Assembly (NCBI RefSeq): GCF_019059575.1
Contig: NW_024881713.1
Coordinates: 310,001-374,000 of the forward strand
Direction of reading: 5' to 3'
DNA length: 64,000 nt
DNA from: Amphibalanus amphitrite
Lineage: Eukaryota > Arthropoda > Thecostraca > Balanomorpha > Balanidae
Position 1 is the first letter of the stretch; every line of letters begins with the position of its first letter. Positions 1-64,000 of this stretch are shown piece after piece. The position numbers were made by a program, and so were the translations under genes. Under the pieces are notes generated by a model, which was not told where the DNA came from, searched no databases, and saw only the letters and a program-made list of their open reading frames with translations.

Positions 1-2600
1 CGCCCAGCGGCGATAGTAACAGATACTCACGGCTCGGTATAAAACGCCAGCATTGCACAACCGATCTGCGAGCTCCGCGCCGCTCGCCAACAGGTATCAC
101 CACGGACGGCACTGCGCCGGCAGATGACAGGCCGAGCCGCGCCAGCTGCCACCCCGGCTTTGGAGCTCATATCCGAGTGGCTGTGCCCACCTGGAATAAC
201 AGAAAACGTGGCAAAAATCACATGGTAAATTAAGTACGGATTCGAAACGTTGAAACACTCCAAAAGGCAATCACACAATTCATCATGCGAACTCTCCAAT
301 AATGCCGAAACATAGATAAAAAATGGGTAACAAAAAGGAGCGATGCCTTGTAAATGCGATCTGGATGCACGGCAAATACAAAAGTGATTCAAATTATGTC
401 TACAGCTGCCCTAGCCACAGGGTGCCAAAATCAGCAACCCAAAACCCCAAACCAAACCACCACCTCCAAACAGCAAAGGTACAAGGTGCATCGTCCATCG
501 GTGCGCGTTTCACTACAATAAGTCAGCGTCAGCGGCGAAAGTCCGTGACAGCAGCGGCGGACTGTGTTCGGACGGACCATACAGGACACCGTGCTATTAA
601 CCAATCACCGGAGCGCGTGACGCACGGCAAATTATGTTTCGTCCGTCAGGACCCATTAGAAAGCCTGGAGGACGTCAACGCAGTCATCGCACTGAGGAAA
701 TAATACACTAGGTTGGGCCGATTCGTGCACAGAGCCCACGATATGCGTGTTCAGAGTCAATGGCATACGCCGAGTCCGGCACTGCATCGCAACAAAGCAC
801 AGAGACGCGGTGAAATGTCAGTGCACACAGCCGAAAGGGTGTGCTTTGGATGCTAGCCCGTGACAGAAATACGAATACGGCAGCATGGCACGGCATGACA
901 AACCACCAGGCGCCGCCACTAGAAACGAGGCGGTATGTCCACTAGCAGCTGTATTAGTCCGCATAGACCACAGTTAACGTCACACTTCATTACGGCGGCC
1001 TCCATCGACATCGAACACTGACAAGCCTACCGACACCGAACACCGACAAGCCTACCGACACCGAACACTGACAAGCCTACCGACATCGAACACTGACGCG
1101 CCAAAAATACGTCCAACACATTATCGCACGCAGCCCTATTAAACCACCCACGCATGCGAGTGCGTCGCAAATCGAGGTCGAAAATGGATATACCCCAGAC
1201 AAAGGCAATGCTGTCTTCTCGATGAAAATATACAAACAGCTGACGGTTGCAACCATAAAGCCTCACACAGGAGTAAGGCGCTGGCATTTAACTAAAACAT
1301 AATGGGCAAGCATAAAAATATTATCTTCGACACAAATGGAGCACAAATATTATGTGAGCCGCGCTTCAGTCCAGAGCTAAATAACTCCCCTAAACAGCAT
1401 TTTGGATATTTCACGTTTGGTACGTTTGCAATCATGAAGTTAAGTGCCAGCAGTTTAGCCACAGACCGCTGCCTACGCCACCACGTTACAATAACGGTCG
1501 GCAGTTCGCGTCGGGCAGGGCCGAGTAACTGCAGCAGTGCTGATACAACGAGAATAAGGCGAGTTGACGGTCAGAAAACCCAGCAACCCTTTCAGACGAG
1601 GAAACAAGACGCACCCTTGTTCACCATCCACCTCGCGACATTCGCCAAACAAGTAACGACGCTAGTGTTTTCCTCGTCACTTAACGAGGTTACATGGTAC
1701 GAAACTAGTTGCTTTACATTTCACCTGAGCTAAATGACACTGGTTGAATTAACAGAAAAGCCTGTAGTTATTATCGTAATTTTAGGGAATGTGCACACAG
1801 CATTGAGCGGGGAACCAAACGAGTTGGAAGCTGCACATCTTTTCGACCAGTGTTAATTTTACACAAAACACTGGGATTATTCCCCATCACATATCACATA
1901 AGAAGGCATACCTAACAAGAGTCACTCCATGTCGCAGTGTTAAAACTTTAAAGGCAAATATATCACAGCGGTGTCTATCATTCCCCAAAGGCAAGCGATC
2001 GGCGATACAGCAGCGCACAACAATGGACTTCCCTGTACGTAAATCGGCAGGCTTCACCGCACACATCTACCTTTCACATAGGCAAAAGCAATCTATCGAT
2101 TATTTAGTGATGTCGAAAAGATGGAAATTTTCCTTCTTCTTTTTTAATTATAAAGCTTTTGAACAAATAAACTTTTTGGAATGTTCTATTGGAACAAGAT
2201 CTTCTGAAGATTTCTCAAACAACGTAATACTCAAATAAAGCTGAGAAGCTGAGCTTCTCGAAAGAATTTCGATGACGTCTTTCTATCACGCATGACAAAA
2301 CAGTGATTATAATTTTGTGGTAAAAAATAGAACCATTTTCACCCCATATAAACATTAAAAGCCTCCACCACCAACACATCACAGCTACCACCCCTCCCTC
2401 CACTCTGACAAGGCCCCCCGTTTCGAGATACAGCAAGTGTCGCTACCACTCCCACTACAGCACACACGGGACCGGAGCCGGTGCGACAGCCAGGCACTGA
2501 GTGGCAGCCTGCCGGGGACAGCAGCGCGCGGCCCCCGTGCCGAGCGTGCCGCCTCAGCCGGCGCGGAGGAGCGCGCACCGCCGCTCGCTCGGCGGCCGCT
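1..2600. other. 3' flank of the SWEET gene, no gene recognised
   Basis: Mostly AT-moderate single-copy sequence downstream of the minus-strand sugar transporter. Open frames here are short, lack conserved motifs, and none is flanked by convincing splice sites. The only structured piece is a small tandem array near 1.0-1.1 kb. Confidence 0.4.
1012..1097. repeat. 25-bp tandem repeat, about 3.4 copies
   Basis: The unit starts cgaacactgacaagcctacc and is repeated head to tail with one or two substitutions per copy. It is not near any recognised exon. Confidence 0.75.
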
Positions 2601-5600
2601 CTAACTCACGTTCTGCTTCCTCGTGCGCGGGTAGACGAGAAACAGCAGCAGCTGCAGGCCGCAGATGCACGTGCAGATGATGTTTGGCACCTGTAATGGA
2701 GAAAGGCGGTATGAGGCGGTGACAATGCAGGACGTCAGCTTCCCGTTCACGGTAATTCGCAAATACAAGTCCGACAAGTGAGGATAGCTGTGCAAGAATG
2801 AAACACTGTGCCACTGGGCTCACTTCACACTTGTATAGTAAATTTTATAGTACACTGGTGGAAAAAACATTACGGCAACAATTAGCTGCCCGACCCGAAT
2901 TGGGATGCCGTAGTTGTACGACGCTGCCGTACCTGGACGAAGCTGTCTCCGATCATGGTGCCGTAGACGGCCCACTGCAGCATCACCAGGAAGGTAACGA
3001 CCAGCAGCGGCAGCGGCAGCGACTCGGTCGACTTGCTGCGGATCACCTCCGCCTGGGGGCGGGGGGGGGGGGGGCGGAGGGGACGGCGGGGCTCAGTGAA
3101 TCGGACACGGCCGAGGGGGACAGTCGTCAACGAACACGGGGGAGGAGGGGAGGCAACGGGGTCCAAACAGGGAAAAAACGAGGGGAATAGTCGGAAAACG
3201 GAAAAACGGGAGAGAACCATTTTCACGTCCATATCACGATCACCATCCGGCATGCAATACCTATATTACATCGATATTGTATGTATAAAGGAATTAGGAA
3301 AGAGCCCGTGTTACGAAGGTGAGCCGTAGCCCCTATCAGCCCAAAACTCCCTCCATATTCTGCGGACTGACCACAGTGGTATCAAATACATTCCCTACAT
3401 TACGCAAATGAAGCAGAGTGCGGACTAACCACGGAGGCGAGCGGCGAGGCCGAGAAGGCGATGCTGGCCGAGGCGGCCATGAAGCCCAGTCGGTACTGCG
3501 CCAGCTCGCGGTCCTGTTCGTGGAAGTCGACGTACCAGTAGACGGCGGCAATCAGCGCCACCATCGCCGCGACCTGACGCCGCACCGCCGTCAGAGACAC
3601 CTGTCAGGTCAGAGGAAACACACAGCTTAGTCAGATGCATAGCGACGGCCAGAGGAAACACACAGCACAGTCAGACACCTACCGGCGGTCAGAGGAAACA
3701 CAGCAGTCAGATGCATAGCGGCGGCCAGATGAATCACAACACAGTCAGACACCTACCGGTGGTCAGAGGAAACACACAGCACAGTCAGACATCTGACGGC
3801 GGTCAGAGGAAACACAGCAGTCAGAAACCAACCGGCGGTCAGAGGAAACAGCACAGTCAGACACCTACCGGCGGTCAGAGGAAACACATCAGTCAGACAC
3901 CTACCGGCGGTCAGAGGAAACACACAGCTCAGTCAGACACCTACCGGCGGTCAGAGGAAACGACACCTACCGGCGGTCAGAGGAATCGCAGCACAGTCAG
4001 AAACCTACCGGTGGTCAGAGGAAACACACAGCTCAGTCAGACACCTACCGGCGGTCAGAGGAAACACAGCTCGGTCAGGCACCTGGTGGCGGCGGCGGCA
4101 GCCAGAGGAAACACAGCACAGTCAGACAGCAAGAGGAAACACAGCACAGTCAGACACCTATCGGCGGTCAGAGGAAACACAGCACAGTCAGACGCCTACC
4201 GGCGGTCAGAGAAAACACAGCTCAGTCAGACAGCCAGAGGAAACACAGCACAGTCAGACAGGCAGAGGAAACACAGCACAGTCAGACACCTACCGGTGGT
4301 CAGAGGAAACACAGCGCCGACTGAGCACCCGGAGCAGCGCTTCTAAAGAATATGGGCTAGAAGTATCTCAGTTAGATCAATTATGTCTTATCAATTGTTT
4401 ATAATTATCTAACAGTTAGATCCAAAAGTGCGGTATAGGGAAGGACGGCAGCTGGCTGGCAGAGCCGCGGCTGTATGGCGGCACTGAACGAGCCGCGGCT
4501 GTATGTGTGAGCGGCTGAGCCCACCCACTGACCGAGCCGCGGCTATATGTATGAGCCCATCCACTGACCGAGCCGCGGCTTTATGGCGGCACTGACCGAG
4601 TCGCGGCTATATGTGTGAGCGGCTGAGCCCACCCACTGACCGAGCCGCGGCAGTAGCGGTAGTAGAAGGCCAGGTAGGCGGCCTGTATCAGCAGACCGGA
4701 CAGGTTCACCGCCATCATCGGCGCATCTCGGATCACCGTACCGTACTTGAACCACACCGAGCAGCTGAAACAACACAGACAGACGTAGTGATTAGACACG
4801 CAGCGGCAAACCGCAGAGTCTGCAGTCGGGGCGGTGAGACACACTGTCTGAACAGTGAGACACGGCCGAGTCCGGGCGATGAGACACAGAGTCGGGGCGG
4901 TGAGACACAGAGTCGGGGCGGCGAGACACAGAGTCCGGGCGGCGAGACACAGAGTCGGGGCGATGAGACACAGAGTCGGGGCGGCGAGACATAGAGTCCA
5001 GGCAGACACAGAGTCGGGGCGGCGAGACACAGAGTCGGGGCGGCGAGACACAGAGTCGGGGCGGCGAGACACAGAGTCGGGGTGGCGAGACACAGAGTCC
5101 AGGCAGACGGACGCCCGGAGAGAGCGACACAGATTCCGGGCAGTCAGACACAGAGTAGGTATGGGGAATGAGACATGGCGTTCGGCGGGGCAGCTGGGCA
5201 CATGGCACTAGGGAAACTGCACCGAGTGGTCAGCACGGTGGTTAATGAATATTTGATGGGCCTGAAAGCAACGATCACGATGCCAAATACGCCAGCACCA
5301 TCGAAATTGACCACACGAACATGCCCCGAGGGAAAGACTATTAGCTAACCAAATCTAACAGCCAACTCAAGTTGAACAGCTAAGTATTCCCCAGTCATTG
5401 ATGAAGGTTCCTCTATGTAGACCTCAGCTGCCGGCGGTAGGACAATCATACTGCTGTCTGCTACTGATACTGACCTGAACGTTCCTGCGGCGAATGGCAA
5501 ACCGGATACGTCTCCAGCCTCGCCCTTCCGTCGTACTTTTAGGCAGATCGGCCTGCCGCGGGGAACGGAAACGTCAGACGAAACACAATACACACTGACC

Positions 5601-5944
5601 GGCCTGCCACGTGGAACGGAAACGTAAGACGGCACAGTACACTACACACCTACTCAGGCTGCAGCGCGGAATGGTAAGCAAGGCAGACGACAGGGCAGTG
5701 CCAATACCCATTAAAAGTAGCACAGCGAGACTACCCATGAGAGATGAAATAAAAACAGCTATTTTATATCCCAAGAAATAATGAGAAATAATGAGCCTTA
5801 GGGACTTGATTATGATGTTGAACTACTGCCACAAGGCTTCAATTTGCTATGGCTTCTAGGCGCTTGTACTCACACCCCTGTGAGGAATTGGCCGATTGTG
5901 CTGATGGTCGCAGTTACTGATATTATCGTCTTGGCACTCATCAT
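2601..5944 (-). CDS. SWEET: SWEET family sugar transporter (SLC50A1-like), complete six-exon model
   Basis: Predicted bidirectional facilitator of mono- or disaccharides, seven membrane helices built from two MtN3/saliva repeats. Coding exons on the minus strand are 5944-5874, 5552-5475, 4764-4641, 3600-3430, 3052-2933 and 2690-2601. All introns are GT-AG and all phases agree, giving 217 aa, the usual family length (about 210-230). Exon 1 starts MMSAKTIISVTATISTIGQF. Hallmarks follow in order: VPICLKVRRKGEAGDVSGLP (residues about 24-43), CSVWFKYG, NLSGLLIQAAYLAFYYRY, then in the second repeat SPLASV, EVIRSKSTESLPLP and LQWAVYG, then VPNIICTCICGLQLLLFLVYP and a short charged tail. ATG 5944 is chosen because it opens the first helix. 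A good acceptor (tttgtttcag) 14 bases upstream of the initiator cluster implies a spliced 5' UTR. Sequence-wise the family call is secure; the transported sugar cannot be inferred. Confidence 0.93.
3590..4330. repeat. Minisatellite that includes the 3' splice site of SWEET exon 4
   Basis: A unit of about 38 bp (core ctaccggcggtcagagg, aaacacagcacagtcagac) is repeated about 18 times with insertions and deletions. Read on the minus strand, units give cctctgaccgccggtag followed by GTGTCTGAC. The real junction is cctctgacctgacag followed by GTGTCTCTGAC. The array therefore repeats the polypyrimidine tract, the acceptor and the first bases of exon 4. Confidence 0.85.
4455..4651. repeat. Tandem copies of the 5' splice site of SWEET exon 3
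   Basis: The last 11 bases of exon 3 plus the donor (minus strand gccgcggctcg then gtcagtg) recur at about 4526-4543, 4562-4579 and, with changes, 4589-4606 and 4481-4500. The genuine site is at 4651-4635. Spacers include tatatgtgtgagcggctgag. Confidence 0.85.
4828..5110. repeat. 19-20 bp minisatellite in SWEET intron 2
   Basis: About 14 copies of gagacacagagtcggggcg with single-base variants. It lies wholly inside the intron and creates spurious open frames on both strands. Confidence 0.9.
5541..5640. repeat. Two-copy tandem duplication over the 3' splice site of SWEET exon 2
   Basis: The real acceptor (minus strand cgttccccgcggcag then GCCGATCTG) is followed upstream in the intron, about 51 bp away, by a copy reading cgttccacgtggcag then GCCGGTCAG. 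The unit spans exon start, acceptor and upstream intron. Confidence 0.75.
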
Positions 5945-6764
5945 GTCATGTATAAAACTTCTGGAAGCTTAAAACTGAAACAAAATCATTTCACAATGCA
6001 CCAAGGGTATTTATGGTACCTACCACAAAACCAGAAGTGAAATCACCCCAATGTCCATGCACATTGCACAGTTAATATATCAGCAAACACCATGAATGGC
6101 CATGATCAATTGATGCTGAATGCAAGAGATAATGCTAACTCTGAGAGGATGTCTTTGTCTACCAACTAGGCACATACGCAGGGTGACCGGTGAGATGGCT
6201 GGGTTTTATCAAGTTATTGTGACTTTTTGGAGTTTTGGTGACATGTAAGTATCATATCTTGATTTAGGATGTCAAATAATGGAAGAATGTCTCAAATTTT
6301 TCCTCTGAAAAGTGTGCCGGTCCTAAAGTAAATATTTACCACAAATTCAGTGAGGGGACCGGCCGTGCGCGGCTGTGTGCGCACGTTTAACTTTGGCCTC
6401 TAAATTCTGCCATAGAACTGGAATTGTGCAGTCGGAGGGTAGAGGGCAGGGTCACCACAACAAGCTTCGCTTTGCGGAGGCTCTGTCCTTGTGAATCCTT
6501 CCTATCATAAGGTTCGGAGTTTTGGACTAAATTTATAAAAAAATAAAAAATATGGGAATTATTGGATGATCAATGATATAGATGAAATTATGGAAAAAGC
6601 CAATAACTTGATATATGCAAATTGCAATACCAGCCAGAGACCACAGGCTTTGGTAAAAACTGGATTGCATCAGCTGGCTGGCCAGCTGGCGACATACAAT
6701 TGGTATTTAAATATAGATATAAGTGAGGTAGTAGGATGACATAAATATTTCAAATCAAAATGGC
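5945..6764. other. Sequence upstream of SWEET coding exon 1, no feature recognised
   Basis: AT-rich, low coding potential. It is probably intronic if the 5' UTR exon near 14 kb is real. Confidence 0.35.
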
Positions 6765-6770
6765 TTTAAA

Positions 6771-7263
6771 GGGACTATCCCACCTTTAACATGGTTTGAG
6801 TTGAGATAGCCAAGTTTGCGGCGAGGTTCAGAAACCACTATCTATCTAGGTTGCAACCCCCGCGGCCTCTTGGTGTTGAAGAAATTTGTTCCCTTCATTT
6901 GAAAATGGGCCTTGTACAAGGCCCCATCTTCAACATGGAGCGACCGTTAGTGTGACGTCACCTCGTTTAGTCATTCTGATTTAAATGGGTTTGTTCGTTG
7001 AAAAATCGCTTAAAACTTGGTCTGAACTTTGTTGCGGTGCCTACAGAGTAAAAAGAATCAGCTTTATGACAGTAATGTGGCCTGGGGAAGGAGGTAATTT
7101 TGGGCTGTGACGTCACATATTTGAAAGTTTGTGTTTGGAATATGGGAAGCCTAAGATGTTTAATGAAAAATAAATGCCAGAACCGTGTTCCTGGTCATCC
7201 AATCTATAAAGTCGGGCACAATTTAACTGGTTTTAACAACATTTTAGAAGGTGGGATAGTCCC
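6771..7263. mobile_element. MITE with TIR gggactatcccacctt, flanked by TTTAAA
   Basis: The ends are inverted (left gggactatcccacc, right ggtgggatagtccc), and TTTAAA lies on both sides (6765-6770, 7264-7269). No coding capacity. The right TTTAAA is shared with the next element. Confidence 0.75.
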
Positions 7264-7269
7264 TTTAAA

Positions 7270-7734
7270 GGGACACTCCCACCTTAACATTAGTTTTGAG
7301 TTGAGATAGCCAAATTGGTGGCCATGGCCTGCAAATACCGGTTTGGGCACTCACAACATCGACAAATGCTTTAATTCGGAGATATGGAATTTCAAACTTG
7401 CAGTTTTCGGATTCTAAGGGGCTAGTGCATTGGTATGCCCCCTTAGAATTTGTGACGTCAGCGGAGATCTAACGATTTTTAAATCTTTTACTAAAACGTT
7501 TGGTAGCACGCGGTGGTATATGCTGCTTTGCGCGCAACAAATGCCGCACTTTCAAATAAAGTCGCTAGGAACAGCGGGGATCCCAAAAAGTAAACAAAAG
7601 TAAAAGTCTAATATCTTGAAAACCGGTGAATATTTTTCGATGAAATTTGGTAGATATTCGTTTTCGCTCTTTCTGAACCGAGCGACATCACTTTCGTGCC
7701 AATTCATTAACTTTTTTGAAGGTGGGAGGGTCCC
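7270..7734. mobile_element. Second MITE of the same family, abutting the first
   Basis: The left end gggacactcccacctt and right end aaggtgggagggtccc are inverted repeats. Flanks are TTTAAA (7264-7269) and TTTAAC. A right-hand fragment of the same family lies near 13.74-13.90 kb. Confidence 0.7.
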
Positions 7735-7876
7735 TTTAACTGAAAAATTTATGGGTAAATATTTACCTATTCTTTTATATCTAGCATTGATATGTAAGAA
7801 GCTCGGTATTTGTCAAGTTTAGGTCCTAACTACAATTGTGACGCTGTTGATACAAATATGTAACAGCAAAAATTTT

Positions 7877-8015
7877 AGGTTTTAGGTTAGGTTAGGTTGT
7901 AGGTTTGTAGGTTTTAGGTTGTAGGTTGGTAGGTTTGTAGGTTTTAGATTGTTAGGTTGTAGGTTTGTAGGTTGTAGGTTGGTAGGTTGTAGGTAAATAT
8001 GTAAGGTTAGGTCAG
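7877..8015. repeat. Degenerate TTAGG-type array
   Basis: Runs of taggttaggttagg pass into taggtttgtagg and taggttgtagg variants. (TTAGG)n is the canonical arthropod telomere repeat; this is an internal, decayed or convergent tract. Confidence 0.55.
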
Positions 8016-8544
8016 GTTTGATTGTTTTTTCTTTTATTTGCGAGGCATATAAGTATCATTTTTTGATTCAGGATGTCAAATAATGTAAGAATATGTAAAA
8101 ATTATCCATGAAATCTGCTTAGGACTTAAACTTGACATTTACCAGCTCCACCAGAAGCTCTGCTAGCGCCACCATATGGCGCCAGCTGGCAAATAATCCA
8201 GTTAATACCAGGGCCCCGGGATAATTACAATTATTGACATATCAATATTGATGATTGACAACCATTGCCATTGCAGGCGATTTTTCTGTTGACAAAAGTC
8301 GTCCTTTCATATCTCAGAGGTCCACATTCTCACACCTCACATTGGTACTGGGATGTCTATTGCCTATATCAATAAAAAAGAACAGAAATTATTGTAGCTA
8401 TCTATGATAATTCAGAATTTTCAGGTTTATATGGCTTTGTATTTTACGACCTAACCAAAAGGCTATAAAACAACTGGGCACAGCGCCACGCCTCGTCTCA
8501 GAAGCGTCAGCGTAGCTGTTATCATTCATGTGGCAGAGCTAAAG

Positions 8545-8912
8545 TACTGACATATTTTACCCGCTGATGACTGGAGTGGACAACACTATTCGACCGCCAC
8601 CCTTGCAGTCATTATATAACTCAGGAACTACTGGACCAATCCGACCGAACGAAACATCATTCGAATCAGGGGGTACGACTTTATCAGCCGTTTCGAAGAT
8701 CGTGACCCCAGGTGATCTCGGTGACCTCAAAAGGCCAACTTGGCATTGACACCTACCTATTGCTGCCATTCTATAACTCAGGAACTATTGGGCCGATCGC
8801 GACGAAGAGATTGCCAGTCGATTCAGCGTATGTGATTTCATCAGCCGTTTTGAATATGGTGACCTCAGGTGACCTCGGTGACCTTGAGAGGTCACATGAC
8901 CGCTGTGAACTA
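8545..8912. repeat. About 150-bp tandem repeat, left part
   Basis: Units contain ctcaggaactactgggccg, atttcatcagccgttttgaa and ggtgacctcaggtgacctcg. The array is split by inserted elements and resumes at 11.27 kb. Confidence 0.8.
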
Positions 8913-10269
8913 CAGGGTGTCCCATAAGTTCGTTCTCACATTATGTTTGCATGTGAAACAGAGTACATTGCGTTTTGGTATATTTATGACCCCTCAATGT
9001 GCTCCCCATTTAATAGGCAAACACATGAATGCATGCTGCGGCATGCCAACCGGCATGTTTGGCTGCATAGCAGGCTTAAAGTTAACCCAGACTGACTTGA
9101 CATGCGCCGTGAGCTCCTCGAGGCTGGAACAGCGCTACGCTTCGACGAGCCTCAACTTCAGCATAACCAACAAATTTTTATGAAATTTTGATCCGATGAG
9201 GTGCCTGGCATGTGATCTTGCCACAAACGCCTGTCACAGTCTCCTTGCACCGCTTTTAAGCTTTGCTTGACCTGTGCACTGATGCACTGTCTTGCCTGAA
9301 GATGGGCCTACGACCTCCCGGATGCCATTTTCTCCTCTATAAATGTGTTCATACTCGCGGTTCGAGTTCAGCTTGAGGGCTGAAATTCCTCCTAGATGTT
9401 TTTGGAAAAGCATTCTGCTTCCCAAAACTGTTTCTGGGTTGCCACTTGTAACTTGATCAACTCCAGAACGCCTATAACCCCACAACACAGTGACCCTGGC
9501 CTTTTGCATAGGAACATAACGGGACGAAATGAAGGCCTCCTCCTTCGCCCTTATGGGGTTGTTTTCGGGTTTGGACGGGTGTTTCATCTCGAACGTGGAC
9601 TAGTTAGTCCAGATGACCTGGTTGATGTCATCAGCCCTCTAGTTTTGTTTAGCCTCAGGCATAACGAAACTCATGTTTGGCCATTTTAAGACGTTTTTGA
9701 CTGTTTTGTGCCCTCCGGTAAGCAAAGCTTAAGTCACCTTGAGTTATGTACCCCGAAAGAACACTCTTAGACAGCTGGTAATCCATCCTGAAAAGTCTGT
9801 TTACCAACTTTCTAACCCTTTGACCTTTTTGATGGCCACTTTGGCGCCACACAGTTTTGGCCACTTGGCTCATTCCTGAGGGCTGGCTAGAAAGAGGATA
9901 AACTTGCAGTGATTGACTCCCAACAAATCATCGGCGTCACTTGCTGACTGTGCGTCCAGTTAGCGATGGATATTGGCTACAGACTGGTAGGCCTCAATCA
10001 CCCTCAATCGTCGCGAATGGTCACGTGCTGACTAAATACTGAGACGTACCCGTATCGGAGACCTCTATGTTGCGGCGTTAGCCGTCTCTGTAGGAAGCGG
10101 GCTCTCTAGCAAAAACTATTTTGTCTACAGAAATTAGCTACTGTGGAGCATATTTCTACCAGCCATGGCAACCATGTAAGCTCAGTTACGAACCAATTTC
10201 AGCGTGCCTTTAAGCAAGAAAGCCTAAAAACGTAAAATTTAGGTGAGAACGAACTTATGGGACACCCTG
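8913..10269 (-). mobile_element. Tc1/mariner-type element, degenerate copy
   Basis: Terminal inverted repeats of 27 bp begin cagggtgtcccataagttcg and end with the exact reverse complement. A TA dinucleotide flanks both ends (8911-8912, 10270-10271). The 1,357-bp length is typical of mariner. It is inserted inside one unit of the 150-bp tandem repeat: the repeat text ...gtgaac/ctatagcagcc resumes on the other side. Confidence 0.85.
9234..9873 (-). pseudogene. Broken mariner-type transposase remnant
   Basis: Two open stretches in the element (9873-9655 and 9587-9234, minus strand) have the order expected of a transposase: a basic helix-turn-helix-like part (QKGQRVRKLVNRLF), then VIWTN and KARVTVLWGY. 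They are interrupted by stops, so no functional enzyme is encoded. The family assignment rests mostly on the element ends and length; the protein similarity is weak. Confidence 0.5.
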
Positions 10270-10291
10270 TACCTATAGCAGCCGATCTATA

Positions 10292-11263
10292 GGGTAGACC
10301 GGGGCAAGTCGCCCCGCCGAGGTAAAACGCCTCACCGATGTTTCTCGGAACTGGCAGGGTTCTGGGGAAACATCAGCTCTTCTATAAAACGTGCACTATA
10401 TGATCATTATATGAGCAGACTGGAAAGAAATTGTGATGACTCTTTCGGGAGATATAGCCAAAAATGTGTTTTTTGAGTGATTTTTATGTTTTGTTGTCAG
10501 ATTATGAATCATGGCGTTCTTTTATGGTCCACATTAGGTTAACGACTTTTATGTATTTTGAACAACTATTGTCTAACGCTTATCATGCTGGGTTGGTTCG
10601 TGTTAAATTATGTCTTACTGGAGTGCAAGGCGTTGTTCTCTGACCGAACTACGTGATGGGGTAAAACGCCCCAGTAGGTCGCGGGGCAAAAAGCCCCTGG
10701 GGCGTTTTACCTCTTGTGTTGTTGGGGCTACCCACTTTCTAATGTTCGGTAGCTGGCGAACAGTAAGTTTCTGTGCCTTTATGTGTATTTTTCTCAGCAA
10801 CTGGATGGCAAAGGAAGTATTTTGTTAACATTTGCATTGCAATAATTTATTATTTGGTCTTATGAGGTAGGTGAAAAACCTGCTCATACAACAGTGTCAT
10901 ATGCTGAGCACCTGACAGGATGGAATGTGCTAACTTCAGTGCCGTGCCTCTAGAGGTCTAACGGACCTCTCACATAAGATATAGCCAACTACCATGTTAA
11001 ATCTTTAATCTAAGGTATGGGGCTACTTGCCCCAGGCCGTGGGGCGTTTTGCCCTGGGGTTGGGGCAAAATGCCCCATTTGCAGTTGCTTTACAAATCAC
11101 TTCCTAGCTTGGAGTCCGATCATAAGTGAATCAATTTGGGGGGTGCAATTTAAAGTAAAATGTCCAAAGAACGCATTGAGCACAAATTTGGCCTTTCAGG
11201 TGATGTGGGACAAAATTTATGTAGCAAAATAAATTATCTGGGGCGTCTTGCCCCAGGCTACCC
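10292..11263. mobile_element. TA-flanked MITE with TIR gggtag.c.ggggcaag.cgcccc
   Basis: The left end gggtagaccggggcaagtcg and the inverted right end gggtagcctggggcaagacg match over about 24 bp. TA flanks at 10290-10291 and 11264-11265. The interior has several ggggcaaaa.gcccc palindromes. It is inserted in the 150-bp repeat (tctata / ctcaggaactactgg). Confidence 0.8.
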
Positions 11264-11265
11264 TA

Positions 11266-11773
11266 CCTCAGGAACTACTGGGCCGATCGTGACGAAAACA
11301 CCACCGGTCGATTCAGCGTATGCTATTTCATCATCCGTTTTGGATATGGTGACCTGAGGTGACCTTGGTGACCTTGGGAGGTCATATGACCGTTGTGGCC
11401 TATCGCAACCATTCTATAACTCAAGAACTACTGGGCCGATCGCGACGATAACAACACCAGTAGAATCAGCGTATGCGATTTCATCAGCCGTTTTGAATAT
11501 GGTGACCTCAGAAGACCTCGGTGACCTTGGGAGGTCACATGACCGTTGTGATGGCAGCCATTCTATAACTCATGAACTACTGGGCCGATCACGACGAAAG
11601 GACCACCAGTCGATTAAGCGTATGCTACTTCATCAGCCGTTTTGAATATGGTGACCTCAGGTGACCTCGGTGACCTTAGGAAATAGGAGGTCACATGACC
11701 GTTGTGGCCTATGGCAGCCATTCTATAACTCAGGAACTACTGGGCCGATTGCGAAGAAAACACCACCAGTCGA
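11266..11773. repeat. About 150-bp tandem repeat, middle part
   Basis: Three and a half units in plus orientation; attctataactca recurs at 11411, 11560 and 11720. The unit at 11601-11640 carries the uninterrupted text ccagtcgattaagcgtatgc, an empty-site reference for the next insertion. Confidence 0.85.
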
Positions 11774-11777
11774 TTAA

Positions 11778-12959
11778 CCCGCGCGGGGCTGGGGGGGGGG
11801 GGTAAATTTTACCCCCCCTCGCGAATTTTTGCGATATCTCAAAAACGGCGGCGCGCAGCGCCGCCAAACTTTCAGTACCTTTTCTTACATCAATTTGACA
11901 CGTTCCCTGAAAATTTGAGCGAAATCCGTCGGAAAATTTTTGAGAAATTGACGTTTTAGTGACGTCATGTTCGCCATTTTCGCCTCAAAAACGGCAAAAG
12001 TTCAAACGCCGCTAACATCTTCATTTTTAAAGGAATCAAGACGTAACAAAAAAGTTTATACGTAATTTTACTTTGTCTATCAAATGGCTATCTCGGATTT
12101 TTGAAAATTTTGGATTTTGGCCTAAATTTTTTCAAAAAACTGAATTTTTTGGGAAAATCATTATAAAATCCAAAATTTTGAGTCTATCGAAAAAACCGGA
12201 ATATATGTCAGAGAAGTGGTCTATGTGCACCTACATACCAAATTTTAGAAGAATCAGTTCAAAAATGTGGGAGTTATTCAAAATTTTATGACGTCACGAC
12301 ACACAAAATTTTTGAAAAATGACTTTTTTGGAAGTTCTAGACCTCGTACGGAAACAAAAATAGCACCATTCGATTCGCCGTGAAAAACTGCATCAGAGAG
12401 ACACCTTTTTAGGCCTTAACAACCAACTTCAAAATTTGACCTCACTTGACCTGACCTTGACCTGACCTCGACCTGAAATTCATCCAGAGGTGGTCCATAT
12501 CACTTATTGAGTGTGCCTATTGAATTCTATGAGTAAAATGACCCATAAAACATGTGTCGCACATGCCCTTTTCTATATTTTGTTTTTTGGTGACCTGACC
12601 TGACCTGACCTGACCTTGACCTTGACCTCTGAATGATATTGTATGCAACGAATATTGTCTTGGTAGCCTAAGAACACGTTTTGGGCGATCAGTCTCAGTC
12701 CATGACTCCATTCTTCGGCAACTACGGTGCAAGGCCGATACTGTAGAAACTTGCAATTTGTACCCTTGACCTGACCTTGACCTTGACCTCAAACTTTAAA
12801 TTAAGTACATGTTTTTAGTAGTTCGTGATGAGAGCTTTCGATTGGCGTTTGAATTTTCCAAATCGGACCATTAGTTTGGGAGATAACAGGGGGGGGGGGT
12901 AAAATTTACCCCCCCCCCCAGCCCCGCGCGTTCGGCTGGAGACCCCAGCCCCGCGCGGG
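11778..12959. mobile_element. piggyBac-like MITE (TTAA), nested in the 150-bp repeat
   Basis: TTAA at 11774-11777 and 12960-12963. Ends are cccgcgcggggctgggg and its inverse, each followed by a G-run/C-run. The interior is AT-rich non-coding sequence with many TGACCT motifs. The flanks join exactly to the empty-site sequence ccagtcgattaagcgtatgc, proving TTAA duplication. Confidence 0.9.
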
Positions 12960-12963
12960 TTAA

Positions 12964-13690
12964 GCGTATGCGATTTCATCAGCCGTTTTGAATATGGTGA
13001 CCTCAGGTGACCTCGGTGACCTCAAAAGTTCAAAATTACGTTTTCGCCTTTTGCAGCCATTCTAGGTATAGGTAATTCAGGAACTACTGGGACGATCGTG
13101 ACGAAAACAACACCAGTCGAATCAGCGTAAGTGCGATTTCATGTGCCGTCTCGAATACGGTGACCTCAGGTGACCTGCCATAGGCCACAACGGTCATGTG
13201 ACCCCCAAGGTCACCAAGGTCACCTGAGGTCACCATTTTCGAAACAGCTGATGAAATTGCATACGCTGATTCGACTGGTGGTCTTTTCGTCGCAATCAGC
13301 CCAGTAGTTCCTGAGGTATAAAGTGGCTGCCATAGGCCACAACGGTCATGTGACCTCCCAAGTTCACCAAGGTCACCTGAGGTCACTATGTATATTCGAA
13401 ACGGCTGATGAAATTGCATACGCTGATTCGACTGGTGGTCTTTTTTTGTCGCGATCGGCCCAGTAGTTCCTGAGTTATAGAATGGCTGCAATAGGCGAAA
13501 ACGTAAAGCTGACCTTTTAAGGTCACCGAGGTCACATGAGGTCACCAAATTCGAAACACATGATGAAATCGCATACGCTGATTCGACTGGTCTTGTTTTC
13601 GTCGTGATTGACCCAGTAGTTCCTGAGTTATAGAATGGCTGCAATAGGCAAAAACGTAACGTTGACCTTTTGAGGTCACAGAGGATGCCA
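12964..13690. repeat. About 150-bp tandem repeat, right part with orientation switch
   Basis: The first unit is in plus orientation. From about 13,175 (ccataggccacaacggtcat) the units are reverse-complemented, making a head-to-head junction. Confidence 0.8.
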
Positions 13691-13736
13691 AGCTATTGCT
13701 TCTAAGTTCTAAATGATGTCGTAGGAACTTGGTAAG

Positions 13737-13897
13737 AACATAGGAGGTCCCAAAAAGTAAACAAAAGTAAAATTCTAATATCTTTGAAGCCAGTGATTAT
13801 TTTTCAGTGAAATTTAATATACCTATATTTATTTTTTATCTTTCTGAACCGAAAGGTCACTTCTATGCTAGTTTGTTAACTTTCTGGCCCCTTTAAT
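13737..13897. repeat. Fragment of the 7.27-kb MITE family
   Basis: It shares cccaaaaagtaaacaaaagt and the following 130 bases with 7585-7735, without a recognisable left end. Confidence 0.6.
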
Positions 13898-14053
13898 TCT
13901 TGGAATTATGTTGAAGCTTCGTGCATTTTTTTAGATTCTGGAGCTGGTCATTGGGGTCTTTGAACCCTTGATCGCCGAAATAGTATATAACAGGATAACG
14001 TAAGACATTCGAAATGACAGCCATTCAGGTGCGTCAGACTTGACGGTACTTAC

Positions 14054-14420
14054 AAATTTTTACGCATCGCTCGAACCGGTGCGGCGGAGCTGAACTGGTC
14101 TCCTGCACCGGTGCGGCGGCGCTGAACTTCTCCTGCACCGCGGCGGCATTCCGTGAAAACTGGCTCGACGCGGCGCTTCCAGACCGGTGCTCCGGTGGCT
14201 TCGGAGGGCCCTCTGCGGAACTGCCGAGCACTGTGAGGCAGCCGTTCGCGGCCTCGCTCAGAGTCACGCGGACACCGCAGAACCGGTATACGGACTGCTT
14301 AGTTTCGGCTCGGACGGTCCACGAACGGCACGACCTGTCCACAAACGCCACGGCCGGCCGGCTGGACGGCTCGTCGCGAGTCCAATTGCTCGGACGGCAG
14401 GCTATTTCACAACATGGCAA
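14054..14420 (-). other. Candidate 5' UTR exon and promoter region of SWEET
   Basis: A GC-rich island ends on the minus strand with a strong donor (aaattt then gtaagtacc, junction 14054/14053). The SWEET initiator exon has its own upstream acceptor at about 5959, so this is the nearest upstream donor that fits. It stays open in one frame but has no conserved motif. Joining is an inference without transcript data. Confidence 0.3.
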
Positions 14421-14489
14421 GTAAACAATTACAATATGTGTGTGCACATATAATGTAGGTGGACGCATATAATGTCCTGGACTGCCGAC

Positions 14490-14682
14490 GCCGGAATGCT
14501 GACCGGAGCCGGACTGGACTGCTGTCTGGAGCCGGACCGGACTGCTGACACCGTACTGCTGACCGGACTGGACTGCTGTCTGGAGCCGGACCGGACTGCT
14601 GACACTGTACTGCTGACCGGACTGCTGACCGGACTGGACTGCTGTCTGGAGCCGGACTGGACTGCTGACTGACGGCGGACCA
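14490..14682. repeat. Tandem repeat gactgctgtctggagccgga
   Basis: Three to four units of about 55 bp built from ggactgctgac and ctgtctggagccggac blocks. It gives long frames on both strands (serine/glutamine-rich on minus), which are not considered genes. Confidence 0.8.
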
Positions 14683-15119
14683 AACGTCGAGGGTACGGAC
14701 CGGTCGGAAGAGGTGATGACTGTTATTTTGCCCAGCACTAGCACAGCGCCAAGCGTCCAGCCGGCATCTTTTTTATTATTCATTTTTGTCATAAAACCAG
14801 AGGGCATAATTTATTTTTCAATGTGATTCTGTAATGCAGAAGACTTGAGATTGGAGGTCGTGCAGCAAAAACTGCTAGTTTATTTTTTTCACTATAGTTA
14901 GTGCAATGAATGGAACCAATGGATAAGGTTCGAGCTTTAACAGTCACTTGCTCGGGACTCAATGCCTGCATTTAGTAGACTATCTTTAGCTTGTTAAAGC
15001 CGTCAGCGCATGACTAGCCGGAGTTTACTGGTACAATGGAGCATTAGCAGTACATCGCGCTAAGTCTACAGTTTGCAGAAAACCGGGACCTCGCCGGGCA
15101 CCAGCTCGCTGACACAATT

Positions 15120-15296
15120 TCCAACCAGCACTCCGGGTTTCGCGGCTCGAGCTGAAAGTCTCGTTTGTCTGTTGGACGCCCTCGTGCAGTCTCTATCCTG
15201 TGCCGCTCGAGTCCTGGCCGAAGTGTGCTGTTCAGTGCGCATTTAGTTCAGAGAGGGGAGCGCAGTGTCCTGAAGTCCACTTCAGTCGAGCCACAG
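15120..15296 (+). other. Candidate plus-strand 5' UTR exon
   Basis: An initiator-like gttcagtgcgc lies at about 15229, and the segment ends gagccacag followed by gtaaag (junction 15296/15297). It is divergent from the minus-strand candidate exon at 14.05 kb. No coding frame. It might serve the small plus-strand gene at 20.8 kb. Confidence 0.25.
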
Positions 15297-15669
15297 GTAA
15301 AGGAGCTGTTTGGTAATTGTAGCTAGTTGACGTGCCGCAAAACATCTTACATCCGTGCTAATTAGCTTATTGTTTTTACTGCCGACCTATGTATATGCTC
15401 ACAAGCCCACATCAACGTATTTCAGTTCTCTGTCCAATTAGCGTTTCTTGTGTGTCAAGTCAAACATCCCCGTTTTCGTTCAGCTGCCCAGTGTGTGCAG
15501 CGCACACTGCAATGGGAAAGAATAGTCACCGAGAGTAGGTGTAGCATGAGATGCAAATAATCTGAGATCCGATACGTATCATAACGTTCCACTTGTTGCG
15601 ATCAGTGTCCTTTTTGTTATCCAGTTCGTGATTTATTACCGCTAATTTGCATGCCTTCTTAGGCGTTAA

Positions 15670-16688
15670 CCCTCGCCGGCCGAGGGGGGGGCGGGTGCCG
15701 CCCCCCCCATAGGGTTTTTTCGCGATAGCTCCAAACACGCTGGCGATAGAGAGCTGAAACTTGGCATACCTGACCTTTGATTCAAGCCGGATCTTTTGAT
15801 ACCAATCGCATTTTCGGGTCAGGTCAGGTCACTGACCTATGACGTCATAAATGAACCTCTGCATGGTCTTCAGATGTCGCAACTTCGCAACGCCCTCACT
15901 GCCAGAGGAGCTTTCACAGGGGAAGGAAACTTGCAGGGTCTAATATCCATTACGAGTCTCACAACTTGTATATCTCGGATTTTTCCTAACGGTCATATGA
16001 GGTCAGGTCATTTCCGTGACCTCTATAAGTTAATGGGGAAAAATGAAAACTGCTATTCTGGCGCCGGGAACGATCTCCAACTATCTCAAGCTAACAGAAC
16101 CGTGATTTGGTGCACTCCTTGCAAGGTTAGATGCGTCACTTTTGCAATGTTGACCTTGCGTGACGTCATTTATGACGTCATTAAGGTCATATTCGTTTTT
16201 CGTCAATAACTCCCGATCAAATTAAGCTAGCGAGTCGGGAAGGCCACCAATGGACTCAGGAAGACCTGCCGAATCGAATGATATGCGACCTGTTTTACTT
16301 CGACCAATTTCGTGACCTGGGGGTGCTGACCTGACCGTGACCTGAGGTCAACACCCTAAGTTGACCTCACCCAAATAAAAAGTATATCATTCGACGCGCC
16401 TGAGCGAGGCAAACACGATGCTGCCAAAACCGCGGCTCTGCGGCCGTTTTTTGCGGCGTTATTCACCAAAAACGGAACCATACCTTGGGCCACTTGACCT
16501 GACCTCAGAGGTCACCGGTTGACCTAGGAGCTTAAAATCGGGTATCAATCTCTGCGTCTCGTAACGGCGCACACGCTCGTTTTTTCGCGACGCGCTAGCT
16601 CCACCAGGGGCGAAACGGCGAGGGGGGGGGTTGTACCAGCCCATCCTTGGCCGGCGCGTATGTAGAAAACCAATAGGTCCGGCGAGGA
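15670..16688 (+). mobile_element. TTAA MITE, subfamily A, full length
   Basis: TTAA at 15666-15669 and 16689-16692. Left end ccctcgccggccgaggggg, right end ccggcgagga. Long G/C runs lie just inside each end. The interior has palindromic tgacgtcat blocks and many AGGTCA half-sites. A reverse-complement full-length copy sits at 50425-51454 and a chimeric copy at 37310. Confidence 0.9.
15826..15838. promoter_or_regulatory. Perfect AGGTCA-n-TGACCT inverted repeat (IR-1)
   Basis: aggtcactgacct is the consensus site for EcR/USP-type nuclear receptor dimers. Identical-class perfect sites occur at 35863-35875, 37470-37482, 39044-39056, 43634-43646, 47130-47142 and 63133-63145, all inside TTAA MITEs. 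Binding is inferred from the motif only. Confidence 0.6.
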
Positions 16689-17524
16689 TTAACAGTTTCG
16701 ATAGGTACCTAATGAACATGAACGTAATAAAATGCGTCACTAAGAGCTAATCAGTGTCTGGTGTTCTAATTATGAACGTGAGTAATCATCTTTTTATCTA
16801 TACCAGTGTCATATATGCAGTTGTTGTGATGTAAACACACCCCTGACTGACTGCAATTGTAGGTAGGTATTGTTCTGTACTGTATTTACTTAGGCCATTC
16901 TGTTATGCCATTCATTCTGAGCGAGGAGCGTCCAATGTTGAATTAGTGCGGAAACGTGCATAAGAAAGTAAATGCGCGTTACAATTTTTAAACAGGCTCT
17001 GTATTGTGTTTCATATCCAAATTCCTTTGCATTGTATCCTTACTTTGCTCATTTATATGAGGTGAGTGTTTCAACACAATATCTGGCCACATAATCAGCA
17101 GACTAGCTATCAGTGAAAATTCCTGACCTCTTTCACCAGAGGTCAGTGAAAACCGGGGAACTCACCAAGCGCTGCCTGAATCGGCTCCAAATATGGCGCA
17201 GTGCGTCAGTTCCTGGCACACTGTAAACCAAATTGACAAGTCTTGTGTAATATAACCAATCATCTCTTAGTATGTTTACCAACTGATACTTTTTAAACAA
17301 GCCGTTGTCTGGTGCATTGCTTGTTAGGTGATAACTACGAGTCAATAGTTACTATGCACACCAACTTCTCAGTATCCAGACCAACTCTACATTTGTTTCA
17401 ACGTTTGTTTCTTAACCAGTTTTGGAAACTTGTTGCCGCATGGTTATTTAACCGGCGCCTAACTTGTACTGGTCAGCTGGTCAGCATACACATGGTCAGC
17501 TGCGCCTGACGTCAGACTTAACGG

Positions 17525-17768
17525 ACCAATCAGCGGTCGCCGCCGGCCGTTAGCGGGCCCCGGCGCGGCGGTTTCGAACCAGCAGTTGTCGCGCGGCCGC
17601 CGTGCAGCCTGGAGCAGCGACGAGGGCTGTTCCAGCATTTGTGCAGTAAAAAGTGAAATCTGTGAACTGTGGTGTTCGTGCTGTGAGTGAGGCCCCCTCT
17701 GGCCTGCGGGACGCACTAATCGTGTCTATACCCGCGGTCGGACGCCTCCCTTCCCCTGCGCGCGCAAT
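17525..17768 (+). other. Candidate promoter and 5' UTR exon
   Basis: A CCAAT box (accaatcag) is followed by GC-rich sequence ending cgcgcaat then gtaagtggg (junction 17768/17769). There is no long frame. It is positioned to be the first exon of the small plus-strand gene at 20.8 kb, whose start codon lies just after an acceptor. An alternative reading is a CpG-rich regulatory island. Confidence 0.35.
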
Positions 17769-18034
17769 GTAAGTGGGCCAGACCTGTGCATGCACATGTG
17801 AGCAGATGTTTTGCAGTCGGTGTTTTTTTATATATAAATACATTTATTTGCCTTTAATTCAACTCTTTGTATTTTTAACTTAACTGATGGACATTTATGG
17901 GCTGTAAAAGCTAATCTGGTTGGCGATCATGATTTATTCGAATTATCTGCGTGATCGTGCAACTGCCATGATTGTTATGGTCAATGTTCAGGAAATATTC
18001 GTCATACGGGCATGCGATACTTCTGGCTTGATGC

Positions 18035-19795
18035 CAGGGGCGGATCCAAGGAGGGGGGGGGGGTCACATGGGTCATGCCCCCCCCCCTTGAGGCCCGGGG
18101 GCCCAAAGACCTTCCAGGGGCACCACCGGCCTATCAGGGGTATCACAGTCCTGACAGGGGCACCACAGGACCGCCAGGGGCACCACAGGCCTAGCAGGGA
18201 CACCACGGGCCTGGTGCCCCTGGGCCCTGACAGGACTGTAACGCCCCTGACAAGCCTGAAGTGTCCCCGGCAGGCACGTGGTGCCCCTGACAGGCCTGAG
18301 GCGCCCCTGCAAGGCCGGTGGTGCCCCTGGCAGGCCTGTGGTGTCCATGGCAGGCCTGTGGTGCCCTTGCTAGGCCTCTGGTGCCCCTGACAGGCTTGTA
18401 ATGCCCCTGGAAGGACTGTGGTGCCCCTGGGCCCTGACAAGCCTGAGGTGCCCCTGACAGGCCAGAGGTGCCCTTGCTAGGCCTGTGGTGCCCCTGACAG
18501 GCCTCTGGTGCCCCTGACAGGCTTGCGGTGCCCTTGGAAGGACTGTGGTGTCCCTGGGCCCTGACAAGCCTGAGGTGCCCCTGACAGGCCCGTGGTGCCC
18601 TTGTTAGGCCTGTGGTGCCCCTGGCAGGCCTCTGGTGCCCTTGCTAGGCCGCTGGTGCCCCTGGCAGGCCTCTGGTGCCCTTGCTAGGCCGCTGGTGCCC
18701 CTGGCAGGCCTCTGGTGCCCCTGCGCCCGGAGAGGACTGGTGCCCCTGAAAAGTCTGAAGTGCCCCTCGGCAGGCCCGTCGTGCCCCTGACAGGCCCAAG
18801 GTGCCCCTGCGAGGCCGGCGGTGCCCCTGGCAGGCCTCTGGTGCCCCTGGCAGGTCTGTGGTGCCCCTGGCAGGTCTGTGGCGCCCCTGGCAGACCTGTG
18901 TTGACTGGTGCCCCTGCTAGGTCGCTGGTGCCCCTCACAGACCTGTGGTGCCGCTGGGCATTGACAAGCCTGAGATGCCTGGCTATGACAGGCTCGTGGT
19001 GCCCCTGATAGACCAGTGGTGCCCTTGCTAGGCCTGTAGTGCCCCTGGCAGGCCTCTGGTGCCCCTGCTACCCCTGCGCCCTGAGAGGACTATGGTGCCC
19101 CTGAAAAGCCTGAAGTGCCTCTCGACAGGCCCGTGGTGCCCCTGGGCCCTGACAGGCCCAAGCTACCCCTGCGAGGTCGGTGGTGCTCCTGGCAGGCCTC
19201 TGGTGCCCCTGGCAGGTCTGTGGTGCCCCTGGCAGGCCTGTGTTGACTGGTGCCCCTGCTAGGCCGCTGGTGCCCCTCACAGGCCTGCGGTGCCCCTGAC
19301 AGGCCTGTCGTGTATACTTGCTAGACCTGTGGTGCCCCTGCTTCCTGGCAGGCCTGTGGTGCCCCTGGCGGGCCTGTGGCGCCCCTACAAGGCCGTAGGT
19401 GCCCCTGACAGGTTTGTGGTGTCCCTGGAAGGACTTTGGTGCCCCTGACAAGCCTGAAGTGTCAAGGACAGACCCTTTAGACGCCAGGGTCAAGTTCGTC
19501 GGACTGACAACGATTTGCTTACCTGATAAAGTCCCTGGTAAGTACTCATTACTCAGCGTCCACAACATATATACACATAGCACATTCATATATACTTGCT
19601 TACAATTGGTAAATGTGGTTGTGGCTAAGAGGTAAGATACTGACTAAAAATAAAAAATAAAAATAAAAAACTGAAAATGGGGGCACCACCAAAATGAAGT
19701 GGACGAAATCCGTTGAGTTTTTAATTTTGGGTATAGGTAGGGGCACCATTTCGATTCATGACCCTCCCCTTGGAGTTTTCCTGGATCCGCCCCTG
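18035..19795. mobile_element. hAT-type non-autonomous transposon carrying a minisatellite
   Basis: Ends caggggcggatcc and ggatccgcccctg are exact inverted repeats, flanked by the 8-bp duplication cttgatgc (18027-18034, 19796-19803). No transposase is encoded. Nearly 80% of the element is the tandem array described in the next entry. Confidence 0.9.
18090..19465. repeat. About 20-bp minisatellite inside the hAT element
   Basis: Roughly 65 copies of ggtgcccctgacaggcctg with variants (gccagg/gctagg, occasional cctgggccctgac insertions). It is the source of many long but meaningless proline/glycine-rich frames. Confidence 0.95.
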
Positions 19796-20133
19796 CTTGA
19801 TGCGGTGCACAAAACACTTCAAAACACTTTGTGCACCACTTCCAGCCAAAAAATAACCTGTCCGTATAGAAAATATTTCCTGAATCAGTATCGTGGCAAT
19901 TGAAAACGAACGCGAATCGTAAGTTCTTAAGGTTATCAACGCATTCAAAGCGATTGTAAGGAAGAACAATTTCGAACAGAGCGTTAGTACACTTACTTGT
20001 TGACAATTTGTAAACTAGCAATGCCCAGGCAAAGGCTAGTTCATCAACAAACCAGGGTTTGGTGAACCGACAAGGAAACGACTATGCCTATCCAGAAGTT
20101 GGTAGGTCCACAAGGCCCAGACTAGTACTCAAC

Positions 20134-20370
20134 AAGGTGACGCCTATGCGAATTGGAACCAAACTTGTAGACAAACTGTTAGTTTGTTGGCCAACAAGCC
20201 TGGGGTTGGTGAATCGACAAGGTATCGACAAGGTGACGCCTATGCGAATTGGAACCAAACTTGTAGACAAGCTGTTAGTTTGTTGGCCAACAAGCCTGGG
20301 ATTGGTGAATCGACAAGGTATCGACAAGGTGACACCTATGCGAATTGGAACCAAACTTGTAACAAGGAGC
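20134..20370. repeat. 96-bp tandem repeat, about 2.5 copies
   Basis: aaggtgacgcctatgcgaat starts units at 20134, 20230 and 20326; a 96-bp period, multiple of three, so frames stay open. Non-coding by context. Confidence 0.85.
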
Positions 20371-20671
20371 CAGCTTGTAGATTTGGTTTACAGTGCATCA
20401 GTAATCCATCGCAGCTGGAAATACCGGCTGATCGCTCGCAAACCTGTTATGTGCTCAAGGCACGAGCGTAAAATTCCACAAGACGCGGAAATGTTCGCTG
20501 TGCGGCGACTGGTGCTCATCTCTTGGCTCATCTGTCCCAATTTGGCGAGCCTTTGTCCATGAGGTCATTTATCCCCCATTATACCCGGGTCACACGCTGC
20601 TTTGTTTGTAGCGTAACCACACGTTGCATCCGGCGTTCATCTGCCCGCTGCACTATCCGTCTCTCTGTCGT

Positions 20672-20800
20672 CAGTTCAGCCATGTCCTGCGCCCCTCTGA
20701 CCACTCTGTCCGCCTCTGTCGTCAGGTCAGCGATGCCCCGCGCCCCTCTGACCTCCCTGTCCGCCTCTATCTCCAGGTCAGCGATGTCCCGCGCCCCGCT
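20672..20800 (+). repeat. 51-bp triplication covering the acceptor and start codon of the small plus-strand gene
   Basis: Three units place ATG at 20682, 20733 and 20784 with the text cag-gtcagcgatg-cccgcgcccc. The period of 51 bp keeps all three ATGs in one frame. Only the third unit leads into the signal peptide. Confidence 0.8.
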
Positions 20801-21041
20801 GGCCGCGGTGCTGGCCGTCTGTCTGCTGGCCTGCTCTGCGGACGGCAGCGAGCCCTGCACAGCCGTCTCCTGCCCGCCGGGCCAGTTCTGTTTCCGCGGC
20901 TCGTGTGTGCCGCTAATGGTGCACGGCCGCTCCAAGCCCCACCCACACCACAGCGGAGCCGGCCCGGCCGCCGCCGCCGCGCCCACACTGCCCCTGCTGC
21001 CGCTGCTGGCCGCCACGCTGCTGGGACGACACCGGGTCTGA
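20784..21041 (+). CDS. Small secreted cysteine-motif protein with GPI-anchor-like tail (gene A)
   Basis: 85 aa. Residues 1-21 form a signal peptide (MSRAPLAAVLAVCLLACSA). Then comes a compact PCTAVSCPPGQFCFRGSC block with cysteine spacing C-x4-C-x5-C-x4-C, a basic/histidine linker, small residues (SGAGP), and a hydrophobic C-terminus (LPLLPLLAATLLG) that resembles a GPI attachment signal. This predicts a cell-surface protein of unknown function. The start is chosen because an acceptor (ctctatctccag, 20776) precedes it by 7 bases. Two upstream in-frame ATGs belong to duplicated copies of the same junction. Gene B on the opposite strand, 1.6 kb away, has the same architecture. The stop codon is part of the first unit of a tandem repeat. 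The family is not recognised; a half-EGF-like fold is possible. Confidence 0.55.
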   Translation: MSRAPLAAVLAVCLLACSADGSEPCTAVSCPPGQFCFRGSCVPLMVHGRSKPHPHHSGAGPAAAAAPTLPLLPLLAATLLGRHRV

Positions 21042-21210
21042 GACAGGGTCTGAGACTGGGTCTGAGACAGGGCCTGAGACAGGGTCTGAGGCAGGGTCTG
21101 AGGCATGGGGTCTGTCGGATGGGCTGAGCTGGACCGGGTCCACCTGCTGTAGGCCGCGACCGGGTCTGAGGCAGGGTCTGAGATAGGGTCTGAGGCGGGG
21201 TCTTACGACT
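21031..21210. repeat. gggtctgagacag repeat beginning at the stop codon of gene A
   Basis: 10-13 bp units cgggtctgaga/cagggtctgagg start with the codon pair GTC TGA that ends gene A and run on as 3' UTR. Related, more diverged units continue to about 21,520. Confidence 0.75.
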
Positions 21211-22621
21211 GCGCTGAGATCAGAGCAGGATGGGCCGTGGGACAAGACATATTCGGCTGGCTGAGCTAAGACCGGACAGGCCGACTGGGTTTGCAAGCTG
21301 GACATTGGATACTGCACGCCGGTCTGAGATTGTGACCGGGTCGGTCGGATGAGCTGAGGGCAATGACAGTCGACCGACTGGACTACGGACTGGAACCGGG
21401 TCTGCCGGCTGCACTGAGGATTGGAACCGGGTCTACAATATGGGCGGCTGAGGACTGGAAATGGGTCAGCCAGCTGGGCTGAGGACTGGGAATGGGTCAG
21501 CCGGCTGGGCTGAGGGGTCCTCCGTGATGGCCAGAGGTGGAGGCAAATGCGGCCTGTGCTCAGAGACATTGTAAACTGTACCTGTTATGTCAGATGTCGG
21601 TATGTGAGATCGTCTGTGATGATTACAAAGTAGCTGTGGTCGTGACTAATGCTCTTCTTGAGCGGTGTTTGTTTTTACAATTTTGTTGACGTTTACTTTC
21701 GCATCGCAATTATTGATAAGTTATAAGAGGTAACCGCTCTCTAAATAAATGTACGATATTAAAAATAATTGTCTGATGCCTGATGCAGCACAAAACACTC
21801 CAGTGACAGCTAGATGCAAAGACATATGTATTGGACCGAAGGACAGAAAACGTGATCGTACTATATGTAACATCAGACAAGAGGGGGCAGATCAAATGTC
21901 CTGATGCGTATATCGGCTCACCACGACGCACACCTTTTGTTTTCTTCTTATTTACCAACTACTCGGATATAAGGTCGGCCTGAATGTTTAACAGTTGTAT
22001 TGTCAAATTTCAAACTTACTTCAATTTGTTCATACACTGATGTATGTAGAACAAAATATTATTCGTCTTGCAAAGAATCGTAGAAAGAAGGTAAAACCAT
22101 GGCGTTAACCCATTCACGAAGTAGCGTAAATTGTTGGCAGTTATCCCCAACATATCACTATTTGCTCATTATCAAAAGGAAAAAAGTTTGCCTTGGATAC
22201 TGTCTTGGATAGCTAAGTCAATGCGCAACCAGCAGGCAAGCTCACCTACATAATATACAGATTCCAATGCATGCTGTGAATAAGGACTTCGAGTACGCCT
22301 ACTGTCTTCGAAAAGGGACGATTGTACAACATAAAATGCCCCATTATATATTCTTTTCAAAACCATCGATAAGTAGAGACTACTACAGGGACAAAGATAA
22401 ATCGTGAAATCAAACGGTGCTCAATCACTAAGACAAATTAAGCTCGCCCACAGAAAACGGACGCCCCTAAAGCACCTCGAACATCCATCAGTCTAACAAG
22501 TCACCCTGTTCTTGCCCTCTCAGTGACCAACAACCAACGGTCCCAACTGCTGCACTGGCTTTCCAGACCCCTGCCTCACATCTCTGTACTCCACATAGAG
22601 GCCTTGCCAACTCTCTGTTCC

Positions 22622-22909
22622 TCAGAGCAGGCGGAGGGCGGCAGCGAGGGCAGTCACAGCCAGCAGTGCCGCGCCCAGGGACCCGGCCCCGGAGCCGGCG
22701 CCCGCCTGAGGCGGGAAGCTGCTGCCCGCGTGCGCCGAGTCCGTCTTGAAGCGCGAGTCGATCTTGATGCACGAGGACTTGAAGCTGAGCCCGTCGGCGA
22801 CCGGCATACAGATTTCGTCGGAGCCACAGGGGTTGTCGGAGCAGGCCTGCGCGCTGCACGCGGCCACCAGAGCCAGCAGGAGCACCACGGAAGATACACG
22901 GAGCGACAT
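22622..22909 (-). CDS. Small secreted cysteine-motif protein with GPI-anchor-like tail (gene B)
   Basis: 95 aa. Signal peptide at residues 1-20 (MSLRVSSVVLLLALVAACSA). Then a cysteine block, ACSDNPCGSDEICMPVADG, with C-x4-C-x5-C-x10-C spacing. A hydrophilic linker (KIDSRFKTDSAHAGSS) follows, then GAGSGAGS and a hydrophobic end (LGAALLAVTALAAALRLL), which resembles a GPI signal. It is a predicted surface protein and a probable distant paralogue of gene A, with which it is convergent. The initiator ATG (22909) follows an acceptor, ctgctcctgcag, by 7 bases, so a 5' UTR exon lies upstream. Degenerate copies of this junction occur at about 22,945-22,979 and 23,079-23,113, both without the ATG. Function unknown. 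Confidence 0.6.
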   Translation of the reverse strand: MSLRVSSVVLLLALVAACSAQACSDNPCGSDEICMPVADGLSFKSSCIKIDSRFKTDSAHAGSSFPPQAGAGSGAGSLGAALLAVTALAAALRLL

Positions 22910-23113
22910 GTTAAAACTGCAGGAGCAGACAGGGAGAGGCTCGTCAGACACACGGAGTGTCGAGATGAAACTGTGAGTGCACGCAGGTAGGGATTGTCAG
23001 ACAATCCCTACCTGCGACAATCCCTAACAATGAAAGGGACAGGGATGTGACCGTCAGACGACACACTACAGGACTACAGAAGACACACGGAACGACGAGA
23101 TAAAACTGGCCTA
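22885..23113. repeat. Three diverged copies of the gene B acceptor and start region
   Basis: On the minus strand the real junction reads cag then ttttaacATGTCGCTCC. Copies read cag then tttcatctcgacactcc and cag then ttttatctcgtcgttcc, each continuing gtgtgtct. The acceptor AG is kept in all copies; the ATG is lost in the two upstream copies. Confidence 0.7.
22982..23016. repeat. Near-perfect 35-bp palindrome
   Basis: cgcaggtagggattgtc, one spacer base, then its exact reverse complement. It lies inside the duplicated upstream region of gene B. Confidence 0.85.
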
Positions 23114-23998
23114 GAGGCAGAGAGTTTGACAACTACTAGTGCCTAGTGAATGGGACCGTCGTTCGCAGACAGGTATACCGTAAAATTATCAACCAATGTG
23201 ATTTTCTGAAATGCTTGCAACGGAATAATAACTATACTCTGCTCAGTGGGAAAGTACACAGTCTCACACAGGAAACTGGTTTTACTCTGATTCAGGAAGC
23301 AGGAAGTACGCGGTTCTGCCGTCCAGTGACGCTGCGGCGATTGTTGCACCAGTCATCACGACAGGATATGACGCATACCTACACAAAGCGATCGGGAAAC
23401 GGTGAGGTGCACAGCCGTTTATATGAACAAAGGGCTAGTAGGACCTACTTATATTTATATTTATATTTATAGTTTATACGGATACGTCATAGATATGTCG
23501 ACATAATATGACATGAATTATCAGACGAGTGACCCTGCAATTCTTGCGACGGCCTAATTTTGACAATGTGGCGACATTATAAGGAGTAAGGGCCCAGGAG
23601 CCACACCGCGCCAAACATAATATAACACATTTCCATGATGGGTGTGCTAAATCCTTGCTGTGATAATGGAAAAAACTGCGAGGTTCTAGCCCATTCAAGG
23701 TCTGATCAGTTCATCTAATGACGTTTTTACTATTCAGATGCCTCTAATTTCTTATCGAAATTACCTATATGTACTTTATTTACTCAATAACAAATGTCAT
23801 TAAAATCCGCTAAGTTCCGGGAGAACTAATATATATGGTTTTGGTTATAACTTATAAGTATCTACCTAGTACTGTTGCAATCGGACCTTCTATTGAGCAT
23901 TGTTGTAGTTATTTTTTTTTTGGCCTGATTATAATCACATTCATGGTTGGTTAATCAAATATTGAAAGCCGTCTCTAAACAATTAAATTAATTGAAAT

Positions 23999-24255
23999 CA
24001 TAGGCGCGGGAGCCGGGGGGGCAGTGGGGGCAGCTTGCCCCCCAACTCTGGGGCCGTGGGGGCGGTGCCCCCACAGCTTTGAGACGGAATACCACACTTT
24101 TTGCAAATGTTTTCTTTTTTTTGTTGAAAAAGCCGAGGGGTGAAAAATAAGTGGCCTAAAACCGGTGAGAAAACTAGCTTTGTGGGTACCCTAGGCTAAT
24201 CTCTATTATGGTGTGCCCCCCCCCCCCCAGTCGGAAAGTAGTTCCCGCGCCCCTG
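23999..24255. mobile_element. hAT-type MITE, 257 bp
   Basis: Ends cataggcgcggga and tcccgcgcccctg are imperfect inverted repeats flanked by attgaaat on both sides (23991-23998, 24256-24263). It contains poly-G/poly-C tracts. Non-coding. Confidence 0.8.
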
Positions 24256-24819
24256 ATTGAAATTTTCATTAAATAGTAAAACTGTGACTGGTTGGCACAG
24301 TTTTCGAGTCGAGTAACGAATACAAAGTATGTACACGGAGTTGATATTGCGTATTCGTAAAACAACTATTGCATGTCGAAGGAATTAAATGCATGTTCCG
24401 ATAATATTGCACTATACCATTCTAAATTCACTATGTAACGAAAACAAAATGGGTAAGTATCTAGTCCTACAGTGTTTTGGCAATAGAAAATTACAATAAT
24501 TGACATTGATGCTCGAATTGTTAGAAAGAAATGTGTCGAATAGCATTGGCACTCGGCTTCCCCCACGTAAAGAGCTGGAACCAGTTCGGTACCACTTTCT
24601 AGAACTTTAAGACATTGAAAGGTACGCTCAAATATCACAAAAGGGAAGGTAAACAATACATGATCGGATATTGCATGCATTTTGGTTATCTAGCATATCA
24701 TTGCCGCGAGTGCTCTGTTACAATCAGATTATTAAGTTCAGAAGCGGCTAGATCACGCCCGTGTTCACCTGTTTGCAGGGCTTTTGTGGACGGCCTTCTA
24801 TCACAGTGACTTGGTGCAA

Positions 24820-25217
24820 ACTGCGCCGGCAGTGAGGCGGTGCGGCAGCGGCTCGGCGTCACCGTCAGAGGCGGAACCAGGCGCCAGCAGCACTTCCAGG
24901 AAGGCGGACTGATACCTCGCCGACGAGCTGTGAGCGGCCGCGGCCGAAACTCGGCCGCTGGCTTACAGAACGTAGTCAGTTAACTCTTCCACCAATTAGA
25001 GCCGATCTGCCGCCCCTTTTGACGTCCTGGGATCGCCTCTGCGCGATTGAAAGATTACCTGGAACACAAAGGCGAAGGATTTTCCGTGCCGACTACGTCA
25101 TGTCCAGAGTGAGCTGCCACTCACGTGGACAGGGGTTTGTCAGAGGCAGACTGAGACTTCCCGGCAGGGGAGGAGCAAGACACAGTCTCGGCATTTTCCG
25201 TGCTTATCTTCCTATAG
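24820..25217 (+). other. GC-rich island ending in a donor site
   Basis: Sequence rises in GC from about 24,820 and ends cttcctatag then gtaagtgcc (junction 25217/25218). It could be a 5' UTR exon of an unplaced plus-strand transcript, or the reverse strand could be the promoter of gene B. No coding frame is supported. Confidence 0.25.
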
Positions 25218-26067
25218 GTAAGTGCCTATAACTTGCTTGCTGCTTACTGTTGCTCACTGTTACGAATACCAAATCAAATCACTACCGCAGAGCTGTATTG
25301 AAGGACGAGTTATGCGCATTTCTGTCTAGTGGACCCCTGGTTTCGTCCGTGAACCGTCGCGGCCGCCAATGGGCCCAGGCCGTCCAGGTGTGGCGCCTGA
25401 CGCCGCCCTCGCGCGACAAACACTCCCTGGGCCGGTCCCCGCCTGCCTTGTTTGTCGAGTGGAACGGGCAGGCAGGTTTGCCCCGATGGCGCAGTGGCCA
25501 GACCTGCCGGCTCATGGCTCTGATGAACACAGCGAGACAGCCCCGAGCCCCGGCACACAACATGGTAAACAGATGGAGGAAAACCGGGAGCCCAAGTGCG
25601 CTTAGTAGCTCAGAGGAAAGGTTGTGATCGTGAACGATGGCGCAAAACCCAAGTGATGCATGCCTGCTACCGCGATTGTTTCTGTTTTAGGTCTTGCTGG
25701 CTGCTGGCGGCCCGCAAAGCTGTGATCATCCCGAGCCATGCGGCGCAGCATGCTTTCAGGCGCTACATGCTAGTGTCATCTAGCGGCGATAAAATAAACT
25801 ATAAGCAGCATCCCCGTGCCGGGCGTGAGCGTCGATCGCAAACCTCAGTTTACGACTGTTTTACTCGTGATGAGTGGACTCAGTGGTGGGTTTTATGGCG
25901 CATAAATACAGCAAGCATGCACAGTTGAACGCGTGTGGATAATGAAATGACTAATTGTGGATAATGAAATGACTAGGTAATCGAATACGATATGTCTTTA
26001 CCCCTTACCAATCCGTAGCAACTAATTGTACAACACTCAGTCAAACCCAAGGGTCGGGTAGGTACCA

Positions 26068-27074
26068 CCCGCGCACCGACGGGGGTCTGCGCCAACTTCG
26101 CACCGACGGGGGGGGGGGGCGGATGACCGCCCCCCCCCCCGAGATCTCGAGAACGAAGCAAGATAGCGACAAGCGGTAAACGGCATCGGATACGGACGGC
26201 CAAGATCTACAATTTTTACTTAGGTCATTTTCAGGTCAGGTCAAAGATGACGTCACAGGTGTCGAAAAAGTCAAAATGGCGGCGCTAGATATGGAGAGAG
26301 TTTTTCTCGAATAACTTTCGAATTAGTCAAGATAGGAACAAACTAAGGGCATCATCGTGATCCTCTCGTCAATCCGCATCGAATGATATATATGTTGACC
26401 TCGAAAGGTCAAGGTCAAAGGTTGACCTCAGGTCACGTGACCTCGAGGTCATCATGTATATCATTCGATGCGTCTTGACGAGCTGAACACAATGAGACCA
26501 TCCACGCGTCTGTATCTTGTTCCTGTACAAAGTTATTGGCCAAAAACCTTTGGTGACCTTTGATGACGTCACATGACCTCACAGCTGCCCAACAGCAAAA
26601 CAGACCTCAAGGTGGTGAAGGTTGATCGTATATGAAGTCATGTATGGTATATGGGGCCATTCCGACCCGTTTTAGTGGTAAAAACAGGGAGTTGATTTTT
26701 CCCCCATTGACATAATTATAATGGGGAGGTCGCGAAATTGACCTGACCTTAGGTGACCGATATCAAAATTCCGAGATATACAAATTGTAGCTACTAATGA
26801 CCTTATAATATCCTGCGACTTTCAAAGGCCTCCGACATCTACTGTAGCTCTGGCACGGTGACAAAGTTGCAAAAAAGTGACTTGAGGTTGGGTCATTCAA
26901 AGTGACCTGGTGACCTGACCTTAAAAGGTAGGAGGTTCAAACTTGCACACCATGTGTAAAATTGATGAGGTTATAGTCATACCAAATTTCGCGGCGCTAC
27001 GCGCCGCGGTTTTCCCGCTATTGGCGAAAAACCTCAGGGGGGGCGGATATCCGCCCCCCCCGTCGGTGCGCGGG
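26068..27074. mobile_element. TTAA-type MITE, ends cccgcgcaccgacgg
   Basis: Inverted ends cccgcgcaccgacggggg and cccccgtcggtgcgcggg. TTAA follows the right end (27075-27078), but the left flank reads acca, so the left target copy is mutated. The interior has tgacctcaggtcacgtgacc-type palindromes. Confidence 0.8.
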
Positions 27075-27165
27075 TTAAATCGTAATATGCGTGGCGGTTT
27101 CTTGAATCATTTTCTGATTTCAAGCAAATGCAAATGCACGTAATTCAGACAAGGAAACTTCTTTG

Positions 27166-27840
27166 GGTACACTCGGGGGCAGATTGATGTTCTACAACTC
27201 TTTATCCACCGGGTTCCTATGGCTCAGCATTGGCAGCAGCCGCCTGGTACCGGTAGACTGTGCCGCTTCACTTACTTGTCAAGCGGCACAGCCTACCCAC
27301 ACCGTATGCCACCGGTCTGGGTCGGTGGCTGGAAGGCGATGTGGGCCGCCTGTGACGTCAGCGCAGCGGTGAGGGCCGAGCCCGGAGGCATGGCTCGGGT
27401 CGGCGCGGCGTGGCGGCTGGCGAGGGCTGGGGAGTGAGGTGGGGTGGGAGCACGGACCATCGCGCGGCTGAGCGAGTGTAGTTAACTTTCGCGTCTCAAG
27501 GCGCCAATTATTCTACCTAACAATTGTGCTAAAGCAGTTGTTAAGATGTCCTATCCCCAAGACAGCGCCTATCATCATACTTGCCATGCACATTACGACA
27601 CACTTAAACGTGGCATTGGGACAGCCGATAGAATTTATATCACACGCGCATCGAGTTACCGAGCTACATTGTTTTTAACAGATAAGTATTAAGGCCTTGA
27701 TTGAGCTCATTGGTGTCTATTATTTCGCACAGCAATCGTCCAGAGACGTGGGAACTGGGGTTTTTCGATAGCGCGGCGTCCCAACTTTAAGCAACTCTTA
27801 CTGTTCCTCTAATGTGTGGTCGCAGCCACCAATAGCAAAC
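27166..27840 (+). repeat. Left arm of a 5.6-kb large inverted repeat
   Basis: Starts ggtacactcgggggcagatt and ends ccaatagcaaac. It matches the reverse complement of 32086-32772 almost base for base, including a GC-rich part with tgacgtcagcgcagcgg. The loop of about 4.2 kb contains minisatellites and a tRNA-like palindrome. Confidence 0.9.
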
Positions 27841-29029
27841 AGGGCATATTTTAAGGATTTTTCACTGCGTCCCAAAGGTGGCATAGGGCACATGCTTTGA
27901 TCGGAAAGGGCACATTGCAAGCGAAATAGTATATAATGCAAGTGAGATAATGTACAGATACATTGTGTACTGTGCTGGTGGAGGGGCACTGCAAGCGGGA
28001 TATTAGGAGCGGGCTGTGATTGCTTTTGGCCAGTCTCGAAATTCGCCCAGTCGTAGTGCGTTCTTTACCCGCATTCAAAGGGCGGACCAGCGATTTAATG
28101 ACATCTACATTGTTGTTAGTCACTCGTTTTCCTGAACGGCGTTGGGCGTTTTTGACCTCCCTTGACGCACCAAATTGTACCTATGCTTAGAGAATAAAAA
28201 TGAATATGCACATGATTAAAATGTGATACATACGTCTCTTCATGCGTTTTTCACCCTTATCAATCGATTCAAAATAGAGGTTGACGTGTGAAACATTGCC
28301 AATTTGCATTGAAGATACTATGTGTTTGAAATAATTAGATGACGTAAGGTCAAACAGTACCCACCTAAGTTGTGACAAGAAATCATCGGATTTTAAAGCT
28401 ACATAAAAATCCATCATAGATTAATGCTTTGGATGGACGGATGCTTTGGATGCTTCGGATTTCGCTTCCTTACTGCCTATCATGTAATATAACCCAAACT
28501 TTTCCCAATGGAAGTTCCAATGTTTAATTATTATGCCCAGAAATGTGTCGATTTTGTGCCATTTCCGGGCGCTTTGGGGGGGGGGGGAGCATGGCCCCGT
28601 GGCCCCCTCTATATCCTCCTATGGCGACGGCCATGACGGCTCTGATCTGACCGTGTGCCATCAAATGTAAAGCTTCGCAATGATGCGATATTTTTTCGGA
28701 AAACGTGCCGGTATCTAAAAAAACTATGATAGCTAGGAGGGCGCAATCGATAGGAGAAAAGCAATCGATATATCTTGAACAGCTCTTTCGTCAATATTTC
28801 GTCAGAATTGAGTTCAGATCAACGGTTAAGGCTCCATAGCCAAAAAAAAAAAACGGGTGAAATTACAATTTTTGTCAATATAGGTTTCATGAAAAGCTTT
28901 TGAACTAAAAAAAGGTAGATAATTTTCGTTTGCACGATCGTTCTTCTCTCAATTTTACCTCGAAATGTCAAGGTCAGAACTTGACCTCACATTAAGGTCA
29001 TTTCGTGACCAAGATAGATCATGGTCACG
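27841..29029. other. Loop of the large inverted repeat, no gene recognised
   Basis: The first 40 bases continue the arm homology (agggcatattttaa and actgcgtccca, compare 31.66-31.77 kb). The remainder is AT-rich without conserved frames or strong splice pairs. Confidence 0.35.
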
Positions 29030-29086
29030 ATAGATCGATAGATCTATCGTGATAGATCTATCGTGATAGATCGATAGATAGATCAT
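29030..29086. repeat. gatagatc/gatctatc palindromic simple repeat
   Basis: Alternating atagatcgatagatctatcg blocks, strongly self-complementary. Confidence 0.85.
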
Positions 29087-29139
29087 GTCGATGCGTTTCG
29101 ATGAGGTACCTCAAAACAATGATACAATCCACTGTGCAT

Positions 29140-30420
29140 GCAAAAGCCCTGTAGGGCCTGATTTTCGGACGGCTCCGGGCCTGCGGGCTCCAACTTGACA
29201 TCGCTAAACAGGACTTCAGGGAAGGGCAGGACACAGAGTCTGAGCCCTAAGGACAGGGCAGGCACAGGCCATGAAGCTAAGATAAGACGGATACTTGAGG
29301 GCTGGGTAGGATGCAGGGTCCGAGGGCAAGGCAAGGCGCGGGACTGAGGCTATCATTACACAAGGTCGGAAAGTAGTGCAAGACACAGGGCCTTAGAACA
29401 CCTGATGATCAACACACCTGATGGCAGGGCAACACACAGGATCTTAGAGCAGGGCAAGAAATAGTACCTAAGGGTAGAGCAAGACATAAGACACAGGTAT
29501 GGCACAAGGCCCGAAACACCGCCCACGTCTTGTCATACCTTCGAGCCCCGAAGGTATGACAAGACGTGGGCGGTGACAAGACGTGGGCTTCGGGCCCCGA
29601 AGGTATGACAAGACGTGGGCGGTGTTTCACGGACCCTGCTATCAAATTCCGCGAGCTGACGTCATACTTGTGGTAGTGTTTGAGCAATGGGCCTGTTGAT
29701 GTCTCCATGGAAACCCAATTTGACACGTGTAATAGCAGCGTGCTGCTATCACCGGTGAAACAGGGCCAGGGTATGGGGCCTGAGGGCAGGGCAAGGCTCA
29801 GGGCATGAAGGCAGAACAAAGCACGGGTTCTGAGGACAGGTAAGGGCACGGGGCATGAGGACGGGAAACGGCACGGGACCTGAGGGCGGGAGACACCACA
29901 GGGCCTGATGACAGGGCAGGGCACAGCGCCTGAGAGCGGGCATGGGACACGAGACCTTAGGGCAATGCAGAATACAGGGCTTGAGGGCAGAGTAGGACAC
30001 AGGGTCTGATGGCATGGGACGGCACAAGGCCTGACGACAGGGCAGAGCACAGCAACTTAGGGCGAGGCAGGGCACGGGCCTGAGGGCGTTACAACGCATA
30101 AGGCTTAATGGCAGAATAGGGCACAGGGTCTAAGGGCAGGGCAATGCACATGAGGCCTGGAAGCAGAACATGACAGGACAGGGCCTGAGGCAGGGCAAGG
30201 CATTAGGCTCGAGGATGGGCGCGGGGCCGGGGCATGAGGACAAGGGAAGGCACAAGGCCTGATGGCAGGGCAGGGCACAGTACCTGAAGACAAGGCAGCG
30301 GCACGGGGTCTGATGGCAGGGCGTGTCACAAGGCTTGAGGGCAGAGAAGGGCAGGGGCCCCAAACTAGGGTAGGGCAGGGCACGGGGCCAAAAGACGGGA
30401 AGGCAGCGCATCAAAGTTCC
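29140..30420. repeat. Degenerate 20-30 bp minisatellite (gggcctgagggcagggca)
   Basis: About 45 loose copies of acagggcctgagggcagggc. The same unit reappears at 31,340-31,530. It yields cysteine/proline-rich frames on the minus strand that are not genes. Confidence 0.85.
29517..29575. repeat. Long hairpin, 27-bp arms
   Basis: caccgcccacgtcttgtcat plus accttcg pairs with its exact reverse complement at 29549-29575. The right arm is repeated once more at 29,597-29,624. Confidence 0.85.
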
Positions 30421-30434
30421 AGGCAGAATATACC

Positions 30435-30780
30435 AGTAAAACGCCTTTTGGGCGAAGAACGAGCGAGCGAGATAGTGAGCCCTGCACGTGCGGAAGGGCG
30501 AGAGGGTGCTTCCAACGGGCTTGCGCAAAGCACCCTTCTAACCGGTCGCTAGCGGTGTGCCAAATTTGAGCGCAATCGGCCCAGCCGTTCCTGAGATCTG
30601 GAAGCGGCATTCTGCACGTGCGCACGTGCAAACGGGGTCCAAAATGACTTTTGCACGGCACCCTTCTAACTGGTCCCCAACCGTGTACCAAATTTGAGCG
30701 CAATCGGCCCAGCCGTTCTCGAGATCTGGAAACGCCCCCTGCACGTGCGCACGTGCAGTAGCACCCTAACCGCAACACAT
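30435..30780 (+). repeat. Dispersed repeat with tgcacgtgcgcacgtgca palindromes, copy 1
   Basis: Begins aaacgccttttgggcgaa and carries two units of gagcgcaatcggcccagccg plus cacgtgcgcacgtg. The inverted copy is at 43,870-44,275. Not a recognised family. Confidence 0.7.
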
Positions 30781-31208
30781 GGGAATGCATTGCCTGGTGG
30801 GTGCCTACCTGTATGCCAAGTTTCAGCGAAATCGCCCCAGTAATTACCGAGTTACTGAAATGGGAACAAATTTGGCACCTCTTATTGTTGTATTTTGCAC
30901 GTGCACTGGAGGTGACCCACATGCATCGAGAGTATCCTATTTTGGGAAGAAGGGATGCTGCTACCCTACAAAAATTACTGCAAGTCAATCGCCCAAGCGG
31001 TTGCTGAGATATGAGCCTCTCAAAATAACTACTTTTGCAAAACAGCTTGAACACCCTTGACTTTTCACGTGGCACGTGCCACGACGGTCACTGAGATGTA
31101 TCAAAAGTAGTCAATTACGGGGTAGAAGGGATGGGGCTACCCAACAAAAAAGACCGCAGGCCAATCGGTCCAGCGGTTGCTGAGATATAAGCCTCTCAAA
31201 AGCGTTAC

Positions 31209-31258
31209 AGGCCGGGCCGGGCCGGGCCGGGCCGGGCCGGGCCGGGCCGGGCCGGGCC
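31209..31258. repeat. (GGGCC)n microsatellite
   Basis: Ten uninterrupted pentamers, potentially G-quadruplex forming, next to a gctcgctcgctcg tract at 31,298-31,322. Confidence 0.95.
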
Positions 31259-31809
31259 GCTCATACTGAGATTTTTCCGTTATATTGAAAAGACTCACTT
31301 CGCTCGCTGCGCTCGCTCGCTCGTAATAAAGTATCGTGTTTGAGGGCAGGGCAGAGCGGGGCACAGGGCCTGAATGCAGAACAGGGCACAGGGCCTGAAG
31401 AAAGGGCAGGGCAAGGTACAAGACCTAAGGACAGGGCACTGGGCAGGGCACATATCCTAGGGGTATAGTAGGGAAGAACATAATAAGGTGTATGACCAAG
31501 GGTAGGGCAGGGCACAAGGACTGGAGAGGGCATGTATGTGCTTAGGTAGGTACATAGTAAATCAGGGCACAAAACAATCGGAAAGCCAACATCTTTTACA
31601 GAGTAAAAGACCGAGGCATGTTACTTATTTTTGCTCGTACTTTTCGGCTGAAACCGTGGCATTTCAGTGTGGGACGCAGTGGTCCAAATTTCGCGAGGGC
31701 TACGTCCCAAAGGCAGGGGGCTGCGTCCCAAAATGGGACGCAGTCAGTATGTTAAAATATGCCCTGATAGCAAACCGTTCCATCTAGGAACAAATAAGTC
31801 GCGCACCTG

Positions 31810-31896
31810 GGACGGTTCGAACCGGGTTTCTCCAACCGGTTACCCTACTACGTTAGCGTGTATCCACTGAGCTGCCGAAACCAGCGACCACCCGCC
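31810..31896 (-). repeat. tRNA-derived SINE-like sequence
   Basis: On the minus strand it has a pol III A box (gcagctcagtgga) and B box (ggttcgaacc) spaced as in a tRNA. The stems pair poorly, so it is not a working tRNA. It is paired in inverted orientation with the next copy, within an inverted repeat ending ggaacggtttgctat. Confidence 0.6.
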
Positions 31897-31982
31897 GCGG
31901 TCAAACGCGATCAAATGTCACAATACTGTCATTGGCGGTCAGCGGGTGAATGTCATTTTGTTTTGTGCAGATGAGGACCATT

Positions 31983-32063
31983 CTCGGTAGCTCAGTGGAT
32001 GAACGCTCGTGTCATGAAGTGGCCGGTGGGAGAAGCCCGGTTCGAACCCCCTGAGTGACCGAC
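31983..32063 (+). repeat. tRNA-derived SINE-like sequence, inverted partner
   Basis: tcggtagctcagtggatgaa (A box) and cccggttcgaacccc (B box); the ends tcggt/accga can pair. Together with the copy at 31,810 it forms a palindromic insert (about 31,767-32,095) in the right arm of the large inverted repeat. Confidence 0.6.
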
Positions 32064-32085
32064 TTTTTGGCTCCTAGTTGGAACG

Positions 32086-32772
32086 GTTTGCTATTGGGGG
32101 CTGCGACCACAACACATATTAGAGCAACAGTAATAATCGCTTTAAATTGGGGCGTTGGCTGCGGCACTACTCATAACCCCCAGTTCCCACGTCGCTGGAC
32201 GATTGCCGTGCGAAACAATAGACACCAATCTGCTCAATCAAGGCCTTAATACTAATATATGTTATTCAAAATATAGCTCCGCACCTCGATGCACGAGTGA
32301 CATAAGTTCTATCGGCTGTCCCATTGCCACGCTTAAGTGTGTCGTAATGTGCATTGCAAGTATGATGATAGGCGCTGCCCTGGGGATAGGACATTTTAAC
32401 AACTGCTTTAGCACAATTGTTAGGTAGAATAATTGGCGCCTTGAGACGCGAAAGTTAACTACACGCGCTCAGCCGCGCGATGTCCGTGCTCCCACCCCAT
32501 CTCACTCCCCAGCCCTCGCAAGCCGCCGCGCCGCGCCGACCCGAGCCATGCCTCCGGGCTCGGCCCTCACCGCTGCGCTGACGTCACAGGCGGCCCACAT
32601 CGCCTTCCAGCCACCGACCCAGACCGGTGGCATACGGGTGGGTAGGCTGTGCCGCTTGACAAGTAAGTGAAGCGGCACAGTCTACCGGTACCAGGCGGCT
32701 GCTGCCAATGCTGAGCCATAGGAACCCGGTGGATAAAGAGTTGTAGAACATCAATCTGCCCCCGAGTGTACC
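32086..32772 (-). repeat. Right arm of the 5.6-kb large inverted repeat
   Basis: Reverse complement of 27166-27840, with a few small substitutions and indels; outer end gtgtacc, inner end gtttgctattgg. Confidence 0.9.
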
Positions 32773-34590
32773 TATTCCAGCTGTTCAGCACAAGCCGTGA
32801 GTCATCTATAAAATGCAAACGACTTACGACACAGGGAAATCCGCTTTTGAGGCCTCGCTCCTCGTCACGTTCCTGACTGGGCAAGACTTTGACCCGTTAA
32901 TGTGTAGTATAATTCGGGTAAGAAGTGGAAGCAGTCATACATGTTTGATTATTGTTCGTGAGGCCAAGTGTGCTGTTTGAGACACGCTCATCACCCGTCA
33001 CCCGGCGCTGATGGCCGGCGCTGAGGGCCGGAGGGGAGCGCCGCTGACGTATGTTGTGTGTCCGCCGGGGGTCTCGGCGCTGAGGGCCCCGGCGCCGAGG
33101 GCCGGCGCTGAGGGCCGGAGGGGAGCGCCGCTGACGTATGTTGTGTGTCCGCCAGGGGTCTCGGCGCTGAGCCGCTGACGGCCGGCGGTGCGCCCGCTCC
33201 GCTGATGACCGCTGAGCTGTCAGCGAGCAGCGCCGCCGCCAGCGCTGACGAGCTTCCCAGCTCCGCCGGCGTCTGGAGTCGCGCTCAGCGGCCGCAGAGC
33301 GCAAACAGCCCGGCCGCCACTGCGGGTGAATGGAGGGGCACGGACGGAGGGAGGGACCTCCGATCGTCACAGTGAGCGCAGGCTGAGGCTATCACCACAG
33401 ACCCGTCTCTGATTGTCAAAGGATGCCTGAGACCTTACTGTGCGCCATCAGTCATCTGGGGCCATCAGTCATCACCGAACGGGCCAGCAAGGGAGGGTTC
33501 TAATTCTTAGTGAATGCTAATCTTTCCTAATCTTCTATCCCAGAACCTTTGCCAAACAGTGATCATTTGTTATTGCTTTAATCACTCAGCCTGAAAGAAC
33601 CGACCAAATAAGTATTGCTAATGGGAAACATGCCATGGCGTAGCGTCGTCAACGAATTCGTCTGTAATGTGACTTCGAATATAAATATTCATAATAAATA
33701 AATAGAACAAGCCATAGGCAATTTGCAATTACCTCCAAACATTCCAATATGTAGTTAGCTATCAGCTTATTTTGACATGATAAGGAGCTCGCTCTACCAA
33801 CCACCCCTTCAACCCAATGGTAATGGGGCCATTGAGGCGCCACCTCACATGCCTAACATAGCCTGGGCCACAAACAACTCACTGGCCGTCACCATCTTGC
33901 ATATCTAGCATTGTAGCTGGCTGTAATGATCACGGGTCACCGGAACGGCCTAACACACGGCCGTGAGAGCAGAGCCAATCTCCCAGCCTCTGGGGTCTGT
34001 CACCGGCGGCTCACCAGAGGTCCTGTTTGTTTTCCAAGGGCATTCCGGGCGAGCCGCGCGCGGCCCTTCCTGCCGGTCGGCGGGCGGTATGGGGACTGGG
34101 GCGGCGACTTCCCTGTGGGTAGACGTCGAGCGTGTAGACTGGACGGTAGATGGCGGATCTAGTCAGCTTTCAACCCAGGCAGTGAGCTCTGCTCGTGGTC
34201 AACGGTGCTCTGGAGTGGCGCTGACCGCTGAGCCTTCCGAATAGACGGGCTGTGATTTCAGACCAACTGCAGGCGATATAACTAGGGCCGGAAAGGCTAT
34301 GTCGAAAGACGCATAGTGATAGGTAAAAGAAACAATGCCAAAACACCTTTCTTCTACATGCAACTTCAATGTCCTACTGCATCCTGAACAATCAAAAAAA
34401 AAAAAAAAAAACGTCAAATAATGTTTATTATCCTTTACTTGATAAAACGAAAAGAGGAAACGGTCCCTGGCAGAAAGTCCCTCCCAACAAGAACAGTAAC
34501 CCCTCTCGCAGACCCTAACTGCTCTCAAACGGACGCCCCTCCCTCCCGGCGCGGGGGGGGGGACATTAGTCACCATTATAGGTAACCGGA
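32773..34590. other. No gene recognised; GC-rich island at 33.0-33.4 kb
   Basis: Contains a two-copy 88-bp GC-rich repeat (next entry), a second GC-rich patch at 33.95-34.25 kb and a poly-A/poly-T tract at 34.39 kb. Open frames are composition-driven. A promoter role for the islands is possible but unsupported. Confidence 0.35.
33013..33180. repeat. 88-bp GC-rich tandem duplication
   Basis: ggccggcgctgagggccgga recurs 88 bases apart, each unit holding gctgacgtatgttgtgtgtc, a CRE-like motif. Confidence 0.8.
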
Positions 34591-34599
34591 TCGGCTCAG

Positions 34600-35085
34600 G
34601 CCCGGGTGACCTACGCCCGGGTGGCCTACGCCCGGCTGACCTACGCCCGAATTGCCTACTCCATCGAATGTCTACGCCCGGGTGACCTACGCCCGGCTGA
34701 CCTACGCCCGAATCGCCTACTTCATCGAATGTCTACGCCCGGGTGACCTACGCCCGGCTGACCTACGCCCGAATCGCCTACCCCATCGAATGTCTACGCC
34801 CGGGTGACCTACGCCCGGCTAACCTACGCCCGAATCGCCTACTCCATCGAATGTCTACGCCCGGCTGACCTACGCCCGGCTGACCTACGCCCGAATCGCC
34901 TACTCCATCGAATGTCTACGCCCGGCTGACCTACGCCCGGCTGACCTACGCCCGAATAGCCTACTCCATCGAATGTCTACGCCCGGCTGACCTACGCCCG
35001 GCTAACCTACGCCCGAATCGCCTACTCCATCGAATGTCTACGCCCGGCTGACCTACGCCCGGCTGACCTACTCCATCGAATGTCT
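34600..35085 (+). repeat. 65-66 bp satellite array, plus orientation, about 7 copies
   Basis: Unit: one to three cctacgcccggctga/gtga blocks, then cctacgcccgaatcgcctac and tccatcgaatgt. The same satellite is present in opposite orientation at 45,393-45,843. Confidence 0.95.
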
Positions 35086-35527
35086 ACTGCTCCCCTCCTG
35101 TCCGATTAAAGAGTGAAGATTTCGCATACCAAAGTGACCCTTCCGGGGGAACCGGCACCCGCAAGTCAGGTAACAATGGGAAGGGTCGGAGGGACCGACC
35201 GCCGCGCCGCATGGTGACAGGTGATTCCCGGGACGTCCGAGCGTCGCCTTTCAGACGCATCGCCGCCTCCCCCCCCCCCGCCGCGCCGTGCCGCGCCGCA
35301 CAAAGCAGACGGACCCTGTCGCGGAGCGAACTACCCGACCAGGCTGTCATCATCGGCGGAGAGCCTGAACTGCTTTTTTTTATCGTTGAGCTGATCAAGC
35401 TTGAGTAGCCATGCTTGCGTATTTCACGCTTCAGCCCTGCTGTGAGCCATGTTTTATGATTTCTCATTTCAGATCTTAACAATGATCTTAGGTAGGAAGA
35501 ACCGTGAGAAACGCTCCTCCCCCTTAG

Positions 35528-36398
35528 CCCTCGCCGGTATAAGGGGGGGGGTCGAACAGCCCCCTCTCGGTTTTCGATAATAACTCGTGTAAAAACTCGC
35601 TGATCGCGACGGAACTTTCATTACCATCGCGTTCATCAATTTTACACCTACCCTAACAATTTCATGACCCTGACGCAAATGACCTTTGACCTGTGACCTA
35701 CTTTTCGAGACCATGTTTGGCCGGAATCGCGATTTGGCGTATATGTCGTCTCCTCTTAGCCGCGTGTTTGCACTCTTTTCGTGGTTTCAAGCGTTCAAAC
35801 ATGTGATATGATATTGCTCCTATGCGTTAGGGTGGGTGTCTAGTTCACTTGAAGCTCAGGACAGGTCACTGACCTTAAATAAGCTCGGTTAAATTTTACA
35901 TGTTTCTAGGCTAGTTTTTTTTAGCTTAATTCGAATTTAGCAACCATATGAGCATTTACGAAGTAGTTTTGGTGCCATCGTAACATGTTACGAAGCTGTC
36001 AGAGGCGGTTGACACCTACTACGAATACCCGGCAAAACCACTACTGGTTGACCTGAACTGACCTGACCCGACCTGGCCTAAAAGCATGAAGACATCATTT
36101 GTGATAAAAACTAACATGATATTCGTGATCAGAACCCCGAATAACCTCGGAGCAGCCACACTTTACGACCCAACTGGTCTCGATTTTCCCGACTTTTGTC
36201 CAATGACCTGGCTTGAAAGGTCAACCAATGACCTAGGACCTTAAAATTGGGTATCATCGGCTTCCTCTTGTCACGGGAAACACGCTCGTTTTTTCGCGAA
36301 GCTCTAGCTCGATCAGGGGTGAGACGGCAAGGGGGGTCCAACGGACTTCCCCCGCCCTTATACGTTTGCGGCTGTCAAAACACCAATACTGGCGAGGG
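35528..36398 (+). mobile_element. TTAA-type MITE, subfamily B
   Basis: Left end ccctcgccggtataaggggg after ttag, right end ctggcgaggg before gaag, so both target tetranucleotides have decayed. Contains a perfect IR-1 at 35863-35875. Confidence 0.8.
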
Positions 36399-36524
36399 GA
36401 AGTGTGTCACCGCTAGACTAGTTATTTGACCATATACTATTAGGTATTTATCTATATTTATTTATTTACGATCTCAAGCCTCCACGTGGTAGGTTTTAAA
36501 GCTTACGTCATTGCACAGTATGTC

Positions 36525-36710
36525 TTAAAAGTACAGCGCAAAGTAACAGTGGATCCATCAAGCCTGACCGAGGAAGGACTGCTAGTCACCGAAACAATGG
36601 ATATCCTCGTCCATTCCCCAGGTCAATTGGTTCGGTGACTTTCAAATTATAGCAGGCCCTTCCTCGGTCAGGGTTGATGGATCCACCGTCACTTTGCGCG
36701 GTACTTTTAA
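36525..36710. mobile_element. 186-bp foldback MITE flanked by TTAA
   Basis: About 55-bp inverted arms: gcgcaaagtaacagtggatc, then catcaagcctgaccgaggaagg, mirrored at 36,655-36,706. TTAA at 36525-36528 and 36707-36710; the right TTAA also begins the next element. Confidence 0.75.
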
Positions 36711-37309
36711 CCCTCGCCCTGGCAGGGCATTTTTCATAACACGGCCTGGCAGGGCGGGGGGGGGGGGTCGATGCGACCCCCCTCGCGATTGGTTCCTATG
36801 GCACCTAGAAACACCAAATTTGGTAGGTAGGTGGGCCCCCTGGATTTCTCACCCCTGTGCAAATTTGGCTGCTCTAGGTCAATATTTAGGGAGTTTTTGG
36901 GGGATATAAATCTAAAAATTTCGCTAAAATAGGTCAAATGTTTTTCGCTTATAACTTTTGATCAAAGATAGAGCAAAAAGAAAAGCAGACTGTACATACA
37001 TTGGAGTGTTATGCATACATACATAGGTACAAACCATGGTCACAAGTTCATCGGTGCAAAACTCACAGCCTATATAACGCACTATGCCATATACTATTTT
37101 AAAGACCTTATCTTTCAACCATTCAACAAAATAATGCATAAAGCACTGGTATGCTGCATTCCAGCGTGATTGAGCTTTTCCAAGGCATTTCAAAACGGGG
37201 TGTTTTATCCAGAATTGGAGGATCAAAAGCATGCGATAGCATGTAGTATTACGGGTATGGTAAGACGCTATACTTTAGTTGTCACCTGATTATGAGTTTC
37301 GTTTGCAAA
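36711..37309 (+). mobile_element. TTAA-type MITE, subfamily C, right end not found
   Basis: ccctcgccctggcagggcat follows TTAA, then a G-run and ccccc. A second left end of this subfamily is at 43107. The 3' limit is uncertain; the element may be truncated by the next one. Confidence 0.5.
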
Positions 37310-37670
37310 CCCTCGCCGGCCGATGGGGGGACGGCGGGTGCCGCCCCCCCCCTAGGGTTTTTTCCGCGATAGCTCCTAACACACTGGCGATAGAAAGCTG
37401 AAACTTGGCATACCTAACCTTTGATTCAAGCCGGACCTTTTGACACCAACGGCATTTTCGAGTCAGGTCAGGTCACTGACCTATGACGTTATAAGTGAAC
37501 CTCTGCACGGTCTTCAGATGTCGCAACTTCACAACGCCCTCCCAGAGGAAACTCACAGGGAAATGAAACTTGCAGGATCAAGTATCCATAACGAGTCTCA
37601 CAACTTGTATATCTCGGATTTTTCCTAAAGGTCATATGAGGTCAGGTCATTTTCGTGACCTCACCATTAA

Positions 37671-38513
37671 CCCTATTAGTGGCAGGCTCCTGGCTACCCC
37701 ATATTAGTGGCAGGGGGGGGGGGCTGTTTACGACCCCCCCTTGATATCTCGAGATCTAACGGGCCGATTTTCAAAATTCAAACGGCATTCGATTTCGCTC
37801 AACGAGATCTACATTTCTAAAAAAAAAAATTAAAAAATGTCAATAGGGGGGTAGAGGGGGGTAAAAACGGGCAAATTGCAGATACATTTTAGACTGTTTA
37901 TCACGGCCAGGTTTCTGAACCAATCTTAACGCAACTTTTGCCGATCGATAGAGAATGAACCAGGAATTCACATGGATCCTAAAAATATGCATTTTCAAAA
38001 ATCATAGGCGGATACAGATCATTGAGATTGGGGGTACACAAAAGTATAGTAAATAAGGCTTTTGTTGGTACTGTTTCTAAAAAGGGTGGCAATGGTCTTG
38101 TTATGTTACAATTTTCTTATGAGAGAACGACTAAAATTGTATTGGTCATGCATAGGCGGTGTCAGGGCAACTATGTTGGGAGGTAAAAAATAACCCCCTT
38201 TTTGGACGCCTGGATCCCCTATTATAGCAAAAACGTGTCAAAAGAGGATGCACAATAACTTTGTATATGTAATCACATGATACCTTTCATCCACTGTTCG
38301 TAAAACTGGTGCAGCATCGTGATCTTCGCCCAAATGACTCGCTTCACGAATAGGACCCCCAATTCCCAGTGCTCTGGAGCCGCCCCTGGTAAAGTTATGA
38401 ACTTGAAATTTTCAGGGAATGTGCCCAATTTAGTTAGCTTCAGCGGTTTCGGAGATATTCCCGAAAAACCTGAGGGGTGGATAAAAACAACCCCCCCCCT
38501 GCCACTAATAGGG
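37671..38513. mobile_element. Nested TTAA MITE, ends ccctattagtggcagg
   Basis: TTAA at 37667-37670 and 38514-38517; ends ccctattagtggcagg and cctgccactaataggg. The split host text (gtgacctcaccatt / aaagtcaatgggg) is continuous in related copies. Confidence 0.9.
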
Positions 38514-39309
38514 TTAAAAGTCAATGGGGAAAAATGAAAACTGCTATTCTGGCGCCGGGAACGATCTCCAACTATCTCAAGCACACAGAATCGTGATTTG
38601 ATGTACTCCTTGCAAGGTTACATGCGTCACTTTTGCAATGTTGACCTTGCGTGACGTCATTTACAACGTCATCAAGGTCATTTTAGTTTTTCGTCAATCA
38701 CTCCCGATCAAATTGAGCTAGCGAGCCAGGAAAGCTACCAATGAACTCAGGAAGACCTGCCGAATCGAATGATATGCGACATGACCTCTTTCGACCAACT
38801 TCGTGACCTGGGGGCGCTAATTTTACACCTATCCTTAAAATTTCATGACCCTGACCCTAATGGCCTTTGACCTGTGATCTACTACTTTCGAGACCATGTT
38901 TGGCCGGAATCGCGATTCAGCACATGTCGGCTCGCATCAGCCGCGTGTTTGCAGTCTTTTCGTGGTTTCAAGCGTTCAAACATGGGATATGATGTTGCTC
39001 CCATGCATTAGGGTGGGTGTCAAGATCACCGGGAGGTCAGGTCAGGTCATTGACCTTTGATGACCTCGGTTTTCTTTTTTGGAGTTTTACATGTCTCTAG
39101 GCTAGTTTTTGGATCTGAATTCGAATTTAGCAACCATTTGAACATTTACGAAGTAATTTTGGTGCATTCGTAACATGTTACGAAGCTGTCAGAGGCGGTT
39201 GCCACCTACTAAGAATACCCGGCAAAACCCTTACTGGTTGACCTGACCTGACCTGACCTGACCCGACCTGGCCTAAATGCATGAAGACATTATCTATGAT
39301 CATTATTAA

Positions 39310-40205
39310 CCCTCGCCCGCACATGGGGGGGGGTGTCCCCCCCCAGGTAGTCTTTCTGCTCTGCACTCAACATTTTTAGAGCTAGAGAGCTGATTTTTGG
39401 TATAGCTGCTCGTCTATCCTTTCTTGATGTCCACTGAAAATTTCAAGTTTCTGTGATTTTTGGTTTCGGAGATATGACCTTGTTTGTCAGGTCATGTCAT
39501 GACCCAAATGGCCAATTCTCAACATCTTGCGTTTGCCATGGGCCTTGTGAGCTTTTGACACCTTGATTTCGGCCTTTTTTGCCAGTCTTACCTCCCACCT
39601 ATCATGGAACATGTTGTTCCACGATGTACAGAGGTCAAGGTCAGGGTCAAGGTCAACCTAGGTCATCTAAGATAATTGCGTTTTAGGCAAGCTGAATTTA
39701 CTTTTTGTGAAGTTTTTTTGCCTGCATTTTTGGTAAAAGCTTCTCAGATCATGATTTCATGTAATATGGACACAAAAACAATCGGTGCACACATCAGTAT
39801 ACACACAGACACACACAGACATACAAACACATATAACTGACCTTGACCTAACTTGACCTGAAATGACCTCAACAGCAAAAATCTGGTCGGGTAGTGTGAC
39901 AAAGAGGTTCTAGCTGGCTTGGCACCAGAAAACGGCATCGTCATCGGTATATGATAAGCAGCGCACTTGATATCCAACGGTGACCCAAAACAGCAACATT
40001 TTTTAGTTTGACCTGACCTGGAAGGTCAATGACTGACCTGAGAAGGTAAAATCGGGTATCATTGGATTCGTCTCTTCCCAAAGAATCTTTTTGGTCTTTA
40101 CCGCTAAGCTCTATCTCCAACAGGAACGAAACGGCGCGGGGGGGCAACCACCCCCCCCCCCCCATGTGCGTTCTAGGATGGGAAAATGGCATGTGCGGGC
40201 GAGGG
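39310..40205. mobile_element. Nested TTAA MITE, ends ccctcgcccgcacatg
   Basis: TTAA at 39306-39309 and 40206-40209; exact inverted ends ccctcgcccgcacatg and catgtgcgggcgaggg. It interrupts subfamily B text (...gatcattat / catgatattcgtgatc). Confidence 0.9.
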
Positions 40206-40525
40206 TTAACATGATATTCGTGATCATCACCCCGAAAAAAGAAACCTATAGCAGCCACCTTTACGACGTTCTAACATGTCCCGCTTTTCCCGACTTTTGG
40301 CCATTGACCTGACCTGGAAGGTTAGCCGATGACCAAGGACCTTAAAATTGGGTATCATCGGCTTTCTCTCGTCACGGGCAGCACGCTCGTTTTTTTTTTT
40401 TCTGCGGAGGTCTAGCTTGATAAGGGGCGAAACGGCAAGGGGGGGCAACAGACTCCTGCCCCCTATACGTTCGTGGCTGGAAAAACACCAATACGGGCGA
40501 GGGTTAAGAGTGTGTCCTTTAATAA

Positions 40526-41690
40526 CCCGCGCCCTGATGGGGGCCATTTTGGCCCCCACCCTGTGGTTTTTCTTAAATAGCGAGAAAATGGCGGCACGCA
40601 GCGCCGCCAAATTTTGGGTACGTTACCGGGCATCAATTCGACACCTTCACACAAAATTTCAAGTCACAGGTCACCTCAGGTCAGGAGTTATTGAGGTCAA
40701 ACTGAGGTCATGTTCGAGTAAAAATGAGCAAAAAACATGACATCTTGAAACGCTCACCAATTCTACAGTTAATAAGCAATTTTAAAGTTCTTTATGTGGT
40801 TGTGTAAAGAAAAAACGGCGCTACAAAACTGCCATCTCGGATTTTCAAAATTTTGGGATTTTGACCCCCAAAAATAAAAAAATGATTTTTTTTTAGAAAA
40901 ACTCAAAAAATTCCAAAAAATTTCGAATTTCGAAAAACCGGAATATATGTGATAGTCCCTGCGCTCTTCGATATACATACCAAATTTAAGATCGATACCT
41001 CTTTTTTGGCCAAGTTATAGCGAAAAAACTGTTAAAAATTGATGACGTCAAATTTTTGAACTCAATTTTTAGCAATTCTAGACCTTTTAGCGCAAAAAAG
41101 AGACCACCATTGAACTCCCCGTGACGAGCTGCATCGAATCGGTACCCATTTTATGCAAAAATATCAACTTTGAAATTTGACCTAATTTGACCTGACCTTG
41201 ATCTGACCTTGACTTGACCTTGACCAAAACGTGACCTAAGCTGGCCTTAAAGTCTGCCTGATCCACATAATCGCATTTGTCATGTAAAGTGGACCATGAA
41301 ACATGTATCACACGACACTTTCATATTGTGACCCCCAGTGACCTGACCTCTGTGACCTGACCTGGTATCAGTGACCTCAAATAGCAAAATATGTGTTTGA
41401 AGAACATTTCCCCATCAATGATTGTCAATGAAATGCATTTTACTCGATTTTACAACGCATTTCTTGAAATGCCTGTAAACGGTGAAAATTCGACCTTTGA
41501 CCTGACCTGTGACGTCATCGGTTTGTACGAGGTCAATGAAATTAGGTCACAAGGTAGTTCCCCGTTGGGGCTATCCAACGCCGTTTACCGCTTGTCGCTA
41601 TGTTGCGTGGTTCTCGAGATCTTAGGGGGGCCAAAATGCCCCCCCCCCCCATCAGAACGCGTTGCTAGGCAGACCCCATCAGGGCGCGGG
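40526..41690. mobile_element. TTAA-type MITE, ends cccgcgccctgatggggg
   Basis: Right end ccccatcagggcgcggg before TTAA (41691-41694); left flank ataa. The interior resembles the 11.78-kb element (gcggc.cgcagcgccgccaaa, long AT-rich middle). Confidence 0.8.
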
Positions 41691-41820
41691 TTAACACAAA
41701 AGCTATTGTGTATTTGTGTTATTGTGTATTATTGGGTTTCTGAACCTGTTGATGGTATGCAATAAAAACAAAATAAATACAAGTGTAGAAGGTAACGGTT
41801 GTGGGAATGGTAGGTCGTTA

Positions 41821-42046
41821 CAGGTCTCGCGGGTTTTAGCGGTAGGTTTTGCACCTAGAAAATTTAGTGTACTTCAGGCTATATCTTCGTCGTCTTAAGC
41901 TTTTAAGTGTTGAAGATGCGATCGACTTGTTGGGTAACAAGCCGGCCACGATCGTGTAAAATTACTTCATTGTAGATCGATTAGTTTCTGAGATATAACC
42001 GGAAATGTAAAAGTGCCAAACCTACCGCTTAATCTCGCGAGACCTG
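41821..42046. mobile_element. TA-flanked MITE, 226 bp
   Basis: Ends caggtctcgcgggttttagc and the inverse of caggtctcgcgagattaagc, TA at 41819-41820 and 42047-42048; Tc1/mariner-type by target site. Confidence 0.8.
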
Positions 42047-42049
42047 TAC

Positions 42050-43100
42050 AAATAAAGGCTGGCATAGTATTGACGGTATTGACGATATTTCGGAAAGTTT
42101 GGGCCCCCATCTTGTTTGGGCCCTTTTTCTGAAAACCTGCCCCCGCAAGGCGAAATCCGTGGCGCCGTCCCTGGTGCTGGGGGGGGGGGGGTCCTGATCG
42201 GCCTGTCCATTCGGACGGGCTAAGCCCCGGCGACTCTAGGCCCTAGGGTGTCTGCCCAGACAAATGTCTCCCCCTAATTCCTATCATTCTTCCGGCTCTG
42301 AAATGGTCTTGTCAGACCGAAAGGGCCTAACCCAACAAAACAAAAACAAGCAAGCAGCGTGCGCCAGTCGCAGCTGGGCTGGCTGTGCAGCGCCGGCTCT
42401 CGATGACACGTCTATGGCCGAGTGGGAATGGGCGTGAATTGGTGCGTGTGCCTGTACTATAGCATAAGTGACCAATCTGAGCTGTTTCTACTTTGATATA
42501 TTGAGCCTGACTCTGGAATAGCCACACTTGAGTGGAACGGATCTAATTGGGACGTGAACTGAATAAATGTATGACTATGACTAAGCAAGGATGAGTAAGC
42601 ACACAAAATGCAACATAAATCGGTTTCTTCGTTGGTGATATCACGAAAACGTGTTGGCAATAGTCTAATTATGTTACAAAAATGCGTGATAAAATTACTC
42701 AAATTAATTTGAAAATTCATAGATGGCGTCAGGGTACCGAAGTTGGCAGGTGAAATCGATCTCCCTTTCTTTTCCGGGGTCCACCTATGATCCACCTGGC
42801 ACCTCTTGTTCACTTGTGAACCTACAAAAAATGTTCATTTCAATCGCTATTGCATTTGTTATTTTACACACTTAACGTCATGATCTGAGTAGAAAATATT
42901 CGCTGTGTGTAATTACTTTCCAATACCTTCCAACATTCACTGGACGCGCCTAGATATTTTTTAATGTATAGCTTGCAAGTGTTCCAGAACTTAACTGAAT
43001 TGAGTCACTCCAGGACAATCTAACTATTACCAAGCCGCTCATCAAATGCTACGTTGCATATCAATATCACACCCCTTTTTTGGACGCCTAGATCGTGCTA
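42050..43100. other. No gene recognised
   Basis: Mixed low-copy and repeat-like sequence with a G-run at 42.18 kb; frames are short and lack motifs. Confidence 0.35.
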
Positions 43101-43106
43101 TTATAA

Positions 43107-43700
43107 CCCTCGCCCTGGTAGGGCATTTTTCGTAACGCGGCCTGGGGGGGGGGGGGGTGATCCGACCTCCTGGCGTTTCAAAACTAAATGTCGTAGCGCT
43201 TCCCAACAAAGACAAGTCGATTGCTCTTTACGAGTATTCGCGACTGGTGATACCTATATTTTTATCCTAGGTCAATATTTGACACCGTTCATTGGCTAGT
43301 CAACGATCAAATTACGGGGAAAAGCTAAAATTTTCCAAGCTATTTAGCCAATAATGGCAAATCTATGAAAGATATCAACATGAAACTTTCACGACCGTGT
43401 TTCCCAATGAATTAGCAACAAAATGATGCATAGTTCACTGCAGTTCAGTCATTACTGGCGTGACATAGTCCCCGGGAACACGAGAGTCACACCCGCCGCT
43501 GGCGAGGACGGTCCTAATTGACCTGAGGTGACCTTGTACAGATCGAGGAACAATTTTGAAAGCATTTAGATGAAGATTGAACCACAGATTCGGATTCAGG
43601 ACCTCAAGAAACCCCACTAAACACAGACATGCGAGGTCAATGACCTTTGTTGACCTTAGAAATGTCAATATACAATGTAATGTTTCATGTCCTGTCAAAA
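43107..43700 (+). mobile_element. TTAA-type MITE, subfamily C, left end only
   Basis: ccctcgccctggtagggcat after ataa, with G/C runs as in the 36.71-kb copy. A perfect IR-1 lies at 43634-43646. Right boundary not found. Confidence 0.5.
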
Positions 43701-43869
43701 TCTGACATAAGTCACACAGAATAATTTCGTTCTTGTCGATGGGATCGCGTCCAGTTACGCCAGATGTACGATTTTGTCAAAAAGAGTCGGAGGTTTTACC
43801 TATTGTGAGGTTATAGCTCGGTGACCTGACATGACCCGAAAATATTTTTTACCGAAAGATTGAGCTGAA

Positions 43870-44275
43870 AGTTAGCAAGTAGGTAGGCACCCACTAAGCC
43901 ATGCATATCCATGTGCCAGATTTGGGGTGCTGTTGCACGTGCGCACGTGCAGGGGTCGATTCCAGATCTCGAAGACGGCTGGACCGATTGCGCTCAAATT
44001 TGGTACACGGTTAGGGAGCAGTTGGTAGGGTGCCGTGTAAAAGTCAGTTGGGACCCAGTTGGCACGTGCGCACATGCAGGGTGCCGCTTCCAGATCTCGA
44101 GAACGGCTGGGCCGATTGCGCTCAAATTTGGCACATCACTAGGGACCGGTTAGTAGGTCTTGGGGTGCAGTGCACAAGTTATTTGGTGGTACCCCCTCGC
44201 AATTTCGCACGTGCAAGGCCCACCCTCCCGCTCACTCCGTTGGTCGCCCCAAAAGGCGTTTTACTGGTGTGCACG
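43870..44275 (-). repeat. Dispersed repeat with cacgtgcgcacgtg palindrome, copy 2
   Basis: Reverse-complement relative of 30435-30780, ending caaaaggcgttttactgg. Confidence 0.7.
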
Positions 44276-45392
44276 ATTACTTTATAAAAATGCTGAAGTG
44301 TTGCAAGTGATTGACAAATATTGTCCAAAGCATGCTGCCTTTGTCCAACCAAATTCCGATTTGGGCATAGGACAAAATCGGAATTCTGAAGGTACAAAAT
44401 CCAATTGGCACCACTCTAACAGATGTGGTAAGGTTGTGATAGGTTTTACCGAACGGAGATATAGACGATCTGCACAACTGACGAGAGAAGCCAACCTCTG
44501 TCAACTGGCTGGTGTGCAGCAAGCAGATATTGATATTCTGCAACGGTTATTTTTGTTGTTGTTTTAATCTTTCTTCAATAAGGTACCTATGTTAGAGCTG
44601 TTGTGCCTATTTGTTTATACACCAAACAACATCGGTGATAGCCAGATAACTATTTCATGGCGTGCAAAGAAAGACTGTTCAAGTTACCCAACGGTCGGGT
44701 TATTTGAATACACCGTCACTTGACGGAGAAGCAAGGCTTTACTTCACATTTTTCAAAAAAATATGTTCAACTTGAAACTTGATGCACTCTATGGCAATGA
44801 CTCTTGTGAAGTTGTTCTTAGGAAAATAAAAATTTATTTCATTGGCTTCCACTCGCCAAACCCGCTTTTCCTATAGCTCAATCAAGGGATGAATCACTGG
44901 GTGGTTCTTTCGACCCCTCCTCACCCTCCTGCAATTGAAGTTAGCCGTTGGCAAAGACACTAATTCGTGCAGGGGCTCATTTTCACTTGTCCTTTTAATG
45001 TAATCGGTGACTTAAGCCAGCCGGCCAAATGAACAAAAATCCATACAAACCCAGGTGATGCCACGGGCCCACGGCCCTCATCCTTGTCAGCGTCCACTCC
45101 CTCGGCGGCTTGTCAGCGTCCACTCCCTCGGCGGCGGCGGCGGCGGCCCGCCGTGCCGTGCACCGCGGCATGTTACCTCTCGCCGCGTCAGGGGCCGCGG
45201 GGCGGGACGCTACCCCCCGCTGCGACAGGCGACCCCTGGGCCTGGGCACCGCCGCGGCGGGCGACGGACGACAATAGCGCAAACAAAGGATGGGGCCGCC
45301 AGTCAGCCGGCGTAGTGAATGGGTAAATCCTTACTCGATAACACAGCAGGGACTGCTCCACGAACACGGGCAGGCCGTACGGCAGTAGACAT
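44276..45392. other. No gene recognised; short GC-rich duplication at 45.09-45.14 kb
   Basis: cagcgtccactccctcggcg is duplicated in tandem and followed by (ggc)n. Frames are composition-driven. Confidence 0.35.
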
Positions 45393-45843
45393 TCGATGGA
45401 ATAGGCGATTCGGGCGTAGGTCAGCCGGGCGTAGGTCACCCGGGCGTAGACATTCGATGGAGTAGGCGATTCGGGCGTAGGTCAGCCGGGCGTAGGTCAC
45501 CCGGGCGTAGACATTCGATGGAGTAGGCGATTCGGGCGTAGGTCAGCCGGGCGTAGACATTCGATGGAGTAGGCGATTCGGGCGTAGGTCAGCCGGGCGT
45601 AGGTCAGCCGGGCGTAGACATTCGATGGAGTAGGCGATTCGGGCGTAGGTTAGCCGGGCGTAGGTCAGCCGGGCGTAGACATTCGATGGAGTAGGCTATT
45701 CGGGCGTAGGTCAGCCGGGCGTAGGTCAGCCGGGCGTAGACATTCGATGGAGTAGGCGATTCGGGCGTAGGTCAGCCGGGCGTAGGTCACCCGGGCGTAG
45801 ACATTCGATGGAATAGGCGATTCGGGCGTAGGTCACCCGGGCT
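45393..45843 (-). repeat. 65-66 bp satellite array, inverted copy, about 7 units
   Basis: gtaggcgattcgggcgtagg, tcagccgggcgtagacattc units: exact reverse complement of the array at 34.6 kb. It stops about 100 bases before the promoter island of the bHLH gene. Confidence 0.95.
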
Positions 45844-45929
45844 GATCCCACCGGATCGCCGGCCGTCGGCCGCTCACGCCCGACACCCCTCTGTAAGGGG
45901 AGCCGGCGCCGGGAGTCGGCCGGCGCCGG

Positions 45930-45953
45930 GGGCGGGGCCCGGCGGTGACGTCA
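45930..45953 (+). promoter_or_regulatory. GC box and CRE upstream of the bHLH gene
   Basis: ggggcggggcc followed by a perfect TGACGTCA (45946-45953) in a CpG-rich stretch 110 bases before the start codon; typical core-promoter-proximal elements. Confidence 0.5.
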
Positions 45954-46061
45954 CGCGCCCTGACCCGGCGCGCCGCTCCGGTCGCCCGCAGAGGGACACG
46001 GGTGCGCCGCGGGGAGTCTGTGTGCTGTGCGGGAGGTGTCAGAGTGCAGAGACAGAGGGCG

Positions 46062-49000
46062 ATGGAGGTCCGGCCAGGTGACCTGTGTCCCGGCCCCGAC
46101 TGTTACGGCGCTGCGGCGGAGCTCACCGGACCAGTACGCGTGTTCGCCAACGCAAAGGAACGAGATCGAACCAACAAGTAAGCGACTAAACAGCTTTGGT
46201 TGTGTGCACTGTGCAATGTGCGACGTGCGTGTAAAGTGCTATGCGATCTAATTCGACCTAAATGGTTGAGTCCCTATAACAATGAGCCTGACCTCTCAGT
46301 GTGCCAAACTACTAACCAAACCAATGAAAATGAAAAGATATTCGAACAGTGACAAAAGTAGTGTCTGCTTGACGAACATATGTCGCATGTCCAACCGCTT
46401 CAGTTTGAAGATCATAACCGAATTTCTCGACAATAACTCTCGATGCAATTTAGGACAGTCTCTGAGGAAGGTACTAATTAGCTGAAACTGAGCTGCCGCA
46501 CCACGGCCCTTACCAGCATAACGGAACTACTATCTTAGCTGCTGGACGATGATCCGACTTTGAACTGAGATCACCGTTCCAAGTGACTTATTACCAGGCA
46601 GTAGGCACCAGCACGAGTAGGTAAATGGCAGCAATCGATGCAGCTCGACATGACGGACAAAAACCTCTACCAAACTCGCTCATTTATGACATTTTTTGTG
46701 AAACTATTTGCCTGTTTGAGGCTAAAGGCCACCCTTTGGGTCGTCCACCTTCACTCTGAAGCCATCGGTTGCTCTAAATTATAGCAAAAACTTAACCCTC
46801 GCATGTGTAGGGGGGGGGTCGGATGGACCCCCCATGGCATTTTTCGCAAATAACTCGCGCAAAAAAGGCCGATCGTGACGAAACTTTCAATACCCTCGAG
46901 TTCATCAATTTTACACCTATTCTGAAAATTTCATGACCCTGACCCAAGTGACTTTTGATCTGTGACCTATTGCTCGAGGTCATGTTTGGCCGGAATCGCG
47001 ATTCGGCGTATGTCGGCTCGCATTACCCGCGCGTTTGTACGCTTTTCTTGGTTTCCAACGCTCACACATGTGATTTGATGTTGCTGCTATGTATTAGGGT
47101 GGATGTCAAGGTCACCTGAAGGTCAGGTCAGGTCATTGACCTTTGGGGACCTCGGTTCACTTTTTCGAGTTTTACATGTTTCTAGGCTAGTTTTTGGAGC
47201 TGAATTCGAATTAAGAAACCATTTGAACATTTACGAAATAGTTTTGGTGCCTTCGTAATATGTTACGTAGCTGTCAGAGGCGGTTGACACGTACTAGGTA
47301 CGAATACCCGTCACGACCCCTACTGGTTGACCTGACCTGACCCGACCTGGTCTAAATGCTTCAAGACATCATCGGTGATCAAAACTAACACGATATTCGT
47401 GCTCAGCACCCCAAAGAACCATTATAACAGCCACACTTTACGACTTTCTAACAGGTCCCGATTTTCCCGACTTTTGGATCATTGACCTGACCTGGAAGGT
47501 CAACCAATGACCTAAGACTTTAAAATTGGGTATCATCGGCTTCCACTCGTCACGGGCAACACGCTCGTTTTTTCCGCGAAGCTCTAGCTCGCTCGATCAG
47601 GGGCCAAACGGCAAGCGGGGATCCAACCGACCCCCCCCCCCTACAAGTTAGAAGCTGGCAAACGCCGCACACATGCGAGAGTTAACCCTCGCCTGTGCGC
47701 GGCGTTTTACAGCTTCCAATGTGAGGGAGGAGGGGTCGGTTGGAGCCCCCTTGCCGTTCGGCCCCTGATTTAGCTAGAGCTTCGCGGAAAAAACGAACGC
47801 GTTTCCCGTGACGAGAGCAAGCCGACGATACCCAATTTTAAAGTCTTAGGTCATTGGTTCACCTTCCAGGTCAGGGCAATGAACCATACCTAAGTCGGGA
47901 AAATCGGGACATGCTAGAACTTCGCAAAGTAAAGCTGTTCCGAATCGCGATTGATTCAGGCCAAACATGGTCTCGAGAAATAGGTCACAGGCCAAAGGTC
48001 ATTTGGGTCAGGATCATGACATTTTCAAAGCAGGTGTAAAATTTATCAACTCGAGAGATAGGTACTAAAAGTTTCGTCGTGATCACTGATCAGCCGCTTT
48101 TCGGGAGAGTTATTTGCGAATAACCGAGAGGGGGGTCCATCAGACCCCCTACAAGTGCGAGGGCCAACCCTCACACCAGCTCTGGACCCCTCCCCCTCCC
48201 CCTTTGGGGGAGGGGGAGGAAATGGATCCCCGAAACGGGCATTTGGTGAGGTCATTTATCTGATCTTACCTACCCTAACATAAATGTAAGAAATCAGAGT
48301 TAGGTAGTTACCTTCTACGGAGTAACCGTCCTACTGCCATTTATCATGCATCAGAAGTACCAAACTCTTACGACTTTAGACTTTAGTAGCATGTAGGAGT
48401 GATACGGCATTTTTTAGATTTTATTGAATTCCATCTGGTCACCTGACGACTGACCTTGGGTGACCTTGGTGAAAAAATACAAGTAATGTAAAATCGATGC
48501 GTTACTTATATTTTGTTACGGGTTTCACGGCACTTCTTATTGTAATCGATAGCTTTATACCTATATGTTTCGTTTTCTTTTCAACGATCGCATCGAGTAC
48601 CGACCTTCTGACTGCCCGTCATCTCACCGACCGGCGACCTCACACCAGTCTTCCAACCGCCCCGCCGCCCTCTCACCAACATCACACCAATCTTCCAAGT
48701 TCCAATCGCCCCGCCGCCCTCTCACCAACATCACACTAGCCTTCTGACCGTCCTCCGCCCAGCCTCAGACCAGCCTTCTGACCGTTCTCCGCCCAGCCTC
48801 ACACCAGCCTTCTGACCGTTCTCCATCCAGCCTCACACCAGCCTTCTGACCGTTCTCCGCCCAGCCTCACACTAGCCTTCTGACCGTTCTCCGCCCAGCC
48901 TCACACCAGCCTTCTGACCGCCTCGGGACATTCTTACAGCGTGAACACCGCCTTCAGCCGGCTGCGGACCATGATACCGACCCAGCCGGCCGACAGGAAG

Positions 49001-49070
49001 CTCTCCAAGATCGAGACGCTGCGACTGGCCTGCAGCTACATCACACACCTGGACACCCAGCTGTCGGCAG
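46062..49070 (+). CDS. bHLH transcription factor, TCF15/scleraxis (paraxis) type, partial
   Basis: Exon 1 is 46062-46177 and exon 2 is 48940-49070, joined phase-correctly (donor gtaagc, acceptor ttcttacag). The 82 visible residues have a short N-terminus ([20 protein letters not shown]), the basic region [19 protein letters not shown], the loop [17 protein letters not shown], and helix 2 [15 protein letters not shown]. The sequence [15 protein letters not shown] with YI.HL is diagnostic of the paraxis/scleraxis group within class A bHLH factors, E-box binding proteins acting as E-protein heterodimers. Exon 2 ends one base into a codon (gca g), so a further exon is needed. It was not identified with confidence; a phase-compatible open segment begins after ctgtgtcag at 52430 and runs to a stop at 52722, but it lacks a known motif. 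Both sides of exon 2 are bordered by minisatellites. Confidence 0.85.
46796..47681 (+). mobile_element. TTAA MITE, subfamily B, full length
   Basis: TTAA at 46792-46795 and 47682-47685; ends ccctcgcatgtgtaggggg and cacacatgcgagag. Perfect IR-1 at 47130-47142. Lies in bHLH intron 1. The right TTAA also starts the next element. Confidence 0.9.
47686..48163 (-). mobile_element. TTAA MITE, subfamily B, internally deleted and inverted
   Basis: Starts ccctcgcctgtgcgcggcg directly after the shared TTAA; ends gtgcgaggg before ccaa. It contains both ends of subfamily B in reverse orientation with the middle missing (junction near 47,940). Confidence 0.8.
48600..48925. repeat. 36-38 bp minisatellite leading to the 3' splice site of bHLH exon 2
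   Basis: cagccttctgaccgttctcc, gcccagcctcacac units, pyrimidine-rich, run to within 15 bases of the acceptor and supply its polypyrimidine context. The first units (48.6-48.73 kb) are more diverged. Confidence 0.85.
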
Positions 49071-49290
49071 GTGAGACTTCACACAGACAGGTGAAACTTC
49101 ACACAGACACCCAGCTATAGGCAGGTGAGACATCTCACAGACAAGTGAAACTTCACACAGACACCCAGCTGTCGGCAGGTGAGACTTCACACAGACAGAT
49201 GAAGCTTCACACAGACACCCAGCTGTCGGCAGGTCATATCACAGGCAGATGAAGCTTCACACAGACACCCAGCTGTCGGCAGGTGAGACA
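49053..49290 (+). repeat. 54-bp tandem repeat containing the 5' splice site of bHLH exon 2
   Basis: Each unit holds cacccagctgtcggcag followed by gt. The true donor is at 49071; copies are at 49125, 49179, 49233 (gtcata) and 49283. Spacing is 54, 54, 54 and 50 bases. Copy 2 carries an in-frame TAG (cagctatag), so a downstream donor would truncate the protein just after helix 2. Confidence 0.9.
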
Positions 49291-49703
49291 TCTCCTGCCG
49301 ACGACAGTCACTCATGAGTAGTGATATATGACACGGGCTTCGTCATCCACCTACGTGCAATGGGATGAGATGGCATCCAGACTCACATGGGAGGGTAATG
49401 GGCTCCGAAGCGAGATTATATCCAGACTCACGTGTGAGCCGGCTTCAAGTTCCAATAGACATTTCAAAGTTGATGATCGGGGTGGCATTTGAAATCCGCT
49501 GTCAATGGGCAATGGCTCCAGGGTGTTGGAGGGTCATGGATCGAAGCATCATCCTCACTCAGGGGTGTCCAGCGGCCGGCCTTGATGTCAGCCCTCAGCT
49601 GAGCGCAGATATTTCGATACAAAACGAATTATATCGTTCACCTCTCACATGTTAAACACCAGTCTCGAGCTCTGGGTCGCAAATATGTCACCTTAGGTAA
49701 GTA

Positions 49704-51712
49704 GGGTAAGGTGCCTAATTAGCGACCCTTTCCGATTTGCGACCTACCTCCCTACAGAAAAACTGGCAGGAGAAAACGGGGTAAAAATGTCGTCAAAAGG
49801 TCAGCCATACTTTGGTTATCAAATTAAATTATTTTCCGGTCGTCGATATTTCTGGTGGGACATTTCAGGTGAGTTTAAATAAAAATGACGAGTTTCTTAT
49901 CCAAAACGTGTGTGTTTGGGCCCTCTCTGATGAAAAGCGATGCACATTAGGATGCTGCACCTTTTTATTCTGAATCGACATTTCTTTTTCAATTGATTGC
50001 CGTTTTCCCATAGTGAATCACTCAACTGTGCACAGCATGGCGGTTAAAAATGTGTCGCAACTCATATTTCCTATTTGCGCCTGACATGGTCGCAAATAGC
50101 TCAAGAAGGGAAAGAAAGGGGAAAAGAGAGAAATGAAAATAAGGTGTTGCTGAACCTTGCAATGTGTGGCAGGGGATGCCAAATGTCGTCACTGACTGCA
50201 GGGGTGCCGAATTCAGCGCGGACCTCGAATATCATACGAGATAGCCCGCAAAATTTGGGTTTCCGCCTTCTTTTCGCCTTCGGTGCATCACGTGATCAGT
50301 TTTTACTTACGTAAATAAGTTGGATAAACGTTCCTGTTCGAGTGATTGACTGCTTTGCGTATAGGTTACCTTTTTGAGATCATATTTCATCTTTTCAGGC
50401 GTCGCATTTTTTTGCCATTTTTAACCCTCGCCGGACCTATTGGTTTTCTACATACGCGCCGGCCGAGGGGGGGGGGGCGGGTACGACCCCCCCCCTCGCC
50501 GTTTCGCCCCTGGTGGAGCTAGCGCGTCGCGGAAAAAACGAGCGTGTGCGCCGTTACGAGACGCAGAGATTGGTACCCGATTTTAAGGTCCTAGGTCAAC
50601 CGGTGACCTCTGAGGTCAGGTCAAGTGCCCCAAGGTACGGTTCAGTTTTTGGTGAATAACTTCGCAAAAAACGGCCGCAGAGCCGCGATTTTGGCAGCAT
50701 CGTGTTCGTCTCGCTCAGGCGCGTCGAATGATATACTTTTTGTCCGGGTCAGGTCAACTTGGGGTGTTGACCTCAGGTCAAGGTCAGGTCAGCACCCCCA
50801 GGTCACGAAGTTGGTCGAAAGGGGTCATGTCGCATATCATTCGATTCGGCAGGTCTTCCTGAGTCCATTGGTGGCTTTCCCGACTCGCTAGCTCAATTTG
50901 ATCAAGAGTTATTGACGAAAAACTAATATGACCTTGATGACGTCATAAATGACGTCACGCAAGGTCAACATTGCAAAAGTGACGCATCTAACCTTGCAAG
51001 GAGTGCATAAAATCACGATTCTGTGTGCTTGAGATAGTTGGAGATCGTTCCCGGCGCCAGAATAGCAGTTTGAATTTTTCCCCATTGACTTATAATGGTG
51101 AGGTCACGAAAATGACCTGACCTCATATGACCTTTAGGAAAAATCCGAGATATACAAGTTGTGGGACTCATAATGGATACTAGATCCTGCAAGTTTCATT
51201 TCCCTGTGACATCTCCTCTGGCAGTGAGGGCGTTGCGAAGTTGCGACATCTGAAGACCGTGCAGAGGTTCACTTATGACGTCATAGGTCAGTGCCCTGAC
51301 CTGACCCAAAAATGCGGTTGGTGTCAAAAGATGCGGCTTGGATCAAAGGTCAGGTATGCCAAGTTTCAGCTCTCTATCGCCAGCATGTTCGGAGCTATCG
51401 CGAAAAAACCCTATGGGGGGGGGCGGCACCCGCCCCCCCCTCGGCCGGCGAGGGTTAATATGGGGAAACCCATAGACTTATTAGCGACCCTCCCCGGTCG
51501 CTAATCGGGAAGAGTTCCCTATTAGCGTTTTTGCAATGGTTTGCCAAAATGCTCACTACAAATAAGTTAGTGAATATTGGGGCAGAAAATGACCATATTT
51601 TAATAGAAAAATGAACGATCTCTCCGAAAATCAAGCCAGTATTACAGTAGCACCCACAGAGCGTGAGCAATGACGGTTCAAATTAAGGGGGCGCTAATTA
51701 GGCACCTTACCC
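49704..51712. mobile_element. TA-flanked MITE interrupted by a TTAA MITE
   Basis: Ends gggtaaggtgcctaattagc and the exact inverse, TA at 49702-49703 and 51713-51714. Without the nested 1,034-bp insert it would be about 975 bp. Confidence 0.85.
50425..51454 (-). mobile_element. TTAA MITE, subfamily A, full length, nested
   Basis: TTAA at 50421-50424 and 51455-51458; near-identical to the reverse complement of 15670-16688. Its IR-1 has mutated (aggtcagtgccct). Confidence 0.9.
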
Positions 51713-51714
51713 TA

Positions 51715-53640
51715 AGTACCTTATATAGGTAAGTATGTACAACAATTTTTGGGTCACTGGCGCCACCCTCCCAGGAGGTTATTACACTCCGGTTCGTGCC
51801 CGCTATGCGGTCCTGTCGGTATTTCCAGCGGTGTTTCCAGCGGTGCCGGTCCGATCAGCGATCCGTCTCAATCATCGCTCGCTCGCTACCCGCAGCAGCT
51901 GCCATCCGTCAGAGTTTGTTGTCCAACCAAATAACAGAGCGCCTAAACACGCGTTTACAAGAGTCCGACTCTGCCGAAAGGCCGTGAGTAAACGACATCA
52001 CCCACTTCCGCACCAAGCGCTGAGCGGCCGCCTGGGTAGAGACTCTCGGAGACGCGCCTGGAGCCGCTCGGCGTAAAACTGGAACGCTGCTGCCCGAGAT
52101 GACAAACGACTCTCGCTAATCACACCACTTAACCCCGCCGTGCGACATCTAACACCGCTGTCCGCTCTGGTGACGTTTCACGGCGGGAAGTCGGCCGTCA
52201 TGGCCGGCCTGGCCCGCTGACCGTCCGTCCCCCTCACTCTCCGCTCCCCGTGCGGCCCGCTGACCGTCCGTCCCCTCCCCCTCACTCTCCGCCCCCCGGC
52301 CGGGCCGGAAGGTGGGCCGACCGGCCAGACAGCGTGGAACCGGCCGGCGCGACGGTACCGACGACGGACCGTCGGCGCCGTCACACCCCTCCGACGGCCG
52401 ACGCTCGTAGTAGCCCCTCTCTGTGTCAGGGAGCTCGTGCAGTTCTCAGCGGCGGCTGGGGGCTCGGTGTCGGCGCTGGCTGCCGAGTGTCTCGCTGCCG
52501 GCGGTGACTGATGGCAGAGCTGTCAGCAGTTCGTCCGTCACGGGCCGGGCGGACCGACACACTGCACCGCCGGGGTTTGTGCGCCCGGAGCGGCCGTCCC
52601 AGACTGCGGGCCGGGCCGGAAACAGCAGCTCTGTCCGGCACCGTTCGTCTTTTGTTAATGGACACCGTCTCGACTGTGGTCAGGAGGGAGCTGGAACAGG
52701 GAGCCGAGCCGGTCCCAGCTGAGTTGTGGGCTGCCGAACTGAGTTACTGCCACGAGTTGGGACATGTGGTCGACACTTGGGCCACCTTGCCCTAACTAAC
52801 GCCCGCAAGTAGCATATGGAACACATCCATTATTACAAAAAAAACTGTCAGATTGTTGATATCTGAACCCGTTCGCCGATGGCTTTTAGTTCCATAGATG
52901 TACATATTTCTTCCAGCGCTAACATCAAGATCAAGTCATGCTTCCGTCCCACATCGGTTTCCGTTCCTACGAAGCGATACTTTTACATGCCGTTCTCACC
53001 TGCGAGGCCCCCTCCCCAGTCCCTTCTCTCTCAGCTACCCACGCCCCCCCCCCCATTCGACTCCAGGGCGGCCCAGCGATCGCCGCCCTCCCAGCCGGGG
53101 AGCGGTAGCCCGCTCCGTGCAGTCCCCCGGTAACCGACACCGGCCGCACCGATCAGAGGTGAGCACGGGTCAGCGCCGACTGGTGACGGGTCACTGAGCC
53201 CGGAAACACCTACTTCCTCAGCGAGTGCGGCGTGAGGACCTCCCAGCGCCTACCGGAACGGGATCGGACAGGACCCCCGCACCCCATACCGGAACAGGTT
53301 CTCCCGCATACCCCATACCGGAACCGGACGGAACCCCGGCGGTCGGCCCGCGCCCGCGGCCCGGTGTTTGTAGAAACAGTACCGGTGTGAGCGATGGCGC
53401 TTTCCCACGATGCAGTGCGGTCTCGCCGGGTCTGTGGTGAGCGTTATGGCGCCCCTCCCCGTCTGTTCCCTCCCCACGCGGCACTGATAGGCGAACCAGA
53501 GCCGATCTCCGTGCAACCGCCGACGGCTGTCAGTCTGTACGGGAGGTGTGGAAAGCGGCGGGGTGATCCTACAACTGATTGTCAATACCACAAAACATGA
53601 GGACGCCGCCGGTATCAGTGAATGATGGACATGATGGGGC
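51715..53640. other. GC-rich region downstream of the bHLH exons, unassigned
   Basis: Several frames of 60-100 codons are open on both strands, none with a recognisable domain. It may hold the terminal exon and 3' UTR of the bHLH gene. No polyadenylation or splice evidence is decisive. Confidence 0.35.
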
Positions 53641-53797
53641 CAGTAGCGGCGGAACACCTCCAATTAAGGGGGGGGGGGACACTGCCGACTTTTGGTCCCA
53701 TTCTTTCCATGCACCGCCCATTTTTAGGGCTTATGTTAAAATGCCAAAATCAAAGGGGGCACGTTGCCCCGGTGCCCTCCCCGTTCCGCCGCCTATC
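53641..53797. mobile_element. hAT-type MITE, 157 bp
   Basis: gatggggc flanks both sides (53633-53640, 53798-53805); ends cagtagcggcggaac and gttccgccgcctatc are inverted with mismatches in the outer five bases. Poly-G tract inside. Confidence 0.6.
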
Positions 53798-54293
53798 GAT
53801 GGGGCAGCGTCAATCATGTGGAAGCAGACAAGAGAGGCTGGATTGAATACGATCAAACTTTGTCACAATTTACACTTCACATCATGTTTATTTTCCGAAT
53901 TCGACTTTGATTTATTTACATCAACCCCCTGCCCTGTTGTGTAGACGCTTAGCGGTAGTAATTGCAGAGGCCTTTTCATTTGATATAGACTACAAGGAAT
54001 ATGTGGCGCGCGAGTATGCAATTGAGCATTACATGTGTCAGTTTGGAAGCAAACATAGACAATGGCACTGGGCGATTGCACCTTCACATGATATGCATGG
54101 ATAGACACAAATGTGCTTATATGCGTCAATCAAGTAGCATGTCAACTCTGATTGAGCGCCGTGCAGTTGGCCACGGTCCGTGTCCCCCCGTTTTCAGCGG
54201 GTTCTCGACCGCTGTCTGACCCGGCGCATGCCAGTCCCCTGTCTCGTGTCTTAGTGGGTCTTCGGCCGCTGTTTGACCCGGCGCTTGGCCGGG

Positions 54294-57200
54294 TCACGTG
54301 TCCCCCGTGCTCATCGGGTCGTCAGCCGGCACGCTCGACCGCAGCCCCTCCCCTCGCTCCCCATCCCCGGTCCGAGCCCTCTTCAACGGCCGGCCCGCCA
54401 GCCACCAGTCGCCCGTGCCGCTGCCGACCGAGCCGTCACTGGGCCGCAGTGACCCGCCACTGAGCCGCAGTGACCCGCCGCTGGCCCGCAGTGACCCGTC
54501 ACCGGGCCGCAGTGACCCGCCGCTGGCCCGCAGTGACCCCCTGCCGACCCCGGCGGCCCGCGCCGACCCCTCGCTGATCCCCAGCCCGCTGCTGGCGCTC
54601 ACCAGGGTCTCACAGCGCAGCCGCGAGTAGTAGTAGCTGCCGCGACGCTCGGCCGGGGTCGTGTCGATGTCACCGCTGGTCACCTCCATCTGCTGACCCA
54701 TGGGGCGGTGTCCGCTGTCCAGGAGGGGCGAGCTGGCTCGTCTGGAGGTGGCCAGTGACCAGTCACTGCGCCCTGTTGTCAGGTCGGAGGTGCCGGGGTC
54801 GGTGCCGCCCGCTGCCCGCTCAGCCCCGCGGCCGGCGGGCTCGGCTCTGATGACCGGGGTCTGAGAGACCCCGCTGGTGACCGGCAGTCTCTCTGTATAC
54901 CTGGACGGACCGGCGGCGGCCGCCCGCGGCTCGTACCCGGCCCGGGACCAGCCGAGCGGGTCCTCGGAGACGTCCGAGACGCGCCCTCCGGGGCCGGGCC
55001 GGGGCGGCGGCCGGTCACTGGACCTGGTCAGCGACCTGCCAGGACCGCCGGAACCTGTGTGAGCCGAGCCCGCTGCCGCTGCTCCCCGTCCCTCCGCGCC
55101 GGAGCCGGGCCGGGTGAGGGGCGCCTCCGGGTCCTCAGACCAGGTGGACGACTGCTCCCGGGGCCGGCGGCTGCCGAGCGGCCCCTCACTGGCCCCGGGC
55201 CGGTCGGAGCGGCGCATCTGCTCGTCAGACGAGTACACTGCGCGGTAGCGCGCGCCCGGGACGCGGCCGGCGCCTGCCCGGGGCACTGCTGTCGGCCCTG
55301 AGCTGGTGTCGGCGCCGGTCCGGGACGAGCTCTCCCCCCGAGTGGCCGTGGAGGTGCTCGCCGGCGCTCCGCGGCCGGCCGGCCGGGCCGCGGCGCCACC
55401 CTGACAGGGCGCGGAGACGGGCGTCTCGGAGCTGCCGGTGGCGGAGTCGGCCGCCCCCGGGTGCGGCACTCCGTCCCTCCTCAAACCCGGCGCTGCCGCC
55501 GCGCCGCCGGGGGTGACCGCCGGCCCGGCCACTGAGGAGCCCGGCACGGGCCGCTCGCTGCCGGGCGCCGCGGCCCCGCCCGCCACAGAGTCCTCCCACG
55601 GGTCCTCGGCGCTGCGGTGCTCCTGCCACACGCGGCGCAGCAGCTCCGCGGGGGCCTCCGAGTCCAGGTCGGCGCGCAGGAACGTCTCCACGGCGCGGCG
55701 CGCTCTCTCGACAGCCGCCTCCTCGACTCGGAGCAGCTCGGGGTCGGGGCAGAGGTCCGAGCCGGACACCATTGCCTCCATTACCTGACGGCAGAACATG
55801 GGGAGGGAGCCAAGGCTGAGTCAGGAGAAAGATTTTAGATAGTGGATCATGACCTCACCGATTGCATTAGGTACTCAGTTCCCTCATTTTTCCCCATCAT
55901 AAAACTATTTCATATATGATGGGCGTGATATCTTATTGAAGCTTCGGATGGAAAGCACATCTTCCCTGGCAGCCGGCGGGCGCCGATATTACAGTGGTTG
56001 GACACCCAAAAGCTACCAACGTCTTTGCATTTCAGACCGACGCACTGCACAGAGCGCACGGTGGCGCCCTCCCTGTTCGGTTTTGTGCATCCGTTCTCAC
56101 CTGTTCGGCCCTCTGGACGAGCCTTTCTGGCAGGCAGGCAGCCGTGGCGGCCGCCAGCGCGTAGCTCCTGCCCGCCGAGCCGGTGGCCATCTGATAGAGG
56201 AAGGTGACGGCCCGGCCGCCCGGCTCGGCCACCAGTTCGGGGCACACGGGAGTCACCAGCTGCGAGGGCGGCAGCAGCGAGCACAGACGGTGCACGTGTG
56301 TCGACACCAGCACGTGCGGGCAGCGCTCGCGGCGCGCCAGCAGCCCGGAGAGGGCGGCGGCCAGCAGGGCGGCGCCGTCCTCTGCCAGCGTGCCGCCGCC
56401 GAACTCGTCCACAGCGAGCAGCGCGCGCTCGCCGCTCTCGGCCACGGCGGCGCAGAGCTGGCGCAGCTCGGCCAGGAAGGCGGAGCCGCAGCCGCCGCCG
56501 GCCGCCGCGTCGCCGCCGGTGCCGGTCAGCGCTGGCGGCGCCACGGTGAAGAGGGCGCGCTGCACGCCCAGCCGCGCCGCGTCGGCCGCCACGAACGAGC
56601 CGGCCTGCGCCATCAGCACGGCCAGCGCCACCTGGCGCAGGTAGACCGACTTGCCGGCGCCGTTGGCGCCTGTCACCAGCTTGAGGCGGTCGCGGTGCGG
56701 CTGCCGGCCGCTGCTGAAGTCGTTGGGCACCACCAGGTCGGCGCACAGCTCCAGCAGCGGGTGCCGGCTGCGCTGCAGCTCCAGCACGTTCTCGTCGACA
56801 AACTGCGGTCACAGCCGGACCGGGCAGCCGTCAGCAGGGCGGCATACGCTGCTGTGTCGGTCCTGTCTGTTTTATCAATAACTTCCTATTGACTTGAGAT
56901 CACTGATTTTAAATTGAAGTTGTTTCAAACGCATCGCTGTCTAGTTTTCAACGTTACGTTGACTTATGTTAACAACACTTAACATATGCTAAAACCTATT
57001 TTCTCCCCACTTATCTCTCACTCTCCTCCTCCTTCCTCACTCACTCACTCACTCACTGTCACTCACTCACTCACTCACTCACTCACTCACTCACTCACTC
57101 ACTCACTCACTCAGTCTCACTTACCCGGGGTCGGACGTACCCGAACTCGTTGGCTGCCTTGGCCAGGGCCATGAGGGCGTCCAGTTCCCCACATAGACTG

Positions 57201-60200
57201 CACAGCTGGTGAATCTCCTCCGCTGCGGCCACCACTAGCGCCGAGAGACGCACCATCACCTGCAGCAGAGCACCAGTACAGTTACACCACCACCAGCGCA
57301 GAGAGACGCACCATCACCTGCGGCAGAGCACCAGTACAGTCACACCACCACCAGTGCCGAGAGACACGCCTTCATGCATCACCTGTCAGAGAGCACCACT
57401 GTACAGCCAGTAACACCGCCAACTGCGCCGAGAGACGCACAATGAACTGCGGCAGAGAGCACCACAGTAACGTCACCAGCGCACCATTACCTATAGGAGA
57501 GCACCAGTACTGTAACATCACCTGCGCCAAGAGGTGCAGCGTATTTACCTGTGGGTGGGCACTGTACCGTAACAGTAAGAGTAGGAGCAGTACATACTTA
57601 ACGGCACACCAGTCGCTGTTCCGTCACCATTACTGTGCAGTGTGCCACACCACAAAATAAACAGCATCAGAGCAAGACCAACATCTCGATGATATAATAA
57701 GAGAGAACAAGCACGTCAGTTCCTGACCTTCTGTCGTCGTGTGCCTGTCCGTCTCTCCCCCCCCCCCCCCCGCATTAAATACCTGCGTCTCCCTGTCTCG
57801 GATGGCGGTGGCCACGTCTCCGACGCTCTCATCCAGAGCGTCGCAGCGCGCCGACTTGTACAGCACGCGGCCGCGGTCCTCGAACTGGAAGCGCAGGCCG
57901 GGCAGGTCGCGCTGCTGCTCGCGCGTCAGCGGCTCCCGCCACTCGTCCACCATGACCAGGAAGCCGACCTGCGGCAGGAAGACCATGCTGCACGTCTGGA
58001 TCTGGTCGGGCAGCGCGGCCTGCTCGGCGGCCATCTCGGCCGATAGCAGCTCCGGCAGCGCCGCGTACGCCCGCTTGTGGGCGTCCAGCGTGTCGTCCAG
58101 GCCCAGGTGGACGGTGAAGCGGCGCAGCTCGCGCGTCTCGGCCAGGTTGACCGTCTGGTGGAGTGTGTGCAGCAGTCGCTGGACGGCGGCGCAGTCGGCG
58201 CCGGCCGCCCGGCCGAACACCGCCACGCCGGCCGGCAGGTCGCGACACACCTCGGCAGCCACCACGCCGCCGTGCAGCGTGTCGTACAGGGTGCGCCAGT
58301 CGCCGCTCAGGCCGCGCGCATTCCGCATCCGGCTGAGCAGCGGCGTCAGGTTGCGCACGCGGCGCAGACACGTCTGCAGCGAGGTCACCACGTCCTCATT
58401 AGCGGGCCGAGTGAAAAACTCCACCGCGTCCAGGCGCGCCTCGATGCGCCGCCGGCTGGTGAGCGGCTGCATCAGCATGCGGCGCAGCTGGGCCACGCCC
58501 AGCGGCGAGCAGCACTTGTTGAGCACGGCGAACACGCTCAGACCCTCGCGCGTCGTCTCGGCCTTGAAGGAGGACGGATGCCGATCGGCGGCGAACACCT
58601 GCAGGGTGCGGAACGCGCCGCTGCTGACGTACATGGCATCCTCCAGCGAGAGGTTCTCGATGCGCATCACCGGCTGCCGGCTGAGCGTTTCCAGCGGCCG
58701 GCGGTCCAGGTAGCGCAGCAGGCCGCCGAACGCCCGCACCATGGTCGTCTGAGCGAAGTCGACGCGGCTGGTGATGAAGTTGTAGTGCGCCTGCTCGTCG
58801 TCAGAGGTCTCTGCCGGCAGCTGGACGGCCAGCACGCGGTGGCGGCAGCTGTCGGCGCGGTAGTCGCCGGCCGGCTGCAGCTGCAGCGGCGTCTGGTCGT
58901 CGTCGCGCGGGTCGGCGGCCAGCAGCTCGGAGAGCACGGCCAGCAGCCGCTCGTCCTGCCGGCCGCTGGTGATGACCTGCCGGCGGGGACGGGGGTCGGA
59001 CGGAGGTCAGCCGCCGCAGAGGGGGTCGGACGGGGGTCAGCCGCCGGCAGAGGGGGTCGGACGGGTGGATGATGGCCCGTCATAGCTCGACTTACCACCG
59101 GCGGAAGGGGGTATTCAGTACCGCGCCGTAGTCAGTAATGCGGGGTTCGTAGAACGGCTGCGCCGCATAGCTTCGGTGAACTTTGCAGCCGGCGACTTCG
59201 GTCTTCGTCTCATTCCTTTCACTCCGAGCACGAAGTGCGCAAAAAAAAAAAAAACTAAGTCCACCGTCAGCCGTCAGGTATCCATACACTGCTAGTTTAT
59301 GGACTTCAGGGACATTCAGTGAAACTAGACTATCGGATAACGGCTACATTTAACATCAATTTGCCCACATTTCATACCATCAGTGATACGCTTATCTAAT
59401 GGCCTTTCAAGCTAACGAAACCGTCCCGCTGGCTTTTTATCAAATACCTTCTTTACACTTGCACTTTGTTCACAAACGCAAATGCAAACGTTCCCCACTG
59501 AGCAGTAATCGCCACGCACTTTCAGAATGTGGATCGCTCATGGTTGTTCAATACAATACAATACAATACATACCTTTGAGCCCTCAATGTCACAACCATA
59601 GTTATTATCATGAGCGGCACGAGCCAATAAATTTGATTCCATCCAGTACTCAAATCTCTGCGGTAGTGCGGTCATTTCAGCTGACAGCTGTGGCCACTCA
59701 GTCCAGACGGCCCTCTGCACCGGTCGGTGACCCCCCAGTCCAGTCCCCCCGGCCAGCTGGAGCCGCCGCCGGGGCCGGCGGGCGGGCATGGTGCGTGGCG
59801 GCACACGACTAGCGGTACCGCGGCGCCAGTCAGACACGGGGAGAGAGCGGCGGCAGGTGACCGGACACCGGGCGGACGGCGGACATCCGCCCGTCGGTCG
59901 GTGGAGCGGGGACAGCAGCCGACTCCGGACCAGCTGACCAGCAGTGTGCCAACATCCGGCTCCGGACCGGCCGACCAGCGGTGTGCCATCAGCCGGCTCT
60001 GGACCGGCCGACCGGCGGCGTGCCATCAGCCGGCTCCGGACCGGCCGACCAGCGGTGTGGTGTGCCATCAGCCGGCTGCGGACCAGCCGACCAGCGGTGT
60101 GGTGTGCCATCAGCCGGCTGCGGACCAGCCGACCAGCGGTGTGGTGTGCCATCAGCCGGCTGCGGACCAGCCGACCAGCGGTGTGGTGTGCCATCAGCCG

Positions 60201-63200
60201 GCTCCGGACCAGCTGACCAGCGGTGTGGTGCGCCTCAGCGTGCAGCGTGTACGCCGCACGGTCACTGACCTGCCAGACTGGTCGACCACTGACTACCGAC
60301 TACTGACTACTTACCACTGACTACTTACCACTGACTACTTACCACTGACTACTTACCACTGACCACCGACTACCGACCACCGACTACCGACCACCGACTA
60401 CCGACCACTGACCACTGACCGCTGACTACCGACCACTGACCCGGGAACGGTTACCAGCACTGCCTCCCGTGGTCACTCTGAAAAGGCGACCACGGAGCTA
60501 ACGCGCTTTGTAAAACCTCGCATCGAATGCATCACTTGTTACTGTGTAATGGAATTCTATGTTATGTTATAGCCATACAGGGTTTGAAATCGTAAAGATA
60601 TTCCACTCATTGGGAAATGAACATCAAGTAAAAACAAACCTGCCTTGAAGCGTAAACGTTTTGTAATGCATATGTATTTAGAAAAGTCTCCACCGCAACC
60701 ACCTCATATATGAATTTTCGCGGCCAGGAGTCTGGAGACTGTCAACTTGCAAAGAGGCAGACATTTGTAAACAGACTCAGCTTTCGGAGCGTTAACTAAT
60801 GTCCATGGGCACGACCTCCAAATTCCCAAAACGTCAATGCATTCCAACCTGCAATTACCAGACCACCCTCACCCAGTGCTATCGAGATGACGTCACTGCA
60901 CGGTGACGTCACGCCGCGTCAGGCGACAGTGCGGGCTTCGGGCGCAGGTGGCCCGTGGGAAGTGAGCACCTGCCCTGCCCTGTCCCCCCCCCCAACAATT
61001 AGCAGTGTGCGCCGAGACCCCTGCTGGCGATTGTGGTGCCACTTTGTGTCTGGCTGTAACCCTCCAGCGGGAGTCATCTGCGGCCGCGCGCGCTCTGAAC
61101 ATTTCAGCCCCGCCGGTTCCAGTCTTGCACGCGTGCATGTTGGTGCACAAACGAATTTTGATCCTATGGAGGTGTGGGGGACGGCTTGAAAGAAAGAACG
61201 CTTAACCTTCGCCCCAGTGGGGGGGGGGGGGCATATGTTACGTCCACCCTGTCGCGTTTTTTGCGTGTAAATAAAAAACCGCGGCGCATAGCGCCGCGCC
61301 GCTTGGGGTAGCTTTTTGTACATCAATTTTGGACAATGTGTGAAATTTTTGACCCCAGGTTATGTCAGGTCAGGTCACCAGGTCAAGTTAACTGACCAAG
61401 CCTAAAATAAAGTTTGCAATCCCCTCCAGCCTGCAGTGTTTGTCAGAAAGGTTTGAAACTTGGTGGATTGCATGATGGTATGAGTGCCTACAATTTGTAT
61501 ATCTCGGATTTTTTTTATATCCGTGACCTAAGGTCAGGCCAGTGGCGTGACCTTACCATTTTAAGTCAATGGAAAAAAATGGAAATGCCTCTAGATCCTT
61601 GTGTTCGCGTAGGAACAGTCCAAATATTTCAGAATCACAATGATTTGGACCACCCGTGACGATCATGGTGTCTTTTTTGCTGATAGCCTCTAGTCAGGTC
61701 ATCCGAGGTCATTTGAAGCTATGAACAGATTTTTGCAAATAACTCTCGATTGGAAAGAGATAGGACGCTGGGAATGGCCTCATTATGTTTGTCTTGTTGA
61801 GACGCATTGAATGATATGCAACATGACCTTTTCCGGTCAGGTCATGACCTTGACCTGAGGTCAAATTTTCAAGTTGACCCTTCAAGGTCAAATTATAATT
61901 CATTCAACGCGTCTCGGTGAGAGGAACACGATTCTGGCAATAGAAATGTCGCGGCTTTTTTTTTAGTCAAAAGCAGGGATGCGGAGCCGGAGCCGGAGCC
62001 GGAGCCGTGAAACAATAGGTATAGCCCGGAGCCGGAGCCGGAGCCAGAGACGTAGCCGTCAAAAAAGAGGCGACTACGGCTCCTTTTCTTAAGAGGAAAC
62101 AATTATTTACCTAGTTCGGTTTGACAGTACAAGGCGTAAAACAATGTGGTATTCAAAATAGCCTTGTTATACAAATACAGAAGCAATGTGTACCAATCCC
62201 ATCGCCTTTTTTCTTCCACCCGTATTTAATTGATCGCATAGGGGATGTACTGAGAAGAAGCCGGAGCCGGAGCCGCCGGAGCCGGATCATTTTACTCGGA
62301 GCCGGAGCCGGAGCCGGAGCCGCCATGACATTTCACCCGGAGCCGGAGCCGGAGCCGGAGCCGATTTTTTTCTCCGGAGCCGGAGCCGTCTGAAATTTCC
62401 ACGGCTCCGCATCCCTGGTCAAAAGTTATTGTCGAAAACACTTCGGAAAAACAGCTATTTTTGGAGTTTTTGCCCTCTGGAGGCTAAACCGTCGACCTGA
62501 GGTCAATTTTGATGATGACCTTATCAAAAGAAGAGTTCAAGAGCTATCGATTGTTTTTCCATGCGTTTTTTAGCTATCATAGTTCCTGAGATAAGTGCAT
62601 GTTTTCTGAAAAATATAATGACATTTGGCAAATTATGACCTTTGATGACCTCCAGTGACCCCAATATTGCTCTTAGATGAAAAATGACCGAAATACTTTC
62701 AAACGTACGCATTGAGAGCTATCGATTGCTTTTTACCGCGTCTTTCTAGCCCTCTTAGTTTTTGAGTTAGAGGTGGGTGGTAACATATGCCCCCCCCCCC
62801 CACACACACACACACACTAGGGCGAAGTTGGCTGAGACCGCCACTGGGGCGCGGGTTAACCCTCGCTCGTATGGGGGGGGGGAGTCGAACGGATCCCCCG
62901 GTTTTTCCCGAATAACTCGCGTAAAAAGCGGCCTATCGCGACGAAACTCAGTACCTTCGCAACAATCAATTTTAGACCTACCCTGAAAATTTCATGACCC
63001 TGACCCAAAGGACCTCTGACCTGTGACCTACTTTTCGAGACCATGTTTGGCCGGAATCGCGATTCGGCGTGTTCGGTGTTGGTCCCATGCATTAGGGTGG
63101 GTGTCAAGGTCACCCCAAGGTCAGGCCAGGCCAGGTCATTGACCTGGTTTCAACTCAGGTCACTGCGCTATTCCGATCATTTCACTGCGCCCAGGAATCG

Positions 63201-63498
63201 AACTACCTTGCCGTGACCTGGGCCGCGGAGCCGCGGCAGCGTCTCTGACCTGGTCAGGCCGCAGCTGGCCAAGCAGGGCGCGCAGCTGGACAAAGTGCGG
63301 CGGCGGGTCGGGCGTGTCGCGCAGCAGGCGCGCCGTCATGCTGAGCGGCTCGTAGAGCGCCGCCGCCAGCCGGCCGCAGCCGTACGCCAGGCTGAGCACG
63401 GACGGCGCCTGGCGCGAGCTGTCCGTGTCCTCCGGGCCGCCCTCGGACGGATCGTCGCCGGGACCGGACGGCTCGGACCAGTCCACAGTCGGTAGCAC
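54294..63498 (-). CDS. MSH5: MutS homologue MSH5, meiotic crossover factor, 5' end missing
   Basis: Exons on the minus strand: 63498-63250, 58976-57783, 57259-57125, 56802-56101 and 55784-54294; every junction is phase 0. About 1,256 residues are visible. With MSH4, MSH5 forms a sliding clamp on Holliday junctions in meiosis. Order: N-terminal domain (LAYGCGRLAAALYEPL, then QVITSGRQDERLL), core with HPSSFKAETTREGLSVFAVL, clamp region with CSMVFLPQVGFLVMVDEW, second core part (NEFGYVRPRFVDENVLELQ), and ATPase with SRHPLLELCADL, Walker A GANGAGKS (about 571-578), Walker B LLAVDEFGGGT and STHVHRL. There is no mismatch-binding domain I, as in the family. The first exon shown is preceded by acceptor ttctag with an in-frame stop, so an upstream coding exon lies outside or was missed. 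The last exon adds about 430 low-complexity residues after the normal end, finishing with PLKRART. MSH4 was considered; the core motifs favour MSH5. Confidence 0.92.
54430..54545 (-). repeat. 21-bp in-frame repeat in the MSH5 tail
   Basis: Five units encode GSLR-x3 heptads (GSLRASG, GSLRPGD, GSLRASG, GSLRLSG, GSLRPSD); DNA unit cactgcgggcc/cgctggcccgcagtgac. Frame is preserved. Confidence 0.85.
57030..57115. repeat. (ACTC)n microsatellite
   Basis: About 20 tetramers, interrupted once, ending 10 bases from the donor of the 45-codon MSH5 exon (57125). Confidence 0.95.
57236..57480. repeat. Tandem copies of the 3' splice site of the 45-codon MSH5 exon
   Basis: gccgagagacgcaccatcac, ctgcagcagagcaccagtac units. 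The first carries the real exon start and acceptor (57259/57260); three more, about 58 bp apart and increasingly diverged, lie in the intron. Confidence 0.85.
58983..59075. repeat. ggggtcggacggggtcagcc repeat next to the acceptor of the large MSH5 exon
   Basis: Three units of about 33 bp; on the minus strand they repeat the pyrimidine-rich text gtccgacccccgtcc and gccggcag-like ends that form the real acceptor. Confidence 0.75.
59940..60235. repeat. 37-42 bp minisatellite in MSH5 intron 1
   Basis: tgccatcagccggctgcgga, ccagccgaccagcggtgtgg, about seven copies; later copies gain an extra gtgtg. Flanked at 60,276-60,440 by a ccgactaccgaccac tract. Confidence 0.9.
60276..60440. repeat. (ccgactac/cgaccac)n and (ttaccactgactac)n tract
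   Basis: Short tandem units of 7-14 bp that change gradually along the tract. Confidence 0.85.
60888..60911. promoter_or_regulatory. Two perfect CREs 16 bases apart
   Basis: TGACGTCA at 60888-60895 and 60904-60911 in MSH5 intron 1, in a GC-rich 250-base patch. They could mark an internal promoter; no transcript evidence. Confidence 0.4.
61206..62855. mobile_element. TTAA MITE with an inserted hAT MITE
   Basis: TTAA at 61202-61205 and 62856-62859; ends ccttcgccccagtgggggg and ccactggggcgcggg. Contains a 62.8-kb (ca)n tract and the hAT element below. The right TTAA also begins the next MITE. Confidence 0.85.
61974..62417. mobile_element. hAT-type MITE built of ggagcc repeats
   Basis: Ends cagggatgcggagccg and cggctccgcatccctg, 8-bp duplication gtcaaaag (61966-61973, 62418-62425). 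The interior is several (ggagcc)n blocks in both relative settings. 444 bp. Confidence 0.95.
62860..63160 (+). mobile_element. TTAA MITE, subfamily B, truncated left part
   Basis: ccctcgctcgtatgggggg follows the shared TTAA. It matches subfamily B to the gtcaaggtcacc/IR-1 segment (perfect IR-1 63133-63145), then ends without a right terminus 90 bases from the donor of the first visible MSH5 exon. Confidence 0.75.
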
Positions 63499-64000
63499 CT
63501 AGAAGCCAAAATTTAATTTCGGTCGATGGGGTAACTGCCAAGGATGAAACGCGTTGTCATTGCGCGGTGACGCCCATCTCAATCTGTCAATTCTGCGACT
63601 GCAATTTGAATTGTCTACACTCATCGCCAATGCACCCAACAGCCGTCGCAAAACAAGCAACATAATTTATAACAGTAAAATAACATACATTCATTGAAAA
63701 GGAGGCGAAAACAGGGCTAATAAGCCGAGAGACATAAATTGAAATGATAGGACAATGTGGTTGACTTTGTTCGTCAATCTAAATCTCTAAACCAGGTGTA
63801 CACAATAAAAAGTTGTTTTTCAATACTTTTAGGATGAATTAGGATGAATTATACAAAATGTATGACTCTTACCATTCGTATAATGAAGTATAGCACCGGA
63901 AAATGCAATAAAAACACATCAACATAAGAGCCATATAAACACCTTACAATGTGTTTATTTACATTTTTAAACATTTGACCTTGAAACTGCTCATCAAGAA
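63499..64000. other. Upstream of the first visible MSH5 exon, nothing recognised
   Basis: AT-rich. No ATG-containing exon with a usable donor that would complete MSH5 was found on the minus strand. Confidence 0.35.

Follow-up and report, generated by a model that had tools for sequence, protein, structure and literature searches.

Minisatellites spanning splice junctions in unrelated genes of an arthropod genome

Introduction

The stretch of 64,000 nucleotides analysed here (hereafter, the window) raises the question of why tandem arrays in several of its genes take in the splice junctions. An earlier note had placed such arrays at eight sites, treated exon edges as their founding units, linked them to the gain and lengthening of introns, and considered a neighbourhood with this density of them to be new. 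As a kind, arrays of this sort had already been described: the excerpts of PMC3087553 and PMC3902484 report amphioxus mirage minisatellites in Adh3, the globin genes BflGb6 and BflGb9, troponin C and PGBD5, with 6 and 3 units of the BflGb6 mirage in different haplotypes. Among the titles and abstract openings covered by our literature search, none reported splice-junction-spanning minisatellites in an arthropod, and no junction-spanning arrays were found in the excerpt of a study of prawn lectins with repeats (PMC7536079). The arrays described below most likely are minisatellites of the mirage type, that is, products of frequent tandem duplication that is tolerated while an intact junction remains beside the exon.

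Results

Gene models and a second copy of the region

The SWEET, MSH5 and bHLH models have open and contiguous frames and GT-AG junctions; the splice sites of genes A and B are putative.

5944-2601, minus strand: SWEET sugar transporter gene, 6 exons (Pfam MtN3_slv, 1e-40)
63498-55000, minus strand: MSH5-type MutS homologue, at least 5 exons (the low end, 55000, is arbitrary and the 3' end undefined)
63498-63250, 58976-57783, 57259-57125, 56802-56101 and another from 55784, minus strand: exons of MSH5
48940-49070, plus strand: bHLH exon (HLH, 8.6e-15)

The host genome contains 150 scored matches to Chitin_bind_4 among 705 candidates, a domain that we take to be an arthropod marker; an amphioxus origin of the window was rejected on these grounds. 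A second copy of the window region is carried by contig C39, which probably represents the other haplotype.

Arrays that include splice junctions

Seven of the eight sites proved to be junction arrays, with putative junctions in the case of genes A and B. The copy numbers below include the true splice site, and a slash marks the splice junction.

5541..5660, minus strand: SWEET exon 2 acceptor array, 51-55 bp spacing, first exon base 5552; 3 copies in the window, 2 in C39 (threshold 19/31 in both)
4430..4652, minus strand: SWEET exon 3 donor array of CCGCGGCTCG/GTCAGTG, last exon base 4641; 6 copies in the window, 4 in C39
3590..4320, minus strand: array at the SWEET exon 4 acceptor, unit length 36-40 bp, first exon base 3600; 16 copies in the window, 20 in C39 (match of at least 21/32)
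57225..57560, minus strand: array at the MSH5 exon 3 acceptor, each unit (about 58 bp) containing the acceptor plus some 30 nt of exon, first exon base 57259; 6 copies in the window, 5 in C39
49052..49289, plus strand: bHLH donor array of GACACCCAGCTGTCGGCAG/GTGAGA; 5 copies in the window, 34 in C39
20663..20801, plus strand: gene A array, 51-bp unit with the putative acceptor, ATG and first codons; 3 copies in the window, 5 in C39
22885..23113, minus strand: gene B array, diverged repeat with the putative acceptor and ATG region; 3 diverged copies in the window, 4 in C39
58988..59065, minus strand: array detected by TRF upstream of the MSH5 exon 2 acceptor, with the junction outside

The last of these had been described as a junction array at 58983-59075 and was rejected as such because about 12 nt separate its end from the acceptor at 58976; the best match of the MSH5 exon 2 junction 30-mer is 18/30, a score attained by 12% of shuffles. 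Simple shuffling of the local sequence, repeated 600 times, never produced a match of 22/30, which indicates that the array copies are real. The true acceptor of SWEET exon 4 is among the more diverged copies of its array (22/32). In the affected introns, the decoys derived from the intron's own splice site range in number from a single copy to dozens. With thresholds held fixed, none of the seven arrays has the same copy number in C39 as in the window, and the contrast is most striking at the bHLH donor.

Junctions compared with intron interiors

Coverage by duplicates in the window was assessed for 21 junctions (SWEET 10, MSH5 9, bHLH 2; genes A and B were left out) at a match of at least 22/30. 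Four of these were covered, with the SWEET exon 4 acceptor, at 20/30, counted as uncovered. At 22/30, coverage was 44.6% for SWEET intron positions, 16.9% for MSH5 intron positions, 12.7% for intergenic positions and 0-0.9% for exon interiors. The junctions therefore show no excess over intron interiors, and exon edges need not be regarded as founding units in the window.

An independent sample, drawn from other conserved genes, consisted of 73 introns (50 once haplotypes are merged; 47 represent one haplotype). Local duplication affects 7 of the 73 acceptors and 1 of the 73 donors (Fisher P 0.063), with one case confined to one haplotype, and duplicates cover 0.7% of exon interiors compared with 2.8% of introns calculated per intron or 4.3% pooled. 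Within one haplotype, 4 of the 47 acceptors are duplicated versus 1.4 (at 22/30; P 0.039) and 1.1 (at 24/30; P 0.016) expected from one random interior site drawn per intron, and the donors show no excess (1/47 at 22/30 and 0/47 at 24/30). The acceptor excess outside the window is modest and comes from a small sample. It favours exon edges, chiefly acceptors, as preferred starting points of duplication, perhaps owing to the pyrimidine tract, AG/GT or transcription-linked damage. Such a preference is conceivable but doubtful, given the single duplicated donor in the same sample, the lack of excess at the window junctions and the small numbers involved; furthermore, one of the 7 acceptors (C1931, profile position 253, 22/30) is a doubtful splice call in a poly-C tract, and in the non-cognate control a junction reached 22/30 in an unrelated gene in 13 of 691 trials.

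Junction-spanning arrays outside the window are located at acceptors of CCT genes, at an adaptin donor in C1369 and at an adaptin acceptor in C1015. In five measured cases, the duplicated stretch reaches about 30, 11, 3, 33 and 36 nt into the exon, a variability that is expected from random breakpoints.

Haplotype differences and intron length

One CCT intron shows a presence-absence difference, with an acceptor duplication in C481 that is absent from C222; another has three extra acceptor copies in C1029 and two in C1931. The duplications in other genes, together with the single-haplotype case, imply that the phenomenon is neither local nor ancient. At the duplicated adaptin acceptor, the sequences of C1015 and C268 do not differ across the stretch compared and so provide no contrast; C534, a candidate allele of C1369 with its adaptin donor duplication, diverges from C1369 shortly past the donor.

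For 23 introns paired across haplotypes, the length difference exceeds 50 bp in 11. A duplicated junction is present in only one of these 11, the C1029/C1931 intron, in which one copy of about 71 bp accounts for little of the 779-bp difference. Junction arrays were accordingly rejected as a main source of intron length change. The earlier proposal that introns lengthen through arrays is supported, although other causes underlie most of the differences in intron length between haplotypes.

Inner copies as potential splice sites

In the C39 allele of the bHLH gene, 32 of the 33 inner copies have a donor score equal to that of the true site, and at SWEET exon 2 the acceptor copy 51 nt upstream is in frame and stop-free. 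Both observations would fit retention of the arrays for a splicing benefit or for regulated alternative transcripts. Such retention appears improbable, however, because homogeneity of the copies is predicted by recent expansion alone, copy number varies between the region copies in every array, and use of 66 of the 68 inner copies that keep the AG or GT is predicted to yield a stop (62) or a frameshift (4), with 2 in frame. The 68 copies come from 12 arrays, with two alleles of two loci counted separately and a single bHLH allele contributing 33, and this count is weak support for tolerated duplication since stops are expected in long intron stretches anyway.

Intron ends and intron gain

Intron gain by tandem duplication has been described (Rogers; Zhuo 2007; Gao and Lynch 2009, all as cited in the excerpt of PMC3087553), and in Drosophila, according to the excerpt of PMC2891723, 5 of 31 novel intron positions arose via tandem duplication, gains of the AGGT-duplication type being reported. 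These systems resemble the present one in that tandem duplication takes in splice signals, and an arthropod case is known; as far as the excerpts go, however, a duplicated coding segment gives rise to a new intron there, whereas here existing introns acquire copies of their own junctions. All four introns for which the earlier note had claimed CAG/GT at both ends indeed have it, and AG/GT occurs at both ends in 20 of the 73 introns versus 14.8 expected (P 0.007). Nevertheless, the latter excess shrinks to 11 of 47 versus 8.3 in one haplotype (P 0.08), and similarity of the flanks past AGGT is no higher than after permutation of the introns (4.86 of 20 positions identical versus 5.11, P 0.90, for 73 introns; P 0.82 for 47 introns). 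Birth of these introns by tandem duplication of exon segments containing AGGT is thus very improbable.

Discussion

Under the preferred explanation, tolerated duplication of the mirage type, short tandem duplications of tens of bp would arise often in the genome. Within an exon, such a duplication would break the protein and be removed, and within an intron it would be neutral; across an exon-intron junction, it would be nearly neutral because the exon-touching copy still works and the remainder becomes intron. With two copies in place, an array could grow or shrink by slippage or unequal exchange, while coding selection would hold the exon-side copy. The amphioxus Adh3 mirage is reportedly unstable in somatic cells. 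In the present arrays, the exon-side copy would be the one normally used in mRNA. We infer the DNA-level mechanism and its near-neutrality; the direct observations are the junction-spanning units, the differences between region copies, the one presence-absence case, the occurrence in other genes and the scarcity in exons. Two findings run against plain tolerance, namely, that acceptor coverage exceeds that of random interior positions (P 0.016-0.039, one haplotype) and that the imbalance between acceptors and donors (7/73 versus 1/73) is not expected under it. A broader and distinctly tentative proposal is that junction-spanning duplication occurs frequently and continues in this lineage, with 3' splice sites as its preferred starting points, and that, in addition, the spliceosome follows a position rule, correctly choosing the exon-nearest copy when faced with as many as dozens of identical sites in tandem. 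An assembly artefact is hardly credible: assemblies are generally known to mis-size repeats, but two contigs carry the same arrays and differ in their copy numbers and internal variants.

Several features are shared with the amphioxus mirages as described in the excerpts. The repeat unit spans the exon-intron boundary (here in SWEET, MSH5, bHLH, CCT and adaptin genes), and both the 5' and the 3' intron ends are affected, with many copies retaining splice signals; the duplicated donors are those of SWEET exon 3, bHLH and adaptin C1369, and the duplicated acceptors those of SWEET exons 2 and 4, MSH5 exon 3, the CCT genes and adaptin C1015. Alleles differ in copy number in amphioxus, as all seven arrays do here if C39 is the other haplotype. 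The present arrays differ in affecting several unrelated genes within one 64-kb stretch and in reaching 34 donor copies. The present arrays are described from genomic sequence; in amphioxus, transcripts were checked as well. The hosts also differ, a cephalochordate there and an arthropod here, which concerns the range in the literature rather than the mechanism.

These findings show in an arthropod what had been a curiosity of lancelet genes, and they suggest that duplication of splice junctions occurs wherever minisatellites form quickly. The bHLH alleles, with 5 and 34 copies of one donor in a row, constitute a natural experiment on choice among identical splice sites, and the allele pair with and without a duplicated acceptor provides a view of the first step in array formation.

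Gene models and the second copy of the region

Joining the exons of the SWEET gene (minus strand) at GT-AG sites yields an open 217-aa protein (MtN3_slv, 1e-40), and GT-AG joining in the MutS homologue (minus strand) gives an open stretch of 760 aa with matches to MutS_III (1.6e-23) and MutS_V (2.5e-33). The PDB matches of the latter are MutS, Msh2, Msh3 and Msh6, that is, the searches give MutS homology only, and we take the gene to be MSH5. The bHLH exon (plus strand) has a domain match at 8.6e-15. Genes A (plus) and B (minus) encode short, secreted-looking proteins, and their acceptors are inferred; by eye, the two (20780-21040 and 22625-22909) are alike in being cysteine-containing with hydrophobic tails.

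The assembly spans 807.5 Mb, and the window is part of its contig C216. Another contig, C39, carries the five genes in the window's order but reversed (MSH5, bHLH, gene B, gene A, SWEET). Identity to the window is 94-100% for the MSH5 matches, 98% for the gene B protein, 99% for bHLH DNA and 97% for gene A DNA; the SWEET matches in C39 are 70-95% identical, and those of the window itself reach only 81-97% because the matches overrun the exon ends. C39 is probably the other haplotype of the window region; it may instead be a recent duplicate block.

Arrays at splice junctions

The earlier note had claimed that minisatellites in all five genes begin at splice junctions, leaving 1 to about 18 extra splice-site copies per intron. 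Copies in seven arrays that contain a junction were counted by searching the sequence for matches to each junction unit.

Copies per junction array, true site included, same thresholds for the window and C39 (differences of one copy are threshold-dependent)
SWEET exon 2 acceptor: window 3, C39 2
SWEET exon 3 donor: window 6, C39 4
SWEET exon 4 acceptor: window 16 (21/32 or better), C39 20
MSH5 exon 3 acceptor: window 6, C39 5
bHLH donor: window 5, C39 34
Gene A, inferred acceptor: window 3, C39 5
Gene B, inferred acceptor: window 3, C39 4

These seven junctions, those of A and B putative, lie within arrays of 3-16 copies in the window. At MSH5 exon 2 the junction is not included, since the array ends about 12 nt before it would reach the acceptor. 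The period of the bHLH donor array is 54 bp in the window vs 34 bp in C39.

The copies themselves are beyond chance, 22/30 identical positions being reached in 0/600 shuffles of local sequence, and exon interiors in the window are almost free of local duplication (0-0.9%). The coincidence of arrays with junctions in the window is not beyond chance (4/21 junctions are covered, compared with 44.6% of intron positions in SWEET and 16.9% in MSH5), so that junctions need not be the starting units of arrays there.

Several other repeats were observed. In SWEET intron 2 (4868-5099), a tandem unit of 21 bp matches 11 times at 17/21 or better, compared to once in C39. At MSH5 exon 3, a (TGAG)n microsatellite (57036-57113) starts about 12 nt inside the donor on the coding strand, each repeat restating the donor-like motif GTGAGT; a similar tract occupies the same place in C39. 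A 61-bp minisatellite (CTACGCCCGGCTGACC...) forms arrays at 34611-35087 and 45380-45852, in opposite orientation and about 10.4 kb apart, whose best-matching arms show 96% complementarity across 336 nt; these are perhaps the two ends of an element of about 11 kb. Similarly, 153-bp tandem units at 11267-11775 and 13207-13679, 1.4 kb apart and apparently in opposite orientation (consensus units compared by eye), are perhaps the ends of an element of about 2.4 kb. In the genome as a whole, a made-up test pattern gave 138 matches, and almost all of those listed share one spelling, which places the pattern in a repeat or gene family with many copies.

Duplicated junctions in other genes

Pfam matches for CCT chaperonins, Sec1 and adaptins provided 73 exon pairs (56, 7 and 10, respectively), not a random draw, with 100 myosin matches and 7/10 adaptin stretches left out. 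A splice call was given for all 73, although that for position 385 of the profile in contig C1015, with a score of -1.2, is probably wrong. At 22/30 or better, 7/73 acceptors are locally duplicated (contigs C297, C401, C481, C1029, C1931 twice, and C1015), one of these, at C1931 position 253, being a poly-C tract with a doubtful splice call, vs 1/73 donors (C1369; Fisher P 0.063). With haplotypes merged, the counts are 6/50 and 1/50. Duplicates cover 2.8% of the intron interior per intron (4.3% pooled) and 0.7% of the exon interior, and junctions matched against other genes gave 13/691 for acceptors and for donors alike.

Removal of 26 rows from seven second-haplotype contigs, including C481 and both C1931 cases, leaves one haplotype, in which a modest excess at junctions is seen for acceptors (4/47, against an average of 1.44 for a random interior site per intron; P 0.039) and not for donors (1/47). 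At 24/30, the counts are 4 and 0, with 1.10 at random (P 0.016). The same test on all 73 rows, which are not independent, gives P 0.0002 (22/30) and 0.011 (24/30). A looser single-edge count yields acceptors in 5/36 CCT and 0/9 Sec1, and donors in 0/38 CCT and 1/9 Sec1. Junction duplication may favour acceptors.

Some of the duplications look like early stages of junction arrays. In one CCT intron, the acceptor and exon start are duplicated 42 bp apart in C481 and single in C222; C401 and C887 have two acceptor copies each, and C1029 and C1931 have three and two extra copies. In adaptin contig C1015, two acceptor copies 81 bp apart are, by eye, identical over about 70 nt, half of it exon, and C268 carries the same duplication; in C1369, the donor plus about 26 nt of exon is duplicated. 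The assembly seems to retain both haplotypes of many genes (e.g., C381/C154, C222/C481, C401/C887), so that gene counts are inflated.

Intron length and intron gain

Lengths were compared for 23 introns that could be paired across haplotypes. The difference exceeds 50 bp in 11, and only 1 of these 11 has a duplicated junction. Growth by tandem duplication, as proposed earlier, applies to particular introns; most of the length differences in this sample have a source other than junction arrays.

Intron gain by duplication of an AGGT-containing segment is not supported. AG/GT is present at both ends of 20/73 introns (14.8 expected, P 0.007) and, when a single haplotype is kept, of 11/47 against an expected 8.3 (P 0.08); compared with permuted introns, no similarity extends beyond AGGT (P 0.90 for 73 introns, 0.82 for 47). 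The AG/GT-ended introns of the earlier note can be ordinary splice consensus. Intron gain through proto-splice-site duplication has been reported in Drosophila (PMC2891723) and is therefore possible in arthropods; the sampled introns do not demonstrate it.

Decoy splice sites

In 12 arrays, 68 inner copies (repeats other than the true site) retain AG or GT. Their use is predicted to lead to a stop in 62 cases, a frameshift in 4 and an in-frame product in 2 (SWEET exon 2 and a weak site in C297). A single bHLH allele contributes about half of these 68, and any long stretch of intron is expected to contain stops by chance; the count therefore says no more than that splicing at inner copies would mostly do harm.

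Relation to known boundary-spanning repeats

Tandem repeats across exon-intron boundaries are known in amphioxus as mirages, with normal splicing and with somatic instability at Adh3 (PMC3087553, PMC3902484). The repeats described here likewise span exon-intron boundaries; unlike in the amphioxus case, the host is an arthropod, as judged by its Chitin_bind_4 cuticle-protein domains (150 scored among 705 candidates, haplotype duplicates included). A literature search across titles and abstract openings returned no arthropod report of boundary-spanning arrays. We file the arthropod arrays with the known mirages, to which this genome adds a very long donor array.
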